In this document: piece by piece, positions 1-56,933 of the stretch
How the letters are laid out: each line of letters begins with the position of its first letter
Numbering within the stretch: position 1 is the stretch's first letter
NCBI GenBank assembly: GCA_946614295.1
Contig: CAMOGT010000006.1
Span: 1 to 56,933 of the forward strand
DNA: 56,933 nt
Direction: 5' to 3'
Origin: an uncultured Bacteroidales bacterium
GTDB taxonomy: Bacteria; Bacteroidota; Bacteroidia; Bacteroidales; Paludibacteraceae
Notes under the pieces: model-generated
What the model saw: only the letters and a program-made list of their open reading frames with translations
Databases searched by the model: none
What the model was told of the DNA's origin: nothing
Position numbers and translations under genes: made by a program

Positions 1-2685
1 ATCGCTTCGGAACCGACGATGGCTACTATCGCCAAAGTGCCGGTAACCTACGTGGCGCCGACGGCTGTTGAAAACCTCGTTTATACCGCATCTAACCAGA
101 CCCTCATCGCAGCCGGTCAGACCAACGACGGTATCTTCGAGTACAGTCTCGACCCGACCCTGCCGGATAGCTGGAGTGCTGAACTGCCGCAGGCTATGAG
201 CGCCGGTACGTATAGTGTTTACTACCGCGTAAAGGGTGACCTCAACCACCTCGATTCGACGGCTGTTGATCCGATAGCTGTGACGATCGCCAAGGCTGAG
301 TTGACCGCTACCGCCGATAACAAGGCGATCATCTTCGGTGAGTTAGCTCCGCAGTTTACCGTTACCTATGCCGGCTGGCAAGGTGACGACGATGCTTCAG
401 ACCTGACCGGTGACATCGCATACGCTACCCCGTACGTACGAGGCAATAACGTAGACGAATACACGATTAAGCCGAGCGGCGTAGATGCTGCTAACTATAC
501 CATCACCTTCGTCGATGGTACGCTCACCGTGAACCGCAAGTCTGCTGAGTCCTCCGACATCATGGCGGCTCAGGAGGATGACGAGCAACTGGTTTACACC
601 AATGCTGTCAACAAACCGACCATCGTTGTGAAGGATACGACCCTCACGCTGACGGAAGAGAAGGACTACAAGCTGACCTTCGTCGGCCGCGGCGAGACCG
701 AGTACACCGAGTCCGCTACCGCTCCGACCCACGTAGGCGAGTACACGGCTAAGATAGAGTTCATCGGCAACTACAAGGATATGCTGACCGTGGACTTCAC
801 CATCTCCAAAGCTGAGCTGACCATCACCGCCGACGACAAAGAGAACATCTTCGGCGAGGAGGCTCCTGAGTTCACCGTAAGCTACGAAGGCTTCCTCGGC
901 ACGGACACCAAGGATGTCCTGACCGGCAGCCAGGCATACGCATGCGAATACGTCCGCGGTGATAATGTAGACGACTACACGATCATCCCGTCCGGCGTAG
1001 ATGCACATGATTATGCAATTACCTTCGTCAACGGCACGCTGACCGTGAACCGCAAGTCCGCTAAGGACGCTGACATCGCGGCAGCACAGCTCGCCGGCGA
1101 GGCACTCGTTTACGACGCCGAAGTCAACAGACCGACTATCGTGGTAACCGATACGACCCTCACCCTGACGGAGGACAAAGACTACGTGCTGACCTTCATC
1201 GGTACGGCTAATGACGCTTCTGTATATGAAGAGTCTGCCGTGGCTCCGACCAAGGCGGGTGACTACACCGCTATCGTAGCGTTTGTAGGCAACTATATCG
1301 ACACCCTGACGGTTGACTTCACGATTGCCAAGGCTCCGCTGACCATCACCGCGGATGATAAAGAGATGATCTACGGCGATGAGCATCCGGAATTCACCGT
1401 TTCGTATGACGGCTTCCTCGGTACCGATGACAACTCTGTACTGCTTGGTACACAGGGCTACAGCTGCAGTTACGCACCGGGCTCGTATATCGGTACCTAC
1501 GCGATCACTCCGAAGGATGTAGAGGCATACGATTACGCGATCACCTTCGTCGATGGTACGCTGACGGTCAACAAGGCAGTCGTATCGATCTCCGGCGCTG
1601 AGGCACAATGTGCTAAGTTCGCTGACGGTAACGCACAGGCAGTCGTTCTGCAGCAAGGTACGCTCAACGGCATCAAGCTCAACGACCCGATTGCACACGT
1701 CACTACGGCGGCTTACAGCTCCGCTGATGTGGCTGAGCACCTGACCGTCACCCTGTTCTACGAACTGACAGGCGATGCAGCGCTCCTTACCAACTACGAT
1801 CTGCAACCGACCTCTGAGGTCTTCTCTACCGAGGGCGTGATCATCGAGCCGATGATCCCGGATGACCAGCCGGCAGAGAAAGAAGATGAAGAGACCGAGA
1901 TAGAAGAAGGTATTGAGGTGTACGCTTACGGTTATTGCGACGGTAGCGGTTACAGCCTGCGTTACCACCTGGAGACCGGTATACCTGATCAGTACAAGAT
2001 CGAGTTCGCTGACAGCCGCTTCGCGGATATCGACTGGACGAATCTTGAGGTAACGGGTCCTGACGGCCATATCGACATCTTGATCCCGGTTGACCTGCCG
2101 ACAGGCGACTATACGATGACCGTCACCTTCCGTGACAGCCGCTTCGTATGGCTTGAGTCCAAACCGTTCGACGTGACGTTCCATGTGAACCTGCCGGAGA
2201 CCTTCATTACTCCGCTGTTCAACAACACGATCGCACTCGTAGATACCTGCAACTGCTTCACGGATATCCAGTGGTACTGGCGTGCTGATGAGAGCCAGTT
2301 GTGGCAACCGATCGAGGGAGCTACCGGTCACTACTACCACGTAGAAGGCAAACTGACGGGCGAGTACTTCGTACAAGCTCGTATGAACGGCGAACCGACC
2401 TACACCTGCGGTCAGGCAGACATGGAGACGCTCTACGGCGCCGACAAGCAGCAGCCGAAGGCAACCGTCAAGGCGTTCCCGAACCCGGTTGTTAACACCA
2501 CCACGGTGACCATCGAAAACTCGGAGAATTGGAACCACAGTCTGCGCGTAGTCAACCTCACCGGTGTCGAGATGTTCCGCACGACCTTCGAGGGCAACGA
2601 GACGGTAGTCCGCATGGACGGCTTCGTTCAAGGCAACTACATGATCTCCGTTGACGGCATCGTAGTCAAAGTAATGAAGAAATAA
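1..2685 (+). CDS. Secreted MBG-repeat protein with T9SS C-terminal domain (5' partial)
   Basis: The frame is open from base 1, so the true start lies outside the window; the first ATG is at 19. Counting from it, three MBG-like domains begin near residues 93, 266 and 439, a regular spacing of about 173 residues (about 520 bp). Each carries an FGE/YGD-x-x-PEFTVSY-type core and ends in GTLTVN. A second beta-rich repeat lies between them. Residues about 813-888 match a type A T9SS sorting domain (FPNPVVN, LTGVEM, QGNYMISVDG, ends KVMKK). It is probably exported through the type IX system and held on the cell surface as an adhesin or structural protein; that role is inferred from the domains only. 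Confidence 0.85.
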   Translation: MASEPTMATIAKVPVTYVAPTAVENLVYTASNQTLIAAGQTNDGIFEYSLDPTLPDSWSAELPQAMSAGTYSVYYRVKGDLNHLDSTAVDPIAVTIAKAELTATADNKAIIFGELAPQFTVTYAGWQGDDDASDLTGDIAYATPYVRGNNVDEYTIKPSGVDAANYTITFVDGTLTVNRKSAESSDIMAAQEDDEQLVYTNAVNKPTIVVKDTTLTLTEEKDYKLTFVGRGETEYTESATAPTHVGEYTAKIEFIGNYKDMLTVDFTISKAELTITADDKENIFGEEAPEFTVSYEGFLGTDTKDVLTGSQAYACEYVRGDNVDDYTIIPSGVDAHDYAITFVNGTLTVNRKSAKDADIAAAQLAGEALVYDAEVNRPTIVVTDTTLTLTEDKDYVLTFIGTANDASVYEESAVAPTKAGDYTAIVAFVGNYIDTLTVDFTIAKAPLTITADDKEMIYGDEHPEFTVSYDGFLGTDDNSVLLGTQGYSCSYAPGSYIGTYAITPKDVEAYDYAITFVDGTLTVNKAVVSISGAEAQCAKFADGNAQAVVLQQGTLNGIKLNDPIAHVTTAAYSSADVAEHLTVTLFYELTGDAALLTNYDLQPTSEVFSTEGVIIEPMIPDDQPAEKEDEETEIEEGIEVYAYGYCDGSGYSLRYHLETGIPDQYKIEFADSRFADIDWTNLEVTGPDGHIDILIPVDLPTGDYTMTVTFRDSRFVWLESKPFDVTFHVNLPETFITPLFNNTIALVDTCNCFTDIQWYWRADESQLWQPIEGATGHYYHVEGKLTGEYFVQARMNGEPTYTCGQADMETLYGADKQQPKATVKAFPNPVVNTTTVTIENSENWNHSLRVVNLTGVEMFRTTFEGNETVVRMDGFVQGNYMISVDGIVVKVMKK

Positions 2686-2790
2686 ATAGACCGCTAACGC
2701 TGAAAGAAGAAAGACCGTTTCACTAAAAGACAAAAGACATAAACGGCTTTGAGTCCCGCAGGGACGGTCTTTCTACTTTCTACTTTTATC
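2686..2790. repeat. Intergenic CTTT-heptamer array with mini-hairpin module
   Basis: Fills the spacer between the T9SS gene and the OmpA gene. It holds CTTTCTA heptamers on the plus strand near 2769-2790 and the same word in reverse complement near 2700-2740. A perfect 10-bp inverted repeat joins 2709-2718 to 2764-2773. The core GAG-TCCC-gca-GGGA-CGGT (about 2750-2768) is the mini-hairpin module seen at several other loci here. No -7 promoter box was found, so how the OmpA gene is expressed is not shown. Confidence 0.8.
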
Positions 2791-2804
2791 TAAATAACAT
2801 CATT

Positions 2805-4247
2805 ATGAAAACAAATCGTATATTTTCAATCATTGTTGCAGCGAGCATTGCTTTGACAGCCGTAGCTCAGCAAAGCGAGCATGACAACTACATCGGTGTT
2901 AACTTCGGCGGTGGTCTGAACTCTGCGCTGTACAAGCCGGCTAACGGTACACAGGGTCTGGGCTTCGGCTTCGACGCCGGTCTGCACTACGGTCATTTCT
3001 TCAACAAGACCGTCGGTCTGGGCGTAGGTGCTCAGTTCTCGTGGGCGAACGCGTATGCCACCTATAACTGGAACGAAGTGACGACGGGGCTCACGCACCC
3101 GTCCAACCCCAACACGCCGTATAACCTCACCACGGGCTTCAGCAACTTCGTGGAGCGGCAGAACATCGGCTATCTCTCCATCCCGGTAGAGGTGCTGTTC
3201 CGCAAGAAACTCAACGACCGCGCCGCCTTCATCGGCGGAGTGGGTCTGGCGCTGGACCTGCCTCTCTACGGCAAGTATCTCGCCAAGGGCGGCAGCTACA
3301 GCACGACGGGTGTCTTCCCCGCGCTCGGTAACTACTCTATCGAGAACATGCCGGAGCACGGCTTCAGCACCTATACGACGACGCAGGGCGCCAAGTGGAA
3401 CAACCGCGCGAAGGTAGGCGGATCGGTCATCGCCGACCTCGGCTTCCGCGTAGCGATGAACGACAACTGGGGCATGTACTTCGGTCTGTACGCCGGCTAT
3501 GGCTTCACCAACCTCTTGGGCGGAGCCAAGACGGAGGAGATGATCATGATCAACGCCGCCGACCCCTCCAAGATCGACTACCGCGGTACGTTCGACTCCA
3601 ACGAGGCATCCAAAGCCAACCTCATCCGTGCGGGTGTGAAGATAGCCATCGACTTCGGTTGGGGCGATAATAAGTCTAAAGCCAAGGAGGCGGAGCGTCT
3701 GGCGCGCGAGATGGCAGTCCGTGACTCCATCGCCGCTGCCGAGACAGAGGCTGCACGACTCGCCGCAGAAAAAGCAGAACAAGAGCGTATCGCAGCAGAG
3801 AAAGCGGCTGCAGCAAAAGCAGAAGCTGAACGTATCGCAGCCGAGAAAGCAGCGGCTGAGAAAGCTGAAGCAGAGCGTATTGCTGCAGAGAAGGCCTTCA
3901 GACAAAGCGTGGAAACTATTACTATTCACTTCGATGTAGAAGGTGCCAAACTGAATATTCCGGAGGCAGAGAAAGCGGTAGTGGACGAACTGTGCGAGAA
4001 GATGAAAGCCGACCAGTCCATCAAGATCGTCATCACCGGTCATACCGATAACTACGGTGACCCGCGTCAGAACCTCGAGTTCTTCGGTCTCAGACGTGCG
4101 GAGTCTCTGCGTGACTACATGGTAAAGAACGGCGTGCCCGCCGACCAGATCCGCTGCGAGTCCAAGGGTCAGACCGAGCCTGTCGCTCCGAACGACACAC
4201 GGGCTAATCGCGCAAAGAACCGCCGTGCCGAGATCCGGTTCGAGTAA
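2805..4247 (+). CDS. OmpA-family outer membrane protein with Ala/Glu/Lys coiled coil
   Basis: 480 aa. A signal peptide (cleavage probably after AVAQ, about residue 22) is followed by a beta-rich barrel-like region to about 290. A long Ala/Glu/Lys coiled coil with repeated AERIAAEKAA units covers about 293-365, and an OmpA peptidoglycan-binding domain about 368-480. That domain shows GHTDNYG, the FFGLRRAESLRDYM helix and NRAKNRRAEIRFE. It likely tethers the outer membrane to peptidoglycan, with the coiled coil as a periplasmic spacer. A heptamer array and terminator follow the stop codon. Confidence 0.9.
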   Translation: MKTNRIFSIIVAASIALTAVAQQSEHDNYIGVNFGGGLNSALYKPANGTQGLGFGFDAGLHYGHFFNKTVGLGVGAQFSWANAYATYNWNEVTTGLTHPSNPNTPYNLTTGFSNFVERQNIGYLSIPVEVLFRKKLNDRAAFIGGVGLALDLPLYGKYLAKGGSYSTTGVFPALGNYSIENMPEHGFSTYTTTQGAKWNNRAKVGGSVIADLGFRVAMNDNWGMYFGLYAGYGFTNLLGGAKTEEMIMINAADPSKIDYRGTFDSNEASKANLIRAGVKIAIDFGWGDNKSKAKEAERLAREMAVRDSIAAAETEAARLAAEKAEQERIAAEKAAAAKAEAERIAAEKAAAEKAEAERIAAEKAFRQSVETITIHFDVEGAKLNIPEAEKAVVDELCEKMKADQSIKIVITGHTDNYGDPRQNLEFFGLRRAESLRDYMVKNGVPADQIRCESKGQTEPVAPNDTRANRAKNRRAEIRFE

Positions 4248-4248
4248 T

Positions 4249-4283
4249 GGCGAAAGGCGAAAGGTTATTGGCTAAAGGTTTTA
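4249..4283 (+). repeat. GGCGAAA-type heptamer array (5 units)
   Basis: Five consecutive 7-bp units beginning GGCGAAA, GGCGAAA and then degenerating, starting one base after the OmpA stop codon. It lies directly before the terminator hairpin. Confidence 0.85.
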
Positions 4284-4285
4284 AG

Positions 4286-4314
4286 AAAAATCGTCCTTCG
4301 GGGCGATTTTTTTT
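4286..4314 (+). terminator. Rho-independent terminator of the OmpA gene
   Basis: Seven-pair stem ATCGTCC/GGGCGAT closed by a TTCG tetraloop, followed by eight T. The T-run leads straight into the -33 element of the next promoter, giving a fused terminator-promoter block. Confidence 0.9.
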
Positions 4315-4343
4315 GCATATGTCAGAAAAAAGTTGTACCTTTG
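4313..4343 (+). promoter_or_regulatory. Promoter of the CE12-like esterase
   Basis: TTGCATATGTCA (4313-4324), 11-bp spacer, TACCTTTG (4336-4343). A start expected near 4348-4350 leaves about 20 nt of leader before the ATG at 4371, and rules out the TTG at 4341 as the start codon. Confidence 0.85.
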
Positions 4344-4370
4344 CCATCGGAATTCAAACTTATTACTACC

Positions 4371-5720
4371 ATGCGAAAGATTATTTCCTTTGTACTTTGT
4401 ACATTGTCCCTTTGCACCTTATCTGCCGCTCCGCGGCGTGTACACACGATCGGCGACAGCACGATGAGCGAGTACAAACCCGCAGCAACGCCCAAACGCG
4501 GCTGGGGCATGTACCTCCAGGCGTTCTTCAATGCCGACTCCGTAACCGTCAACAACCGCGGCAAGAGCGGTGCCTCCACCCGCACGTTCTACGAGACGGA
4601 CAACCTCTGGCCGTCCGTCAAGAGACAGATGAAAGCGGGCGACTACCTCATCATCCAGTTCGCCCACAACGACGAGAAATGCAAGGGCGAGGACGTGTAT
4701 GTGGAGAACGCGCGTTTGCGCGCCGAGGGCAAGGACACGCTCACCGACATGCGCGGCACGGAGCCCAACACGACCTACAAGGAGTATCTGCGGACCTATA
4801 TCCGCGAGGCACGCGAGATGGGCGTGACGCCGATCCTGATGAGCCCTATCTGCCGCGCGTATTTCAAGAACGGCAAGATCAATGACGAAGGGCAACACAA
4901 GCTTTCAGCGGTCAGCCATCAGCCATCAGAGGCAGGAGACAAAGATTATGTCCGTTGCATGCGTGAGGTGGCGGAGGAGATGATGGTGCCGTTCCTGGAC
5001 ATGACCGCCCGCAGCCGCGAGTTCTACGAACAGGAGGGTCAGAGCTACTGCATGAGCAACTATTTCAACTGCGGCGACAAGACGCATACCTCGGCTGCCG
5101 GCGGCATGGCGATCGCCTCGCTGGCATACGAACTGATTAACAACTCGCCGGAGTTGGAGGAGATGCACCCGTGGCTCGTCTTCCCGTCCAAAGAGGCTTA
5201 TACCGCCTATGCGCAGAACATCGAAGAGCGCGGCAAGAAAGCGGCTTTTGCGGCAAAAGGAACGCCGGTTGAGTTACGAATGACGAATGACGAATTACGA
5301 ATGCTGAATATGGAGCCCGGCAAGAAGGGTTACGTAGCGGCAGGCGGTCTCTGGCCGGCAGGCGAGATAGACGAGGTAGCCAACCGCTATATCGAGTACA
5401 CCATCGCGGCGGAGAAGAAGAAAGGCCTCGTCATCGAGCATATCACCCTACCCCTCAAGGCGATCGGCGGCGCGGGCATGAATATCCATATCAACTACGG
5501 TTTCGGCGAGGAGTTCAGCGGCGTGACGACTATCTACGAAAACACGGCGCTACCGAAGAACAAAGAGATCGTCATTAAACTCGACCAGCCGATTCTCGTA
5601 CCCGCCGGACAGACGCTGCACCTGCGTATCCTGCCGTGGTACGACTCCAACGGCAAGCCGCAAGGCAAGAAGTTCCTGAGATTAGGAGAACTGGAAGTAG
5701 CCGGAAAGCGACTGAACTAA
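4371..5720 (+). CDS. SGNH-hydrolase, rhamnogalacturonan acetylesterase-like (CE12)
   Basis: 449 aa with a signal peptide (MRKIISFVLCTL...SAAP). SGNH blocks: IGDSTMSEY near residue 22 (nucleophile Ser), NNRGKSGAST (block with Gly), QFAHNDEK (Asn block), and GDKTHTSAAG (Asp/His of the catalytic triad). This order is typical of CE12 rhamnogalacturonan acetylesterases, which remove acetyl groups from pectin. A C-terminal beta-sandwich-like region (about 310-449) follows. The ATG at 4371 was chosen because the -7 box ends at 4343. Two heptamer arrays lie in frame between conserved blocks (4905-4932, 5274-5308), and CTTTGTA repeats also lie in the signal-peptide coding region (4388-4401). Confidence 0.85.
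   Translation: MRKIISFVLCTLSLCTLSAAPRRVHTIGDSTMSEYKPAATPKRGWGMYLQAFFNADSVTVNNRGKSGASTRTFYETDNLWPSVKRQMKAGDYLIIQFAHNDEKCKGEDVYVENARLRAEGKDTLTDMRGTEPNTTYKEYLRTYIREAREMGVTPILMSPICRAYFKNGKINDEGQHKLSAVSHQPSEAGDKDYVRCMREVAEEMMVPFLDMTARSREFYEQEGQSYCMSNYFNCGDKTHTSAAGGMAIASLAYELINNSPELEEMHPWLVFPSKEAYTAYAQNIEERGKKAAFAAKGTPVELRMTNDELRMLNMEPGKKGYVAAGGLWPAGEIDEVANRYIEYTIAAEKKKGLVIEHITLPLKAIGGAGMNIHINYGFGEEFSGVTTIYENTALPKNKEIVIKLDQPILVPAGQTLHLRILPWYDSNGKPQGKKFLRLGELEVAGKRLN
4905..4932 (+). repeat. TCAGCCA heptamer array inside the esterase gene
   Basis: Four 7-bp units of the TCAGCCA type. It encodes a low-complexity loop (LSAVSHQPSEA) just before the region leading to the catalytic His. It is the reverse-complement word of the array at 34973-35028. 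Confidence 0.85.
5274..5308 (+). repeat. TTACGAA/TGACGAA heptamer array inside the esterase gene
   Basis: Five 7-bp units encoding ELRMTNDELRMLN, a peptide with an internal 7-residue repeat, at the linker between the catalytic domain and the C-terminal beta domain. The same word, reversed, forms the spacer at 54275-54309. Confidence 0.9.
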
Positions 5721-5722
5721 AC

Positions 5723-5754
5723 AATTAAAGCCACCCACAAAGGTGGCTTTAATT
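5723..5754. terminator. Bidirectional terminator between convergent genes
   Basis: Perfect 13-bp stem AATTAAAGCCACC/GGTGGCTTTAATT around a 6-nt loop, with A/T-rich arms on both sides. It lies between the esterase (+) and the exbD operon (-). Confidence 0.9.
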
Positions 5755-5760
5755 TATTCG

Positions 5761-5797
5761 CTTTCTACTTTGAGCAAAGCGGTCTTTCGACTTTCTG
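5761..5797. repeat. CTTT-heptamer array with GAG-n-CGGT core
   Basis: Units CTTTCTA, CTTTGAG, then the core caaagCGGT, then CTTTCGA and CTTTCTG. It lies between the bidirectional terminator and the stop codon of the last exbD gene. Confidence 0.85.
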
Positions 5798-5801
5798 CTC
5801 C

Positions 5802-6272
5802 TTAGTAACTTGTACGCTGCGTAGCAGCATAACTGATCTTCAGTGCGTATGCGCGACGGAGCTCCTGTTTGATGTCAGCGATGACACCCATCTTGGTCTC
5901 CTTGTCGGCTTTGATAGAGACAGTCATCAAGCCCTGGTCTGACTCCTTCATGGAGGAACGCTCGTTGACGATGTACTCGCCAATCTCCTTTACCTCCGCG
6001 AACTGGTCGTTGAGCTGGATACGGGTCTCCGCACCGTACTGCTTGCGGAACTCTGCGGTCGGGGTACCGACGTAGATATAGCGCACAAGGGATTTATTCT
6101 CCAACTTGGTGAGCTCCGTTGCCTGCGGGTTCTTGAACTGCACCTTGTAGCTGACCTCTTTCATGGACGTAACGGACATGAAGAAGAACAGCAGCATGAA
6201 GATAATATCAGGGAGGGACGACGTATTCAACGCCGGCATCTCACGTTTCTCATTTCTACGTATCTTAGCCAT
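5802..6272 (-). CDS. exbD: ExbD/TolR-family biopolymer transport protein
   Basis: 156 aa. A short basic cytoplasmic N-terminus and one membrane segment (about 18-36, SLPDIIFMLLFFFMSVTSM) precede a periplasmic domain. The Asp of the LPDIIFM segment is the proton-relay residue of the family. With ExbB it would couple the proton-motive force to TonB or Tol-type outer membrane energisation. Last gene of the exbB-X-exbD-exbD run, 2 nt after the preceding exbD. Confidence 0.88.
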   Translation of the reverse strand: MAKIRRNEKREMPALNTSSLPDIIFMLLFFFMSVTSMKEVSYKVQFKNPQATELTKLENKSLVRYIYVGTPTAEFRKQYGAETRIQLNDQFAEVKEIGEYIVNERSSMKESDQGLMTVSIKADKETKMGVIADIKQELRRAYALKISYAATQRTSY

Positions 6273-6274
6273 AA

Positions 6275-6853
6275 TCAGTTACCGTAATTTTTAGGTTCAG
6301 CCTCCGAAATCTTCTGAGGATAGATCTTCTGGATCTTTTTCTGCTGCTCCTCATCGAGATCGTTGTAGCTCTTGTGGAAATACTTCTGCGCGCACTCTTC
6401 ACGCAATTCATTATAAGCGGCTACGAGTTCGTTCTGTACGTCGAGGTATGCCTGGTACTGCGTATCGACATCGTTCTGGACGGAGATGACGTGGTCCCTG
6501 GTGTACTTGAGGACACCGAACGGAGCGCCGAAATCTTCCTCCACGAGTTTCGGATAGTAGTCCGCATTCTCTTCGTTCTTAATGAACTTCTTAGCGTTCT
6601 CTCTCAGTTGCTTCACATCCATCAACTGGCCTTGCACCATAAGTTGGTTAGCAGAGTTGATTTTGACAACCAACAGGTTGCGCTTGTTGATATCCTTATC
6701 CTCTACCTTCTGGTCGGGGGGGATAGGAGCAGGCAGACGGCGAGCCAGTCCCTGGTTCACATCCATAGAGGTGGTCACCAGGAAGAAAATCAGCAACAGG
6801 AACGAGATGTCAGCCATGGAGCTGGCGTTGATCTGTGGGACTTTCTTTGCCAT
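6275..6853 (-). CDS. exbD: ExbD/TolR-family biopolymer transport protein (long form)
   Basis: 192 aa. Its N-terminus resembles that of the downstream gene (INASSMADISFLLLIFFLVTTSM, about residues 8-30) and keeps the membrane Asp (MADISF). The periplasmic domain is longer and contains a charged helix-rich tail (about 125-192). Paired, non-identical exbD genes next to one exbB are common in Bacteroidetes. No tonB gene follows in this window. Confidence 0.88.
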   Translation of the reverse strand: MAKKVPQINASSMADISFLLLIFFLVTTSMDVNQGLARRLPAPIPPDQKVEDKDINKRNLLVVKINSANQLMVQGQLMDVKQLRENAKKFIKNEENADYYPKLVEEDFGAPFGVLKYTRDHVISVQNDVDTQYQAYLDVQNELVAAYNELREECAQKYFHKSYNDLDEEQQKKIQKIYPQKISEAEPKNYGN

Positions 6854-6865
6854 GATAAATGTGTT

Positions 6866-7345
6866 TTACTTCGACAGTTTTTTAGTATAGCAGTATCCCC
6901 AGATCATCGTACCGATGGTAGCGAGAATGAGGAAATAGCATGCGTAGATTACCGCATCAGCCATCTGAGCCCAGAAACCTTCGTTGTCCGTACCCTCATA
7001 ACCGATGATATTGATTTTCTCCGGGCTACCGAGCAACCAGCAGACGCACGCCAGAACGATGAAGCCGCATACTACGCCGAGGGTCATATAGGCCTTGCGG
7101 CGGTTGTTCTTCCAGTTATTGGCGAAATCTACGACTACGACAGCCAGAGTGATCAGAACTACGATTCCGAAGAGGATGTAGTTCCAGATGAGGAATGCAT
7201 CGGTGAAACGAGGGATATCCAGGAAATCACCGGCAACCTCCAGACTACCGTTCGAGCCGCCGAGGAAGAACAGCGCGATGAACGCGATGCCCAGTCCCAG
7301 AAGGGTCCAAAGGGTAATCTTAGGAATCATTTTATAGTTTTTCAT
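6866..7345 (-). CDS. Small multi-pass membrane protein between exbB and exbD
   Basis: 159 aa from the ATG at 7345; the upstream in-frame TTG at 7354 is less likely. Four hydrophobic segments are visible: about 8-27 (TLWTLLGLGIAFIALFF), 52-72, 86-105 and 132-152. No catalytic motif was recognised. Its place between exbB and the exbD pair, in the same direction with short spacing, suggests an accessory subunit of the same energising complex; this rests on position alone. Confidence 0.75.
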   Translation of the reverse strand: MKNYKMIPKITLWTLLGLGIAFIALFFLGGSNGSLEVAGDFLDIPRFTDAFLIWNYILFGIVVLITLAVVVVDFANNWKNNRRKAYMTLGVVCGFIVLACVCWLLGSPEKINIIGYEGTDNEGFWAQMADAVIYACYFLILATIGTMIWGYCYTKKLSK

Positions 7346-7379
7346 AATGCTCAAAATTTAAATTAATTGTTCGTGTACA

Positions 7380-7399
7380 ATCAGCCAAACGTGGCTGAT
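7380..7399 (-). other. Intercistronic hairpin after exbB
   Basis: Perfect 8-bp stem ATCAGCCA/TGGCTGAT with a 4-nt loop in the 58-nt gap between exbB and the next gene. There is no U-tract, so an mRNA-stabilising or processing hairpin setting subunit ratios is more likely than a full terminator. Confidence 0.6.
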
Positions 7400-7403
7400 A
7401 CAA

Positions 7404-8225
7404 TTACTTCTTCTGAGCCTTGTCGTACTCTACTACGATGTCGAGCAGGCTGATGGAGCTATCCTCCATTTCGTTAACCAGACCCTCAACGAGCGAAAGG
7501 ATATAGTTGTAGAACAACTGCAGAACGACTGCGATGATCAAACCGAGGAGGGTGGTCAACAGAGCGACCTTGATACCGCCGGCAACAACGGTTGCAGAGA
7601 TATCACCAACCTGCTGGATCTTATCGAATGCCTCGATCATACCGATGATGGTACCCAAGAATCCGAGAGACGGAGCGATAGCGATGAAGAGGGTGATCCA
7701 AGAGAGGTTCTTCTCCAAGAGACCGAGCTGAACGCCACCGTAGGAAGCAACAGTCTTCTCAACTACGTCGATACCCTCGTCGTAACGGCTGAGACCCTGA
7801 TAGAAGATCGAAGCAACCGGACCACGCGTATTGCGGCAAACCTCCAGTGCTTTCTCGATACCGCCCTGCTTGAGAGCAGCCTCTACATCAGCGAGCAGTT
7901 TCTTGGTGTTGGTCTTGCTGAGCGAGAGATAGATGATACGCTCGATACAGAGAGCCAAACCGAAAACGAGAGTAACGAGGGTCAGTGCCATAAAGCCTGC
8001 ACCACCTTCGATGAACTTGGTTTTCAGGGTTTTGTGGAGAGCTACCAGACCGCCAGCCTCTTCAGCCGGAGCCTCTGCTACTTCTTCAACTGCAGGAGCA
8101 GCTGCTTCTTCTACTTGTTCCTGAGCAGCTTCCTCAGCGGGAGCAGCTGCCTCTTGTGCCATTACTGCGGCGCTACCAAAGGTAAGCATAGCCAGCACTG
8201 TAAGGGTTGCAAATACTTTTTTCAT
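7404..8225 (-). CDS. exbB: MotA/TolQ/ExbB proton-channel family protein
   Basis: 273 aa. A signal-like N-terminus (MKKVFATLTVLAMLTFGSAAVMAQ) is followed by an Ala/Glu/Pro-rich stretch (about 24-60), then the ExbB core with membrane segments near 78-98, 172-197 and 215-240. Family features include APSLGFLGTIIGMIEAF and the long cytoplasmic helix between the first two core segments. The N-terminal extension is frequent in Bacteroidetes ExbB proteins. First gene of the run; no TAnnTTTG box was found in the short leader, so it may depend on readthrough from the tRNA-Ser/repeat region upstream. Confidence 0.9.
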   Translation of the reverse strand: MKKVFATLTVLAMLTFGSAAVMAQEAAAPAEEAAQEQVEEAAAPAVEEVAEAPAEEAGGLVALHKTLKTKFIEGGAGFMALTLVTLVFGLALCIERIIYLSLSKTNTKKLLADVEAALKQGGIEKALEVCRNTRGPVASIFYQGLSRYDEGIDVVEKTVASYGGVQLGLLEKNLSWITLFIAIAPSLGFLGTIIGMIEAFDKIQQVGDISATVVAGGIKVALLTTLLGLIIAVVLQLFYNYILSLVEGLVNEMEDSSISLLDIVVEYDKAQKK

Positions 8226-8293
8226 GAGAATAAAATGTTAATTAAATTATTTGTGTTTGTTGTATTTTCGGTTAATCTTTTTGCGGAGAACCT

Positions 8294-8653
8294 CTCCACG
8301 GGGATTTCTTATCTCGCTCTGCTCGAACGATTACTTCTTCGTAATCCCCACAAGCTGCCGCTGGCACCTTGTTCAAAGCTTTTGCATCTATCCGTGTCCG
8401 TAAGCAAGCTTACTTCCCCGGCTTGACGCTCTCCACGGGGATTGCTTCGTAATCCCCACAAGCTGCCGCTGGCACCTTGTTCAAAGCTTTTGCATCTATC
8501 CGTGTCCGTAAGCAAGCTTACTTCCCCGGCTCGACGCTCTCCACGGGGATTGCTTCGTAATCCCCACAGTCTGCCACGGGCATCCTGTGCAATCCATTGC
8601 CAATGTTTGCTTGCTCAAGCAAGCTTGGACAGACAAACCTTGTCAATGTCTTG
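8294..8653 (-). repeat. Modular hairpin repeat array downstream of tRNA-Ser(GGA)
   Basis: Three diverged copies of a block starting ctccacgggg, at 8294, 8431 and 8539. Copies 2 and 3 are 108 bp apart; copy 1 carries an extra 29 bp. Each later copy contains a perfect hairpin GGGGATT/AATCCCC around gcttcgt (8437-8457, 8545-8565). The part nearest the tRNA (about 8570-8653) closely matches the 3' flank of the second tRNA-Ser gene (12306-12393). No credible protein is encoded. Together with the leader it fills the whole 8226-8653 gap. Confidence 0.88.
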
Positions 8654-8741
8654 CGGAGAGACGGGGATTCGAACCCCGGAAACCCTTTTGGAGTTTACAC
8701 GCTTTCCAGGCGTGCCTCTTCAACCACTCGAGCATCTCTCC
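8654..8741 (-). tRNA. tRNA-Ser(GGA)
   Basis: 88 nt with the 7-bp acceptor stem GGAGAGA/TCTCTCC, anticodon loop CTGGAAA between CACGC and GCGTG (anticodon GGA), long class II variable arm, and T-loop GGTTCGAATCC. The discriminator base is G and CCA is not encoded. Confidence 0.96.
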
Positions 8742-8870
8742 TTCGCGTTCGGCAACAAGTGTGCTTTGTCCATACCGCTCCGCTAAATGGACGGGCAACT
8801 TGCGCCTCCGCTCTCCCCAAAAATTAAAATTTTCGGGGCCCCACTAAGGGGTATATTTCAAATCGGCTAC

Positions 8871-8901
8871 AAAATTACTGCTTTTTTACGACATACGCAA
8901 G
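8871..8901 (-). promoter_or_regulatory. Promoter of tRNA-Ser(GGA)
   Basis: Read on the minus strand: TTGCGTATGTCG, 11-bp spacer, TAATTTTG. It starts about 130 nt before the tRNA. The long leader includes an AT-rich palindrome flanked by CCCC/GGGG (8815-8838). Confidence 0.8.
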
Positions 8902-8930
8902 GATTTGTGCATTTTTTTGCAAAAAATAAT

Positions 8931-9740
8931 TCATTTTAGCCCAAAAAGGCGTTTTGCGTTGGCAGTTGTGACCTCAATTACGGTCTTTTTGTCTGTTTGA
9001 TAGACCTGCGCAAGCCGTTCCGCCACGTACTCCATCCACCGGCTCTCGTTCCGTTCGCCCCGATGCGGCACGGGTGCCAGATACGGACCGTCGGTCTCCA
9101 GCACCAAGCGCTCTAATGGCACGCGTTCAAAGCGTCCGTCACCGGCTAAGGTGTCAGCGAGTTTGCAGTTCTTGAAGGTTATCACGCCGCCGATCCCTAA
9201 GTAGAAACCGAGGTCGAGGACCTGCTGCGCCGTCTCGCGGCTGCCGTTGAAACAGTGAAGGACACCGGTTAATGTACTATTTGGACATTTACCGTTTACC
9301 ATTAAGGCTTCTTTCAGGATGCGCAGGCAGTCCTCCGTCGCCTCGCGGCTGTGGATCATCACCGGCAGGTGCAGTTCCTGCGCCAGATCTAATTGCAGCC
9401 GGAAGAGTTCTTGCTGCTCCGATTTGTAGGTGGTGTCCCAATAATAGTCAAGACCAATCTCGCCGATAGCGACCAGTTCGTCGCGGTGGGCGCGGATGGC
9501 TTGTTCAATGACCGTCCACTGCGTTTGCCAGTCCGCCGTTACATCCTGCGGATGGAGTCCCAGCGCCGGGTAACAGTAGCCCGGATGGCGACGGGCGATA
9601 TCGAGAATCCCCTCTATCGAGGCGGCATTGACGCCGGGTATGAGCATGGCTTCCACGCCTGCCTCACGCTGCCGCGCGATCACCTCCTCGCGGTCGGGCG
9701 CATACGCCTCTTCATCTATATGGATATGGGTGTCGAGCAA
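8931..9740 (-). CDS. tatD: TatD-family metal-dependent hydrolase
   Basis: 269 aa, full length for the family. Metal ligands: THIHID near the N-terminus, EIGLDYYW (Glu about 94), VMIHSRE (His about 129), VLHCFNG (His about 158), and LETDGPYL (Asp about 212). TatD proteins are 3'-5' exonucleases acting in DNA repair or RNA turnover. The start is a TTG at 9740; no in-frame ATG or GTG lies nearby, and the upstream bases are the heptamer array 9741-9775. A loop VNGKCPNST near 152 is encoded by degenerate TTACCNT words. Confidence 0.9.
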   Translation of the reverse strand: MLDTHIHIDEEAYAPDREEVIARQREAGVEAMLIPGVNAASIEGILDIARRHPGYCYPALGLHPQDVTADWQTQWTVIEQAIRAHRDELVAIGEIGLDYYWDTTYKSEQQELFRLQLDLAQELHLPVMIHSREATEDCLRILKEALMVNGKCPNSTLTGVLHCFNGSRETAQQVLDLGFYLGIGGVITFKNCKLADTLAGDGRFERVPLERLVLETDGPYLAPVPHRGERNESRWMEYVAERLAQVYQTDKKTVIEVTTANAKRLFGLK

Positions 9741-9775
9741 AATGAAAAATGAAAAATGAAAAATGAAAAATGAAA
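9741..9775. repeat. AATGAAA heptamer array (5 units)
   Basis: Five near-perfect 7-bp units filling the whole tatD-queA spacer, continuing into TTACGA/TGACGA words at 9776-9796. It touches the TTG start codon of tatD. Confidence 0.95.
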
Positions 9776-9777
9776 GA

Positions 9778-10995
9778 TTACGAATGACGATTGAGAATGG
9801 AACTGTCGCCGTAGGAGAGGAAACGGAAACCGTGGTTCAGAGCGTAGTCATATATGGTGCGCCAATCACCACCGACAAAGGCACTGACGAGCAGCAAGAG
9901 TGTCGATTGCGGCTGGTGGAAGTTCGTGATCAACTGATCCACCACACGGAAGGTATAACCGGGTTTGATCATGATCTGGGTCTCGGCGTGGAGGGTCTGT
10001 TGCCCCGTGGCATCGAGGTAATCGAGGATCGCCTGTAGTGCCTCACGGGTAGAGAGTATGTATTCTTTTCCGTAGGGTTCGAACTGGTCCACATGTATCT
10101 CATCGGAATACTGATATTCCGATTTGTCGATATTCCGAAGCTGACAACCGATGAAATAGAGGCTCTCGAGGGTTCGCATGGAGGTCGTTCCCACGGCTAC
10201 GATCTTGCCGAGCTTGGTCTGTATATGGGCGATGGTCTCCCGCGGCACGGCGATGATCTCCGTGTGCATCGTGTGTTCGTTGGCGTCCGCCGTCTTGACG
10301 GGCAGGAACGTACCGGCGCCCACGTGAAGCGTCACTTCGTCAGTCTCTATGCCGCGGCGATGCAGGTCGTCCAGCACGTTTTGGGTGAAATGCAAGCCGG
10401 CAGTCGGAGCGGCTACGGAGCCTTTGATACGTGAATAAACAGTCTGGTAGGTCTTCAGGTCGGACGCCTCGGTCTTGCGGTTGAGGTACGGCGGAATAGG
10501 CAACTCGCCTGCCGCATCCAGAATCTCCGCGAAGGAGACACCCTCGCCGTCCCACTCAAAACGCACGGCAAAAGTGTTGCCCAGCACCTGCTCCTTGTAT
10601 GCACGGAGCGTGAAACCGCCTGCTTGCAGCGAAACGGGTTCGTCGTGCCATTTCTTGGCATTACCGACCATACATTTCCACGTACAGCCGGTGGTCGAGG
10701 TCAGTGAGAGCTGATAGTCGTGCGGCTCCAGCGGCTCCAGACAGAACACCTCTATCCGGGCACCGGTGGGTTTGCGGAACTCCAGACGCGCCTGTATCAC
10801 GCGCGTGTTATTATATATAAGGAGTGCGGAGGGCGCGATATAGTCGCCCACATTGTAGAACCGGTCTTCCGACACCTCGCCCCCGCGATAGACCAGCAGC
10901 TTGCTGTGGTCGCGTTCCGGCAGCGGGTATTTGGCAATCCGCTCGTCGGGCAGCGGGTAGTTGAAATCCGCTATGTATAGCGGTTTATTTACCAT
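9778..10995 (-). CDS. queA: S-adenosylmethionine:tRNA ribosyltransferase-isomerase
   Basis: About 405 aa. Transfers and isomerises the ribosyl part of SAM onto 7-aminomethyl-deazaguanine in tRNA, giving epoxyqueuosine. Recognisable blocks: FNYPLPDERIAKYPLPERDHSKLL near the N-terminus, PTAGLHFT near the middle, VTLHVGAGTFLPVK, and TNFHQPQSTLLLLVSAF near the C-terminus. The ATG at 10995 is preferred; in-frame ATG 11010 and GTG 11016 lie in the octamer/heptamer region and would add a repeat-derived peptide. It overlaps the end of the rlmL-like gene by 11 nt. Confidence 0.93.
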   Translation of the reverse strand: MVNKPLYIADFNYPLPDERIAKYPLPERDHSKLLVYRGGEVSEDRFYNVGDYIAPSALLIYNNTRVIQARLEFRKPTGARIEVFCLEPLEPHDYQLSLTSTTGCTWKCMVGNAKKWHDEPVSLQAGGFTLRAYKEQVLGNTFAVRFEWDGEGVSFAEILDAAGELPIPPYLNRKTEASDLKTYQTVYSRIKGSVAAPTAGLHFTQNVLDDLHRRGIETDEVTLHVGAGTFLPVKTADANEHTMHTEIIAVPRETIAHIQTKLGKIVAVGTTSMRTLESLYFIGCQLRNIDKSEYQYSDEIHVDQFEPYGKEYILSTREALQAILDYLDATGQQTLHAETQIMIKPGYTFRVVDQLITNFHQPQSTLLLLVSAFVGGDWRTIYDYALNHGFRFLSYGDSSILNRHS

Positions 10996-12247
10996 TTGGT
11001 CGTTTACCATTTTCACATTTTCGCATTTTCACATTTTCGCATTTTTGCATTTGGTCACTGCGTTTGCCGGCAAAGAGGTCGTAGCGGTTGAATTGGCAAT
11101 CCAGTTCGCCGTTGAGGAGGTGGTATTTCTTGGAGGGTTTGAGTCCGATACACTTCATCGCCGCAGCGTTGGAGGAGATGATCCACGCCGTGGAACCGGC
11201 GAACTGGTGTTTGAGTGCCGTGCCGATGGCGGAGTAGAGATCCTCCATCTCTTTGTTGCTCTTGAGCCGTTCGCCATAAGGAGGGTTGAGCATCACAATG
11301 GGTGATGTATTTGAAGATTGGAAAATTTGAAGATTGGAAGATTTGATTTCTTCCATGCGGATCTGCTTGAGTTCCACATCTTTCTGCACACCGGCGGACT
11401 TGATATTCTTCAGTGCCTGCTGAATGGCGTAGAACGAGGCGTCTGAACCGTATATCTTATGGGTGAACTCGCGTTCGCGGCTGTCATCGTTGTATATGTC
11501 GCTCCATAAGTCAGCATCGAAGTCGGGCCATTTCTCAAAGGCGAAAGCACTCCGGAAGACCCCCGGCGCGATGTTGTGTGCGATGAGCGCCGCCTCGATG
11601 AGCAGCGTACCCGAACCGCACATGGGGTCATAGAAATCCGTCTGACCGCTCCACCCCGCCATGAGCAACATTCCCGCCGCCAGGACCTCGCTGATCGGGG
11701 CTTCGGTCGTTGCCACGCGGTAGCCGCGTTTGTGCAGACTCTCGCCGGAGCTGTCCAGCGAGACGGTCAGGTGCTCGGCGCTGATATGCACATTGATGCG
11801 CAGGTCGGGGTTCTCGACAGATATATTCGGGCGGGAGCCTGTTTTCTCCTGCCAGTAATCGACGATGGCGTCCTTCACGCGGTAGGTCACGAACCGGCTG
11901 TTGCGGAAAGTCTCGCTATAGACGGTAGTGTCGATAGCGAAAGTGGTGTCAGCCGTCATGTACCGGCTCCAGTCGATCTTCTGCACCTCCTCGTAGAGCA
12001 GATCCTCGGGTTTGAGGTCTTTGGCTCTGCGCGGCATGCGAAGGGTGGCTTCGTGGACAGGCACGAGCACACGGATCGCCGTGCGCAGACATAAGTTAGC
12101 ACGGTAGAGAAGCGCCTTGTCCCCTCTAAAAGAAACGGCTCGTCTTTCGATGAGCACGTCATTGGCGCCTAACTCGATAAGTTCCTGCGCTAATACTTCC
12201 TCCAAGCCCTTGAACGTCTTGGCAAGCATAGAAAAGTTTTTCATCAT
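10985..12247 (-). CDS. rlmL: THUMP-domain 23S rRNA guanine-N2 methyltransferase-like
   Basis: 420 aa. A THUMP-type N-terminal region (about 1-165) precedes a class I SAM methyltransferase domain with DPMCGSGTLLIEAA (about 185) and the catalytic MLNPPYGERL motif (about 325). This matches the RlmL N-terminal half, which methylates G2445 of 23S rRNA; the RlmK half is absent, as usual in Bacteroidetes. Two octamer arrays lie in the gene: one encodes KSSNLQIFQSSN before the NPPY motif, the other makes the C-terminal tail (KCENVKMRKCENGK) and the overlap with queA. Confidence 0.87.
   Translation of the reverse strand: MMKNFSMLAKTFKGLEEVLAQELIELGANDVLIERRAVSFRGDKALLYRANLCLRTAIRVLVPVHEATLRMPRRAKDLKPEDLLYEEVQKIDWSRYMTADTTFAIDTTVYSETFRNSRFVTYRVKDAIVDYWQEKTGSRPNISVENPDLRINVHISAEHLTVSLDSSGESLHKRGYRVATTEAPISEVLAAGMLLMAGWSGQTDFYDPMCGSGTLLIEAALIAHNIAPGVFRSAFAFEKWPDFDADLWSDIYNDDSREREFTHKIYGSDASFYAIQQALKNIKSAGVQKDVELKQIRMEEIKSSNLQIFQSSNTSPIVMLNPPYGERLKSNKEMEDLYSAIGTALKHQFAGSTAWIISSNAAAMKCIGLKPSKKYHLLNGELDCQFNRYDLFAGKRSDQMQKCENVKMRKCENGKRPNGK
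11008..11055. repeat. CATTTTC(A/G) octamer array (6 units)
   Basis: Six 8-bp units across the rlmL-like 3' end and the 5' side of queA, followed toward queA by degenerate TTTACCA words. 48 bp equals 16 codons, so the rlmL-like frame is kept. Confidence 0.92.
11309..11348. repeat. ATT(T/G)GAA(G/A) octamer array in the rlmL-like gene
   Basis: Five 8-bp units inside the methyltransferase domain. The same octamer is found inside murF at 13700-13739, in a different protein and frame. Confidence 0.92.
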
Positions 12248-12262
12248 CAGCTAATTATTCCC

Positions 12263-12393
12263 GGGATTCGGACGCCGCCTTGCTTCGCAATTCCCCCGAA
12301 TCCCCACAATCTGCCACGGGCATCCTGTGCAATCCTTTGTAGTTGTTTGCCAGCTCAAGCAAGCTTGGCCAGACAAACCCCAACAAAGTCTTG
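12263..12393 (-). repeat. tRNA-Ser 3'-flank repeat, second copy
   Basis: 12306-12393 matches the flank of tRNA-Ser(GGA) over about 85 bp (shared words TCTGCCACGGGCATCCTGTG, CTCAAGCAAGCTTGG, CAGACAAACC). It is followed, as in the other copy, by an inverted repeat, here GGGATTCGG (12263-12271) with CCGAATCCC (12296-12304). Confidence 0.88.
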
Positions 12394-12478
12394 CGGAAAG
12401 AGAGGGATTCGAACCCCCGGTACCTTTCAGTACGTCGGTTTTCAAGACCGATGCATTAGACCACTCTGCCATCTTTCC
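12394..12478 (-). tRNA. tRNA-Ser(TGA)
   Basis: 85 nt with acceptor stem GGAAAGA/TCTTTCC, anticodon loop CTTGAAA between TCGGT and ACCGA (anticodon TGA), class II variable arm and TTCGAAT T-loop. Discriminator G; CCA not encoded. Confidence 0.96.
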
Positions 12479-12489
12479 AAAAGCGGGTG

Positions 12490-12520
12490 CAAAGGTACAA
12501 CAAAATTCGCACATATGCAA
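12490..12520 (-). promoter_or_regulatory. Promoter of tRNA-Ser(TGA)
   Basis: Minus strand: TTGCATATGTGC, 11-bp spacer, TACCTTTG. Only 11 nt separate the -7 box from the tRNA 5' end, which fixes the transcription start closely. It may also serve rlmL, queA and tatD by readthrough. Confidence 0.85.
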
Positions 12521-12550
12521 ATTTTTTAGCACTTTTTTGCTTTCCGCCTC

Positions 12551-13432
12551 TTATTTTTTCAGTTCAAAGGGGTACGAGCCGATCATATTCCCCTCGCAGA
12601 AGAACTCGATGATATAGACTCCTTTCTCCACGCTATACTCTTCGTCCAGCGGACAGTAGCAGATACCGGCATAGACATCTCCGCTGTACTCGATTTCCTG
12701 AGTCATCGAGTAAGGTATCTCGCCACTCTCAAAAGGAAAGACTTTGCCTTCCTCCTCGCCTATCAGCACGCCGTCCGGTGTCATCACCCGTGCATAGAGG
12801 TTCTTGAGTCCGGGCGTGCAGGTGATATTCTTCGCTATCTCATAGTCGAACTGCAGTTTGCGGGCATGGCTGGCGATGCGGGTTTTTTTGTCTTTCTTGT
12901 TGAGCATCGTAGTCTTGCAGGCAGTGACCTCCAACATCGAGGCACGGGTCACGGTCTCCGTCAGCTTGGTGTTGTCGCGAGTCAGTTGCTCGTTGCGGGT
13001 CTTGACCTCCTTATTCTCCTGACGCACCTGGATATTCTCCTCGGTGAGGCGTGCGTTGGTAGCGTTGAGGCTGTCTATCTGGCGCACGTAGTCTTTCATC
13101 ACCGCACGCACGGTAGCCAGTTCTTTCTTCAGTTCAGCTATACGGCGGGCGTTGGAGGCTTTGGTCTGACGCAGTTCCTCTAACAGATCCTGCACCCGCT
13201 GTTGCTCACGGCTCAGCAGGTCCTGCAGGCTGTCGTTACGGATATCCATCTGTTGGTAACCGTCGAACTGGATAGCCAGATCTTCGTACTCCTCCTGCAG
13301 TTCCTCTTTCTCGATCACCATCTGCTCCACCATCTCGTTCAGTTCCCGGCGCTGCGTCAGGTTCCAATATACCAGCCCGGCGATGATCAATACGAGCACG
13401 GCTGCCACACTATATACTACTTTCTTATTCAT
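12551..13432 (-). CDS. Membrane-anchored coiled-coil protein of unknown function
   Basis: 293 aa. One N-terminal membrane anchor (about 6-24, [19 protein letters not shown]), a long Glu/Lys/Arg-rich coiled coil (about 28-165), and a C-terminal beta-rich domain (about 170-293) with Cys residues ([32 protein letters not shown]). No enzyme motif is visible. Its ATG overlaps the murF stop codon (ATGA), so it is translationally coupled to murF and may act at the envelope. Domain order resembles envelope spacer proteins, but I do not recognise the family. Confidence 0.8.
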
Positions 13433-14646
13433 AATAACGGTATTACTTTTTCCAATTGGTTACTTCTGCTGCCTTTCAGCAGGATGCGGTATCCGCTGAG
13501 CGGCTCTTGTTCCAGATGCCGGCAGAGCGCCTCTACGTCGTCAAAGACGGGGTACGGCGCAGTCGTCTCTTTGTACTCTGCTCCAACTAACAGCACTTTA
13601 TCCGCCTTCCTCTCCAGCAGCATATTGACGATATTCTGGTGCTCCAAATGGCTGTATTCGCCCAACTCGCGCATCGCACCGAGGATATATGCCTTCGGCA
13701 TTTGAAGATTGGAAGATTGGAGCATTTGAAGATTATCAAATGCGTTGATTGCAGCCGTCATGGAGGTCGGGTTGGCGTTATAGGCATCGATGACGACGGT
13801 GTTCTTGTCGGTCTGCATGAGTTGCGAGCGGTTGTTGGACGGCACATACGCACGGATGGCAGCCAGAGCCTCCTCTTGCGACACGCCGAAATACTCGCCT
13901 ACGCAGATCGCCGCCGACACGTTCTCCGCGTTGTATCCGCCTACCAGGTGCGTACCCTCCGGCATCACGCCGGTATGGTATAAGACGGTCTCCAAGGACC
14001 TTAAGGTCTTTAAGGACTCTAAGGACTTTTTCTCCATCTCCTCCAGATGCGGGTTGTCGGCATTGCGGAAGATGAGTCCGCCGTGCGCCAGCAGGAAATC
14101 ATATAGCTCCGCCTTGGTGCGTTTGACGCCCTCGAACGAACCGAAACCCTGCAGGTGCGCCTTGCCGACATTGGTAATCAGACCGTAGTCCGGTTCGGCT
14201 ATCTCCACCAGTTCTTTGATGTCTCCCGGATGGGAAGCGCCCATCTCCACGATCGCCATCTCATGCGCACGGGTGATGGACAGCAAAGTCAGGGGCACGC
14301 CTAACTGGTTATTGAGGTTGCCCTGCGTGTAATAGAGATTGTATTTGGTGGATAGCACCGCTGCGCAGAGTTCTTTCGTGGTCGTCTTGCCGTTCGTACC
14401 GGTGATGCCGAGAATCGGCAGCCCTAACTCACGCCGCCAGGCACGGGCGAGGTCCTGCAGTTCCGCCAAGGCGTTTTCGCCCGAGATGATATACTCTGCC
14501 CCATCCTTCCGCGCCTGCTCCACAAAGTCGTTACCGTCGAAGTGTTCCCCTTTGAGCGCAACAAAGATAGAGCCGGGAGTTACCTTCCGGCTATCTGTTG
14601 TGACGGTGAGCGATTCTTTATTTTTTATTAGGAAGCTCCAGTCCAT
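13429..14646 (-). CDS. murF: UDP-N-acetylmuramoyl-tripeptide--D-alanyl-D-alanine ligase
   Basis: 405 aa, slightly short for MurF. Adds D-Ala-D-Ala to the muramoyl tripeptide in the last cytoplasmic step of peptidoglycan precursor synthesis. ATP site GITGTNGKTTTKEL (about 82-95), Mur ligase signature EMGASHPGDIKEL (about 137), and DAYNANPTSM (about 268). Two tandem arrays lie inside: nonamers at 13994-14029 (KSLESLKTLRSLET) and octamers at 13700-13739 (LQMLQSSNLQMP), both where loops would be expected. It overlaps the MFS gene by 29 nt. Confidence 0.92.
   Translation of the reverse strand: MDWSFLIKNKESLTVTTDSRKVTPGSIFVALKGEHFDGNDFVEQARKDGAEYIISGENALAELQDLARAWRRELGLPILGITGTNGKTTTKELCAAVLSTKYNLYYTQGNLNNQLGVPLTLLSITRAHEMAIVEMGASHPGDIKELVEIAEPDYGLITNVGKAHLQGFGSFEGVKRTKAELYDFLLAHGGLIFRNADNPHLEEMEKKSLESLKTLRSLETVLYHTGVMPEGTHLVGGYNAENVSAAICVGEYFGVSQEEALAAIRAYVPSNNRSQLMQTDKNTVVIDAYNANPTSMTAAINAFDNLQMLQSSNLQMPKAYILGAMRELGEYSHLEHQNIVNMLLERKADKVLLVGAEYKETTAPYPVFDDVEALCRHLEQEPLSGYRILLKGSRSNQLEKVIPLL
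13700..13739. repeat. ATTTGAAG/ATTGGAAG octamer array in murF
   Basis: Five 8-bp units, the same word as at 11309-11348, between the DAYNANPTSM motif and LGAMRELG of MurF. Confidence 0.92.
13994..14029. repeat. AAGGACTTT nonamer array in murF
   Basis: Four 9-bp units starting AAGG. As 9 is a multiple of 3, the peptide repeats as SLESLKTLRSLE. It lies in the central domain after an NADNPHLEEMEKK segment. Confidence 0.92.
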
Positions 14647-15988
14647 AGTTTTTCTTTTTATCCTCCACCTTCAGTGCCAGCGACAGTAAGAATGCCAGTA
14701 CGCCGAAAGAGGCAAAGACGATCATCGGCACAAGGTATCCTTCTGTTGCCACACGCAGTTTGCCTATGAGCAGCGGTACGAGGCATAGACCTATATTCTG
14801 AACCCAGAAAATCAAGCAGTACGCCGAACCGAGCACTTTTTCATCGATGATTTTAGGCACAGACGGCCACATGGACGCCGGCACGAGCGAGAAGCTGACG
14901 CCCAGCACCAGAATAGTGATGAGCGCAAGAGTCTTGGACGGATACGCGGGCAGCACGAACGCAAACACACTATGGCAGGCAATCATGATTACCGCGCCGA
15001 GGAGCATCATGGACGCCCCTTTACCCTTATAATCGATGAACGCACCAAGGAAAGGTGTCAGTACCATTGCCAGTATCGGGAACCACTTGAAGAGTCCTGC
15101 CGCCTCAGCATTGGAGATAGCGAGGGTCTCCTCCAGGAAGTTCGTAGCGAAACGCTGGAACGGGAAGATAGCCGAATAGTACAGTACGCAGAGCAGCGCC
15201 ACGATCCAGAACATCTTCGAACTGAAGATCTGCTTGAGGTCGGATACATGGAACTCATCCTCCGGATCCTTCACCGCCGTAGCCTCTCCGATAGCCACCA
15301 ACTGGTTATCGAAGGTCTTATCCATGATCGTGAAGACGAAGAAATTGAGCAGACCTATTACCAACAGCGCGGACGCAAAGAGCAACGGAGCAGTGACAGA
15401 GTTTACGCCATCAACCGCAAATTTCTCACTAATCATCGGGGAGAGCCACATGGCTCCGAACACACCCAGACGGGCGATTGCCATCTCCAGACCCATGGCT
15501 AACGCCATCTCTTTGCCCTTGAACCACTTAGCGAGGATCTTACTTACCGTAGTACCCGCCATCTCACATCCGCAGCCGAAGATCATGAAACCGAACATCG
15601 CCAGTTTGGCGCTACCCGGCATCGACGGCCACCATGCATTGAGCCACTCTACCGTATTGGCATCCGCCCAGGAGATACCCCAGAACTTTATCGCCGCTCC
15701 TATTACCATCAGGCTTGCGGAGAGCAGGCCCGTGAAACGAACACCCATCTTATCGAGGATAATTCCCGCGATGATAAGGAACCCGAACACATTGAGCAGG
15801 TATTCACCAGCCGCATATGTACCGAACACACCTTGATCCCATCCGAGCGTGTCGTTGAGGAGCGAGGCAAGCGGCGAAAGGATATCTACAAACATATACG
15901 CAAAGAACATCATACTCGCCACGAGGATCAAAACCGTCCATCGTGCCGCAGCACTGTCACGAAGCGTCTTTTGGATTTTTTCTACCAT
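14618..15988 (-). CDS. Major facilitator superfamily transporter
   Basis: About 456 aa from the ATG at 15988 (MVEKIQKTLRD), with 12 hydrophobic segments. The loop after segment 2 carries LDKMGVRFTG, similar to the MFS motif A position. The central loop (about 225-255) is charged (EATAVKDPEDEFHVSDLKQI). Substrate unknown. The 5' end overlaps a 40-aa ORF (15957-16079), and the 3' end overlaps murF. A farther upstream frame start (16051) would run through that small ORF and is not supported. Confidence 0.85.
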   Translation of the reverse strand: MVEKIQKTLRDSAAARWTVLILVASMMFFAYMFVDILSPLASLLNDTLGWDQGVFGTYAAGEYLLNVFGFLIIAGIILDKMGVRFTGLLSASLMVIGAAIKFWGISWADANTVEWLNAWWPSMPGSAKLAMFGFMIFGCGCEMAGTTVSKILAKWFKGKEMALAMGLEMAIARLGVFGAMWLSPMISEKFAVDGVNSVTAPLLFASALLVIGLLNFFVFTIMDKTFDNQLVAIGEATAVKDPEDEFHVSDLKQIFSSKMFWIVALLCVLYYSAIFPFQRFATNFLEETLAISNAEAAGLFKWFPILAMVLTPFLGAFIDYKGKGASMMLLGAVIMIACHSVFAFVLPAYPSKTLALITILVLGVSFSLVPASMWPSVPKIIDEKVLGSAYCLIFWVQNIGLCLVPLLIGKLRVATEGYLVPMIVFASFGVLAFLLSLALKVEDKKKNYGLELPNKK

Positions 15989-16079
15989 AATTATAGGAAT
16001 ATGAATTTTTCTTTTTGAGCCACTCAGCCTTTTTCTTCTCATACTCGGCATAGTGTGACTCTAAATAGCCATCAGCCAT
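15957..16079 (-). CDS. 40-aa basic small protein upstream of the MFS gene
   Basis: Short ORF: starts MADGYLESHYAEYEKKKAEW, continues Lys-rich, then a Tyr/Asn-rich stretch, and ends KDAS. The start lies 9 nt after the Skp/OmpH stop codon, and the ORF overlaps the MFS ATG by 32 nt in another frame, so it fits the tight operon. It is rich in Tyr, Glu and Lys and should form one amphipathic helix (about 6-24). It resembles small uncharacterised proteins I recall from other Bacteroidetes (MADxYLE start), but I cannot confirm a family. Confidence 0.55.
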   Translation of the reverse strand: MADGYLESHYAEYEKKKAEWLKKKNSYSYNYGRKNPKDAS

Positions 16080-16088
16080 TGCATTGGG

Positions 16089-16580
16089 TCATTTAATACC
16101 TAACTCTTTCTTGACAGCCGGAGTAGCATCGGTAGCGTCAGCACCGATATGCACCATCGCAGCGGAGTCAAAGATATAGGTGTATCCTTCGCGCTCGCCG
16201 ACAGCCTTGATGGCCTTCGCCATACGCTCGTGTACCGGAGCAAGTAACTCCTGCTGCTTACGCTGGATATCCTGCTCGGCAGTCTGGTAGAAGAGCTGGA
16301 TACGCTGCTGCATCTCCTGGAGCTCCTGCTGACGGATCTGCTTGATAGCATCAGCCATCGTAGCCTCCTGGGCCTGATAGTCCTGCATCTTCTTCTGGAT
16401 CTCCTCGTTCATGGAAGCCAGTTGGTTTTCATACTGTCCCTGGATGGTGTCCATCTGAGCCTTCACCTGAGCTACCTCCGGCATCTGCGAAAAGAGTTCC
16501 TGGGTGTTAATGTGACCGAATTTCTGTGCGCTGGCCAGCATCGGCAGAGCCAGCATGATTGTAATGATAATTTTCTTCAT
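16089..16580 (-). CDS. skp: Skp/OmpH-family periplasmic chaperone (second copy)
   Basis: 163 aa. Signal peptide (MKKIIITIMLALPMLASAQ), then KFGHINTQELFSQMPEV, a long Gln/Glu/Met-rich coiled coil (about 35-115), and the closing beta strand (GYTYIFDSAAM) typical of Skp. Skp holds unfolded outer membrane proteins on the way to BamA. Second of two skp genes downstream of bamA; the extra C-terminal tail (ATPAVKKELGIK) is usual in Bacteroidetes copies. Confidence 0.9.
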   Translation of the reverse strand: MKKIIITIMLALPMLASAQKFGHINTQELFSQMPEVAQVKAQMDTIQGQYENQLASMNEEIQKKMQDYQAQEATMADAIKQIRQQELQEMQQRIQLFYQTAEQDIQRKQQELLAPVHERMAKAIKAVGEREGYTYIFDSAAMVHIGADATDATPAVKKELGIK

Positions 16581-16601
16581 TTTATATAATATTTTGTTTA
16601 T

Positions 16602-17135
16602 TTACTTTGCTCCAAGTTTTTGCAGTACCTGGTCGGAGACATCCAGTTTGGAAGACATATAAATCAGCGACGGGTCTGCCGAACGGTCCTTGACAACATC
16701 GATCTTCTTCTCGTTAGCCAGATCCTGGATAGCCGTGTATATCTCATCCTGGATAGGCTTGATGAGTGCTTCGCGCTTCTTATACAACTCACCTTCCTGC
16801 CCGAAGTACTTGCGTTTCAGTTCAAGCACTTCTTGCTCCTTCTCCACTATTTCCTGCTCGCGCTGATTACGCATCGTTTCGGAGAGGAAGATCTGCTCCG
16901 TCTGATAGTTCGTCGCCATCACTCGAGCCTCCTGTTGCGCAGCGTCTATCTCCTTCTGCCATCTGCGGGACAGCATCGTCAACTGCTCGTTCGCTTGTTC
17001 GTACTGAGGCAGATTCTTCAGTATATAACTCATATCAATGAACGCTACCGACTGATCCTTAGCAAAAGTCGTGCCACAAAGCAGCAAAGCTGCAATAATG
17101 AATAATGAATAATGATTAATGAATATCTTTTTCAT
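16602..17135 (-). CDS. skp: Skp/OmpH-family periplasmic chaperone (first copy)
   Basis: 177 aa. Signal peptide followed by QSVAFIDMSYILKNLPQY and a long charged coiled coil (about 45-135), ending IDVVKDRSADPSLIYMSSKLDVSDQV. It precedes the second copy by 21 nt. Part of the signal peptide (INHYSLFII) is encoded by the AATAATG heptamer array at 17094-17121, so a repeat has become part of a working export signal. Confidence 0.9.
   Translation of the reverse strand: MKKIFINHYSLFIIAALLLCGTTFAKDQSVAFIDMSYILKNLPQYEQANEQLTMLSRRWQKEIDAAQQEARVMATNYQTEQIFLSETMRNQREQEIVEKEQEVLELKRKYFGQEGELYKKREALIKPIQDEIYTAIQDLANEKKIDVVKDRSADPSLIYMSSKLDVSDQVLQKLGAK
17094..17121. repeat. AATAATG heptamer array in the skp signal-peptide region
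   Basis: Four 7-bp units (the last is ATTAATG) within the first 15 codons of skp. Confidence 0.92.
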
Positions 17136-17167
17136 TGTTGTTTTGTGTTTTATAGTTGATCTAGCAG

Positions 17168-17194
17168 AACCAGTTTTTCCAGTTTAACCAGTTT
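17168..17194. repeat. AACCAGTTT nonamer array between bamA and skp
   Basis: Three 9-bp units and a degenerate fourth in the 69-nt bamA-skp spacer. The reverse complement (CTGGTTnnn) is the unit of the array at 45311-45346. Confidence 0.88.
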
Positions 17195-17204
17195 ATCCGG
17201 GATT

Positions 17205-19814
17205 TTATAACTCTTGTCCGAGAACGAAATGGAACTGGCTGCCGCTATATTGTCTGGAGCCGTTGATCTCATCGAATCCCCATCCCCAGTCTATACCAAG
17301 GAGACCGAACATCGGCAGGAAGATTCGTACGCCGACACCGGCAGAACGCTTGAGGTCAAATGGGTTATAGTCCCTGATATCCGAGAAACAGTTTCCTGCC
17401 TCCAGGAAAACATGCGCCCAAATCGTAGCATTCTGCTCCAGCGAAATCGGGTAACGAAGTTCCATAGTGAACTTATTATAGAGGTAACCCATATTACGAC
17501 CGGATGAAACGTCATAAGGTGTTAATGAACCCGACGAGTAACCACGCATTGCCACATACTCGGTCGAATAACTCGTATAACTCGACATACCGTCACCGCC
17601 CATATAGAACGACTCAAATGGTGATTTGGCATACTGGTTGTAATGCCCCAGATAGCCAAACTCAGCACGCGTCATGAGGACTAATTTACTATCCCTCGTT
17701 AGCGGCGTGAACACCTTTCCCGAGAACTTCCACTTGTGATACTCGATCAGGTTGTATTTCTCCGAGTTCGTCATCCGCGAATAGTCCTTTCCGCTGAATA
17801 GCGACCAAGGCGGGGTAAACTTGACACCGAGCGTGAACTGGCTTCCACGGCGGGTGTAAATCGGGTTGTCTATTGACGAGCGGCTCAACTGCAGATTGAT
17901 TGCCAGGTTATGGCTCGTTCCATTAGCGATCAACAGGTACGGCCAGTCTTTCATCATATACATCTGATAACTCAGTTCGCCATAGAACGTAAAATAGTCA
18001 TCCGGCCATCTCAACCTCTTTCCATAACCGATTGAGATACCCAGTGTACGGAGGTACTTGTCCTTATCCGCCTCCGACTCTGCCAGTTGCTGGTAGTAAT
18101 TACTGTTACCGGAGTAGTAATAGTAGTTCGAGTAGGTATTGTAAAGGTTCTGATAAGCACGCTGGTAACGGCTTGAATAACCTGTCTGGTTCGCAAAATA
18201 GATACTTGCGCTCAAGCTATTCGGACGCTTACCGCCAAGCCATGGTTCCAGGAAGGAAATGGAGGCTGAAGTATAGTATATACCATTCGTACGCGCATTG
18301 ATGGAGAAGGTTTGACCTTCACCTTGAGGTACGATGCGGTAGGCTTTCTTGTTAAAAAGGTTCTGAATAGCAAAGTTCGTAAACTTCAGACCTAACGATC
18401 CCACCAGACCCGTGGCTCCCCAACCGAGCGAGAACTCAATCTGGTCGGACGACTTGGTCTCTAATTTGTAAGTTATATCTACCGTTCCGTCCTCGGGGTT
18501 CGGCTGAATATCCGGCACCAGTTTCTCTTGGTCAAAATGCCCCATCTGCGCCAACTCACGGAGCGAACGCATGATGTCCGATTGCGAATAGAGTTGTCCC
18601 GGTTTGGTATATAACTCACGTCTCACTACGTGCTCGTACACGCGCGTGTTTCCTTCTATTCTTATCTCATTGATGGTAGCCGGCTTACCTTCGTACATGC
18701 GCATCTCGAAATCTATCGAGTCGTTCGCAACATTCACCTCCACGGGGTCAACATTGAAGAAGAGGTAACCGTTATCGGTATACAACTTACTCACCGCATC
18801 ATCATCATTAGTCAGGCGGTCATTGAGGGTCTTGAGATTATACACATCACCCGGTTTGACACCCAGCGTAGCATCCAGGAACTCATACGGATAAACCGTG
18901 TTACCCACCCATTTGACGGAGCGGATGTAGTATTTATCCCCCTCGCTGATGGTCATATAGACATCTACACGGTTGGGGTCTTCCGGGTTCGGTACTACCG
19001 AGTCTGCTACAATATACGCGTCCCGATAACCGTATTCATTATATTTCTCGATTACCGCTTGTTTGTCTTTCTCATACTCCTCGGTCACGAATTTCTTGGT
19101 GCGGAAAAGGTTCACGATATCGTTATCGTTGGTCTTTTTCATCGCCTTGTTGATCTGGCGGTCAGTCAGGGCGTGGTTGCCGGTGATATAAATCTTGCCG
19201 ACCTTGGTTTTCGCCTTCTTATCGACTCCAATCAACACCTTTACGTACCCGGGACGATCCTGATCGTCGCGTTGGATAACATGCACCACGGCGTTATGGA
19301 ACCCCTTCTCCGCCAGATATTTCTTGATCACTGTTTTGGCGTGGTCCTCAAGGTTAGGCGTCATCTGGGAACCCTGACGGATACCGGCTTTCACCTCTAC
19401 ATCCTCGCGCTCGCTTTTCTTAAGTCCCTCATACCGCACCTCGCTGATACGCGGACGCTGTTGCAAGTCGATGATCAGCCATATCTTCGTTCCCTCGATC
19501 TTCTTTGCCCTAATCTTGACATTTGAGAAGAGTCCCTGTTTCCAGAAACGTTTGATGGCTTTGGTTATCTGATCTCCCGGCACCTCAATCTTGTCCCCCA
19601 CAGCCAGGCCCGAGAAACCAATAAGCACAAAGTCCTCGTAGCTGTCCGCTCCTTGCACCTCGATACCCGCAATCTCGTAGGTCTTGCGCGTCAGTCCGTA
19701 CTCAATCTCCGGCACAGGTTCAGGAACGCTCAAACTATCGCTCTGAGCGTACATTCCAAGACTAAATACCAGGAAAAATGCTATTTTAATGTATCTGTTC
19801 ACTCGTTTTTCCAA
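17205..19814 (-). CDS. bamA: Outer membrane protein assembly factor BamA
   Basis: 869 aa. Signal peptide (to about 23), five POTRA domains (about 40-430; e.g. [57 protein letters not shown]), then a 16-strand barrel (about 440-869) with [12 protein letters not shown] near the Omp85 motif and [19 protein letters not shown] near the end. It inserts barrel proteins into the outer membrane. It overlaps uppS by 29 nt and is followed by two skp genes, its chaperone partners. The loop [25 protein letters not shown] (about 580-610) is a lineage insert. Confidence 0.95.
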
Positions 19815-20526
19815 ATCTTCTTTCCCGTTTTTGATAATCTACAATGGCCTTATAGAACTCCTCCTCGGTAAATTCCGGCCATAAACAGTCGGTAAAATAC
19901 AATTCACTGTACGCCAACTGCCATAAAAGGAAATTACTAATCCTATACTCCCCACTGGTGCGGATCAGGAGATCCGGGTCCGGCATCTCTCTCGTTGTCA
20001 TAAGCGAGGATACCACCTGCTCATTCACATCTTCCGCACGCATCTTGCCCTCCTGAGCTTGTTTGACAGCAGCACGAACCGCCTCGGTGATCTCCCACCG
20101 CGCAGAGTAACTGAGGGCAATTACCATCGTCAGCCCCGTGTTATGACTCGTCTCCTCGATACATCCCAGGAACTTCTGTTTCGTACTCTCCGGCAGACGC
20201 TCGATATCGCCTATGGTCTGCAGCCGCACGTTGTTATTCATCAGCGTCGGTGTCTCTTTCACTATTGTATCCACCAACAGCGTCATCAGCGCGTCCACTT
20301 CCTCTTTGGGCCGGTTCCAATTCTCCGTGGAGAACGTGTAGAGCGTAAGGTACTCAATCCCTAATTTAGTAGCAGCCACGGTGATATTATGCACAGTCTC
20401 AACACCTTGTTTATGACCGAACATACGCGCCAGCCCCTGTTTCTTGGCCCAGCGCCCGTTGCCGTCCATTATTATGGCTATGTGGCGCGGCAAACGCTCT
20501 TTGTCTATCTGTTCTTTATATTCCAT
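19786..20526 (-). CDS. uppS: Undecaprenyl diphosphate synthase
   Basis: 246 aa, full length. Builds the C55 lipid carrier for peptidoglycan and polysaccharide precursors. Family motifs: [17 protein letters not shown] (catalytic Asp about 21), [18 protein letters not shown], and [27 protein letters not shown]. It is placed between a DUF6089 gene and bamA, a conserved envelope order in Bacteroidetes. Confidence 0.96.
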
Positions 20527-20531
20527 TTTTT

Positions 20532-21254
20532 TTACCAGTTACATATTCTACACGGCTTCGGCGCCCTCGCAAACTCAAAGACGATACCCGCTGTGAGCAT
20601 TCCCGTTAAATCGCAGTTCATCCAGTTCCAACCATTCAAATGATGCTTGTCGTTCAGGGTGTCCTGAGCCTCCAGATTATCCGAGAAGTATATATTGTGT
20701 TGCCATGCAATATTCAATCCCACAAAGTCCGCGAACTTCCACTTGAATCCTATTCCTAACGGTATATACCCTGCGGCTGTTATTTTTTTTCCGCCATCCG
20801 GCGCTATGTCGTTATACATCCCCACACCGACTCCTAAAAAGATATAGGGTGTATAGGGCTTGATACGTTTGTCATTCTTATTATCTTCGCCGAACCGGAA
20901 GAAATTGAATTCGCCCATCACATCCACATTATACAACCTGTTCGACCACTTACTGTCCAATTTCTCACCACGGATTGTATATTGGTTACCCTCTATCCGT
21001 TGGCCGGAGAACTTAGCCTGTATTGCCCACCGTTTGGTGAACTTATACCGGAAATGTGCGCCATACGCCTCGCGCACGTTCATAAATATATGCGGTGTAG
21101 CATCCCCTACATAGTAACCGCAACCTCCCTGCAATCCGATTTCGCAGAGGTAAGGCTGACCTTGTGCAGACGCGGAGAACGGATGCAAAACGACAGATAG
21201 CAATCCCACCGTCATCATCACCACTATCCTATGTATTCCTCCACAGTTTTTCAT
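20532..21254 (-). CDS. Outer membrane beta-barrel protein, DUF6089-like
   Basis: 240 aa. Signal peptide (about 1-30, [13 protein letters not shown]), then alternating strands of an eight-strand barrel ([68 protein letters not shown]). Gene order radA-this-uppS-bamA is common in the phylum and points to an envelope function that is not known. The ATG overlaps the radA stop codon by 4 nt. Confidence 0.78.
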
Positions 21255-22627
21255 TTCTCACTCTTCGCATTAATCAGTATTCTGAAAGCATCTGTCACGC
21301 GCTTAACGGGCACTACCTCTATCGTATACCGCTTCGTGTCCACTTTCTGCTCCGCAGGAATTAATATCCGTTTGAAACCCAGTTTCTGTGCCTCTGCAAC
21401 GCGTTGTTCAATCCGGTTCACAGGGCGAATTTCGCCCGCCAGTCCCACCTCGCCACAGAGACACGTGCCTGCGTCCAAAGCGATATCCATATTACTACTC
21501 AGTACCGCCGCCAGAACCGCGAGGTCGATTGCGGGATCCTGGACTCTCAGACCGCCGGCTATATTGAGGAATACATCCTTTTGCAGTAGTTTGAATCCGA
21601 TACGTTTCTCCAGCACCGCCAGCAGCATGTTCAGTCGTCTGCCGTCAAAGCCCGTGGACGAGCGTTGCGGTGTACCGTAAGCGGCAGACGAGACCAGCGC
21701 TTGTACCTCGATCAGGAAAGGTCTTATCCCTTCCACCGCCGCAGCGATGGAGATTCCGGAGAGGCCCTCACGAGAGGTGGAGAGCAGGAGTTCCGACGGG
21801 TTCGTCACCTCCCGTAAGCCGTCCCCGCGCATCTCGTAGATGCCCAGCTCCGAGGTCGAACCAAAACGGTTCTTCTGCGCCCGCAGAATGCGGTACATAT
21901 TATGCTGGTCACCCTCGAACTGCAGCACGGTATCGACTATATGCTCCAGCACTTTCGGACCCGCGAGCGAGCCCTCTTTGTTAATATGCCCGATGATGAT
22001 GAACGGGATATTACGGGTCTTGGCAAACTCCATGATCCGGGCTGCGCACTCGCGAACCTGACTCAGCGAACCGATGGTGGCTTCCACTGCCTCGGTGCCG
22101 ATAGTCTGTATGGAGTCGATTACCACAATCTCCGGTTCTATCTCTTTCACTTGCTCCAGGATCCGCTCCAGCGAGGTCTCGGACGATATATACAGATTCT
22201 CCGCATTACCGGCGATGCGATCTGCGCGCAGCTTGAGTTGGCGCACACTCTCCTCGCCCGAGGCGTAAAACGTCTTACGCTCGCCCTGCTGCATCAGCAC
22301 CTGCAGTGCCAGCGTCGATTTGCCGATACCGGGTTCGCCGCCTAACAGCACCAGACTCCCCGGCACTAATCCACCGCCCAATACACGGTTGAACTCACCA
22401 TTCCGCATATCCATCCGCATCTCCTCCGTCGCCACTACTTCTTGCAGCCTCTGCGGGCGAACGGACGTACCCGGACGGCGCAGAGAACGGGCGGAAGTGC
22501 CGCCGTTTCTTTCCACCACTTCCTCCTCGTACGTACCCCACTCTCCGCACACCGGACAGCGACCGAGCATCTGCGGAGCTTTGGCCCCGCAGGATGAACA
22601 GACATATTGGATGGTATTTTTTGCCAT
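21251..22627 (-). CDS. radA: DNA repair protein RadA (Sms)
   Basis: 458 aa. N-terminal zinc finger CxxC-x11-CxxC (CSSCGAKAPQMLGRCPVC, about 10-27), RecA-like core with Walker A GGEPGIGKSTL (about 96), the RadA-specific KNRFGSTSELGIYEM (about 250), and a C-terminal Lon-like domain. RadA drives branch migration of recombination intermediates. Confidence 0.96.
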   Translation of the reverse strand: MAKNTIQYVCSSCGAKAPQMLGRCPVCGEWGTYEEEVVERNGGTSARSLRRPGTSVRPQRLQEVVATEEMRMDMRNGEFNRVLGGGLVPGSLVLLGGEPGIGKSTLALQVLMQQGERKTFYASGEESVRQLKLRADRIAGNAENLYISSETSLERILEQVKEIEPEIVVIDSIQTIGTEAVEATIGSLSQVRECAARIMEFAKTRNIPFIIIGHINKEGSLAGPKVLEHIVDTVLQFEGDQHNMYRILRAQKNRFGSTSELGIYEMRGDGLREVTNPSELLLSTSREGLSGISIAAAVEGIRPFLIEVQALVSSAAYGTPQRSSTGFDGRRLNMLLAVLEKRIGFKLLQKDVFLNIAGGLRVQDPAIDLAVLAAVLSSNMDIALDAGTCLCGEVGLAGEIRPVNRIEQRVAEAQKLGFKRILIPAEQKVDTKRYTIEVVPVKRVTDAFRILINAKSEK

Positions 22628-22654
22628 GTTTGGTCATCGTGCATCCATGCACGA

Positions 22655-23464
22655 CTAAATCTCTATTACATTATTCTCCTCCGCCAGGATCGTGTTCTCA
22701 AAAATCGGCTTTGCTTCGTCGAGGAACAAGCTATGATCTTCAACCCTCGCCGAGTAATGTCCCAATATCAACTTACCCGCACCTGCTTTTTGGGCTATCG
22801 TAGCGGCATCGGCGGCTGTCGAGTGCTTCACCTCCTTGCTCCGCGCCTCCATCGATTGCAGGAACGTGGACTCATGATACAGCGTCTCTACGCCCTCAAT
22901 AATGGGCAGGATCTTTTCGCTGTACTGCGTATCGGAACAATAGGCATAGCGCTTACGCGTCTCGTAGGTGAACGTACCGTCCTCGTGCTTCACGCGGTGC
23001 CGCTCTTTGAAAAGAAACCCGCAGGTCGGCACGCCATGTTTCAACGGCACAGTCTCTACACTCACCGTCCTGTCTTCAAATATCACCTCATGCTTGCGCG
23101 GGTTGATGGGATGGAAAATAATCTCATACTGCCGGTCATTCGCATGATACTCCAACAGCGGCGTCAGTAGTTTCTCCAGATCCGAATGAGCGTATATATG
23201 CATCGGCTGGGTGCGCTTGAGCATGCCCAGCGTCGTTAGCAGACCGATCAGACCGAAACAATGGTCTCCGTGCAGGTGCGAGATGAAGATGTTATACAGC
23301 CGCCCCGTGCGGATACCCAACTTCTGCATCGTGATAACAGCACCCTCTCCGCAATCCACCAGAAACGACTTATCCCCCATCTCCACCAACTGTGCTGAAG
23401 GTGAAGTGGTCTTTGTCGGTTTGGCGCTCCCGCAGCCTAATATGGTTACCTTTGCTTCGCTCAT
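22655..23464 (-). CDS. rnz: Ribonuclease Z, short form
   Basis: 269 aa, about 35 shorter than the usual bacterial RNase Z. Metallo-beta-lactamase motif HLHGDH (about 64-69), GCGSAKPT at the N-terminus, AYCSDTQYSEKI, ESTF, and ILGHYSARV. The enzyme trims tRNA 3' trailers. This fits the local tRNAs: both tRNA-Ser genes lack an encoded CCA, so their 3' ends need endonucleolytic cleavage. Confidence 0.9.
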   Translation of the reverse strand: MSEAKVTILGCGSAKPTKTTSPSAQLVEMGDKSFLVDCGEGAVITMQKLGIRTGRLYNIFISHLHGDHCFGLIGLLTTLGMLKRTQPMHIYAHSDLEKLLTPLLEYHANDRQYEIIFHPINPRKHEVIFEDRTVSVETVPLKHGVPTCGFLFKERHRVKHEDGTFTYETRKRYAYCSDTQYSEKILPIIEGVETLYHESTFLQSMEARSKEVKHSTAADAATIAQKAGAGKLILGHYSARVEDHSLFLDEAKPIFENTILAEENNVIEI

Positions 23465-23478
23465 TGTTATCCCGGTCG

Positions 23479-25455
23479 TTATAATTGCCCTAGTTTCTCC
23501 AATATGCTGTCTCCCAAACGGGTCTTTTTCTCAATATGTTCGAGTACGGCTTTGACAAACGAGTTGGACTCAAACGAGCCGCGTACTTCCTCGAAATCCG
23601 CCTCCGCGGTCTTACGGTCTCCATCGGCACCGAAACCCGTCTGACTATTGAGGTCAAACTCCTTCCGTGCATCGTTGTAAACCATCTTATCAAGGCTCAC
23701 TACAGCCTCTTTCCACTCGGTTACGGTCCTTCTCACCTGCTCTACCGTCACTTTTTCCACACCGCATCCCCATACTCTCTCCAGATGTTCCAGTGCCCAA
23801 CTCCATTCATAGGAATAGTAGTTGGCGTGCATCTCTATCAGACGCTCCTGGATACTCTCCAGACTCAGTTTACCGCTCTCTATATCGTCCATCAGCACAC
23901 TCACTTCACTTCTCGGCGCAATCAGTCCGGCGAGATCCACCCATACGCCTTTTCCCTTCTCGCTGTCCGGTCTCAAAACTGCGCGCATCTCCGCCTCCGT
24001 GTGCCACTCGCTCTTCTCCAACCGGCTTATCAGGCTGTTCCCTAAGAACTTCCGGATACCGATTGTGTACAGTTCGCGACCGTGTTTGAGGGATGAGTTA
24101 CGGATCTTGCAGTTCTGATAACCGTACACCTCCGTGTTCTCGCCGCCTAACGCCACCAGTTCGTCCAGCACCTCGCGTCCCCGCCACATTTTCTGAACGG
24201 TGTAAGGACTCAGGAGGTTGAAATTGATCTGGTCCAACTTATGCGGGTCCTTGCGGTTGTCGCGTTTCGGCCATTTCTGCGCATCGCGGATGGTACCCAC
24301 GGTACGAAGGTTGGCACCGGGTACCAGATAACTCTCGCTGTTGTTCTCTATCAGATACGAGAACGGCAGGTCAGAGGTGTCTGCGTGGTGCGTATGACGC
24401 CCCATTACCAGAGAGAATGCACCTATCTTACTTGGCCAGAGCAGATAACTGTCGCTCGTTGTCTTCGATCCGCGTTCCGCTACACCTTGGTGGATAGGAC
24501 CTAACTTGTACATATGGTTACTCTGGTTACTACCCGATCCGGCGTTCATGAACGAGAACATACCGGCTATCAGCAGCGTGCTCTTATGATGCGTCACGGT
24601 GTACGGTCCCGCAAAAATAGCGCAGGCCTCGCCGTGCATCCCCTGGCAGTTGCTGAAGAAGAGGCTCTCTCCCGCCGAGTAATGTTTGTCAAAGATACAT
24701 CCCTGTCCGACAAAACACTTATCCACTAATGTGCTGTCACCAATCTCAACACCCGATGCGATAATGAAATCCGTGCACTTCACACCGCTCCCCAAACGAA
24801 CAGGAGCTGCCTCATTGGAGTTGATGGTACCGTTTTTAAGGCGGCTCACACCCGTTAACTCGGCATAGTCTCCGACCTTCACATTCTTAATGGAACCGCA
24901 GTTGAGAATCCGAACATTGTCGCCGATGAACCCCACCTCAGCCGCCTGCGTCTCCGCATACGCATCGATCATTCGCTCCAGTTGATGAATCATCTGTGGC
25001 CGATGGCGATACAGCGTCAGAATATACGCCAGACTGGCGCTCAGCTCATTGAAGATCGGAATCTCGCGCCCGCCCCCCTCGTTCATTACCGGCACGCGTA
25101 CACCGTTACCGAACATCGTACGCCCGTCCACAAGGATAGCGTTCACGTTCTCGATACAGGTGTTACGGCCGATACGGTAATTGGCGATGTAGTTATGGAT
25201 ATTATACAGATGTGCATCATCCCCCACCTCTACATTATGCAACGTTGCATTATAGATGCCCGAGTGAACCAGCAGTCCACCCGGCAGACTTATCTCGCGA
25301 CGGAAAGCGCCCAGTCGGTTACGCCCCGAGAAATGAGCGTTCTTCACATAGTGAGGATCAAACCCTTCAGCCACTTCCACGTCCGCCCACTCGTGAGCCG
25401 AGCAGCCTTGCGCCTCCAGCTGTGCAATCTCTTGTTGCGATAATTTGCGGTACAT
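23479..25455 (-). CDS. DUF4954-family protein with left-handed beta-helix
   Basis: 658 aa from the ATG at 25455 (MYRKLSQQEIAQLEAQGC); an upstream frame start at 25482 would translate the repeat array and is rejected. Residues about 60-330 hold irregular hexapeptide turns typical of left-handed beta-helix acyl- or sugar-nucleotide transferases (e.g. GDDAHLYNIHNYIANYRIG, VKVGDYAELTGVSRL, IASGVEIGDSTLV). The C-terminal half is helical. Matches the DUF4954 proteins of Bacteroidetes, of unknown substrate. It lies 14 nt before rnz. Confidence 0.8.
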   Translation of the reverse strand: MYRKLSQQEIAQLEAQGCSAHEWADVEVAEGFDPHYVKNAHFSGRNRLGAFRREISLPGGLLVHSGIYNATLHNVEVGDDAHLYNIHNYIANYRIGRNTCIENVNAILVDGRTMFGNGVRVPVMNEGGGREIPIFNELSASLAYILTLYRHRPQMIHQLERMIDAYAETQAAEVGFIGDNVRILNCGSIKNVKVGDYAELTGVSRLKNGTINSNEAAPVRLGSGVKCTDFIIASGVEIGDSTLVDKCFVGQGCIFDKHYSAGESLFFSNCQGMHGEACAIFAGPYTVTHHKSTLLIAGMFSFMNAGSGSNQSNHMYKLGPIHQGVAERGSKTTSDSYLLWPSKIGAFSLVMGRHTHHADTSDLPFSYLIENNSESYLVPGANLRTVGTIRDAQKWPKRDNRKDPHKLDQINFNLLSPYTVQKMWRGREVLDELVALGGENTEVYGYQNCKIRNSSLKHGRELYTIGIRKFLGNSLISRLEKSEWHTEAEMRAVLRPDSEKGKGVWVDLAGLIAPRSEVSVLMDDIESGKLSLESIQERLIEMHANYYSYEWSWALEHLERVWGCGVEKVTVEQVRRTVTEWKEAVVSLDKMVYNDARKEFDLNSQTGFGADGDRKTAEADFEEVRGSFESNSFVKAVLEHIEKKTRLGDSILEKLGQL

Positions 25456-25462
25456 AATCGGT

Positions 25463-25520
25463 CTTTGTTCTTTGAGCACCAAAGGTGCGGTCTTTTCTCT
25501 TTGAGCGGCTCTGCCGCGGT
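25463..25520. repeat. CTTT-heptamer array with two different mini-hairpin cores
   Basis: Heptamers CTTTGTT and CTTTGAG, core CACC-aaa-GGTG then CGGT, heptamers CTTTTCT and CTTTGAG, core CGGC-tct-GCCG then CGGT. Same frame of heptamers, two unrelated palindromes. It fills the dnaN-DUF4954 spacer. Confidence 0.93.
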
Positions 25521-25524
25521 CTAT

Positions 25525-26649
25525 TTAATCATTCAGCAACATCGGCATCAGCAGCATCAGCACATCCTCACCCTCGGCGTTTTCTGCCGGCAAGATAAGT
25601 CCTGCTCGGGCGGGATCAGCCAGTTTCAACTGTACATCAGCACTCGCGATGGAGCTCAGCAGATCAACCAGGAACGGGGCTTTGAAACCGATAGCCATCG
25701 GCGTTCCGTTGTAATCACAAGCTATCGTCTCTTCGGCACTCGTTGAGAAATCAATATCCTGAGCCGAGATTTTGATCTGGTTCTCGCTCAGCGCCAGACG
25801 CAGTTGCGCGGTTCCGTTGTTTGCGAACACAGCCACACGCTTGCAGGCGTTGATCATCGTCTGGCGGTCAACCGTCACCACATTCTGGTTGCCCTGCGGA
25901 ATAACGGCATTGTAGTTCGGGAAACGTCCCTCTATCTGACGGCACACAACGATTGTATTGCCAAACTCGAAACTTGCATTCTTGGCTCCAATCGTCACTT
26001 TCACTTCCTCATCTGCTTTTGCCAACAGGTTCTTCAGCAGTCCTGCCGGTTTCTTGGGCAGAATAAAACTTGCCGCAGCACCTGCGGTCACACTCATGTT
26101 TGTATAACGAACCAGACGGTGAGCGTCCGTCGCTACCATCGTCACTTTGTCCTCTGCAATATCGAAGAAAATACCGTTCATTACAGGACGCAACTCATCG
26201 TCTGCGGTACAGAAAATGGTCTTCTCAATCGCGCTCTGCAGCACATTAGCCGGCATGGTAATCGTCTTGGCATCCGCCTCGGCGGCTGGCATCTCCGGAT
26301 ATTCGTTTCCGTTCACGCCCACAAACGAATAGGTACCGTTCTGGCTCACCATGTTTACGGCAAAATTATTATCATCAATCGTGAAAGCCAGAGGCTGCTC
26401 GCTGAACTCCTTCAGGGTCTCCAGCAACAACTTGGCAGCAGAAGCCACTTTGCCGGTTCCCTCGGCACCTTCTACCTCCACACTTGTGCGGATCGTCGTC
26501 TCGCCGTCCGATGCGGTCAGTTTCAACTCATTACCCGCCAGGTCAAACAACACGTCATCCAATATCGGCAACGCATTCTTACTGTTAATAACGCGGCTTA
26601 CCGCCTGCAATTGAGAGAAGAGTTTTGAACTCGAAACATTGAATTTCAT
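25525..26649 (-). CDS. dnaN: DNA polymerase III beta subunit (sliding clamp)
   Basis: 374 aa, full length, three clamp domains. N-terminus MKFNVSSSKLFSQLQAVSRVINSKNALPILDD, and a C-terminal end with LILPAENAEGEDVLMLLMPMLLND, matching the conserved MPM(R/L)L tail. First gene of the long leftward run, with its own promoter at 26708-26738. No dnaA is near it; recF is on the far side of the window. Confidence 0.96.
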   Translation of the reverse strand: MKFNVSSSKLFSQLQAVSRVINSKNALPILDDVLFDLAGNELKLTASDGETTIRTSVEVEGAEGTGKVASAAKLLLETLKEFSEQPLAFTIDDNNFAVNMVSQNGTYSFVGVNGNEYPEMPAAEADAKTITMPANVLQSAIEKTIFCTADDELRPVMNGIFFDIAEDKVTMVATDAHRLVRYTNMSVTAGAAASFILPKKPAGLLKNLLAKADEEVKVTIGAKNASFEFGNTIVVCRQIEGRFPNYNAVIPQGNQNVVTVDRQTMINACKRVAVFANNGTAQLRLALSENQIKISAQDIDFSTSAEETIACDYNGTPMAIGFKAPFLVDLLSSIASADVQLKLADPARAGLILPAENAEGEDVLMLLMPMLLND

Positions 26650-26707
26650 ATACGTATATTTTTAGTTATTTTTCCTTGTTTTTATTAAATGTTTACATTT
26701 AAGCGTG

Positions 26708-26738
26708 CAAAATTACAACTTTTTTCTGACATATGCAA
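26708..26738 (-). promoter_or_regulatory. Promoter of dnaN
   Basis: Minus strand: TTGCATATGTCA, 11-bp spacer, TAATTTTG. About 58 nt from the dnaN ATG. The spacer sequence is identical to that of the promoter at 4313-4343. It is back to back with the murI promoter. Confidence 0.88.
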
Positions 26739-26776
26739 GAATTATGCCATTTTTTTGACAAAAAAGCCACTTTTAT

Positions 26777-26807
26777 TTGCATATTCTACTTTTTTATACT
26801 ACCTTTG
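26777..26807 (+). promoter_or_regulatory. Promoter of murI
   Basis: TTGCATATTCTA, 11-bp spacer, TACCTTTG (26800-26807). The murI ATG is only 9 nt beyond the -7 box, so the transcript should be leaderless or nearly so. Confidence 0.82.
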
Positions 26808-26816
26808 CAGCGGATT

Positions 26817-27740
26817 ATGGCGAAAATCGGTATTTTTGACAGCGGTTACGGAGGCTTGACCATCTTGGATGCCATCCGCAAAGAACTTCCCGGGTATGAC
26901 TATATCTACCTGGGGGACAACGCCCGTGCGCCGTACGGCACCCGCTCTTTCGATGTCATTTACCGCTATACCTTGCAGGCAGTCAAATTCCTCTTTGAGC
27001 AAGATTGCGCGTTGGTCATCTTAGCCTGCAATACCGCTTCCGCCAAAGCCCTCCGCACCATCCAGCAAAAAGACCTGCCGGAGATAAATCATAAATTTGA
27101 AATCTTAAATCATAAATCTTCCAAGCACAACGTGCTGGGCGTCATCCGTCCTACCGTGGAAGCCGTTCCGTCTATCACGAAAACCGGACATGTAGGCATC
27201 CTCGCCACCCCGGCTACCGTCAGTTCCGAGAGTTATGTCATGGAATTGGAGAAATTGGCTTCCGATCTTTCCGTTGCCCAGCAAGCCTGCCCTCTCTGGG
27301 TTCCGCTCATAGAGAACGACGAACATCAACATGAAGGCGCAGATTATTTCGTGAACCTGTATATGCGCCAGATCATGGAGAAAGATCCGCAAATAGACAC
27401 CCTCATTCTCGGCTGCACGCACTACCCGCTGTTGCTGCCCAAAATTGAGAAATGGCTGGAATCCTACAGCGAGCAACGCGAGCGTTCCTACAGCAACGCG
27501 GTCTTACAGCAACGTGGTCTTACAGCCGAAGGCGGTCACGAAATATCCGTCATTTCACAGGGTTATTTAGAGGCCAAGAGTCTGGCGGATTATTTGTCTC
27601 GCCATCCGGAATACGAATCCCAACTCTCGCAGGACGGCTCCTGCCACTATCTGACCACAGAAAATGCGGACCGCTTCTCGCAATCCGCATCGCTCTTCCT
27701 CTCTTCCCCCGTCCAAGCGGAGCACATTGATCTGGAGTAA
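26817..27740 (+). CDS. murI: Glutamate racemase
   Basis: 307 aa, longer than the usual 265-280. Makes D-glutamate for peptidoglycan. Motifs: IGIFDSGYGGLTIL (catalytic Asp region), YLGDNARAPYG, ILACNTASAKAL (first Cys), and LILGCTHYPLL (second Cys). The ATG at 26817 follows the -7 box and opens MAKIGIFDSG. Two tandem arrays enlarge it: heptamers at 27084-27118 (NHKFEILNHKS) and a longer unit at 27461-27534 (QQRGLTAEGG), both outside the catalytic motifs. Confidence 0.94.
   Translation: MAKIGIFDSGYGGLTILDAIRKELPGYDYIYLGDNARAPYGTRSFDVIYRYTLQAVKFLFEQDCALVILACNTASAKALRTIQQKDLPEINHKFEILNHKSSKHNVLGVIRPTVEAVPSITKTGHVGILATPATVSSESYVMELEKLASDLSVAQQACPLWVPLIENDEHQHEGADYFVNLYMRQIMEKDPQIDTLILGCTHYPLLLPKIEKWLESYSEQRERSYSNAVLQQRGLTAEGGHEISVISQGYLEAKSLADYLSRHPEYESQLSQDGSCHYLTTENADRFSQSASLFLSSPVQAEHIDLE
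27084..27118 (+). repeat. ATAAATC heptamer array in murI
   Basis: Five 7-bp units of form xTAAATC/xGAAATC, coding INHKFEILNHKS, a loop after the first Cys domain. Confidence 0.93.
27461..27534 (+). repeat. CTTACAGC-palindrome repeat in murI
   Basis: Four units of (A/G)TC(C/T)TACAGC, each followed by a variable 6-13 bp insert ending GCG or GTG. The last two units are 16 and 18 bp. The layout (word, variable insert, GCGGTC) parallels the GAG-palindrome-CGGT module. Confidence 0.8.
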
Positions 27741-27763
27741 TTTTCCATATCGATCTGGAGTAA
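27729..27763 (+). repeat. Duplicated murI stop-codon segment
   Basis: The 12 bp GATCTGGAGTAA, which includes the murI stop, recurs 23 bp downstream (27752-27763), a recent-looking tandem duplication of the gene end. Confidence 0.85.
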
Positions 27764-27820
27764 ATTATCCTCTTCTTTTATCCCGCCATGCCGGTTGTCT
27801 TTTTCGGCTGTAGTCTTCCT

Positions 27821-27869
27821 CCCCTGGTGTCCTGTGCGCGCCACCTCTGCTGGCGCGACTATTCCCCCT
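27821..27869. repeat. GCGCGCCA hairpin repeat, copy 1
   Basis: Shares a block with 28626-28671: CCCC, GGTGT, CTGTGCGCGCCACCTC, GCTGGCGCG, then a C-run. It forms a 7-bp stem CGCGCCA/TGGCGCG with a 7-nt loop. It lies between the convergent murI and the 134-aa gene. Confidence 0.85.
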
Positions 27870-28274
27870 CTACCCTTTTCTCTCCTTCAGAAGTACCATC
27901 CGCACAAACACCGGAAACATCCCGTAAACCTTCTTTTCCGCCAACCCCTCATTCAAAAACGCATCCGGCTTTTCTTTGAATTGCGCATTCCATCGTGCCC
28001 GCAACTCTGCATACCTTGCATGGTTCTTGTCTTTCACAATTGCACTTGCCTCTCGGCAAACCTCCTGCCACACCAACCTCTGCGCTTCTTCTTTCTCGCT
28101 CCGCGGATGGCGTTTAAAATCACGCTTGTCTTTGCGGTAATACTCCTGCGGACCCATCTTAACGATATTCCCCTCATCGTCACGATAAGATTTGATACGC
28201 ATGGTCATTCCCGATTTCCCGCTTACTTTTCCTCTCCATGTATCAATCCCCGGACTTAATGTTACTCTTGACAT
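27870..28274 (-). CDS. Uncharacterised 134-aa protein
   Basis: Starts MSRVTLSPGIDTWRGKVSG, followed by a beta-like segment (MTMRIKSYRDDEGNIV) and a charged helical part (KDKRDFKRHPRSEKEEAQRL, then WQEVCREASAIVKDK), ending FVRMVLLKERKG. Highly basic, no signal peptide or membrane segment. I do not recognise the family. Support for a real gene: a consensus promoter (28534-28564) points at it, and it has normal amino-acid composition. It has an unusually long 5' leader. Confidence 0.65.
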   Translation of the reverse strand: MSRVTLSPGIDTWRGKVSGKSGMTMRIKSYRDDEGNIVKMGPQEYYRKDKRDFKRHPRSEKEEAQRLVWQEVCREASAIVKDKNHARYAELRARWNAQFKEKPDAFLNEGLAEKKVYGMFPVFVRMVLLKERKG

Positions 28275-28533
28275 ATCCTTTCTCCTTTCTTTTTATTTCG
28301 ATTTTTTATTTCGTCTCTCATTTTATGATTGACTTGCCTGTTTTTTATGATTGATTTACCTATCATTTCTTATCTTTTCTTTGGTAAATCTTTAGTTATT
28401 CTTTGGTAATATTTTAGATATTGTTTGGTTATTCACGGTATTATCACGTGACGATATTGGGACAATACCGCAAAAACCACGGCCCAAAAAGACTAAAATC
28501 TACCGAAAATCTGTTGAACTTCTAAATTTTGTG
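28275..28533 (-). promoter_or_regulatory. Long AT-rich structured leader of the 134-aa gene
   Basis: About 255 nt between promoter and ATG. Contains direct repeats (TTTGGTAA at 28380, 28400; TTATGATTGA at about 28322 and 28346) and an inverted repeat CGGTATT/AATACCG (about 28436-28478) enclosing the palindrome TCACGTGA. No ORF of note. Probably regulatory RNA or operator sequence; the function is inferred only from length and symmetry. Confidence 0.5.
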
Positions 28534-28564
28534 CAAATATAGTCAAAATTTCTGACATACGCAA
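28534..28564 (-). promoter_or_regulatory. Promoter of the 134-aa gene
   Basis: Minus strand: TTGCGTATGTCA, 11-bp spacer, TATATTTG. Confidence 0.82.
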
Positions 28565-28625
28565 ATATTGATGATATTTTTTAGGTTTTCTTTTCTTTTT
28601 TTTATTTTTCTCTGCATTTTTTTCG

Positions 28626-28671
28626 CCCCTCGGTGTTCTGTGCGCGCCACCTCCGCTGGCGCGCTTCCCCC
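28626..28671. repeat. GCGCGCCA hairpin repeat, copy 2
   Basis: Second copy of the 27821-27869 element, with a perfect 8-bp stem GCGCGCCA (28642-28649) / TGGCGCGC (28657-28664) and compensating changes in the loop only. Confidence 0.85.
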
Positions 28672-28708
28672 TTCTTCTTGGTTTTACGTCGGATGGCATC
28701 CGATGCCG

Positions 28709-28736
28709 CAAAAAAGGCAGCGGATTTCTCGCTGCC
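28709..28736 (-). terminator. Terminator of the protease operon
   Basis: Stem GGCAGCG/CGCTGCC with a 7-nt loop, followed on the minus strand by six T. It is the first U-tract hairpin downstream of the protease gene. Confidence 0.82.
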
Positions 28737-28753
28737 TTTCGTATGTTCATTCC

Positions 28754-28805
28754 GCGGGATTATATCCCGCCTGACTTCGTCTTTTGCTGCGGAATTGTAT
28801 TCCGC
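28754..28805. repeat. Pair of GCGG palindromes
   Basis: GCGGGAT-tat-ATCCCGC (28754-28770) and GCGGAAT-tgt-ATTCCGC (28789-28805): two perfect 7-bp hairpins of the same design, differing at one paired position. Followed by CCGCTTTTTTACG (28802-28814), a word repeated at 31438 and 32365. Confidence 0.85.
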
Positions 28806-28849
28806 TTTTTTACGCCGTCGGTGAGGCTATATCCGGATTATATTTGGGG

Positions 28850-30328
28850 TTACCATGCGACACCGAGAGTGATACCGACACCGTGCTGGAGGTACTGGTT
28901 GAGACCAAACGCTCCGATATTCGTTTTGAGGGGTTCGATGGTCATTGTTGCTTTGCTCCAAAGCCAGTTCATATCATAATGAAGTCCCAGCACGAAATCA
29001 CATGAGCCGGTGGGAATACGCCAGTCCAAACCCACACGCGTATCGGTTGTGATCGCCGCATTGGTATTAAAGACGTCACCGTTAAAGAACGGTCCGGCGG
29101 ATGCGCTTTGGTTGATTCGCGGAGCAAGAATATACTTACCCACCTGAATAGGAATCTGCGCTCCCAGATAAACGCCGAACAAAGGTCCCACACTAATTAC
29201 CGGCGTGCTTGATTTCTGGGTCTCGCTAATCAAAGCCGTAACCTGAAGACCCGTCGTAACGAAGCCAAGCCAGTCGTACCCGAACTGGATTCCAACTATT
29301 TGGTTCATACCGAAATAATTGTCATAAATCAAATAGAAATGGTTCATCTTGTCCATATCGGTCACGATATGTGTTGCGGAGCGCTCGAATTTCTTGGCAG
29401 CCTTCCCCTTTTGCGCAATCAGACTATCACGGACAGCAAGTGTGCGCAAAGCAGGATCGAGCGGCAGGTGCCAGTCCAAGTCGCGTATCTCTTTTTGAAC
29501 CGAATCCGGCAGTTGGCGGAAGACATAGAGCCAGTCTTCGCCGGAGAGCGACCGCAACGGCTCCATATCCTTGCTTGCATCGGTTTTGGACGTACCTAAG
29601 GTAGCGATAAACGATTGCACGTCTTCTTTTCCGATCGCCAAGCCCACTCCTTCACGATAGAAAGCCTTCCAAGTGTTGATACCCAGGATCTCGTATTTGC
29701 CGTCTTTATTCTTGAGTAACAACGGTCCTCCGCTGCTTCCCGGATCAATCGAAGCAGTGTGCTGAATAATGCGCGTAGCGCGCTCACGGTCGTCCACATC
29801 TACATGTGCATTGGAAATGATACCGCGCGTGAGCTGCCATGACGGTTTGTTTGCCAGCTCCGGAAAACCCGCTGCCACAATGGAGACATCTTCCTCTATC
29901 TCGCCGGCATAAACAGGAAGGGCAATCATGTCACACTCGGCAGGAAGGGCTATCGCCGCCAGATCCGTCAGACCGACATGAACCACATCGCAATGCTCGT
30001 AGCGGACGGTCTTTTCATGGAGTTGGAAGATAATCGTTGCTTTTCCGGCATAGCCGACCACATGCAGGTTGGTGAGCACATATTTCTTGCCGTCATGATT
30101 CACTACGACGCCCGAACCAAAAGTGCCCTCGCTTTTGTAAGCTGTCAAAGTACGCGCCGCACTTCTCATTCCGGCTCTCGCCGTATAGAGGGCATAGTCG
30201 CCCATGAGCGATTTGTCCGCATCGGAATACTCCGGTTCAACGACACAAACACTATGCCGCAAGCCTTGCGCAGAAGCCGGCAGCAGCACACACAGCAGCA
30301 TAGCTGCCAAATAGAAAATACGTTTCAT
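28850..30328 (-). CDS. Trypsin-like serine protease with C-terminal outer-membrane-like domain
   Basis: 492 aa. Signal peptide (MKRIFYLAAMLLCVLLPASAQ). Trypsin-fold domain about 60-245 with a full triad: His in LTNLHVVG (about 91), Asp in GLTDLAAIAL (about 124), Ser in DPGSSGGP (about 197). A helical linker (about 250-325) follows. Residues about 335-492 are amphipathic strands ending LQHGVGITLGVAW, like an outer membrane barrel. The protease part resembles DegP-type secreted serine proteases without PDZ domains. Follows the 258-aa gene by 11 nt, probably one operon. Confidence 0.82.
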   Translation of the reverse strand: MKRIFYLAAMLLCVLLPASAQGLRHSVCVVEPEYSDADKSLMGDYALYTARAGMRSAARTLTAYKSEGTFGSGVVVNHDGKKYVLTNLHVVGYAGKATIIFQLHEKTVRYEHCDVVHVGLTDLAAIALPAECDMIALPVYAGEIEEDVSIVAAGFPELANKPSWQLTRGIISNAHVDVDDRERATRIIQHTASIDPGSSGGPLLLKNKDGKYEILGINTWKAFYREGVGLAIGKEDVQSFIATLGTSKTDASKDMEPLRSLSGEDWLYVFRQLPDSVQKEIRDLDWHLPLDPALRTLAVRDSLIAQKGKAAKKFERSATHIVTDMDKMNHFYLIYDNYFGMNQIVGIQFGYDWLGFVTTGLQVTALISETQKSSTPVISVGPLFGVYLGAQIPIQVGKYILAPRINQSASAGPFFNGDVFNTNAAITTDTRVGLDWRIPTGSCDFVLGLHYDMNWLWSKATMTIEPLKTNIGAFGLNQYLQHGVGITLGVAW

Positions 30329-30339
30329 ATCAGAAAAAA

Positions 30340-31113
30340 TTATTCGTCGTCACCCACTACACCATTCGAAACTGAGTCCGTCTTCGTCTCCGGAACAGCT
30401 TTTTCTTCCGGCATGGTGTTGTCTTCAGGAATCACTTTTAGCGGCATTCCCGCTTTCTTGTCCCCCGCCATTTCGTCCAATATATACTGCATATCGGAGC
30501 CTTTGAGTTTTCCTTTCTTGATAGCCGTAGCAATCTCTTCATTCTCAGCAAACAGTTTCGCTGCCGCTTTCTTCATCGCCATAAAACTGCCGTTCGCCAT
30601 CGCCAGTTCAGCCAGTTCCAACTCCGGGCGAACCAGATAATAGAGCGTAGGCGTGTCCGGTCCTTTTCCTCCTTTAAACTTCACGATATACAGGTCGCCT
30701 GTCTTCTTGTCTATCTGGTAGTACATCTCGCATTTGAAAATCACACCCCATGCACTACCATAAACAGGGCTTCCCCATTGATGGTCATTTTGCATCATCG
30801 ATTTGCGGGCGTGGACGTAGTACAACACGTGCTTCTTATCCGGGAAATCCTTATGCCAGATCTTGACACCAACGATATTCGCCGCATCTATATCCGTATG
30901 ACCTTTGTCACCCGCATTCTTTTTGACCCCCAGCTTGCCTTTGCCGACTCCCGGTAACTCCACCTCCGCGTATTCTTCGGAATGTCCGTCCACGAAATAC
31001 ACTTCACCCGGGTAATAACGAGGCGCAAGCAAAGTCATTTGTGCAATAAACTGCGCCTGAAGCGCTACGCTGGCAAAGACTGCTGCCAAGACGAAAAGAA
31101 TTCTCTTTTTCAT
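30340..31113 (-). CDS. Secreted protein of unknown function, protease partner
   Basis: 257 aa from the ATG at 31113 (MKKRILFVLAAVFASVALQAQ), which starts a clean signal peptide. A beta-rich domain (about 22-150) contains RYYPGEVYFVDGHSEEYAEVELPG and WGVIFKCEMYYQIDKK. Next comes a helical segment (about 160-205), then a disordered acidic tail rich in Glu, Pro and Thr (about 215-257). Family not recognised. It comes first in a two-gene operon with the trypsin-like protease, so it may be a substrate, inhibitor or localisation partner; that is inference from position. Confidence 0.7.
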   Translation of the reverse strand: MKKRILFVLAAVFASVALQAQFIAQMTLLAPRYYPGEVYFVDGHSEEYAEVELPGVGKGKLGVKKNAGDKGHTDIDAANIVGVKIWHKDFPDKKHVLYYVHARKSMMQNDHQWGSPVYGSAWGVIFKCEMYYQIDKKTGDLYIVKFKGGKGPDTPTLYYLVRPELELAELAMANGSFMAMKKAAAKLFAENEEIATAIKKGKLKGSDMQYILDEMAGDKKAGMPLKVIPEDNTMPEEKAVPETKTDSVSNGVVGDDE

Positions 31114-31144
31114 AATTTTAACAGAATTAATTAACAATTCGCTG

Positions 31145-31175
31145 CAAAATTACAGCTTTTATTTGACATATGCAA
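31145..31175 (-). promoter_or_regulatory. Promoter of the protease operon
   Basis: Minus strand: TTGCATATGTCA, 11-bp spacer, TAATTTTG, followed by a leader of about 25-30 nt. Confidence 0.86.
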
Positions 31176-31237
31176 TAGTTTATATAATTTTTATGTCATT
31201 TTTTCACAAAAAAAGCGCGGGCTTTCGTTTGCTTCAT

Positions 31238-31376
31238 TTGATTCATTGAGGTCCTAGACTTACCTTAAAACTTCAAATAAATGCACGGAAAACTCACGCT
31301 GTTACGTGAGCGTGCATAAACCATGCTTGAAGTTTTAATGATTCTTTGTAACTTGTCTAGGGTTTCAATGAATCAA
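31238..31376. repeat. 139-bp nested palindrome, MITE-like
   Basis: Three concentric inverted repeats. Outer: TTGATTCATTGA (31238-31249) with TCAATGAATCAA (31365-31376), continued by CCTAGAC/GTCTAGG. Middle: TTAAAACTTCAA (31265-31276) with TTGAAGTTTTAA (31327-31338). Centre: ATGCACG plus CTCACG (31281-31298) with CGTGAG plus CGTGCAT (31305-31317), interrupted by a GAAAA bulge. No ORF inside. Could be a miniature transposable element, a structured RNA or a recombination site. Confidence 0.88.
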
Positions 31377-31400
31377 GTTGGCTTATAACGCTTTATGATG

Positions 31401-31420
31401 GCGCAACGCTTTGCGCTTTT
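31401..31420 (+). terminator. Terminator-like hairpin beside the nested palindrome
   Basis: GCGCAA-cgct-TTGCGC followed by TTTT on the plus strand. No plus-strand gene precedes it, so it would only make sense if the palindrome region is transcribed rightward. Confidence 0.4.
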
Positions 31421-31465
31421 ATATTTCTATATTTTTTCCGCTTTTTTACGCTGTCGGTTCCAGCA

Positions 31466-31496
31466 TTTTCAAGGTTGCATTTTGTGACCTTGAAAA
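31466..31496 (-). other. Hairpin at the 3' end of the RhuM-like gene
   Basis: Perfect 10-bp stem TTTTCAAGGT/ACCTTGAAAA with an 11-nt loop, starting right after the stop codon. There is no clear U-tract on the minus strand; likely 3'-end stabilising or a weak terminator. Confidence 0.55.
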
Positions 31497-31497
31497 A

Positions 31498-32340
31498 TTA
31501 CATTTTACTCAATAGCTCGTCGGTTGGTTGCTCCAATTTGACAAAGCCGAACCATTTTTTGCCGAGGTCTTTGAGACTTGCGCCGATGAGATAAACAGTA
31601 TCGTCGATACATAAGAATCGGTCATGTGCACGATCAAACTGCTTTACCTCAATGGGCGAGTACTGCGCGTTATGTTTCTCAAAATCAAGCGACAACTGAC
31701 GCGATATATTCTTTGTATAAACGATAGCCTCCACATTCTCGTGACGTTTGTCAAGCATCGTTAACACGCTATCATCCACATAGTTGTCAATCAGTACAAT
31801 GCGCTTCTTTGCCTCACGGATTCGGTCATTGATAAACGTATATGCATCAAAAATCTGACCGTCATAGAAAATACCTTCAACAGGAGGTAGAGATGTGCGC
31901 ACGAAAAAATCTATCTGCTCCTGATGCTGTGCCAGCTGTTTCTGCTGTGATGCCAATTGGTCTTCAATATTCTGCAATCGTTGATTAACGGCATAGCCAC
32001 GCAACATGTAATCCTTCAATACTTGGTTTGCCCACCGGCGAAACAATGTGGCATTCTTGCTATTTACACGATATCCAACAGATAATATAGCATCTAAATT
32101 ATAAAACTGGGTACTATAAACTTTACCATCAGCTGCAGTATATTCCAAAATGGAATGAACTGAATTTTTATCTAATTCACCCTCCCGAAAGATATTTGAT
32201 AAGTGTTTAGACACAGCCGGTTGCTTCACTCCGAACAAATCAGCTATCTGCTGTTGAGTTAACCATACGGTCTCATCTTTCAGTTGAACTTCTAGCTGAA
32301 ACTGCTCATTAGGTCTATATAGTACTATCTCATCTTTCAT
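31498..32340 (-). CDS. RhuM-family protein with C-terminal phospholipase D-like motif
   Basis: 280 aa from the ATG at 32340 (MKDEIVLYRP); the TTG two codons earlier is less likely. N-terminal RhuM-type region: VWLTQQQIADLFGVKQPAVSKHLSNIF (helix-turn-helix-like, about 26-52), then YTAADGKVYSTQFYNLDAILSVGYRVNS and the RRWANQVLKDYMLRGYAVN core. A coiled linker (about 120-150) leads to a C-terminal domain with one HxR-x4-D-x6-GAS motif (HDRFLCIDDTVYLIGAS, about 241-257), like half of a phospholipase D active site. RhuM proteins often lie in genomic islands; function unknown. Confidence 0.82.
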   Translation of the reverse strand: MKDEIVLYRPNEQFQLEVQLKDETVWLTQQQIADLFGVKQPAVSKHLSNIFREGELDKNSVHSILEYTAADGKVYSTQFYNLDAILSVGYRVNSKNATLFRRWANQVLKDYMLRGYAVNQRLQNIEDQLASQQKQLAQHQEQIDFFVRTSLPPVEGIFYDGQIFDAYTFINDRIREAKKRIVLIDNYVDDSVLTMLDKRHENVEAIVYTKNISRQLSLDFEKHNAQYSPIEVKQFDRAHDRFLCIDDTVYLIGASLKDLGKKWFGFVKLEQPTDELLSKM

Positions 32341-32364
32341 CGTCAATAAACGTCTTTTATGTCA

Positions 32365-32393
32365 CCGCTTTTTTACGCTGCCGGTGCCGGCAG
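32365..32393. repeat. CCGCTTTTTTACG repeat with hairpin in the RhuM leader
   Basis: CCGCTTTTTTACG-CTGCCGGTGCC, also at 28802-28823 and 31438-31460 with small changes. Here the 3' half forms CTGCCGG-tg-CCGGCAG (32378-32393), which would lie about 10 nt into the RhuM mRNA leader. Confidence 0.82.
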
Positions 32394-32407
32394 TGCATTT
32401 TGCGCTG

Positions 32408-32438
32408 CAAAATTACAATAAAAAAATGACATACGCAA
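32408..32438 (-). promoter_or_regulatory. Promoter of the RhuM-like gene
   Basis: Minus strand: TTGCGTATGTCA, 11-bp spacer, TAATTTTG, leaving a leader of about 60 nt with a strong hairpin. Confidence 0.84.
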
Positions 32439-32508
32439 GAGGTATGCCATTTTTTTGAGATTTTTCGATAAATCGAGAAACTGAGTTATCGCGAGGCCGA
32501 AGATGCTC

Positions 32509-33222
32509 TTATTTCTTGCAGTTACCTTCGCAGGTGATGCACTTGTAGCAGAGGCCTGCGAGGGCTGCGCCAACGAGCGGAGCGACGATGAAGAGCCAGA
32601 GCTGCGGAAGAGCAAGTGCGTTCTCGGAGAAGAGTGCCTGCGAGATCGAACGAGCCGGGTTAACCGAGGTGTTGGTCAACGGAATAGAGATCAAGTGGAT
32701 GAGGGTCAGAGTCAGACCGATAGCCAGACCACCGAAAGCACCGTTAGCGTGCTTGCTGTCCGTTACACCAAGGATCACCATGAGGAAAACAAAGGTCAGG
32801 ATGCACTCGGTAGCGAAAGCACCCCAAACATTAGTCTGCAGATAGCCAGCCTCTACATCAGCTGCGCTGAAGAAATCTCCGTATCCGTTAGCGGCAAACG
32901 TACCGATTTCCATACCAGCGGATTTAGCGATACCGAAAAGGATTGCAGCCGCAGCGATAGCGCCGAGGATCTGTGCACACCAGTAGCAGAACATCTCTTT
33001 CGCGGACATACGACCGTTCACAAAAACACCCAGGCTAACAGCCGGATTCAGATGTGCGCCACTAATGTGGCCTATTCCGTAAGCCGCAGCGACAATCGTC
33101 AGACCGAACGCAAGGGCTACGCCCAGAAAACCAACATGTCCAAACAGGGCCGTTCCACAACCGCCCAGAACCAATACTGCCGTTCCGAAGAACTCTGCAG
33201 CAAACTTATTACATAATTTCAT
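32509..33222 (-). CDS. aqpZ: Aquaporin Z-like channel (MIP family)
   Basis: 237 aa, six membrane segments. Both pore boxes are present: SGAHLNPAVSLG (about 54-65) and NTSVNPARSISQAL (about 178-191). The narrow-filter Arg after the second NPA is kept, as in water-selective aquaporins. The C-terminus is Cys-rich (CYKCITCEGNCKK), unusual for the family. It follows sufB by 40 nt without a promoter box and may be read from the tRNA-Cys promoter. Confidence 0.93.
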   Translation of the reverse strand: MKLCNKFAAEFFGTAVLVLGGCGTALFGHVGFLGVALAFGLTIVAAAYGIGHISGAHLNPAVSLGVFVNGRMSAKEMFCYWCAQILGAIAAAAILFGIAKSAGMEIGTFAANGYGDFFSAADVEAGYLQTNVWGAFATECILTFVFLMVILGVTDSKHANGAFGGLAIGLTLTLIHLISIPLTNTSVNPARSISQALFSENALALPQLWLFIVAPLVGAALAGLCYKCITCEGNCKK

Positions 33223-33262
33223 TTTGTTTTATTATTTAAGGGTTAAACAATAAAGTTGCATT

Positions 33263-34714
33263 TTATCCTACGGAACCTTCAAGACTCACCTGCAGCAGTT
33301 TCTGCGCCTCGACGGCAAACTCCATCGGGAGCTTGTCCATCACTTCCTTGGCATAGCCGTTGACGATCAGCCCCACGGCGTCCTCTGTGCTGATTCCGCG
33401 CTGGCGGCAGTAGAAGAGCTGGTCCTCGTTAATCTTGGAGGTCGTGGCTTCGTGCTCCACCGTTGCCGTAGGGTTCGAGATAATCATATCCGGGAAAGTG
33501 TGTGCGCCGCATTTGTCGCCCAAGAGCAGACTGTCGCATTGGCTGTAGTTACGGGCATTCTCCGCCTTGTAACCCATCTTGACCAGCCCCCGGTACGCGT
33601 TCTGGCTGTGCCCGGCAGAGATACCTTTGGAGACAATACGCGAACGCGTGTTCTTACCGATATGGATCATCTTGGTTCCCGTATCCGCCTGCTGGTAGTT
33701 ATTGGTGACGGCGACGGAATAGAACTCCGCCGTAGAATTGTCGCCGCGGAGGATACAGGACGGGTATTTCCATGTGATGGCGGAACCGGTCTCGACCTGG
33801 GTCCAAGACAGACGCGCGTTCTCATACGTGATGCCGCGTTTGGTAACGAAATTATAGATACCTCCCTTGCCGTTTTTGTCGCCCGGATACCAGTTCTGCA
33901 CGGTCGAATACTTGACCTCCGCGTCCTTGCGCACCACGATCTCCACGATGGCTGCATGCAACTGGTTCTCATCCCTCATCGGAGCCGTACAACCCTCTAA
34001 ATACGAGAGATACGCACCTTCGTCGGCAATCAAAAGCGTGCGCTCGAACTGACCCGTCTTACCGGCATTGATACGAAAATAGGTACTCAACTCCATCGGA
34101 CAGCGGACGCCTTTCGGCACATAGACAAAACTGCCGTCGGAGAAAACAGCGCTATTCAGCGCCGCGTAGAAATTATCCGTCGGCGGAACCACCGACCCAA
34201 GATATTCCTTCACCAGATCGGGGTGCTCGCGCACGGCTTCGGAGATAGAACAGAAGATGATTCCTTTCTCCGCCAGCGTCTCCCGGAAAGTGGTTTTGAC
34301 AGAGACCGAATCCATAACCGCATCGACCGCCATATTGCCCGCCAATGCCGCCCGTTCCTCCAGAGGTATTCCGAGTTTGTCAAAGGTCTTCATGATCTCC
34401 GCATCAATCTCGTCGTCTTTTGTCTTTTGGCTCTCGTCTTTCGGCTTTTTCGTCTTCGGCGCCGCGTAATAGGAGATCGCCTGAAAATCTATCTCAGGTA
34501 TCTCCAGATGCGCCCAGGTCGGCACTTTCATCGTCTGCCATTTGCGGAAAGCCTTGAGCCGGAACTCCAGAAGCCATTCGGGTTCACCCTTCTTCGCCGA
34601 AATCAACCGGACAATCTCTTCGTTCAGCCCTGCCGGTACAATATCCGTCTCCACGTCGGTCGTGAAGCCGTATTTGTATTCCTGCGTGGTTATATCTTTG
34701 ATTAACTCATCCAT
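33263..34714 (-). CDS. sufB: Fe-S cluster assembly scaffold protein SufB
   Basis: 483 aa, full length. With SufC and SufD, SufB builds Fe-S clusters using sulfur that SufS/SufE take from cysteine. Recognisable blocks: [62 protein letters not shown] (conserved Cys region), [17 protein letters not shown], and [21 protein letters not shown]. sufC, sufD and sufS are not adjacent. A tRNA-Cys gene and a hairpin lie directly upstream; the ATG is 7 nt after that hairpin. A heptamer array codes [13 protein letters not shown] (34417-34451). Confidence 0.95.
34417..34451. repeat. CTTTTGT/CTTTCGG heptamer array in sufB
   Basis: Five 7-bp units starting CT, coding a Lys/Asp-rich linker between the SYYAAPK and [10 protein letters not shown] segments of SufB. 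Confidence 0.9.
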
Positions 34715-34721
34715 ATAAAAT

Positions 34722-34745
34722 AAGCCGCCATCATGTTGGCGGCTT
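34722..34745 (-). terminator. Hairpin (attenuator-like) between tRNA-Cys and sufB
   Basis: Perfect 8-bp stem AAGCCGCC/GGCGGCTT with an 8-nt loop, followed by ATTTTAT and then the sufB ATG. Its first base is the last A of the encoded tRNA CCA end. It looks like an intrinsic terminator placed so that sufB expression needs readthrough. Confidence 0.75.
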
Positions 34746-34819
34746 GGAGGCCGGTAGCGGAGTCAAACCGCTCTATACGGTTTTGCAGACCGCTGACTAA
34801 GTCGCTCATCCAACCGGCC
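34745..34819 (-). tRNA. tRNA-Cys(GCA) with encoded CCA
   Basis: Acceptor stem GGCCGGT/ACCGGCC, discriminator U, CCA encoded. Anticodon loop CTGCAAA between GCGGT and ACCGT (GCA). D-arm GAT-GAGCGACTTA-GTC and T-arm AGCGG-TTTGACT-CCGCT. The invariant G19 is A and C56 is U, so the tertiary pair is A19-U56 in place of G19-C56. Confidence 0.93.
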
Positions 34820-34837
34820 AAATTTGCAAAGCGGGTG

Positions 34838-34868
34838 CAAAGGTAGTACTTTTTTTTGACATATGCAA
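34838..34868 (-). promoter_or_regulatory. Promoter of tRNA-Cys-sufB
   Basis: Minus strand: TTGCATATGTCA, 11-bp spacer, TACCTTTG, 18 nt before the tRNA 5' end. Confidence 0.87.
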
Positions 34869-34907
34869 ATATTTGCACAAAAAAAGTACAATTTGCAATG
34901 CTTTTTC

Positions 34908-35783
34908 TCAAAAAAGACTCAAATCGGCATCCGTGATGGTCCCTTTTGTGCGTTTTTTGCCACGTGACGGCGGCTGACTGCTGCCAGCTGACGGCTGACT
35001 GCTGACGGCTGAAGGCTTAGGGCTGAGTACCTTCAATATAATCTGCCTGGTCTGGTCGTCCGTCCATTTGCATTTATCCACTATCCACTCCAGATAACTG
35101 CGGTCAATCCGCATCATCGACTCGATCGACTCGCCCTTATGGCCGCCCTGCGTGAGGTAGTAATAACCGCCCTTCTTCGTCAGCCAGCGGTCAAAGCAGA
35201 TAAACCCGAACTCATCCCGCTGCGCCCATTCCCAGCCGTGGGCCGCCACCTGTGCCTTGAACACCTCAATCGTCGCCATCACGTCGTCCAGCGAGTTATG
35301 CGCGCCCTCGAACGGATGACCGTAATACCGCGTGTAAGCCGAGGTGAGGTTATTATGCACTTTCTCTCCGTTCTCATCAACCATTCCTGCTGTATGAATA
35401 CGCTCTAACAGCAGCGCGTCGTACCATGTCCGGCCCTCGAACCGGAAATTCAGACCGAGCCGCTGGAGGTTGTAATGCAGAATCGGTGCATCATAGCCGT
35501 TGCCGTTATAGGAGAGAAAATCGCAACCCTCGGTGAACGCCACCAGATCGTCATACACGCTCCTGAGGCTCACGCCGTGCTCCAACAGGAACGGCTTGCT
35601 GATATGGTGTACCGCTTCCGCCTCCGCAGGGATCGTAAAATCCCCTTCCGGCAGGATATACCAGTCCCGCTGGTCCACAACGGACCAGTCCGCCGTCTCC
35701 ACTTTTACCAACGATAGTTGGATAATATGCTCTTTCTGCACATCCAGACCCGTGGTCTCTGTATCAAAACAAACAAGCGTCAT
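34908..35783 (-). CDS. DnaQ-like 3'-5' exonuclease (DEDDh)
   Basis: 291 aa. Exo motifs: VCFDTETTGLD (DxE, about 4-14), FLSYNGNGYDAPIL (ExoII Asp, about 90-103), and HNSLDDVMAT (ExoIII His/Asp, about 162-171). Homologues proofread DNA or trim nucleic acids. A central extension (about 175-250) ends in an 8-unit heptamer array coding a Ser/Pro/Gln-rich linker, then a basic tail RGKKRTKGTITDADLSLF. It overlaps the RlmI-like gene by 4 nt. Confidence 0.88.
   Translation of the reverse strand: MTLVCFDTETTGLDVQKEHIIQLSLVKVETADWSVVDQRDWYILPEGDFTIPAEAEAVHHISKPFLLEHGVSLRSVYDDLVAFTEGCDFLSYNGNGYDAPILHYNLQRLGLNFRFEGRTWYDALLLERIHTAGMVDENGEKVHNNLTSAYTRYYGHPFEGAHNSLDDVMATIEVFKAQVAAHGWEWAQRDEFGFICFDRWLTKKGGYYYLTQGGHKGESIESMMRIDRSYLEWIVDKCKWTDDQTRQIILKVLSPKPSAVSSQPSAGSSQPPSRGKKRTKGTITDADLSLF
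34973..35028. repeat. GCTGAC(G/T) heptamer array (8 units) in the exonuclease gene
   Basis: Eight consecutive 7-bp units starting GCTG or GCTT, the longest pure heptamer run in the window. In the coding frame it reads PKPSAVSSQPSAGSSQPP. It is the reverse complement of the word at 4905-4932. Confidence 0.95.
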
Positions 35784-37045
35784 TCTATATATAGTACTAA
35801 TCCTTTCAGGTACTCGCCTTCGGGGTGGTAGATATTAATCGGATGGTCCTGGGGCTGGTGGAGCTGGTGCAATATCCGCACTTTGCGTCCCACCTGCGCC
35901 GCCGCGCTGAACACCGCCAGCCGGAACGCCTCTTTGTCCACCGCCTGCGAGCAGCTGAACGTGAACAGGATACCGCCCGGACGGATCATCTCGATAGCTT
36001 TGGCATTGATCCTCTGGTAACCGCGCAAGGCGTTCTTCACCGCGTCGCGGTGCTTGGCGAACGCCGGCGGGTCCAATATAATAAGATCATACGTGCGCCC
36101 TTGCGCCTTCTGCGCGCTCAGGTACTCGAACGCGTCCGCCGTCACCGCAGTATGGTTCGTAGCTTCCGGGAAGTTCCTCGCCACATTGACGTTCACCAGG
36201 TCTATTGCCTTCTGACTCACATCCACCGAATCGACCGTCTTGGCGCCGCCACGCAGTGCGTACAGACTGAATCCGCCCGTGTAGCAAAACATATTCAGCA
36301 CGTCTTTGCCGTCCGCATACCGCTCTACCAGCGCCCTGTTCTCCCGTTGGTCAATGAAGAATCCCGTCTTCTGTCCCCGCAGCCAGTCAATGCGGAACTG
36401 CAATCCGTTCTCCACACTCCAGAATTCGTCACTCCGGCTTTTGTCTTTGAGCGAAGCGGTCTTTTGACTTTCGACTAACCATCCTGTTTTCTCGCCTTCG
36501 ATGGCTGCCTTGAACGGCAAGGTATCGTCGCTCTTATAATAGATATTCTGCACCTGCGGCACCTCCGCTAATATTGCCTCCGCAATCTCTTTCCGGCACA
36601 CGTGCATACCCACCGAATGCGCCTGAATAACGGCGGTCCCGGCATACACATCCACGATCAGTCCCGGCAGAAAATCGCCCTCGCCATGAATGAGACGGAA
36701 GGTGTTATTCTCCTTCGTACATCGTACATCGTCCCTTCGTACATCAGCCAAACCAAGCGTTTGGCGCACTTGGTATGCCGCACGGATTCGCTCGCGCCAG
36801 AAATCCTCGGGCAACTGCTCCACCCCGAACGCCAGTATGCGCACGGCGATGGAACCCACCTGCCAGTGTCCGACGCCCAGCACTTCATTCGCAGCCGAAT
36901 AGACCGCCACCAACTCGCCCTCTTCAGGCGCGTCACCTTTATGCGTAGTGTCCAGCAATACGCGGCCTATCGCCCCGCTGAACACCCACGGATGAAAACG
37001 CTTGAGTGACTCCTCTTTATGTGGTTTTAAGAAAACAGCTGTCAT
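35780..37045 (-). CDS. rlmI: RlmI-like 23S rRNA cytosine-C5 methyltransferase
   Basis: 421 aa. N-terminal PUA-like domain (KPHKEESLKRFHPWVFSGAI), central EEHG-like fold, and a class I SAM methyltransferase with VLNMFCYTGGFSLYAL (SAM loop), ILDPPAFAKH (motif IV), and TFSCSQAVD (catalytic Cys region). It methylates rRNA cytosine. Three arrays touch it: 36438-36474 (KTASLKDKSRSDEF), 36716-36744 (RRDDVRCTKE) and the start codon region at 37043-37070. Confidence 0.9.
   Translation of the reverse strand: MTAVFLKPHKEESLKRFHPWVFSGAIGRVLLDTTHKGDAPEEGELVAVYSAANEVLGVGHWQVGSIAVRILAFGVEQLPEDFWRERIRAAYQVRQTLGLADVRRDDVRCTKENNTFRLIHGEGDFLPGLIVDVYAGTAVIQAHSVGMHVCRKEIAEAILAEVPQVQNIYYKSDDTLPFKAAIEGEKTGWLVESQKTASLKDKSRSDEFWSVENGLQFRIDWLRGQKTGFFIDQRENRALVERYADGKDVLNMFCYTGGFSLYALRGGAKTVDSVDVSQKAIDLVNVNVARNFPEATNHTAVTADAFEYLSAQKAQGRTYDLIILDPPAFAKHRDAVKNALRGYQRINAKAIEMIRPGGILFTFSCSQAVDKEAFRLAVFSAAAQVGRKVRILHQLHQPQDHPINIYHPEGEYLKGLVLYIE
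36438..36474. repeat. CTTT-heptamer array with GAG-n-CGGT core in rlmI
   Basis: CTTTTGT, CTTTGAG, core cgaagCGGT, CTTTTGA, CTTTCGA. The same layout as the intergenic array at 5761-5797, here translated. Confidence 0.9.
36716..36744. repeat. CGTACAT heptamer array in rlmI
   Basis: Three CGTACAT units plus one degenerate 8-mer. The reverse complement word (GATGTAC) is in the ABC gene at 39066-39094. Confidence 0.88.
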
Positions 37046-37070
37046 CTTTCACTTTTCATCTTTCATCTTA
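37043..37070. repeat. CATCTTT heptamer array between rlmI and the nucleosidase
   Basis: Four 7-bp units that make up the entire intergenic spacer, from the rlmI ATG (37043-37045) to the stop codon of the preceding gene (37068-37070). Confidence 0.93.
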
Positions 37071-37565
37071 CTCCACTCCGTGGGTCAAGTCGTGATACGA
37101 ATGCAGGCTCAGGTTGTCACTCACATACTTGAGGCTATGCAAATGCTTGAAACCCAGTGCCGCGATGAACGCCAACTCCATGTCAAACACGCAGTCCTTA
37201 TACTCCGATGCCAGCACAAAATCGCAGTTGGTATAGCAGATGGCGCGCTTGATCTCCCTTCCCTTCAGGGAGGGGATGGGGGTAAGCCTCAGCTCCGGTT
37301 CCTCATACGTCACATTCGGGTGATTCAGTCTCACTTCCGTCACCTCTGCCCAAGAGCCCACCTCAAAGTTCGCACTGCCGGCATAGCCGATATTATAGAC
37401 CTCCGCCTCGCGGTCAAGCCCCTGCAGCGAACGGATGATATTGATCCCGCCGACACCCGTATAGATGAGCTCGGCGTCACTCAGATCCAGACCGAAGGTC
37501 TCCCGCACCTGATCCCGCAGCTTATGCTCGCCTTCTTCAGCCATTACTACATATTTCTTTGCCAT
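37068..37565 (-). CDS. MTA/SAH nucleosidase-like phosphorylase-fold protein, short
   Basis: 165 aa from the ATG at 37565 (MAKKYVVMAEEGEHKL), just downstream of the promoter; a 205-aa frame start upstream is rejected. Shows TGVGGINIIRSLQ, YNIGYAGSANF, CVFDMELAFIAAL (the purine-site Met-Glu motif), and LKYVSDNLSLHSYHD (catalytic Asp region). Shorter than typical MTA/SAH nucleosidases (about 230 aa). A PSLKGREI loop is GGGA/CCCT-rich. Confidence 0.75.
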   Translation of the reverse strand: MAKKYVVMAEEGEHKLRDQVRETFGLDLSDAELIYTGVGGINIIRSLQGLDREAEVYNIGYAGSANFEVGSWAEVTEVRLNHPNVTYEEPELRLTPIPSLKGREIKRAICYTNCDFVLASEYKDCVFDMELAFIAALGFKHLHSLKYVSDNLSLHSYHDLTHGVE

Positions 37566-37583
37566 AGTTCTTGAATTTGGGCA

Positions 37584-37614
37584 CAAAGGTACTGCTTTTT
37601 TCTGACATACGCAA
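37584..37614 (-). promoter_or_regulatory. Promoter of the nucleosidase-rlmI-exonuclease run
   Basis: Minus strand: TTGCGTATGTCA, 11-bp spacer, TACCTTTG. Directly fused to the U-tract of the ruvB terminator. Confidence 0.86.
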
Positions 37615-37644
37615 AAAAAATCGCCCCCAAAGGACGATTTTTTG
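37613..37644 (-). terminator. Terminator of the efflux-ruvB operon
   Basis: Minus strand: stem ATCGTCC/GGGCGAT with a 5-nt loop and eight T, nearly identical to the terminator at 4286-4314, including the fused promoter that follows. Confidence 0.88.
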
Positions 37645-37691
37645 TTTGGCTCTGCAACAATGTGCTTCCTTAACCAAGAAACCATGCCGTT

Positions 37692-38708
37692 TTAGAAGAT
37701 CGTTTGCTGACCGTCAGATGAAAGAGGTGTCTTGCCGAGATGTTGGTACGCCAGAGGCGTTGCTTCGCGTCCGCGCGGGGTACGTTTGATGAAACCTTCC
37801 TTGATCAAGTAAGGCTCATAGACATCCTCGATCGTGCCGGCATCTTCGCCCATGGCGGTAGCGATGGTATTGAGTCCGACAGGACCGCCGCGGAACTTAT
37901 CGATGATGGTCGTCAGGAGTTTGTTATCAATCTGGTCGAGACCGAAGGTATCGATATTCAGTGCCTCGAGGGCATATTGGGCGATCTCCAGATCGATAGC
38001 ACCATCTCCCTTGACCTGCGCAAAATCACGTACGCGGCGCAGCAAGGCATTGGCGATACGGGGCGTACCACGCGAACGGCGGGCGATCTCTCCGGCGGCT
38101 TTCTCATTGATCTCAACGCCAAGCAGTCCGGCGGAACGTTTGACAATACCGGCGAGGATGTCGGCATCGTAGTACTCGAGATGGCAGTTGATACCAAAAC
38201 GGGCACGGAGCGGGCTGGTCAAAAGACCCGAACGGGTTGTGGCACCGATGAGAGTGAAGGGGTTGAGGTCGATCTGGATAGTACGTGCGGACGGACCCTT
38301 GTCAATCATAATATCGATACGGTAGTCCTCCATCGCGGAATAGAGATACTCCTCCACAATCGGACTCAGACGATGTATCTCATCTATGAAGAGCACATCG
38401 TTGGGCTCCAGCGAAGTGAGCAGCCCGGCAAGGTCACCGGGTTTGTCCAACACAGGACCGGAGGTAACCTTAAAGCCTACGCCTAATTCGTTGGCGATGA
38501 TATTGGAAAGGGTAGTCTTACCGAGACCCGGAGGGCCAAAAAGTAGCACGTGATCCAGCGACTCACCGCGCAGTTTGGCTGCCTCGACGAAGATCTTGAG
38601 GTTCGATGTCACTTTGGACTGACCCGCAAAATCGGCGAAGCATAAGGGACGGAGGGCGGAGTCTTGCTCCTTCTCGGTCATTTGGTTTCGGATGTCAAAT
38701 TCTGCCAT
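37692..38708 (-). CDS. ruvB: Holliday junction branch migration helicase RuvB
   Basis: 338 aa, full length. [12 protein letters not shown] near the N-terminus, Walker [11 protein letters not shown] (about 59), Walker [11 protein letters not shown] (about 107), [17 protein letters not shown] sensor and arginine finger, and a winged-helix C-terminal part with [17 protein letters not shown]. Overlaps the ABC gene by 1 nt. Confidence 0.97.
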
Positions 38709-39379
38709 TATTGGGTTACATTGTGGAACAATTGTTCCAGATTATCTATTTCTTCAATGGGTTCATCGGCTTTGATGGTACCGTGGTCCAAAATGATGAC
38801 GCGGTCGCACATCTCACGCACCTCCTGCATGATATGCGTAGAGAGGATGACGGTACGGTCTTTGCCTAAGTTCTTGATGAGGGCACGGATCTCGACGAGC
38901 TGGTTGGGGTCCAGACCGGTGGTCGGTTCATCGAGGATAAGCAGCTGCGGATCACCCAGCAGTGCCTGGGCAAGCCCTACGCGCTGGCGGTAACCTTTGC
39001 TTAACTCGCGTATATGCTTGTGCCGCTCAGGACTGAGACCTACAAGCTCGATGAGACCATCAATAGATGTACGAAGGTCGGATGTGCGATGTACGAGGGA
39101 TTCCGGCAAGGTCAGACCTGCCATGAACTCCAAGTACTCAGAGACGTACATATCCTCGTAGAGAGGGTTGTTCTCGGGGAGATACCCTATCCGTTGAGGT
39201 ACTTGTACGGTTCCCGAGTCTGCGCTCCAGAGCCCGATCAGGATCTTCATGAGGGTCGATTTGCCGGCGCCGTTAGGTCCCAGCAAGCCTACTATCTGAC
39301 CTGCAGGGATATCCAGGGACACATCTCTCAGCACCTGCTGAGCACCGAAAGACTTGTTTATATGTGCTATCTGAACCAT
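38708..39379 (-). CDS. ABC transporter ATP-binding protein (GldA/CcmA-like)
   Basis: 223 aa. Walker [14 protein letters not shown] (about 33), signature [16 protein letters not shown], Walker [17 protein letters not shown]-loop STHIM. It resembles the ATPases of ABC-2 type exporters such as GldA. No permease gene is adjacent, so its partner lies elsewhere. A GATGTAC heptamer array (39066-39094) codes [13 protein letters not shown] in the helical domain. Confidence 0.88.
39066..39094. repeat. GATGTAC heptamer array in the ABC gene
   Basis: Three heptamers and one 8-mer; same word as 36716-36744 on the opposite strand. Confidence 0.85.
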
Positions 39380-39380
39380 C

Positions 39381-39674
39381 TTAGACAGTGGCTTCTATAT
39401 TCCATACAAAAGCGCGGACACCCACCTCCTCGTTGCGGAGGTCGAGTTTCTTGATGGACTCCAGGAGCGCGGGCACCTGCTCGTCTTCGACGACGGTGAT
39501 GACGCAACTGTTCATCTCGGGCCAGGCGTGGGTACCGCGGCGGGGTTCGCCGCCGTGGGTACCACGACCTTGCACTTGCTCAAAGAACGTGAAGCCTTTG
39601 ATTCCCAGAATATCCAACATATATTCCACACGACCGGTGTTGGCCTGATTAAAAACGATCATTACGGATTTCAT
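39381..39674 (-). CDS. P-II-like small protein in an efflux operon
   Basis: 97 aa. MKSVMIVFNQANTGRVEYML gives the first beta-alpha unit. A loop in the T-loop position, VQGRGTHGGEPRRGTHAW, is Gly/Arg-rich, and CVITVVEDEQVPALLESIKKL gives the second half of a ferredoxin-like fold. This matches the P-II (GlnB/CutA-like) superfamily in size and layout, without the uridylylated Tyr. Its ATG overlaps the RND pump stop codon (ATGA), so it is coupled to pump synthesis; a role sensing a ligand for the pump is an inference. Confidence 0.62.
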   Translation of the reverse strand: MKSVMIVFNQANTGRVEYMLDILGIKGFTFFEQVQGRGTHGGEPRRGTHAWPEMNSCVITVVEDEQVPALLESIKKLDLRNEEVGVRAFVWNIEATV

Positions 39675-42600
39675 TTCTCGTCTCCTTTCTTTACTTTGAG
39701 GTCCATGAAGATGAATTTCTTGCGGAGGGCTTCCTGTTTGTCACGGTCGCCGTGGCGGGACATAACACCGTAAAGCACAGGCACTACGTACAGCGTCAGG
39801 AAAGTCGAGACGGTCAGACCACCGATGACGACAATACCCAGCGGCTGCCACATCTCGGCACCTTCACCGGACGAAACCGCCATAGGAATCATACCGAGGA
39901 TGGTAGTGAACGCCGTCATGAGGACGGGACGGATACGGCTGCGTCCGGACATCTGGATAGCCTGGTTCAACTCGTAGCCACGCTCGCGCATGAGGTTGAT
40001 ATAGTCCACAAGCACGATACCGTTCTTCACCACAATACCCACCAGGAGCACCAGACCGAGGGCACCGATCATATCCAGTGAACGACCTGTGAGCCAGAGG
40101 GCTACGATGACACCCGAGAGGGCAAACGGGATAGAGAACATGATGATTGCAGGCATCCGGAGTGACTCGAACTGCGACGCCATGACGATATATACCAACA
40201 GGATAATCATCAGGCCGAGCAGAATCATGTCGGAGAAAGTATCCTGCTGCGTCTCGTAGTTACCGCCGATATGGGTGGAGTAACCGACAGGGATGTCGAG
40301 TTGCGGAACGACCTCCGTCTCAATCGCTTTCGCCAGTTCACCAAGGGTGGTGTTGTACGGCGTAGCCTTGACGGTGACGATACGCTGGCGCGCCTTACGC
40401 TCGATGGTAGGCGGTGCCCAGTATTCGCCGACCGTAGCCACCTCGGACAGTTTGACGGTCTTGCCCGTCGCTGTCGGGATAGAGAGGTTGAGGATGTCGG
40501 AGATCGAGTTGCGGTCCTCCTCCATGAGGCGTACCACGATATCGTACTCCGAACCGTCGTCCTTGAGGTAACCGCACGCCATACCTGCCACGCGGTTGCG
40601 GAGGTAGGTAGAGATGGTAGCGGAACTCAATCCGAGGCGCGACGCTTTCTCTTTATCTACAGTAATCTTGATATCCGGACGGTCGTCCTCGCGGGAGATA
40701 TTCACGTCGCGGGCACCGGGCAGTTGCGAGATGAGCTGACGGCACTGCTCCGCCATCTGGGAAGTCTTGTCAAAGTCATAACCGTAAATCTCCAAATCCA
40801 CCGTGTTACCGCCACCGGGACCTCCGGATGAAACAGCACACTGGTATTCGTTGATCTCCGGGTATTTAGCCATCTCCTGACGAAGGATCTCGGCAATAGT
40901 CCAGATGTCGCGGTCACGCTCCCACTTCTTAGGCAGACGGACGGTCATCTGAATCTTGTTGTTCATCGTCGAAGAGAAGAGGGCTGCGATAGAGGCATCA
41001 TCGTTGGAACCGGCGGAGGTGTTGATCAACTGAATCTCCGGCACGAGTTCCACGAAGCGCGCTTCCAGTTTACGGGCGGTCTTGAGGGTCTCCTCGATAC
41101 GCGTACCGCGCTGCAGCTTGACGGTAACGGTCAGACGGCCGTTATCCTGCTCCTGCATAAAGTCCGTACCGATCTTGCCTGCAAAGACAGGAATCAAAGA
41201 AGCGGCAAAGAACGCGATGAGGATAAGGAAGGTGAGTGCCTTGTGGTGCAGACACCAGCCCAGTGACTTGGCGTAATACTCGTCAATGACGTCAAGCATG
41301 TGCACCACCGTACGCTCGTACCAGCCTTTCTTGCCTGCCTCGTCGTCCACCAGATTGCCGTTCTCATCGACGTGCACTTTCTTGGCTTTCAGCAGTTTGG
41401 AGCAGAGCATAGGCGTCAGTGAGATAGCCACAAGAGTGGAGGTACAGCAGACTACCGTCACAATCCATCCAAGCTCGTGGAACATGATTCCCGCCATGCC
41501 GGAGAGCATGGTCAGCGGCACGAACACCACTACGAGCACGAGCGTAGTAGCAATAACGGACACCCAGACCTCGTTGGTGGCGTAGATAGACGCCTCATGC
41601 GGGTCCTCGCCGCGCTCCACGTGACGGGTGATATTCTCCAAGACCACAATCGCATCGTCCACCACCATACCGATAGCGATAGTGAGCGAACAGAGCGAGA
41701 TGATATTGAGCGACGAATCCGCCAAACCGAGGTAGATAAACGCCACGATGAGGGCGATAGGAATGGTGATACCGATGATGATCGTTGCACGCCATTTGCC
41801 GAGGAAGAAGAGTACCACGAGTACCACGAACAAGAGGGCGTAGAGCACGGACTCTTCAAGGGAGTTGATAGAGTTCTGGATATTCTCCGAGGAGTCGTAG
41901 ATCTTCTCGATCTTCACGTCCGTCGGGAGCTGTTTCTGTATCTTCGCCAGCTCGGCACGCACGTCGCGGCAGACCTGTACGGTGTTGGCACCGGTCTGCT
42001 TGGCGATGACCAGACGCACCGCCTCACGGCCGTTGGTCTTCTCATCCAGCGAGAGGTCCTTGATAGTATCCTTGACAGTAGCGATATCGCGGATGAAGAC
42101 CTGCTGGCCCTGCGGCGTCATGGCTACCATGAGGTTCTCTATCTCCGAGGACTCGATGTACTCCGAACGCACCTGCATCTGGTACTGCTCCTGCGGCATC
42201 TTGATCGTACCCGAAGAGAGGTTGAGGTTGTTCGCCGTAACGACCTGCCCCACCTGCTCCAGCGTAATACCGTAGGCGTCGAGTTTCTGCTGGTTGATAT
42301 TAACATACACATAGCGGTCCGGTGCACCCGAGAGGGAGATATTACCGATACCGTCTATATGGTTCAACTGCGGCACCACTTCGTCGTTCAGAATCTTATC
42401 CAGACCCGCGTAGGTCTCGTCTGCCGTGATGGAATACTGGCAGATAGGCATGGAGGACGTGGAGAGCTTGAAGATAACCGGCTTGGCGCAGTTGTCCGGC
42501 AGGTTGTTCGCCGCCATATCGACGAACGAACGCACGTCGTTCACCGCCTCGTCCATGTTACTACCCCACTCCAACTCCAGCGTCACCACGGAGATGTTAT

Positions 42601-42856
42601 CCTTGGACTGCGAAGTGATGTGTTTGAGGTGATCGACGGAGGTCAGGGCGTTCTCCATGATCTTCGTCACGTTGGTCTCCATCTCGCTCGCCGATGCACC
42701 CGGATAGGTGGTCATGACCGTGATATACGGCGGGTCCATCTCCGGGAACTGGTCAATCGGCAGCTTCAGGAAACTGTATATACCGATGACGATGACCGCC
42801 ACGAAGATCAGGGCGGTGGTCACCGGTTTTTCGATTGCTGATTTATAAATGCTCAT
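39671..42856 (-). CDS. RND efflux pump inner-membrane transporter (AcrB-like)
   Basis: 1061 aa with the RND layout: first membrane helix near 12-30, periplasmic porter domains about 35-330, helices 2-6 about 335-500, second periplasmic half about 560-860, helices 8-12 about 870-1030. Family motifs: GIYSFLKLPIDQFPEMDPPYI, AIGMVVDDAIVVLENITRHVERG (proton relay Asp pair), and LVGIVVKNGIVLVDYINLMRERG. It expels hydrophobic compounds together with the adjacent adaptor and TolC. Probably HAE1-type, not metal-type. Confidence 0.95.
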   Translation of the reverse strand: MSIYKSAIEKPVTTALIFVAVIVIGIYSFLKLPIDQFPEMDPPYITVMTTYPGASASEMETNVTKIMENALTSVDHLKHITSQSKDNISVVTLELEWGSNMDEAVNDVRSFVDMAANNLPDNCAKPVIFKLSTSSMPICQYSITADETYAGLDKILNDEVVPQLNHIDGIGNISLSGAPDRYVYVNINQQKLDAYGITLEQVGQVVTANNLNLSSGTIKMPQEQYQMQVRSEYIESSEIENLMVAMTPQGQQVFIRDIATVKDTIKDLSLDEKTNGREAVRLVIAKQTGANTVQVCRDVRAELAKIQKQLPTDVKIEKIYDSSENIQNSINSLEESVLYALLFVVLVVLFFLGKWRATIIIGITIPIALIVAFIYLGLADSSLNIISLCSLTIAIGMVVDDAIVVLENITRHVERGEDPHEASIYATNEVWVSVIATTLVLVVVFVPLTMLSGMAGIMFHELGWIVTVVCCTSTLVAISLTPMLCSKLLKAKKVHVDENGNLVDDEAGKKGWYERTVVHMLDVIDEYYAKSLGWCLHHKALTFLILIAFFAASLIPVFAGKIGTDFMQEQDNGRLTVTVKLQRGTRIEETLKTARKLEARFVELVPEIQLINTSAGSNDDASIAALFSSTMNNKIQMTVRLPKKWERDRDIWTIAEILRQEMAKYPEINEYQCAVSSGGPGGGNTVDLEIYGYDFDKTSQMAEQCRQLISQLPGARDVNISREDDRPDIKITVDKEKASRLGLSSATISTYLRNRVAGMACGYLKDDGSEYDIVVRLMEEDRNSISDILNLSIPTATGKTVKLSEVATVGEYWAPPTIERKARQRIVTVKATPYNTTLGELAKAIETEVVPQLDIPVGYSTHIGGNYETQQDTFSDMILLGLMIILLVYIVMASQFESLRMPAIIMFSIPFALSGVIVALWLTGRSLDMIGALGLVLLVGIVVKNGIVLVDYINLMRERGYELNQAIQMSGRSRIRPVLMTAFTTILGMIPMAVSSGEGAEMWQPLGIVVIGGLTVSTFLTLYVVPVLYGVMSRHGDRDKQEALRKKFIFMDLKVKKGDEK

Positions 42857-42863
42857 AATTCGT

Positions 42864-42924
42864 CTTTTATCTTTGAGCAGGCTCTGCCTGCGGTCTTTCT
42901 ACTTTGAGCGTAGCGGTCTACTCA
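42864..42924. repeat. CTTT-heptamer array with two GAG-palindrome-CGGT cores
   Basis: CTTTTAT, CTTTGAG, core CAGGC-tct-GCCTG then CGGT, CTTTCTA, CTTTGAG, core cgtagCGGT, then CTACTCA. The last unit carries the stop codon of the adaptor gene (TAG on the minus strand). Confidence 0.93.
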
Positions 42925-43925
42925 ACTACATTAACCTTCACGCCGTCCACGAGTTTGTGCTGGCCGGTGGTTACGACCTCTACGCCCTCCTTGATTTCGT
43001 CGGCGATGATCTCAATGTCCTGGTCAAAACGCTGACCGAGCGTAACAGTCACCCTCTTGGCGTGTCCGTCCTCTACGATGAAGACATAACGGTCGTTGGC
43101 ACCGACGAGTTTCTCTACCGCCTGGTACGGGATAACGAGCGCGTTAGCCTTGCCCAGACCGATTGTGGTCGTCACGTACATACCCGGGCGGAGAAGGTTC
43201 TTGCCGTTCGGGATGACGATCTTGCATTGGAACGTGTGAGTGGAGGGGTCAATCGTCGGATAGACGATCTCTACCGTAGCAGGGAATGTTTTGTCGGGAT
43301 AGATATCCGTAGAGAGCGATAGTTTCATACCCGGTTTGAAGAGCGGGAAATACGTCTCGGGGATAGCCACAAGCGCCTTCAGTTTGTCTATCTGGGTCAG
43401 GATCAGAATCGGCTGGCCGCTGTAGAGCTCACCATCCTCATAGTTCTTGGCGGAGATCACACCGGCAAACGGGGCCTTGACATACGTGTTCTGCTCCAGG
43501 AACTCCAGTTGCTCCTTGGTGGAGTTATACTGGGTGATAACCTGGTCGTACTGCTGCTGGGTAGCCGAACCCGAACGGAGCAACTGGGTCACACGGTTCT
43601 TCTCGATCTCAAGGTTAGCCATGGTGATCTTGGTGGTCTTGTACTGGGTCTGGTCCATGCGGACGAGGTCAGTACCTTTGCTGACCCGGTCGCCCACCTC
43701 GCGGTAGATATGCTCTATCTTCCCGGTGAGGGACGGAGCCACGTTTTGGGTGAGATACCCCTGAAGGTTGGTGGAAACAGAGATCTCGCGCTCTATCTCA
43801 CGCGGTTGGAGTACCGTGGTGCGGACTTGCTCCACGCGTTCTTCCTCCTGCGTAGCAGTACTTTCCTTGCTGCCGCAGCCTATGAGCGCCAAGGCTGTGA
43901 GGACATAAAACAGATTCTTTTTCAT
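42918..43925 (-). CDS. RND efflux periplasmic adaptor (membrane fusion lipoprotein)
   Basis: 335 aa from the ATG at 43925. Signal peptide with lipobox ALIGC, then the MFP layout: lipoyl-half, alpha-hairpin with LEIEKNRVTQLLRSGSATQQQYDQVITQYNST, second lipoyl-half (VKAPFAGVISAKNYEDGELYSG), beta-barrel and membrane-proximal domains. It bridges the RND pump and TolC. The frame also allows a start 12 nt upstream, overlapping the tolC stop. Confidence 0.93.
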   Translation of the reverse strand: MKKNLFYVLTALALIGCGSKESTATQEEERVEQVRTTVLQPREIEREISVSTNLQGYLTQNVAPSLTGKIEHIYREVGDRVSKGTDLVRMDQTQYKTTKITMANLEIEKNRVTQLLRSGSATQQQYDQVITQYNSTKEQLEFLEQNTYVKAPFAGVISAKNYEDGELYSGQPILILTQIDKLKALVAIPETYFPLFKPGMKLSLSTDIYPDKTFPATVEIVYPTIDPSTHTFQCKIVIPNGKNLLRPGMYVTTTIGLGKANALVIPYQAVEKLVGANDRYVFIVEDGHAKRVTVTLGQRFDQDIEIIADEIKEGVEVVTTGQHKLVDGVKVNVVE

Positions 43926-43936
43926 ATAGATATTCA

Positions 43937-45283
43937 TTATTTATTATTCAGGAACTCTTCCAGATCGACTTGCGCATTGATGAGGGTGAGCATGGCGTTC
44001 ACGTAGGTCGATTGCGCGTTGATGAGGTCATTAGAGGCGTTGGTCAGCTCCAGGTTGGAGGCTGCGCCCCATTTGAATTTCTCCGTAGCGGAGTTGAACA
44101 CACGCTTGGAGACCTCGATGTTATCCTTCTCGTTCATGTAGGTCTCGTAGGCATTTGTGAGGTCGAAACAGAGCTGGCGGTACTGAATGGAGAGATTGTC
44201 GGTCATCTCCGAGAGGGTGTTCTTTGCCCGCTCGTAGGCGATCTTCTTCTCCACCACGCCTGCCGCACGCTTGGCGGAGGACCATAGCGGCATCTTGACC
44301 GACACCTGAATCACGTTCGGCGGGGTCATACGCATACCGCCCTCGCCGTAGTATTTCTGGTTCTGGTAGTTATAAGCCAGCGCCACGGTAGGTCCGTACG
44401 CCCAGCCTGCCATGTGCACATTGCGTTTGGCGAGTTCCGCCGAACGCTCTACCGTCTGGTAATCCAGGTTGTTACGGATGTCGAAATTACTGGACAGCAA
44501 CGTCAGTACACGCTCCGGCGAGAGGATGGCATCAATGTTGTCGGTAAGGGTCAGTTCGGTCTCCACCGGCACGTCCAACAGCACTTTGAGACTGTTGGTC
44601 GCCAGTTCGATGTTCCGTTTCTGCGAATTGATATTATTCTTCAGCGTATTGACACGCACGCGTATCTGGTCCGCCGCCGTCTGCTCAGCCGCACCGGCAT
44701 TGACGGAATTCTGGGTGATCTGCTCCAGGTTCTGGATGTTCGCTAACGAAGAGTCCAGCAGATTGGTGATACTCTGGAGAGCCAGAACAGACACATAACT
44801 GCTCATCACACTTCCACGGAGCTCATTCTCGGATTTCTCCAAGGCGATCTTTTTCATCTGGATGGCTACATTATTGAGCAGCGCACCTACGATACCCTGA
44901 CCGTTAATACCGATGGTAGCGGTCACACCCAACGCACCTACGTTAGGCATGTTGATCTTCACATCATTACCCATCATGGAAAGCGTAGCAGAATAGCCAC
45001 AGTAGTTGGAATAGGTATAGCTACCATCCACTTGCGGCAGCATGGCTGCGATAGTCTGCCACCGTTTGGCGTACTCCTCCTGTACCGCCAAAGAGGCGTT
45101 TCTAAGGGTTCGGTTCTGTTTGATGGCATAATCCTGCGCTTCTTTCAGGCTCAGACTCAACGCCGCCGGCACACTGTCTTGTGTGCGGTAGGCACTGCGG
45201 GTTGCCGCCATCACGTGATCTTCTGCTACAACCGTCGCACTCATCGCGAGCATCGCGGTCATCACTAAAAATAGTTTCTTCAT
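43937..45283 (-). CDS. TolC-family outer membrane efflux protein
   Basis: 448 aa. Signal peptide (to about 20) followed by two long helical-hairpin repeats (SLKEAQDYAIKQNRTLRNASLAVQEEYAKRW; TVERSAELAKRNVHMAGWAYGPTVALAYNYQ) typical of OEP/TolC proteins. It supplies the outer membrane channel for the pump encoded downstream. Confidence 0.93.
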   Translation of the reverse strand: MKKLFLVMTAMLAMSATVVAEDHVMAATRSAYRTQDSVPAALSLSLKEAQDYAIKQNRTLRNASLAVQEEYAKRWQTIAAMLPQVDGSYTYSNYCGYSATLSMMGNDVKINMPNVGALGVTATIGINGQGIVGALLNNVAIQMKKIALEKSENELRGSVMSSYVSVLALQSITNLLDSSLANIQNLEQITQNSVNAGAAEQTAADQIRVRVNTLKNNINSQKRNIELATNSLKVLLDVPVETELTLTDNIDAILSPERVLTLLSSNFDIRNNLDYQTVERSAELAKRNVHMAGWAYGPTVALAYNYQNQKYYGEGGMRMTPPNVIQVSVKMPLWSSAKRAAGVVEKKIAYERAKNTLSEMTDNLSIQYRQLCFDLTNAYETYMNEKDNIEVSKRVFNSATEKFKWGAASNLELTNASNDLINAQSTYVNAMLTLINAQVDLEEFLNNK

Positions 45284-45310
45284 ATTGTTGTTTGGTTTTA
45301 TCTATTTGTA

Positions 45311-45346
45311 CTGGTTAGACTAGTTAGACTAGTTTCTCTGGTTATA
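45311..45346. repeat. CT(G/A)GTTAGA nonamer array at the tetR end
   Basis: Four 9-bp units. The last three TetR codons (QRN) and its stop codon lie inside the array (from 45329), so the C-terminus is repeat-derived. Same word family as 17168-17194. Confidence 0.92.
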
Positions 45347-45937
45347 CAATTCCAGCCCCTCCTCGCTCAGCACGCCGCGGACGAAAATATCCATCGCCGT
45401 ATGTCCCAACTGGTGCATGTTATGCCCGTGACCTTCGATGATCTCGAAATCATTGATCGCATCGCTGTGTATCTTCGCAAAAAGGACTGCTGTTAACTCT
45501 ATATTAAGGTTCGCGCGCACGAGACCCTCCTGCTGCCCTTGCTCCAGATATGCCATGATATACTCTTTCTGCGTCTTGAAACATTCGGTTTGGAACTCTG
45601 CGAATTGACGCGGGTAGTATTTCTTGAGGTCATGGACCAACTGCGGCACACGCCGCACATCGTTCTTCTCCGCCTCCTGACGCTTGACAAACCGTCTCAC
45701 AAGTTTACGGAAGTCTTTCAGCAGCATCAATTCCTCCATTTTACCGGCGATATAAGCAACATTAGCATGCAATAATTGTGCCACCAACTCGTCCTTCGAC
45801 GCAAAATAGACATAGAACGTCTTTTTGGACATCCCGAGTTCCCGGCAGATATCGTCTATTGATACACTGCGGATACCCAGGCGAAAGAACATCTCACCTG
45901 CAGTCTTGATAATATGTGTACGTTGGTCCTCAGACAT
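45329..45937 (-). CDS. TetR-family transcriptional regulator of the efflux operon
   Basis: 202 aa. N-terminal HTH: IIKTAGEMFFRLGIRSVSIDDICRELGMSKKTFYVYFASKDELVAQL (about 9-55) matches the TetR signature. A helical ligand-binding domain follows. First gene of the tetR-tolC-adaptor-RND-P-II-ABC-ruvB run, so autorepression is likely. Its promoter is at 45957-45987; the overlap with a palindromic operator was not resolved. Confidence 0.93.
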   Translation of the reverse strand: MSEDQRTHIIKTAGEMFFRLGIRSVSIDDICRELGMSKKTFYVYFASKDELVAQLLHANVAYIAGKMEELMLLKDFRKLVRRFVKRQEAEKNDVRRVPQLVHDLKKYYPRQFAEFQTECFKTQKEYIMAYLEQGQQEGLVRANLNIELTAVLFAKIHSDAINDFEIIEGHGHNMHQLGHTAMDIFVRGVLSEEGLELYNQRN

Positions 45938-45956
45938 AGTTCGTCAAAAACGGCTG

Positions 45957-45987
45957 CAAAATTACAAAAAATTTCCGACATACACAA
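45957..45987 (-). promoter_or_regulatory. Promoter of the tetR-efflux operon
   Basis: Minus strand: TTGTGTATGTCG, 11-bp spacer, TAATTTTG. It differs from consensus at two positions and is fused to the U-tract of the terminator at 45993-46024. Confidence 0.83.
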
Positions 45988-45992
45988 GAAAA

Positions 45993-46024
45993 AAGGAAAC
46001 TTTTTGAGTGCAAAAAGTTTCCTT
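45993..46024 (-). terminator. Terminator of the receptor-lipoprotein operon
   Basis: Perfect 13-bp stem AAGGAAACTTTTT/AAAAAGTTTCCTT with a 6-nt loop, followed by T-rich sequence on the minus strand. Confidence 0.92.
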
Positions 46025-46047
46025 GTAAAGTAGAGTTTGCAAAATGA

Positions 46048-47433
46048 CTATTCTGCTGCCTTTTCTTCAGTTTCAGCCTCAGTCTCAGTCTTAGGTTCGG
46101 CTACGAGGATGTTCTTCACCTCCCAAGTGGAACAGGTTTGTCCGGGCTCGCTCTTATAACGGAAGCCTATATAGATAGCTTGTCCATTCCATGCGGAAAG
46201 GTCCAGCCTTCCGGTGTTGTAGAATATCCAGCTGTTAGCAATGGGGAAACCGGTGCCGGTTGCTTCATCAAACTCGTTCCAAGGAAGCTGAGTCCAGGTT
46301 GCATTACGGACATCTTTCTTGTAGTCCGTGGATACCCATACCGTTGCTTGTTCAAAACGGCCCGCTTCGGGCAGAGGACCATAGTTCATCGCCATGTCGA
46401 AGCTGAGGGCAGGAGATACGGAGCTCTTCAGTTTGATTACTGGCGTCACGAACCAGCCCTCACCCGCGTGTGCAGAGCCCTTGGCATAAGCCGTTCCTTT
46501 CATACCATAGGTGTTATCAAAGACCCAGATATAACTGATTCCGTCTTCCATGTCGAACTCCTGGGTAGTGAGTTTGCCTTGACTGCCATCGCCGGCTACT
46601 GCCTGCTGATAATAGGTGGAGGTATTGGTTGTCCATCCTTTCTTGGCATCCAGCTCAAATCGCATCGTCTCCTCCACGATACCGGTATTGGGGTTCCACT
46701 CCTCGCCATTGAATACGAACTCATAGGCGACGTATGCCTTTGAGGTGTCGTCATAATACATTACTACCACTTCCTGCTCCTCGCGGGCATAGGGGTAGTT
46801 CACCTTCAGCCAGTTGATGACCTGACCGTTCGCCTCCAGCGGAAGGAGGTGCATATCTACAGTCGCAGGGAAGACAGCCGGTGTCCAGTTATAACCATCC
46901 AGACACTCGTATATAGCCTCCTTGGTCCCCTCTGCATACAGAGCGCCGATGACCTGACCCTCATCGGGCTGCGGGAGAAGGGCAGGAATCTCCGCTTCAT
47001 CGTCTGTAGCCAGTTCTACACGGGTTGCTCCGTTATAGGGAAGCAGGTACTTGGGGAGACCGTCGTTGGAGTCATAGTTGACATTGATAATCGAGCCCGG
47101 ATCCAGTTGGGGATATTTGGTACTCAGGAACGCGGGAACGTACTTATCCGCCGTAATGTACGAGTTGAAACAGTACTCCGTTCCCACCCGGGCAAGTGCC
47201 TTTTGGTAACGGTTACGGGTATTGTTGATGGAGTCCGTCTCTGCCGCTTTGGCTTTATTGACCGAGGAATTGGCGATAGAGACATAGTCCGTCGGGAGGA
47301 GAAGGTATTCCATCGTCGGCTTGACCGGGATTGCGGGCTGACCGTTATTGAGATATTTCTCGTCGAAATAGTTATCACAAGCCGTCAGACCAAGGGTGAG
47401 GGCTGCGAGGCATAATATATATATCCTTTTCAT
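46048..47433 (-). CDS. Surface lipoprotein with C-terminal jelly-roll-like domain
   Basis: 461 aa. Lipoprotein signal with lipobox GLTACDN (Cys about 19), so anchored to the outer membrane. The N-terminal part (about 20-250) is unknown. The C-terminal part (about 285-450) has GWFVTPVIKLKSSVSPALSFDMAM, QATVWVSTDYKKDVRNATWTQLPW, and AIYIGFRYKSEPGQTCSTWEVKNILV, like the choice-of-anchor J / DUF5017 type of beta-sandwich. The tail is Glu-rich (TETEAETEEKAAE). It follows the TonB receptor by 6 nt, in the place where SusD would be in other loci, so it may be a ligand-binding partner. Confidence 0.72.
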   Translation of the reverse strand: MKRIYILCLAALTLGLTACDNYFDEKYLNNGQPAIPVKPTMEYLLLPTDYVSIANSSVNKAKAAETDSINNTRNRYQKALARVGTEYCFNSYITADKYVPAFLSTKYPQLDPGSIINVNYDSNDGLPKYLLPYNGATRVELATDDEAEIPALLPQPDEGQVIGALYAEGTKEAIYECLDGYNWTPAVFPATVDMHLLPLEANGQVINWLKVNYPYAREEQEVVVMYYDDTSKAYVAYEFVFNGEEWNPNTGIVEETMRFELDAKKGWTTNTSTYYQQAVAGDGSQGKLTTQEFDMEDGISYIWVFDNTYGMKGTAYAKGSAHAGEGWFVTPVIKLKSSVSPALSFDMAMNYGPLPEAGRFEQATVWVSTDYKKDVRNATWTQLPWNEFDEATGTGFPIANSWIFYNTGRLDLSAWNGQAIYIGFRYKSEPGQTCSTWEVKNILVAEPKTETEAETEEKAAE

Positions 47434-47439
47434 AATTCC

Positions 47440-50157
47440 TTAGAATTGAAGTTTTAAGCGAATATTCCACTGCCGTCCTTTGTTATAGAAGAAGACGATA
47501 TTATCAAGCGTGTTAGCCGCTACGCCTGCCGAGGTGATATTCTTGGACCATGCCTTCTCCATATAATACTGGTTCAGGACATTGGTGACATTACCGGAGA
47601 GGGTAGCGCGTACTTTACCGAAATCGAAGGAGTAGCTCGCACGCAGGTCAAGCGACCCTCCAAGAGGCATTCGGTAGGGCTCAATGACATTGGTAGCCTT
47701 ACCCATCGAGAGGTTCGAACCGGAGAAAGCATAGTAACTGTAGTTACGGTCATAGAGCGTATATTCGCCACCGATACGGAAGCCCTTGAAGGGCTTGAAG
47801 GTCACGCCGAAGTTAGCCGTAGTCTGCGCCTGACCGCCTACGTGAATACCCTTCATGTTAATCTTCGCCCAGTAATGGTCCGGAGCGCCGATCTCGGTCA
47901 CTTTGCCGTCAGAGGTCATCGGCAGGCCGTGCTCGTCATAGGCGTAGCCGATCACGGAGTCGCGGTCCCATTTCCAGCTGCCGAGAGACACCATGGCGCT
48001 CAACTCCACCCATTTCGCAGGACGGACCTTGCCCTCGAACTCCAGACCCATGTGACGGGCTGCCACACCGGTCATGTTCATGTAAAACTCCGTTTGGTTG
48101 GGATCACTGAGGTTGCCATGGGAGGTCATCGATTTATCCATCCATTCGGTGAAATACCCGTTGAGATGGATAGAAGCATACTGGTTCTCAAAACCATAAC
48201 CAAGTTCGACGGAAGCAATCTTCTCGTTCTTCGCATTGGTATTGATGGCATTGGAAGTGCTGACGGACATGTAGATTGCCTGGAACTTAGGCGTACGGCT
48301 GATGAAGCCGGCATTGACAAATACATTGTGGTACTTGGCGAACTTGTAGTTCACACCTCCTTTAATTGTTCCGCCTACGCGCGCAACGCTGTCGCGTGCG
48401 GTAACATTATTATAATAATAGCGGTCGGTACGCCAGTTATGATTAAGGAAGAGCGAACCGTTGACGAAAGCCGAGAGGTTGTTCTTGCTGTACTCGAGGC
48501 TGGCGAACACACCTTCCTGCACAATCGTACCGGTGTAGTCACGGTAGCACACATCGCCTACGCCGAGTTTCTGATAGACCCAGTTGGGGTCATTGCGGTT
48601 GGGGTTATTCGCTGCATTCACTTTCTCGCGGGTAGCATCCACATAATAGTCTCCACCCATGAGATCGGTGATGACCGCCTTGTGAATACCCTGGTAGAAA
48701 CGGGCGTCAATACCGGCGGTGAGTTCCAGACAATCCAGGAACTTCTTGTCGTACGTAGATACAACGCCTACCCAGTTATGGTCGTTACGGTTGAGACATT
48801 TCACGAGTTGGGAGCCGTACTCGGAAGCGGCGTTCATGTCATAGATAGCCTGATAGTCGAACATACCGGTGGTCTTGTCACGGAACTTGATGGCATCCGG
48901 ATCACCGTCAGTGGCGCCGTAAGTCATGTCGCTGTAGGCGCCGGCGTAGTTCAGACCGTTCTCCGCCGTACCGCCGCCACCACGGCCGATAGACACATAT
49001 GCCGTCGTTGAGAGGGAACTGTTATCGTCAATCTGCCAGATATGGTTGAGACTGATCTGGGGTTTGTGGTACTCGTTGTAGTTCGTACCCTGCTGTTTGC
49101 CGTCCGGTCCAAGACCGTAAGAGGGGTTGTAACGGCGGCGGTCCATACCCTGCGGCATGTACTTGGCGACTTTGTTCCAACCCTCCAGGGAGAGAGCTCC
49201 GTGGGAGCCGCTCGGACGGGTCCAGTGCCATTGCGGTGCACCGAAGGCGGTCAGACTCAACTGATGGTTCTCGTTGATTCGTTTGGAGATATTGGCGAAA
49301 TAGGAATAGCCTTCAAATCCCGTTCCCTGGATATATCCGTTACCCCAGGTGCGGGATCCCATGACGGTGATCGCCCACCCTTTGATCATACCGGTGGAAA
49401 CGGAGAAAGCCACTTTGTTATACCCGTCGTTGCCAAGGGCATACGAGAGCGAGCCGCCTTTCTTGGCGTCAATGCCGCGGGTGACGATATTGATGGTACC
49501 GCCTACAGAGGGAGCGGACAACTTGGACGCACCCATACCGCGCTGCGTCTGCATCACCGAGGTCACGTCGCTCAGTCCCTGCCAGTTGCTCCAATAGACC
49601 GAACCGCCCTCCATGTCATTCATCGGCACACCGTTGATCATCGTGGCTACGTTCGTGTTATCGAAACCGCGCATCCAGATCTCCGAGTCGCCCCAGCCGC
49701 CACCTTGTCCGTTGGCGTGCACACCCGGCGTGTTCTTGAGCACCTCGGGGAACTCCTGTCCTGCCAGCCGCTCCTCGATCTCAATAGCCGTCACCTGACT
49801 CACTGCTACAGGGGTAACCTGCGTGCGTGCCATCTGACCGGTGATGGTCACATCCTCCAGAGCAATCGCTTCCGGCTCCATGCGAATGATACCCAAGTCA
49901 CCTTTCTTGGAGGTCAGCTCCTGGGTCTGGTAACCGACATAAGAGAGTTGTAATTGAGCCCCGGGCTGTACCTGGAAGGAGAAATTACCATCCACGTCGG
50001 TAATGATACCATTGGTTGTACCGAGCTCCAGAACAGAGACGCCTATCAGCGGTTCGCCCGTCTTGGCGTCCTGCACATTACCCGATACTTTCTGCGTCTG
50101 TGCGGACAATGACACCGCCGCAAACAGACACATCCATAAGGAGATAAATTTACGCAT
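47440..50157 (-). CDS. TonB-dependent outer membrane receptor with carboxypeptidase-regulatory-like domain
   Basis: 905 aa. Signal peptide (to about 19), a carboxypeptidase-D-regulatory-like domain (about 22-95, VSGNVQDAKTGEPLIGVSVL), a plug domain (about 115-235; NTPGVHANGQGGGWGDSEIWMRGFDNTNVATMINGVPMND), and a 22-strand barrel. It ends IRLKLQF, with the usual terminal Phe. Energised import of an unknown ligand. No SusD homologue is present; the lipoprotein downstream probably takes that place. Confidence 0.92.
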   Translation of the reverse strand: MRKFISLWMCLFAAVSLSAQTQKVSGNVQDAKTGEPLIGVSVLELGTTNGIITDVDGNFSFQVQPGAQLQLSYVGYQTQELTSKKGDLGIIRMEPEAIALEDVTITGQMARTQVTPVAVSQVTAIEIEERLAGQEFPEVLKNTPGVHANGQGGGWGDSEIWMRGFDNTNVATMINGVPMNDMEGGSVYWSNWQGLSDVTSVMQTQRGMGASKLSAPSVGGTINIVTRGIDAKKGGSLSYALGNDGYNKVAFSVSTGMIKGWAITVMGSRTWGNGYIQGTGFEGYSYFANISKRINENHQLSLTAFGAPQWHWTRPSGSHGALSLEGWNKVAKYMPQGMDRRRYNPSYGLGPDGKQQGTNYNEYHKPQISLNHIWQIDDNSSLSTTAYVSIGRGGGGTAENGLNYAGAYSDMTYGATDGDPDAIKFRDKTTGMFDYQAIYDMNAASEYGSQLVKCLNRNDHNWVGVVSTYDKKFLDCLELTAGIDARFYQGIHKAVITDLMGGDYYVDATREKVNAANNPNRNDPNWVYQKLGVGDVCYRDYTGTIVQEGVFASLEYSKNNLSAFVNGSLFLNHNWRTDRYYYNNVTARDSVARVGGTIKGGVNYKFAKYHNVFVNAGFISRTPKFQAIYMSVSTSNAINTNAKNEKIASVELGYGFENQYASIHLNGYFTEWMDKSMTSHGNLSDPNQTEFYMNMTGVAARHMGLEFEGKVRPAKWVELSAMVSLGSWKWDRDSVIGYAYDEHGLPMTSDGKVTEIGAPDHYWAKINMKGIHVGGQAQTTANFGVTFKPFKGFRIGGEYTLYDRNYSYYAFSGSNLSMGKATNVIEPYRMPLGGSLDLRASYSFDFGKVRATLSGNVTNVLNQYYMEKAWSKNITSAGVAANTLDNIVFFYNKGRQWNIRLKLQF

Positions 50158-50210
50158 AAAGAAGAAATATTGGGATTATAAATTAGTCTTACGCACCTGA
50201 AACTAAAAGA

Positions 50211-50238
50211 ATAAGGGGCGCATTGCTGCGTCCCTTAT
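50211..50238 (-). terminator. Putative terminator of the OB-repeat gene
   Basis: Stem ATAAGGGGCGCA/TGCGTCCCTTAT with a TTGC loop (12 pairs, one G-U), followed on the minus strand by a weak T-rich run. It lies between this gene and the TonB receptor. Confidence 0.6.
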
Positions 50239-50254
50239 CCGTTAGCATTCGTTA

Positions 50255-52873
50255 TTAACGAACCTGTGCACCCTGGAGGTTGTACAGTTTGCCGTCACGA
50301 ACGATGTAGATTACGCCGTCCATGATCACCTTGTTCACCTTCTCGGTCAGCACAATCTGCTCGATAGCCTGTTTCCACATAACGGTTACCTTGGAGCCCT
50401 TGGCAATCTGAGCGGTGTTGGCATCATTGTAGAAGTTGTTGTACAGTTTACCTACTACCATTACGCGGTCGCCCGGAGCCAGAGCCTTGCCGGCAGCCTC
50501 GTCAATACCGCCTTGGAACACCTTAAGAGCACCCTCAGCCTCAGCACTAACAGCATCGTCGGTCATGAAGAACGAGATATTATGGAACTGATCGCTGTAT
50601 GCGGTTGCAATCTTGGCTACATTACCTATTACCACGTAGTCCTTGGTACTTGCAGTATTGTCTTCCAGTTGGCGAGCCAGACTAACTGCGGTAGCCACAT
50701 TGACGGTATCAATCTTGAGAGCCTCTACTACCGTTACAATAGCGCTGGTCTCAGACTCGATTGTTCCTTTGTAGTTCTTAATACGGGTTACGACATTAAC
50801 TTTGTCACCAACTTGAAGCGTAGCCTCAGATACACCTTTGTAAACCTCAAATGCTGTATTTTTATCTTTACCGCCGTCAGCTGCGTCAGCCATCCAGAAC
50901 GAACCGTCTGTGCCTTCGAATGCTGTAATATAACCGGTGATAGAGTAGTAGTCTGCTGTCAGTGCGTTATTCTCTACCGTTTTGCCGATTTCCAGTGCCT
51001 CAGCTACGGTCTTCTCAATGAAAGTCGGAGCTGCCGGACGCTCACCCTCTGCCTTCTCGATAATTACAACAGGAGCATTGCTGATTTCCGGAGTCATATC
51101 AGTACCCTTCACGAATTTCTGAAGGTGACCGGTCAATTGGATCTTATCACCGTTAACAACAGGAACAGCCTCATCATTCTCATAAGCGGTGCAGTAATAA
51201 GCCTCGAAAAGCTGGTGAGCCGTGTTAGCGGTGTCGTCTGCCATGAAGAACAACTGGGTCTTAGAAGACCAGCTGAAATCATCCGCATTGACTACATAAC
51301 CCTCTACGGTGAACTCATGAGTACTGGTTGCACCATCTTTCATAGCGCTGACAAGCTCAATAGCCTTGGCTACAGAGATAGCACCCTCAATAGGCTCGGG
51401 ATCAACAGCAGGAGCCGGCTCAACACGCGGACCTGCGATGATTTCGGTCAGATAGCAACCTTGGTTGAGCTGATGAGCATTGTAGTAGTTGTATTTTCCT
51501 CTTGCTACTACGGTATCACCTACCCAAACACTTACGCCATTACCATCGGTTACAGAGTTGAAGAACGCGTTTTTCGTATTGGTAGCATCAAATGCAGGAT
51601 TAGAGGTTTTGAAAGTATCTGCCTCTAACGAGTAGCAGTTATAGAACGTGAACGTACCCTCTGCACCTGTTGCATCCGTTGCGTAGATAGTTACAGAACC
51701 ATAGCTAGCAAAGTTCTTACCTTTGAACTCAATCTTGTTTACCACACCACGAACGTTGATGGAATCATCTTTTACAATTTGAGCAGGAGTAGCAGTAGCA
51801 GCAGCAATAGCCTCAGCTACGTTCAGCACGTCCGGCAGAACCGGAGCCGGTGCAGGAACGAAGGTAACATAATACATAGTGATAGCCGAAGAACCGGTAA
51901 TGGTAACGTCGCCTGCAGGAACTGCGATTTTGTCCGAAGCCACATTGAGTTGAGCCTCGTAAGGAGTCTCACCGTTATTCTCGCGAGAGGTCCAATATTC
52001 GGTCTGCTCGCCGTTTACAACGAGGTAACGTTTAACAGCCGTTGCGCTTGCGGATGTACCGGTATCGGAGAACTTAACTACGATTGTTCCGGGAACAGCT
52101 GCCTTGAAATGGAGCGTACCTGCCTGGCAGTATTGGTTTTTACGGATAGGATACTCACCTTTGAAAGCGATAGCAGCTTTATTGAAGTCTTCGCCAATAG
52201 TCATGAAATCATCTGAATAGTCAGCATAGATCACTTCGTCATTCTTGCTCGGCTCTGATTCGTCAGTCAGTTGAATACCTTCGTTCTTATAGAGTGCATT
52301 TTCGGTATTGGCAGTGATCTTGGAGAAATCCCAAGTAGTAGAGTCACTTACAGCCTGAAGTACAGAAGGTTCGTCACCCGGCTCAACGGGCTCTCCGCCT
52401 TCGCCAGCAGTGTACGTAATAGTAATCTTGTTCAGTTGGAGTTGGGTAGATTCACCCGATGTGGTGTTCTGAATAGAGAAAGATGTTGCGTTAATAGCAT
52501 ACGCACCATCTTCTTCTGTTACAGCGGTTTCACCTGCTTTCACAACGAAAGTTGCAGTCTGCTTAATGTCCAATACGATAGAGGTAATAGTACCATTTGC
52601 GATAGTAACAGTAATAATGTTACCATTACCCGAAGCCGAATGTGCGTAAAGACGGATGTCATTGGCTTTGTTGAGACCTGGGAAATTGGAGGCTGCACCT
52701 TTTTCCGCAGTTACAGAGAAAAGCGTTGCGTCCAAGCCAAGGGTAGCAGCATTGTTGGCACCATCGCCAACCATGTTGGCAGTAACGCCACCTGTGTACT
52801 GCAGAATTGCTTCAGCAGCCATCATACTGCCTGCGAAAAGCACGGCAGCAAGAAGAGAAAAGATTTTCTTCAT
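50255..52873 (-). CDS. Large secreted protein with four OB-like repeats
   Basis: 872 aa. Signal peptide (MKKIFSLLAAVLFAGSMMAAE), then a beta-sandwich region (about 22-155) and a second one (about 165-340). Four OB-fold-like repeats follow (about 350-485, 495-610, 620-715, 722-830), each opening with an SVAKAI/TVAEAL/NVATAV-type helix and containing a GDK/GDR(V/I) strand turn. The C-terminus DGVIYIVRDGKLYNLQGAQVR resembles a short Bacteroidales end motif that may be a sorting signal. It is expressed ahead of the TonB receptor and may share its substrate; that is inference. Confidence 0.72.
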   Translation of the reverse strand: MKKIFSLLAAVLFAGSMMAAEAILQYTGGVTANMVGDGANNAATLGLDATLFSVTAEKGAASNFPGLNKANDIRLYAHSASGNGNIITVTIANGTITSIVLDIKQTATFVVKAGETAVTEEDGAYAINATSFSIQNTTSGESTQLQLNKITITYTAGEGGEPVEPGDEPSVLQAVSDSTTWDFSKITANTENALYKNEGIQLTDESEPSKNDEVIYADYSDDFMTIGEDFNKAAIAFKGEYPIRKNQYCQAGTLHFKAAVPGTIVVKFSDTGTSASATAVKRYLVVNGEQTEYWTSRENNGETPYEAQLNVASDKIAVPAGDVTITGSSAITMYYVTFVPAPAPVLPDVLNVAEAIAAATATPAQIVKDDSINVRGVVNKIEFKGKNFASYGSVTIYATDATGAEGTFTFYNCYSLEADTFKTSNPAFDATNTKNAFFNSVTDGNGVSVWVGDTVVARGKYNYYNAHQLNQGCYLTEIIAGPRVEPAPAVDPEPIEGAISVAKAIELVSAMKDGATSTHEFTVEGYVVNADDFSWSSKTQLFFMADDTANTAHQLFEAYYCTAYENDEAVPVVNGDKIQLTGHLQKFVKGTDMTPEISNAPVVIIEKAEGERPAAPTFIEKTVAEALEIGKTVENNALTADYYSITGYITAFEGTDGSFWMADAADGGKDKNTAFEVYKGVSEATLQVGDKVNVVTRIKNYKGTIESETSAIVTVVEALKIDTVNVATAVSLARQLEDNTASTKDYVVIGNVAKIATAYSDQFHNISFFMTDDAVSAEAEGALKVFQGGIDEAAGKALAPGDRVMVVGKLYNNFYNDANTAQIAKGSKVTVMWKQAIEQIVLTEKVNKVIMDGVIYIVRDGKLYNLQGAQVR

Positions 52874-52964
52874 GTTTTAATGATTTTAAGTTGTTAAATG
52901 AATTAGTTGGTTGTTGTAAATATGTTATAAAACATAATATATTGCTTCTTTCACATTTCCGCTG

Positions 52965-52995
52965 CAAAATTACAAATTATTTTTGACATAGCCAA
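52965..52995 (-). promoter_or_regulatory. Promoter of the OB-repeat gene
   Basis: Minus strand: TTGGCTATGTCA, 11-bp spacer, TAATTTTG; about 85 nt of leader. Back to back with the response-regulator promoter. Confidence 0.8.
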
Positions 52996-53031
52996 ATTTA
53001 TTTGCTTTTTTTTAGAAAATTCTTGATTTCC

Positions 53032-53062
53032 TTGTGTAATTCAAAAAAAAGCAGTACTTTTG
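53032..53062 (+). promoter_or_regulatory. Promoter of the response regulator
   Basis: TTGTGTAATTCA, 11-bp spacer, TACTTTTG (53055-53062). Weaker -33 match than the others, but the same spacing; the ATG is 26 nt downstream. Confidence 0.72.
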
Positions 53063-53088
53063 TACGATTTTTCAATTTATACGCACAC

Positions 53089-54279
53089 ATGGCTAAACTA
53101 CTGATCATAGACGACGAACGCGGCATACGCAACACGCTGCGTGAGATACTCGCCGACGAAGGGCACGAGGTAGAGGTGGCAGAGAACGGCAAGCAAGGGC
53201 TCGAAATGGCGCAAGCCAAAGCCTACGACCTCATCTTCTCCGACATCAAAATGCCGGAGATGGACGGAATGGAAGTGCTTGCAAAAATAGTCGAAAGTCG
53301 AAAGTCGAAAGTCGAAAGCGAAGGGGAGTTCGCGAGTACCGAGACTCCCGTAGTGATGATCAGCGGACACGGAGATGTCGAGACCGCCGTGCAGGCACTC
53401 AAAATGGGCGCGTATGATTTTCTGCTCAAGCCGCTCGACCTCAACCGCATCCTCATCACCACCAAGAACGCGCTGGAGTCCAAATCGCTCAAACAGGAGA
53501 CCAAGATTCTCCGCAAGAAGATTTCCTCCAAGGGTCCGCAGATGGTCGGTGAGTCCGCAGCTATTATGCGCGTACGCGAAATTATTAATAAGGTGGCGCC
53601 CACCGAGGCGCGCGTGCTCATCACCGGACCCAACGGCACCGGAAAAGAAGTGGTGGCGCACCTCATACACGAGCAGTCGGCACGGGCTGCCGGACCGATG
53701 GTCGAGGTCAACTGCGCCGCTATCCCGAGCGAACTGATTGAGAGCGAACTCTTCGGACACATGAAAGGTTCGTTCACCGGAGCGGTCAAGGACCGGGCAG
53801 GTAAGTTCGAGCAAGCCGACGGGGGCACGCTCTTCCTCGATGAAATCGGCGACATGTCCCTGGCCGCGCAGACCAAAGTGCTGCGCGCATTGCAAGAGTC
53901 CGAGATAACACGCGTCGGTTCGGACAAGGCCATCAAAGTGAATGTCCGGGTACTCGCGGCAACGAACAAAGATTTGCAGAAAGAGATCGAGGCGGGTAAT
54001 TTCCGCGAGGACCTCTTCCACCGCCTCAACGTCATCCCTATTCATGTACCCTCGCTCAACGAGCGGCTGGAAGACATTCCGCTGTTAGTGGACTATTTCG
54101 CCGCACAGATCTGCAACGAGCAAGGTATCGCCGTCAAGACTTTTGAACCCGAGGCGATCAAGGCGCTGCAAGCCCGGCAGTGGACGGGCAACATCCGCCA
54201 GCTACGTAACGTAGTTGAGCGCCTCATCATCCTCGCCGGGGCGAAGATCACCGCCGACGATGTTGAAGCGTACGCCTAA
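53089..54279 (+). CDS. NtrC-type response regulator lacking the HTH domain
   Basis: 396 aa from the ATG at 53089 (MAKLLIIDDERGIRNTL); the frame opens earlier but the promoter lies inside that extension. Receiver domain about 1-135 with phospho-Asp in LIFSDIKMPEMDG. AAA+ domain about 150-375: Walker A ITGPNGTGKEV, the sigma54 contact loop as GSFTGA, Walker B GTLFLDEIGDMS, R-finger region LFHRLNVIPI. It ends after VVERLIILAGAKITADDVEAYA, about 50-60 residues before where a Fis-type HTH would finish, so the DNA-binding domain is missing. A heptamer array lies in the receiver. Confidence 0.88.
   Translation: MAKLLIIDDERGIRNTLREILADEGHEVEVAENGKQGLEMAQAKAYDLIFSDIKMPEMDGMEVLAKIVESRKSKVESEGEFASTETPVVMISGHGDVETAVQALKMGAYDFLLKPLDLNRILITTKNALESKSLKQETKILRKKISSKGPQMVGESAAIMRVREIINKVAPTEARVLITGPNGTGKEVVAHLIHEQSARAAGPMVEVNCAAIPSELIESELFGHMKGSFTGAVKDRAGKFEQADGGTLFLDEIGDMSLAAQTKVLRALQESEITRVGSDKAIKVNVRVLAATNKDLQKEIEAGNFREDLFHRLNVIPIHVPSLNERLEDIPLLVDYFAAQICNEQGIAVKTFEPEAIKALQARQWTGNIRQLRNVVERLIILAGAKITADDVEAYA
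53290..53349 (+). repeat. GTCGAAA heptamer array plus inverted repeat in the receiver domain
   Basis: Four perfect GTCGAAA units (53290-53317), then a degenerate fifth, then GGGAGT...ACTCCC (53324-53349). The peptide VESRKSKVES has a 7-residue period, the direct outcome of a 7-bp unit read in three frames. Confidence 0.94.
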
Positions 54280-54309
54280 TTCGTAATTTTTAATTCGTAA
54301 TTCGTAATT
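54275..54309 (+). repeat. CGTAATT heptamer array forming the whole regulator-recF spacer
   Basis: Five 7-bp units. The first holds the regulator stop codon (TAA) and the last ends at the first base of the recF TTG start codon. Confidence 0.94.
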
Positions 54310-55448
54310 TGATTTTAACACAGTTAAATATCCTAAACTACCGCAATATACGCGAGGCGAGTCTGGAGTTTGCACCCAAACTCAACTGCTTCGTGGGGCT
54401 TAACGGACAAGGCAAAACGAATGTCTTGGACGCGATCTACCTGCTCTCTTTCGCCAAGTCCGCTTTCACCTCCCAGGACTCCCTCAACATCACCCACGGC
54501 GAACAGATGTCCATGGTGCAAGGGGTGTATAGCAGTCTTTCTACTTTGAGCGCTAGCGGTCTTTCTACTTTGAGCCCGGAGGGCGGTCTAACGACCATCT
54601 CCTGCGGCCTGCGGAGAGGCGTAAAAAAGCAGTTCCGCAAGGACAAGAAAGATTACCAGCGCTTATTGGATCATATCGGGTTGATACCGCTCGTGATGGT
54701 TTGTCCGGCAGATCACCAACTTATAGAAGAAGGATCGGACGAGCGGCGCAGGTTTATGGATGTCGTGATCGGACAACGGAACAGGAAATATCTGGATTGT
54801 CTGGCGACCTACAATGCGCTGCTCAAGCAACGCAACGCCTTACTCAAACAATATGCCGACGCACCTAATCCTCCGGACGACTTGCTGGAGGTGCTCGAAT
54901 GGCAGATGGTAGAGCCTGCGGAATATATCTTCCAAGCCAGAACGGATTTCTTCAAAGAGTTCGAGCCCTATTTCCAAGAGGTATATAAAGTCATCAGCAA
55001 TCAACCGGCAGAGATCAGTTGCCTCCGCTATATATCGCAACTCCAGGACCGCGAGTTGCGCGAAGCGTACGTGCGTACCCGCAAACGCGATTTAATTTTA
55101 GGATGGACCAGTCAAGGACCGCATAAAGACGACCTCGACATGCGGCTCGGAGACTACCCGCTCAAGCAAGTGGGCAGCCAGGGACAGCAACGCACTTTTG
55201 TGCTCGCGATGAAATTGGCACAGGCTTTGTACTTAGCTGACACAACGGGCGAGGCACCGATATTGTTGCTGGACGATATCTTCGACCGTCTCGATAGCGA
55301 ACGCGTCGAAAGGATTGTAGGCATGGTGCAGGGCGAGCAGTTCGGACAAATCTTTATCACCGACACCGACCGTCAACACCTCACAGAGATACTCAAACCC
55401 AGCGCAAGCGCCAAGATATTCCACGTAGAAAATGGACAGATTATTTAA
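54309..55448 (+). CDS. recF: DNA replication and repair protein RecF
   Basis: 379 aa. Walker A CFVGLNGQGKTN (about 30), KDKKDYQRLLDHIGLIPLVMVCPAD, ABC signature VGSQGQQRTFVLAMKLAQAL (about 283), Walker B ILLLDDIFDRLD (about 318). The start is TTG at 54309, the only initiator that gives the usual MILTQLNILNYRNI opening. Residues about 77-93 (SLSTLSASGLSTLSPEG) are encoded by a heptamer/mini-hairpin array inserted between GVY and TTISCGL, where other RecF proteins have a short loop. Confidence 0.94.
   Translation: MILTQLNILNYRNIREASLEFAPKLNCFVGLNGQGKTNVLDAIYLLSFAKSAFTSQDSLNITHGEQMSMVQGVYSSLSTLSASGLSTLSPEGGLTTISCGLRRGVKKQFRKDKKDYQRLLDHIGLIPLVMVCPADHQLIEEGSDERRRFMDVVIGQRNRKYLDCLATYNALLKQRNALLKQYADAPNPPDDLLEVLEWQMVEPAEYIFQARTDFFKEFEPYFQEVYKVISNQPAEISCLRYISQLQDRELREAYVRTRKRDLILGWTSQGPHKDDLDMRLGDYPLKQVGSQGQQRTFVLAMKLAQALYLADTTGEAPILLLDDIFDRLDSERVERIVGMVQGEQFGQIFITDTDRQHLTEILKPSASAKIFHVENGQII
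54537..54587 (+). repeat. Heptamer/mini-hairpin array inserted in recF
   Basis: CTTTCTA, CTTTGAG, core CGC-ta-GCG then GT, then CTTTCTA, CTTTGAG, core CCC-gga-GGG then CGGT. 51 bp equals 17 codons, so the frame is kept. Two different palindromes follow two identical heptamer pairs. Confidence 0.95.
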
Positions 55449-56658
55449 AACATATTTGGTCTGTATTCTGTCAGCAATAGCGGTCTGTACTCTGTCAGCT
55501 GAAAGCGGTCATATGCCGTTTAGGGGTGCCTGGATAGCAACGGTAGCCAATATCGACTGGCCGTCCGCCGAGGCTGTCGGAAACACCCAAAGGCAGCAGG
55601 AAGAGATGATTTTTCTGCTCGACTCGCTCCACGCCATCGGCATCAACGCCATCATTTTTCAGGTTCGCCCGACTGCCGATGCACTCTATAAGAGCGAATA
55701 CGAACCCGTATCCCATTGGCTCACCGGAAAACAAGGGAGTTGGGACAATTCACAAATCCCATGGGATCCGTTAGCATGGACCATTGAGCAGGCACATGAC
55801 AGAGGAATGGAAGTCCATGTATGGCTCAATCCATACCGCGTCAATCTCGCCAAGACGGACACCTCCGCTATTTGCGCCGACCATGTATGGCGCAAACACA
55901 GAGACTGGTTCTGGGAGTACAACAAGCAATGGTACTTCGACCCGGGTTTGGACGTGACGCGCGAGTGGATATGCACCATTGTACAGGACATCATCACCCG
56001 CTACGACGTGCAGGCGATTCACATGGACGACTATTTCTACCCCTACCCTGCCGGCAAACTGCCGCTGCCCGACGAAGCCACTTTTGCCCGGTACCCGCGC
56101 GGTTTCACGGACATCAAAGACTGGCGGAGGGATAATGTCAATCTGGCGATAAAAGCCATCAGCGAGACGATCCGCGAGTGCCGTACGGACGTAGAGTTCG
56201 GTATCTCGCCCTTCGGCGTCTGGCGCAACGCCTCCGTTGATTCCACGGGCAGCAAGACGCAAGCCGGTATCACCAACTACGACGACCTCTACGCCGACAT
56301 CCGCCTATGGATCAAAGAGGGATGGATAGATTACGTTCTGCCGCAGCTCTATTGGGAGATAGGCAAGAAAGTAGCGGATTACGAGGTTCTCGCCCATTGG
56401 TGGGCGAACGAGGTGCGCGGAACGAAATGCAAACTCTACATCGGCATGGCGCCGTATAGACTGATTGAATCTTCAAATCCGTCCCCTTGGGCTACCGGCA
56501 ACGAGATTAAGCGGCAGATGGACCTCAACCGCACCATTCCCGAAATCTCCGGCGAGTGTTTCTACTCCGCCAAACCCCTTCTTCGCAACCCGCGAGGCGT
56601 GTGCGACTCCATCAAAGCTACCTATAAAACGGACGATTTCTCTCTCCCTTGGGAATAA
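55432..56658 (+). CDS. GHL10-like glycoside hydrolase (YngK/DUF187 type)
   Basis: 408 aa. Signal peptide whose coding region contains a CTGTCAG array, then MPFRGAWIATVANIDWPS and the barrel: LLDSLHAIGINAIIFQVRPTADALYKSEY, GMEVHVWLNPYRVN, DPGLDVTREWICTIVQDIITRYDVQAIHMDDYFYPYP, EFGISPFGVWRN, DYVLPQLYWEIGK. These match the TIM-barrel glycosyl-hydrolase-like 10 family of secreted proteins; the substrate is unknown. The start overlaps recF by 17 nt. Confidence 0.9.
   Translation: MDRLFKTYLVCILSAIAVCTLSAESGHMPFRGAWIATVANIDWPSAEAVGNTQRQQEEMIFLLDSLHAIGINAIIFQVRPTADALYKSEYEPVSHWLTGKQGSWDNSQIPWDPLAWTIEQAHDRGMEVHVWLNPYRVNLAKTDTSAICADHVWRKHRDWFWEYNKQWYFDPGLDVTREWICTIVQDIITRYDVQAIHMDDYFYPYPAGKLPLPDEATFARYPRGFTDIKDWRRDNVNLAIKAISETIRECRTDVEFGISPFGVWRNASVDSTGSKTQAGITNYDDLYADIRLWIKEGWIDYVLPQLYWEIGKKVADYEVLAHWWANEVRGTKCKLYIGMAPYRLIESSNPSPWATGNEIKRQMDLNRTIPEISGECFYSAKPLLRNPRGVCDSIKATYKTDDFSLPWE
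55462..55510 (+). repeat. CTGT-heptamer array with mini-hairpin cores in a signal peptide region
   Basis: CTGTATT, CTGTCAG, core caatagCGGT, CTGTACT, CTGTCAG, core ctgaaagCGGT. Same grammar as the CTTT arrays with a different heptamer, coding VCILSAIAVCTLSAESG. Confidence 0.92.
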
Positions 56659-56678
56659 AACGCGCCTGAATACCTCAC

Positions 56679-56714
56679 AAAAATGCACTTTGAGTTTACA
56701 TTGTGCATTTTTTT
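56679..56714 (+). terminator. Terminator of recF/GHL10 genes
   Basis: Stem AAAAATGCAC/GTGCATTTTT with a 14-nt loop and a T-run that continues into the next -33 element. Confidence 0.85.
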
Positions 56715-56715
56715 C

Positions 56716-56746
56716 TTGCATATGTCAAAAAAAAGCAGTAATTTTG
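56716..56746 (+). promoter_or_regulatory. Promoter of the Fe-S scaffold gene
   Basis: TTGCATATGTCA, 11-bp spacer, TAATTTTG; about 75-80 nt of leader containing an octamer array. Confidence 0.87.
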
Positions 56747-56785
56747 CAGCGCAAAATATGTGGGAAAATAACTCATTGGCAAAAT

Positions 56786-56825
56786 AAATGACCAAATAGT
56801 AAATTTTTAAATAACTAAATGACTT
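56786..56825 (+). repeat. AAATGAC-type octamer array in the leader
   Basis: Five degenerate 8-bp A-rich units ending 1 nt before the ATG at 56827. Weaker than the other arrays. Confidence 0.6.
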
Positions 56826-56826
56826 T

Positions 56827-56933
56827 ATGATTTATTCGAAAGAAGTACAAGAAATGTGCGTGGTAGCCAAGGGTCCGAAGCACGGACCGGCGCCTATTCC
56901 CGAGGAGGGCAAATGGGTGAAGGCTACGGAGAT
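56827..56933 (+). CDS. Fe-S cluster assembly scaffold-like protein (3' partial)
   Basis: Only 35 residues are in the window: MIYSKEVQEMCVVAKGPKHG then PAPIPEEGKWVKATE. I recognise this opening from Bacteroidetes Fe-S scaffold-like proteins (NifU-like) that precede a GGGtGRT protein; this is from memory, not a search. The rest lies beyond the edge. It has its own consensus promoter. Confidence 0.6.
   Translation, partial: MIYSKEVQEMCVVAKGPKHGPAPIPEEGKWVKATE

Follow-up and report, generated by a model that had tools for sequence, protein, structure and literature searches.

The STRR of heterocystous cyanobacteria are dispersed 7-bp tandem arrays, and ERIC-type intergenic imperfect palindromes and MITEs are known element classes. 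Heptanucleotides are described as the commonest long repeats in most genomes (PMC4679880, PMC4692102), and slippage with a preferred 7-nt step was proposed by Mrazek and colleagues, as reported in PMC4679880. Direct repeats of TAACTGA occur in Beggiatoaceae, Cyanobacteria and five Bacteroidetes including Paludibacter propionicigenes, which has two sets (PMC4679880). In 2015 a detailed literature on heptameric repeats was said to be missing (PMC4692102). The first-pass annotation of the DNA analyzed here noted many short heptamer arrays and held that no such family had been described in Bacteroidales; heptamer repeats are already in print, Bacteroidetes included (PMC4679880, PMC4692102), and the arrays are a variant of them.

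Our window, a stretch of 56,933 nucleotides from an uncultured Bacteroidales bacterium, holds 15 exact lag-7 runs of at least 8 bases, where 40 order-3 Markov sequences average 0.72 (sd 0.77), and 5 runs of at least 12 bases, where they average 0.0. In the same test, lags 5, 6, 8 and 10 are close to background. Lags 14 and 21 are raised as a consequence of lag 7; lags 9, 15, 18 and 24 are raised too, an effect to be expected of codon structure, and lags 16 and 22 to a lesser degree. A gapless scan at a score of at least 11 found 13 period-7 segments against 0.12 in Markov controls; at a score of at least 9 it returned 30 segments, 14 of period 7 (0.5 expected), 4 of period 8 (0.75) and 12 of period 9 (0.5). 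Several period-9 segments inside coding sequence (e.g. 41810-41829) may be ordinary three-codon repeats. The controls keep composition to order 3 and not codon structure; codon repeats cannot yield periods 7 and 8. The earlier count of at least 24 loci is reached if looser period-9 segments are included and not otherwise.

A close relative, G001, extends the signal: a 522-kb sample contains 136 strong period-7 segments against 0 in Markov controls, with periods 8, 9 and 11 weaker (27-38 segments) and periods 5, 6 and 10 weakest (2-11). The repeat observation is confirmed as real, the enrichment over a random model being present in the window and in these 522 kb, which cover part of the checks proposed for it; spread through the whole genome of the window's organism would be an extrapolation from relatives. 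Successive units are identical in 174 of 501 pairs in G001, so units are mostly imperfect, and they are about 72% A+T. Purine-strand bias does not exceed that of the flanks. A unit built of a constant core and a variable spacer was rejected, as variable columns are not clustered in 7-mers and only weakly so in 8-mers.

Table 1. Repeat arrays and hairpin units of the window
Feature	Location	Positions	Strand	Source
Heptamer array CTTTCTA	intergenic gap	2769..2786	.	gapless scan
Heptamer array AAAGGCG	at stop codon of gene 2805-4247	4246..4264	.	scan
Heptamer array CTTTGTA	just upstream of called start of gene 4464-5720	4388..4412	.	
Heptamer array AGCCATC (GCTGACn class)	inside gene 4464-5720	4900..4929	.	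scan
Heptamer array GAATGAC, with TTACGAA units	inside gene 4464-5720	5271..5309	.	scan
Heptamer array AAAATGA	fills 37-bp gap between queA-like and tatD-like genes	9739..9778	-	
Octamer array	queA/rlmKL-like junction	11003..11052	-	scan
Octamer array ATTTGAAG	inside rlmKL-like gene	11309..11346	-	scan
Octamer array ATTTGAAG	MurF loop, an insertion relative to E. coli MurF	13700..13734	-	
Nonamer array	second variable MurF stretch	13994..14027	-	
Heptamer array AATAATG	Skp-like protein gene	17094..17125	-	
Nonamer array CCAGTTTAT	Skp-like/bamA gap	17170..17198	-	scan
Heptamer array ATAAATC	glutamate racemase	27084..27118	+	alignment, scan
Heptamer array GTCTTTT	variable N-terminal stretch of SufB	34415..34448	-	scan
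Heptamer array GCTGACG	near C-terminus of DnaQ-like protein	34973..35027	-	scan
Heptamer array TCGTACA	inserted loop of RlmI-like methyltransferase	36715..36732	-	scan
Heptamer array CATCTTT	gene junction	37036..37069	-	scan
Heptamer array AGTCGAA	NtrC-like regulator	53289..53318	+	alignment, scan
Heptamer array TAATTCG	covers stop and start at NtrC-like/recF junction	54277..54309	+	scan
CTTTGAG-hairpin-CGGTC unit, stem GTCCC/GGGAC		2741..2781	+	
CTTTGAG-hairpin-CGGTC unit, stem only GC/GC		5762..5796	+	
Two CTTTGAG-hairpin-CGGTC units, stems GCACC/GGTGC and GCGGC/GCCGC		25464..25533	+	
CTTTGAG-hairpin-CGGTC unit, stem only GC/GC	inside RlmI-like gene	36439..36473	+	
Two CTTTGAG-hairpin-CGGTC units, stems GCAGGC/GCCTGC and GC/GC	RND/adaptor gap	42865..42930	+	
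Two CTTTGAG-hairpin-CGGTC units, stems GC/GC and GCCC/GGGC	inside recF	54538..54600	+	

The arrays favor operon gaps and occur in loops of ordinary enzymes too (Table 1). By midpoint, 7 of the 14 period-7 segments in the window lie in CDS interiors, as the earlier estimate of about half in genes had it, 6 in same-direction gaps and 1 inside a CDS within 60 bases of its start. In G001, same-direction gaps make up 7% of the sample and hold 64 of 136 arrays, often filled by them, the median distance being 2.5 bp to the stop and 17 to the start; a called stop codon falls inside 27 of the 136 (mean 3.6 expected), and 43 lie in CDS interiors. The in-gene arrays of the window keep reading frames open. 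The array in glutamate racemase lies at a 12-residue insertion relative to 1b73, with gaps placed differently against 2oho, and that in the NtrC-like regulator sits at a 12-residue insertion in the receiver domain relative to 4l4u. At the stretch matching the SufB array, E. coli SufB is the longer protein at its N terminus. The array at 17094 encodes part of an N-terminal hydrophobic, signal-peptide-like stretch, and the one at 4388 falls within a longer ORF, 4341-5720.

Words recur between loci. In G001 there are 265 same-word array pairs against 10.1 expected (maximum 19 in 200 draws). Of array pairs less than 150 bp apart, 7 of 16 share a word in G001 and 18 of 21 do so elsewhere, inverted copies included; the proportion is about 11% for arrays on separate contigs, 5.7% for arrays of different genomes and 2.0% for random 7-mers. 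Words of different genomes are thus alike about three times as often as random 7-mers, so sequence preference or exchange matters too. Word sharing declines unevenly with distance: G001 still has 9 shared among 54 pairs at 10-60 kb, and the other genomes have 2 among 15 at 150-500 bp. Some close pairs belong to a single interrupted array or are arms of the same element. Within the window, the recurrences first proposed survive as scan arrays for the pairs 5271/54277, 4900/34973, 11309/13700 and, as nonamers, 17170/45310. The supposed TTACGAA array at 9776 is the AAAATGA array of 9739-9778, and the GTACATC pair 36716/39066 loses its second member, which is no scan segment; 39066-39100 is 86% complementary to the array region 36711-36745.

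The CTTTnnn arrays once placed at 5761, 25463, 36438, 42864 and 54537 are better described as CTTTGAG-hairpin-CGGTC units. There are nine, five of them with differing, perfectly paired stems of 4-6 bp, and they look like products of short-range template switching (PMC8794818). At locus L001 the RND/adaptor gap holds an inverted heptamer pair where the window has hairpin units.

Orthologous slots turn over between species. We compared periods 7-9, with 'absent' meaning no segment at score 9; the comparisons are between species, and no array was seen changing within one species. Eleven of the 30 window segments lie in regions matched in G001: 2 keep their word, 4 have another and 5 are absent there, only 2 of the 11 being of period 7 (one kept, one different). 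Conversely, among 21 anchored G001 segments (9 more are unanchored), 2 keep their word, 5 have a different word in the same slot and 14 are absent; for the 17 of period 7 the counts are 1, 4 and 12. The 'absent' slots at the adaptor/TolC and RND/adaptor gaps have a weaker array (43931) and hairpin units in the window. Same bases at the same positions in orthologues of distant genera would indicate ordinary conserved coding sequence; with 2 of 11 words kept, this comparison, run in part, does not refute the arrays.

Individual slots illustrate the turnover. Where the window has its AAAATGA array between the queA-like and tatD-like genes, G001 has 36 bp of AACGACT units, and the octamer array of the queA/rlmKL-like junction is a 7-mer array in G001. 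The octamer array inside the rlmKL-like gene and the nonamer array of the Skp-like/bamA gap are absent in G001, and AATAATG at 17094 is kept. Both MurF loops retain an array with word and unit size changed, octamer against 7-mer at 13700 and nonamer against 7-mer GTCCATT at 13994, and base identity at the two slots is 45% (15/33) and 52% (14/27) in a gene that is 75% identical overall. Different words in the same slot of related species point to a probable mutational process rather than a fixed signal. The recurring vocabulary of G001, neighbor sharing and slot turnover all support the earlier suggestion of an active process other than simple microsatellite slippage.

The trait is patchy and lineage-restricted. 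Array density is 1.1-3.5 per 10 kb in G001, G002, G004 and G005, while the relatives G006 and G007 are nearly array-free (a single array in 100 kb and none in 68 kb, respectively). Of 198 Bacteroidales genomes examined with an AATT-based proxy, 50 show period 7 as the dominant one, 5 period 8 and 0 period 6, in counts of overlapping matches that register one long array several times and for a pattern that depends on A+T content. Lag-7 runs of at least 10 were absent from single stretches of 22.9-39.8 kb in some high-count genomes (G038, G057, G138 and G161), so the proxy does not prove the trait for every genome. G088, with a dominant period-8 pattern, is usable as a contrast. On a RuvB tree with 63 of 81 rows labeled, labels for the trait change 13 times against about 19.5 when shuffled, at least 8 changes being forced by starred branches.

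No enzyme tracks the trait among RAYT, Ku, MutS, ExoVII, reverse transcriptase and Y-family polymerases, with noisy labels that each rest on a single locus of up to 21 kb, and with MAGs that may be incomplete. Ku/NHEJ is present in 0 of 41 genomes. Loss of MutS does not follow the trait: 17 of the 18 array-rich genomes and 20 of the 23 array-poor ones have a full match (E<1e-78). Nor does loss of ExoVII, which is present in 14 and 19, respectively. Reverse transcriptase occurs in 7 of 18 and 8 of 23, and Y-family polymerases in 16 of 18 and 19 of 23. Among the polymerases, matches of the strong DinB type (E<1e-50) occur in 1 of 18 and 8 of 23, a weak opposite trend that is uncorrected for kinship.

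We give roughly even credence to a lineage-restricted process that writes and rewrites arrays in multi-unit steps by error-prone template-switching synthesis, filtered by selection. An ongoing mutational process in some Bacteroidales would lay short imperfect arrays with a 7-bp unit, less often 8 or 9, and later overwrite existing ones. Its most likely source would be error-prone synthesis during repair or replication, copying one short template repeatedly in small steps, with words taken partly from nearby or other arrays by template switching. Inside genes at least, several units would have to be added or replaced at once, because single 7- or 8-bp steps would shift the frame of MurF, a cell-wall enzyme. 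Selection would retain arrays where they do little harm, in stop-to-start operon gaps, loops and signal-peptide-like stretches; 7- and 8-bp units in operon gaps would bring stop codons in several frames. The polymerase mechanism, one-step insertion and neutrality are what we infer from these sequence patterns. The preference for a unit of 7 is not accounted for by template switching, and we also count against it the lack of a gene tracking the trait among those searched, the likeness of words between genomes, the non-smooth word sharing, the unclustered variable positions and the word kept at 17094.

Alternatively, though we think it unlikely, the arrays may be arms or remnants of MITE-like non-autonomous elements, solitary arrays being cut-down copies. 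The core, about 88 bp long, is matched 11 times in G001, counting the query copy, and 8 times in G004; all but the query copy are 73-83% identical to the query. In these two genomes nearly all copies are flanked by inverted heptamer arrays, and core and arms form an imperfect palindrome of about 145 bp that often fills an intercistronic gap; called genes lie 12-40 bp from both core ends at 9 of 19 element loci. Arm pairing reaches 75.4% of cells in register and falls to 31-48% when the arms are slid; it does not clearly exceed that of shuffled partners, with 39 of 500 shuffles equalling the pairing and 23 of 500 the covariation score. One pair of an occupied and a short site was compared, the junction lying upstream of the RNase Z gene: it measures 14 bp in the window and holds a whole element in G001, one arm coding for the last residues and stop of the upstream protein. 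At L044, four inverted heptamer pairs surround spacers of similar appearance to the eye. As in MITEs, the core family of G001 and G004 has terminal inverted repeats on both sides of its conserved core, and such a core with flanking arms is more readily explained by a mobile element than by synthesis error alone. Arms on shared cores at first seemed strikingly species-specific, but one G004 copy has G001-type arms and core identities are mixed, and we do not claim it. Rfam searches with four core loci gave three matches at E up to 1, all below gathering scores.

The reach of this family argues against it as a general account. With the core model, 6 copies turned up across the 522 kb of G001, so the family covers at most about 12 of the 136 arrays there; the window has no copy. 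RAYT (PF01797), the REP/BIME partner and the only transposase sought for the element, matched in 10 of 22 genomes searched and in none of the array-rich G001, G002, G005, G014 and G016-G019. The solitary MurF arrays, moreover, differ in unit size between the two species.

Plain polymerase slippage, local to each site and with a physical preference for 7-nt steps, seems to us improbable. It is at odds with words that recur across loci and are shared by neighbors even as inverted copies, with the in-frame arrays of MurF, and with relatives both having and lacking the trait. Still less probable is that the arrays are functional RNA or DNA signals, such as binding sites controlling translation of the next gene, a role suggested for the TAACTGA repeats of Beggiatoaceae (PMC4679880). 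Their strong concentration in operon gaps, and the lie of AAATCGT (5 of 5) and AACGACT (5 of 7) on the sense strand of same-direction gaps in G001, would suit such a role, but related species have unrelated words in the same slot, the arrays are nearer stops than starts, and many are in CDS interiors. An assembly or binning artefact, or chance, is very improbable: most comparison genomes are metagenome assemblies, but the signal is seen again in independent assemblies with different hosts in their titles, in-gene frames stay open, and the G001 enrichment and densities across relatives largely refute it.

Beyond template-switching synthesis, it is a doubtful but conceivable idea that a dedicated repeat-writing activity inserts ready-made multi-unit 7- or 8-mer arrays from a genome-specific vocabulary and overwrites them in one step. 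If so, the enzyme or template system would be a small-scale analogue of telomere-repeat addition or rolling templated synthesis, acting at many sites, even inside genes such as murF. The old puzzle of the bias of bacterial tandem repeats toward 7-bp units becomes testable here, through relatives with and without the trait, slots with differing words, the period-8 genome and the in-gene frame argument. The arrays also show one way in which conserved bacterial proteins gain new loop insertions, C-termini and signal-peptide-like sequence.

Cyanobacterial STRR are likewise dispersed 7-bp tandem arrays, but belong to another phylum, the host of the window being a Bacteroidales by the kinship of its RuvB, and are likened by description, not by words. 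ERIC and MITE elements share with our core and arms the imperfect palindrome in intercistronic gaps, the arms here being heptamer arrays. Heptanucleotide LSSR (Mrazek et al. 2007, via PMC4679880, PMC4692102) also are an excess of 7-nt tandem units, in genomes that are scattered phylogenetically; we find that excess over a composition model, but not near-perfect repeats at independent loci, the Bacteroidales arrays being imperfect, with a recurrent vocabulary, words shared by neighbors and slots that turn over. Like TAACTGA repeats (PMC4679880), they are heptamers in intercistronic gaps with stops in all frames, but they use many words and are common in coding sequence. TAACTGA repeats are mostly a few nucleotides upstream of starts; the G001 arrays often fill the whole gap, with medians of 2.5 bp to the stop and 17 to the start. 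TAACTGA pairs with up to 2 mismatches number 0 in the window, and TAACTGA is no array consensus in the scanned samples; two copies lie inside a longer array of L075. The GGGNATC repeats of Xanthomonas and GGGGA(C/T)T repeats of Nostoc are, as here, heptameric, intergenic and sometimes inverted pairs, often found between the same genes in relatives with varying length and sequence (PMC4692102); in the window and scanned samples GGGNATC arrays are absent, and the G001 units are A+T-rich. Archaeal Borg repeats (PMC9879509) also evolve fast, lie between and inside genes and are specific to some genomes. Their units are nearly perfect, virtually all unique per genome and divisible by three in ORFs, whereas here 7- and 8-bp units occur in ORFs and words are common to several loci.

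The excess of short tandem repeats in the window centres on period 7. Exact lag-7 runs of at least 8 bases number 15, versus 0.72 in controls (40 order-3 Markov sequences), and runs of at least 12 bases number five versus none. Lags 14 and 21, the multiples of 7, are likewise in excess; lags 5, 6, 8 and 10 lie near background. There is a further rise at lags 9, 15, 18 and 24, of the kind expected from codon structure, and a weaker one at 16 and 22. A gapless scan yields 13 period-7 segments at a score of at least 11 (0.12 expected) and, at a score of at least 9, 14 of period 7 (0.5 expected), four of period 8 (0.75) and 12 of period 9 (0.5). Periods 5, 6, 10 and 11 give 1, 3, 2 and 3 segments against 0.25-0.5. 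Codon structure can produce period 9 and cannot produce 7 or 8. TRF recovers most of these arrays.

A RuvB scan places the window's nearest kin among rumen Bacteroidales/Paludibacteraceae, with 97% RuvB identity to L001, a locus of the close relative G001, and 90-95% to loci L002-L006. G001 carries 136 period-7 segments in 522,340 bases at a score of at least 11, with none expected; periods 8, 9, 11, 10, 6 and 5 give 38, 27, 28, 11, 11 and 2 versus 0-1 expected. The period-11 segments look unrelated to the period-7 trait, since array-poor G006 has them too (5 in 100 kb). Period-7 segments per 10 kb number 2.28 in the window, 2.65 in G001, 3.53 in G002, 1.15 in G004, 1.11 in G005 and 1.64 in G012, versus 0.10 in G006 (1 in 100,200 bases) and none in the 67,629 bases scanned of G007. 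We surveyed 198 Bacteroidales genomes by matches to three tandem AATTNNN units, a proxy that counts overlapping matches and depends on A+T content. With dominance defined as 20 or more matches and a threefold or greater excess over both the period-6 and period-8 counterparts, period 7 dominates in 50 genomes; period 8 dominates in five and period 6 in none, and 76 genomes have five or fewer period-7 matches. One genome, G088, with 584 period-8 matches versus 48 (period 7) and 17 (period 6), is possibly an octamer-dominated counterpart. A RuvB tree with 81 rows, of which 24 are array-rich, 39 array-poor and 18 unlabelled, requires 13 changes of the trait; shuffling gives about 19.5, with 1-2 of 500 shuffles reaching so few, and at least eight of the changes are forced by starred branches. 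The trait is thus clustered on the tree, yet repeatedly gained or lost.

Arrays concentrate at gene junctions. By a home-made gene caller, same-direction gaps hold 64 of the 136 G001 arrays while being 7% of sequence, and coding interiors hold 43 while being 77%. For these gap arrays, the median distance to the preceding stop codon is 2.5 bp and that to the following start 17 bp. A called stop codon falls inside 27 of the 136 arrays, versus a mean of 3.6 under random placement (maximum 9, 50 draws), and a start codon inside six, versus 3.4; 41 of 73 junction arrays have sense-strand stops in all three frames. Aligned to solved structures, in-gene arrays of the window fall at insertions or variable stretches: insertions of 12 residues in glutamate racemase (versus 1b73) and in an NtrC-like receiver domain, 8 in MurF and about 10 in an RlmI-like enzyme, and a variable stretch where the E. 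coli SufB is longer.

The content of orthologous slots turns over. The tatD/queA gap holds 37 bp of ATTTTTC units in the window and 36 bp of AACGACT units in G001. In the window, the adaptor and TolC genes share a 1-bp overlap, at which a weak array lies; the two are separated by 27 bp with AATTAAA units in L001 and by 39 bp with GTTGAAA units in L004, another relative's locus. A different gene pair, overlapping by 4 bp in both the window and L004, has an array of 26 bp in L001. Among period 7-9 segments, 11 of 30 in the window lie in regions matched to G001, where two keep the word (the consensus unit), four have a different word and five are absent; one of the two keepers is a coding nonamer. 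Conversely, 21 of 30 G001 segments in matched regions could be anchored: two have the same word in the window, five have a different one and 14 are absent from it; for the 17 of period 7 the numbers are 1, 4 and 12. Two window nonamers compared with L004 gave one different and one absent, and three L004 segments compared with the window gave one different, one absent and one unanchored. MurF (402-405 residues) has two slots, each occupied by an array in both the window and G001; the units are 8-mers versus 7-mers in one and 9-mers versus 7-mers in the other. Base identity in the slots is 45% (15/33) and 52% (14/27), versus 75% (897/1203) for the gene. Stepping by a single 7- or 8-bp unit would put the gene out of frame at these sites, which makes multi-unit insertion or replacement the simplest explanation.

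Words are shared well beyond chance. Across the 136 arrays of G001 there are 54 canonical words and 265 same-word pairs, versus a mean of 10.1 for flanking 7-mers (maximum 19, 200 draws). By eye, arrays with the same word mostly have unrelated flanks; the exceptions are four loci with AAATCGT and a few with AACGACY, which have neighbouring letters in common. Of pairs less than 150 bp apart, 7 of 16 from G001 and 18 of 21 from the other genomes have words agreeing to within one mismatch; the share is about 11% for pairs on different contigs and 5.7% between genomes, versus 2.0% for random 7-mers, and the drop with distance is not smooth. Among pairs closer than 150 bp (score 9), 20 are in inverted and 12 in direct orientation; in some cases the two members belong to a single interrupted array. 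GC-containing tetramers are rare in units, AATT, TTAA and TGAA are common, and successive units in G001 match exactly in 174 of 501 comparisons. The best reading, to which we give about an even chance, is lineage-restricted writing and rewriting of arrays, filtered by selection; template switching could do the writing.

The main rival, a mobile-element origin of the arrays, seems to us unlikely. Three inverted array pairs in G001 share a core of about 88 bp, forming composite elements. A core search gave 11 matches in G001, eight in G004 and one of 21 bases in G010; eight further genomes had none. Most copies have AATTNAC-type (G001) or AATTNAG/AATTATG-type (G004) left arms and the inverse on the right, and 9 of 19 loci have a called gene within 12-40 bp of each core end. 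At the junction preceding the RNase Z gene, stop and start are 14 bp apart in the window; G001 has a complete element at that junction, one arm of which supplies the upstream protein with new C-terminal residues and a stop codon. At E up to 1, a covariance model of the core picked up six copies in the sampled part of G001, a single copy in L004 and no copy in the window; L005, L089 and L002 gave weak matches (E 0.28-0.84), which were left out of the count. Four inverted heptamer pairs on L044, a Prevotella MAG contig, span similar-looking spacers of 27-40 bp within 10 kb and are perhaps another such family.

The window instead holds nine CTTTGAG-hairpin-CGGTC units, all on the + strand. In five of them the stems pair perfectly over 4-6 bp and differ from unit to unit; the other four have GC/GC only. 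A hairpin scan gave 10 matches with a stem of at least 2, one lacking the CTTTGAG/CGGTC frame, where Markov sequences average 0.2 (maximum 2). Surrounding genes run in both directions, and the units' uniform strand may reflect replication direction. The table also lists a promoter-like repeat of the window, which we take to be of Bacteroidetes type.

Positions of individual features in the window and in loci of relatives
Sequence	Position	Strand	Feature
Window	19-2685		Protein with T9SS sorting domain; internal repeats spaced by about 516-522 bp
Window	2741-54600	+	Nine CTTTGAG-hairpin-CGGTC units
Window	4307, 8866, 12486, 26704, 31141, 34836, 37584, 45953, 52961, 56710	both	Promoter-like repeat TTGCATATGTCA...TAnnTTTGC, intergenic
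Window	8337-8552		108-bp unit in tandem duplicate, 99% identity, beside tRNA-Ser (8653-8741)
Window	8559, 12299		129-bp stretch found at both, at 12299 overlapping second tRNA-Ser
Window	17094		Array encoding part of hydrophobic, signal-peptide-like N-terminus
Window	41810		Coding nonamer keeping its word in G001
L005	1890-2055		166-bp TAATTCG array with TAATTTT units interspersed, among longest arrays found
L044	4287-4388, 11327-11430, 13107-13208, 14041-14160		Inverted heptamer pairs

Among the matches listed in the open-licence literature, titles and abstract openings did not yield this pattern in Paludibacteraceae or Prevotella. Related repeats are in print: PMC4692102 describes GGGNATC arrays and states that detailed literature on heptameric repeats was lacking, and PMC6749651 notes satellites derived from heptamers. 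Heptamer arrays are therefore a known kind of repeat, of which the pattern found here is a new variant. In lying both in genes and between them, the repeats of PMC9879509 are the closest analogue to the present arrays.
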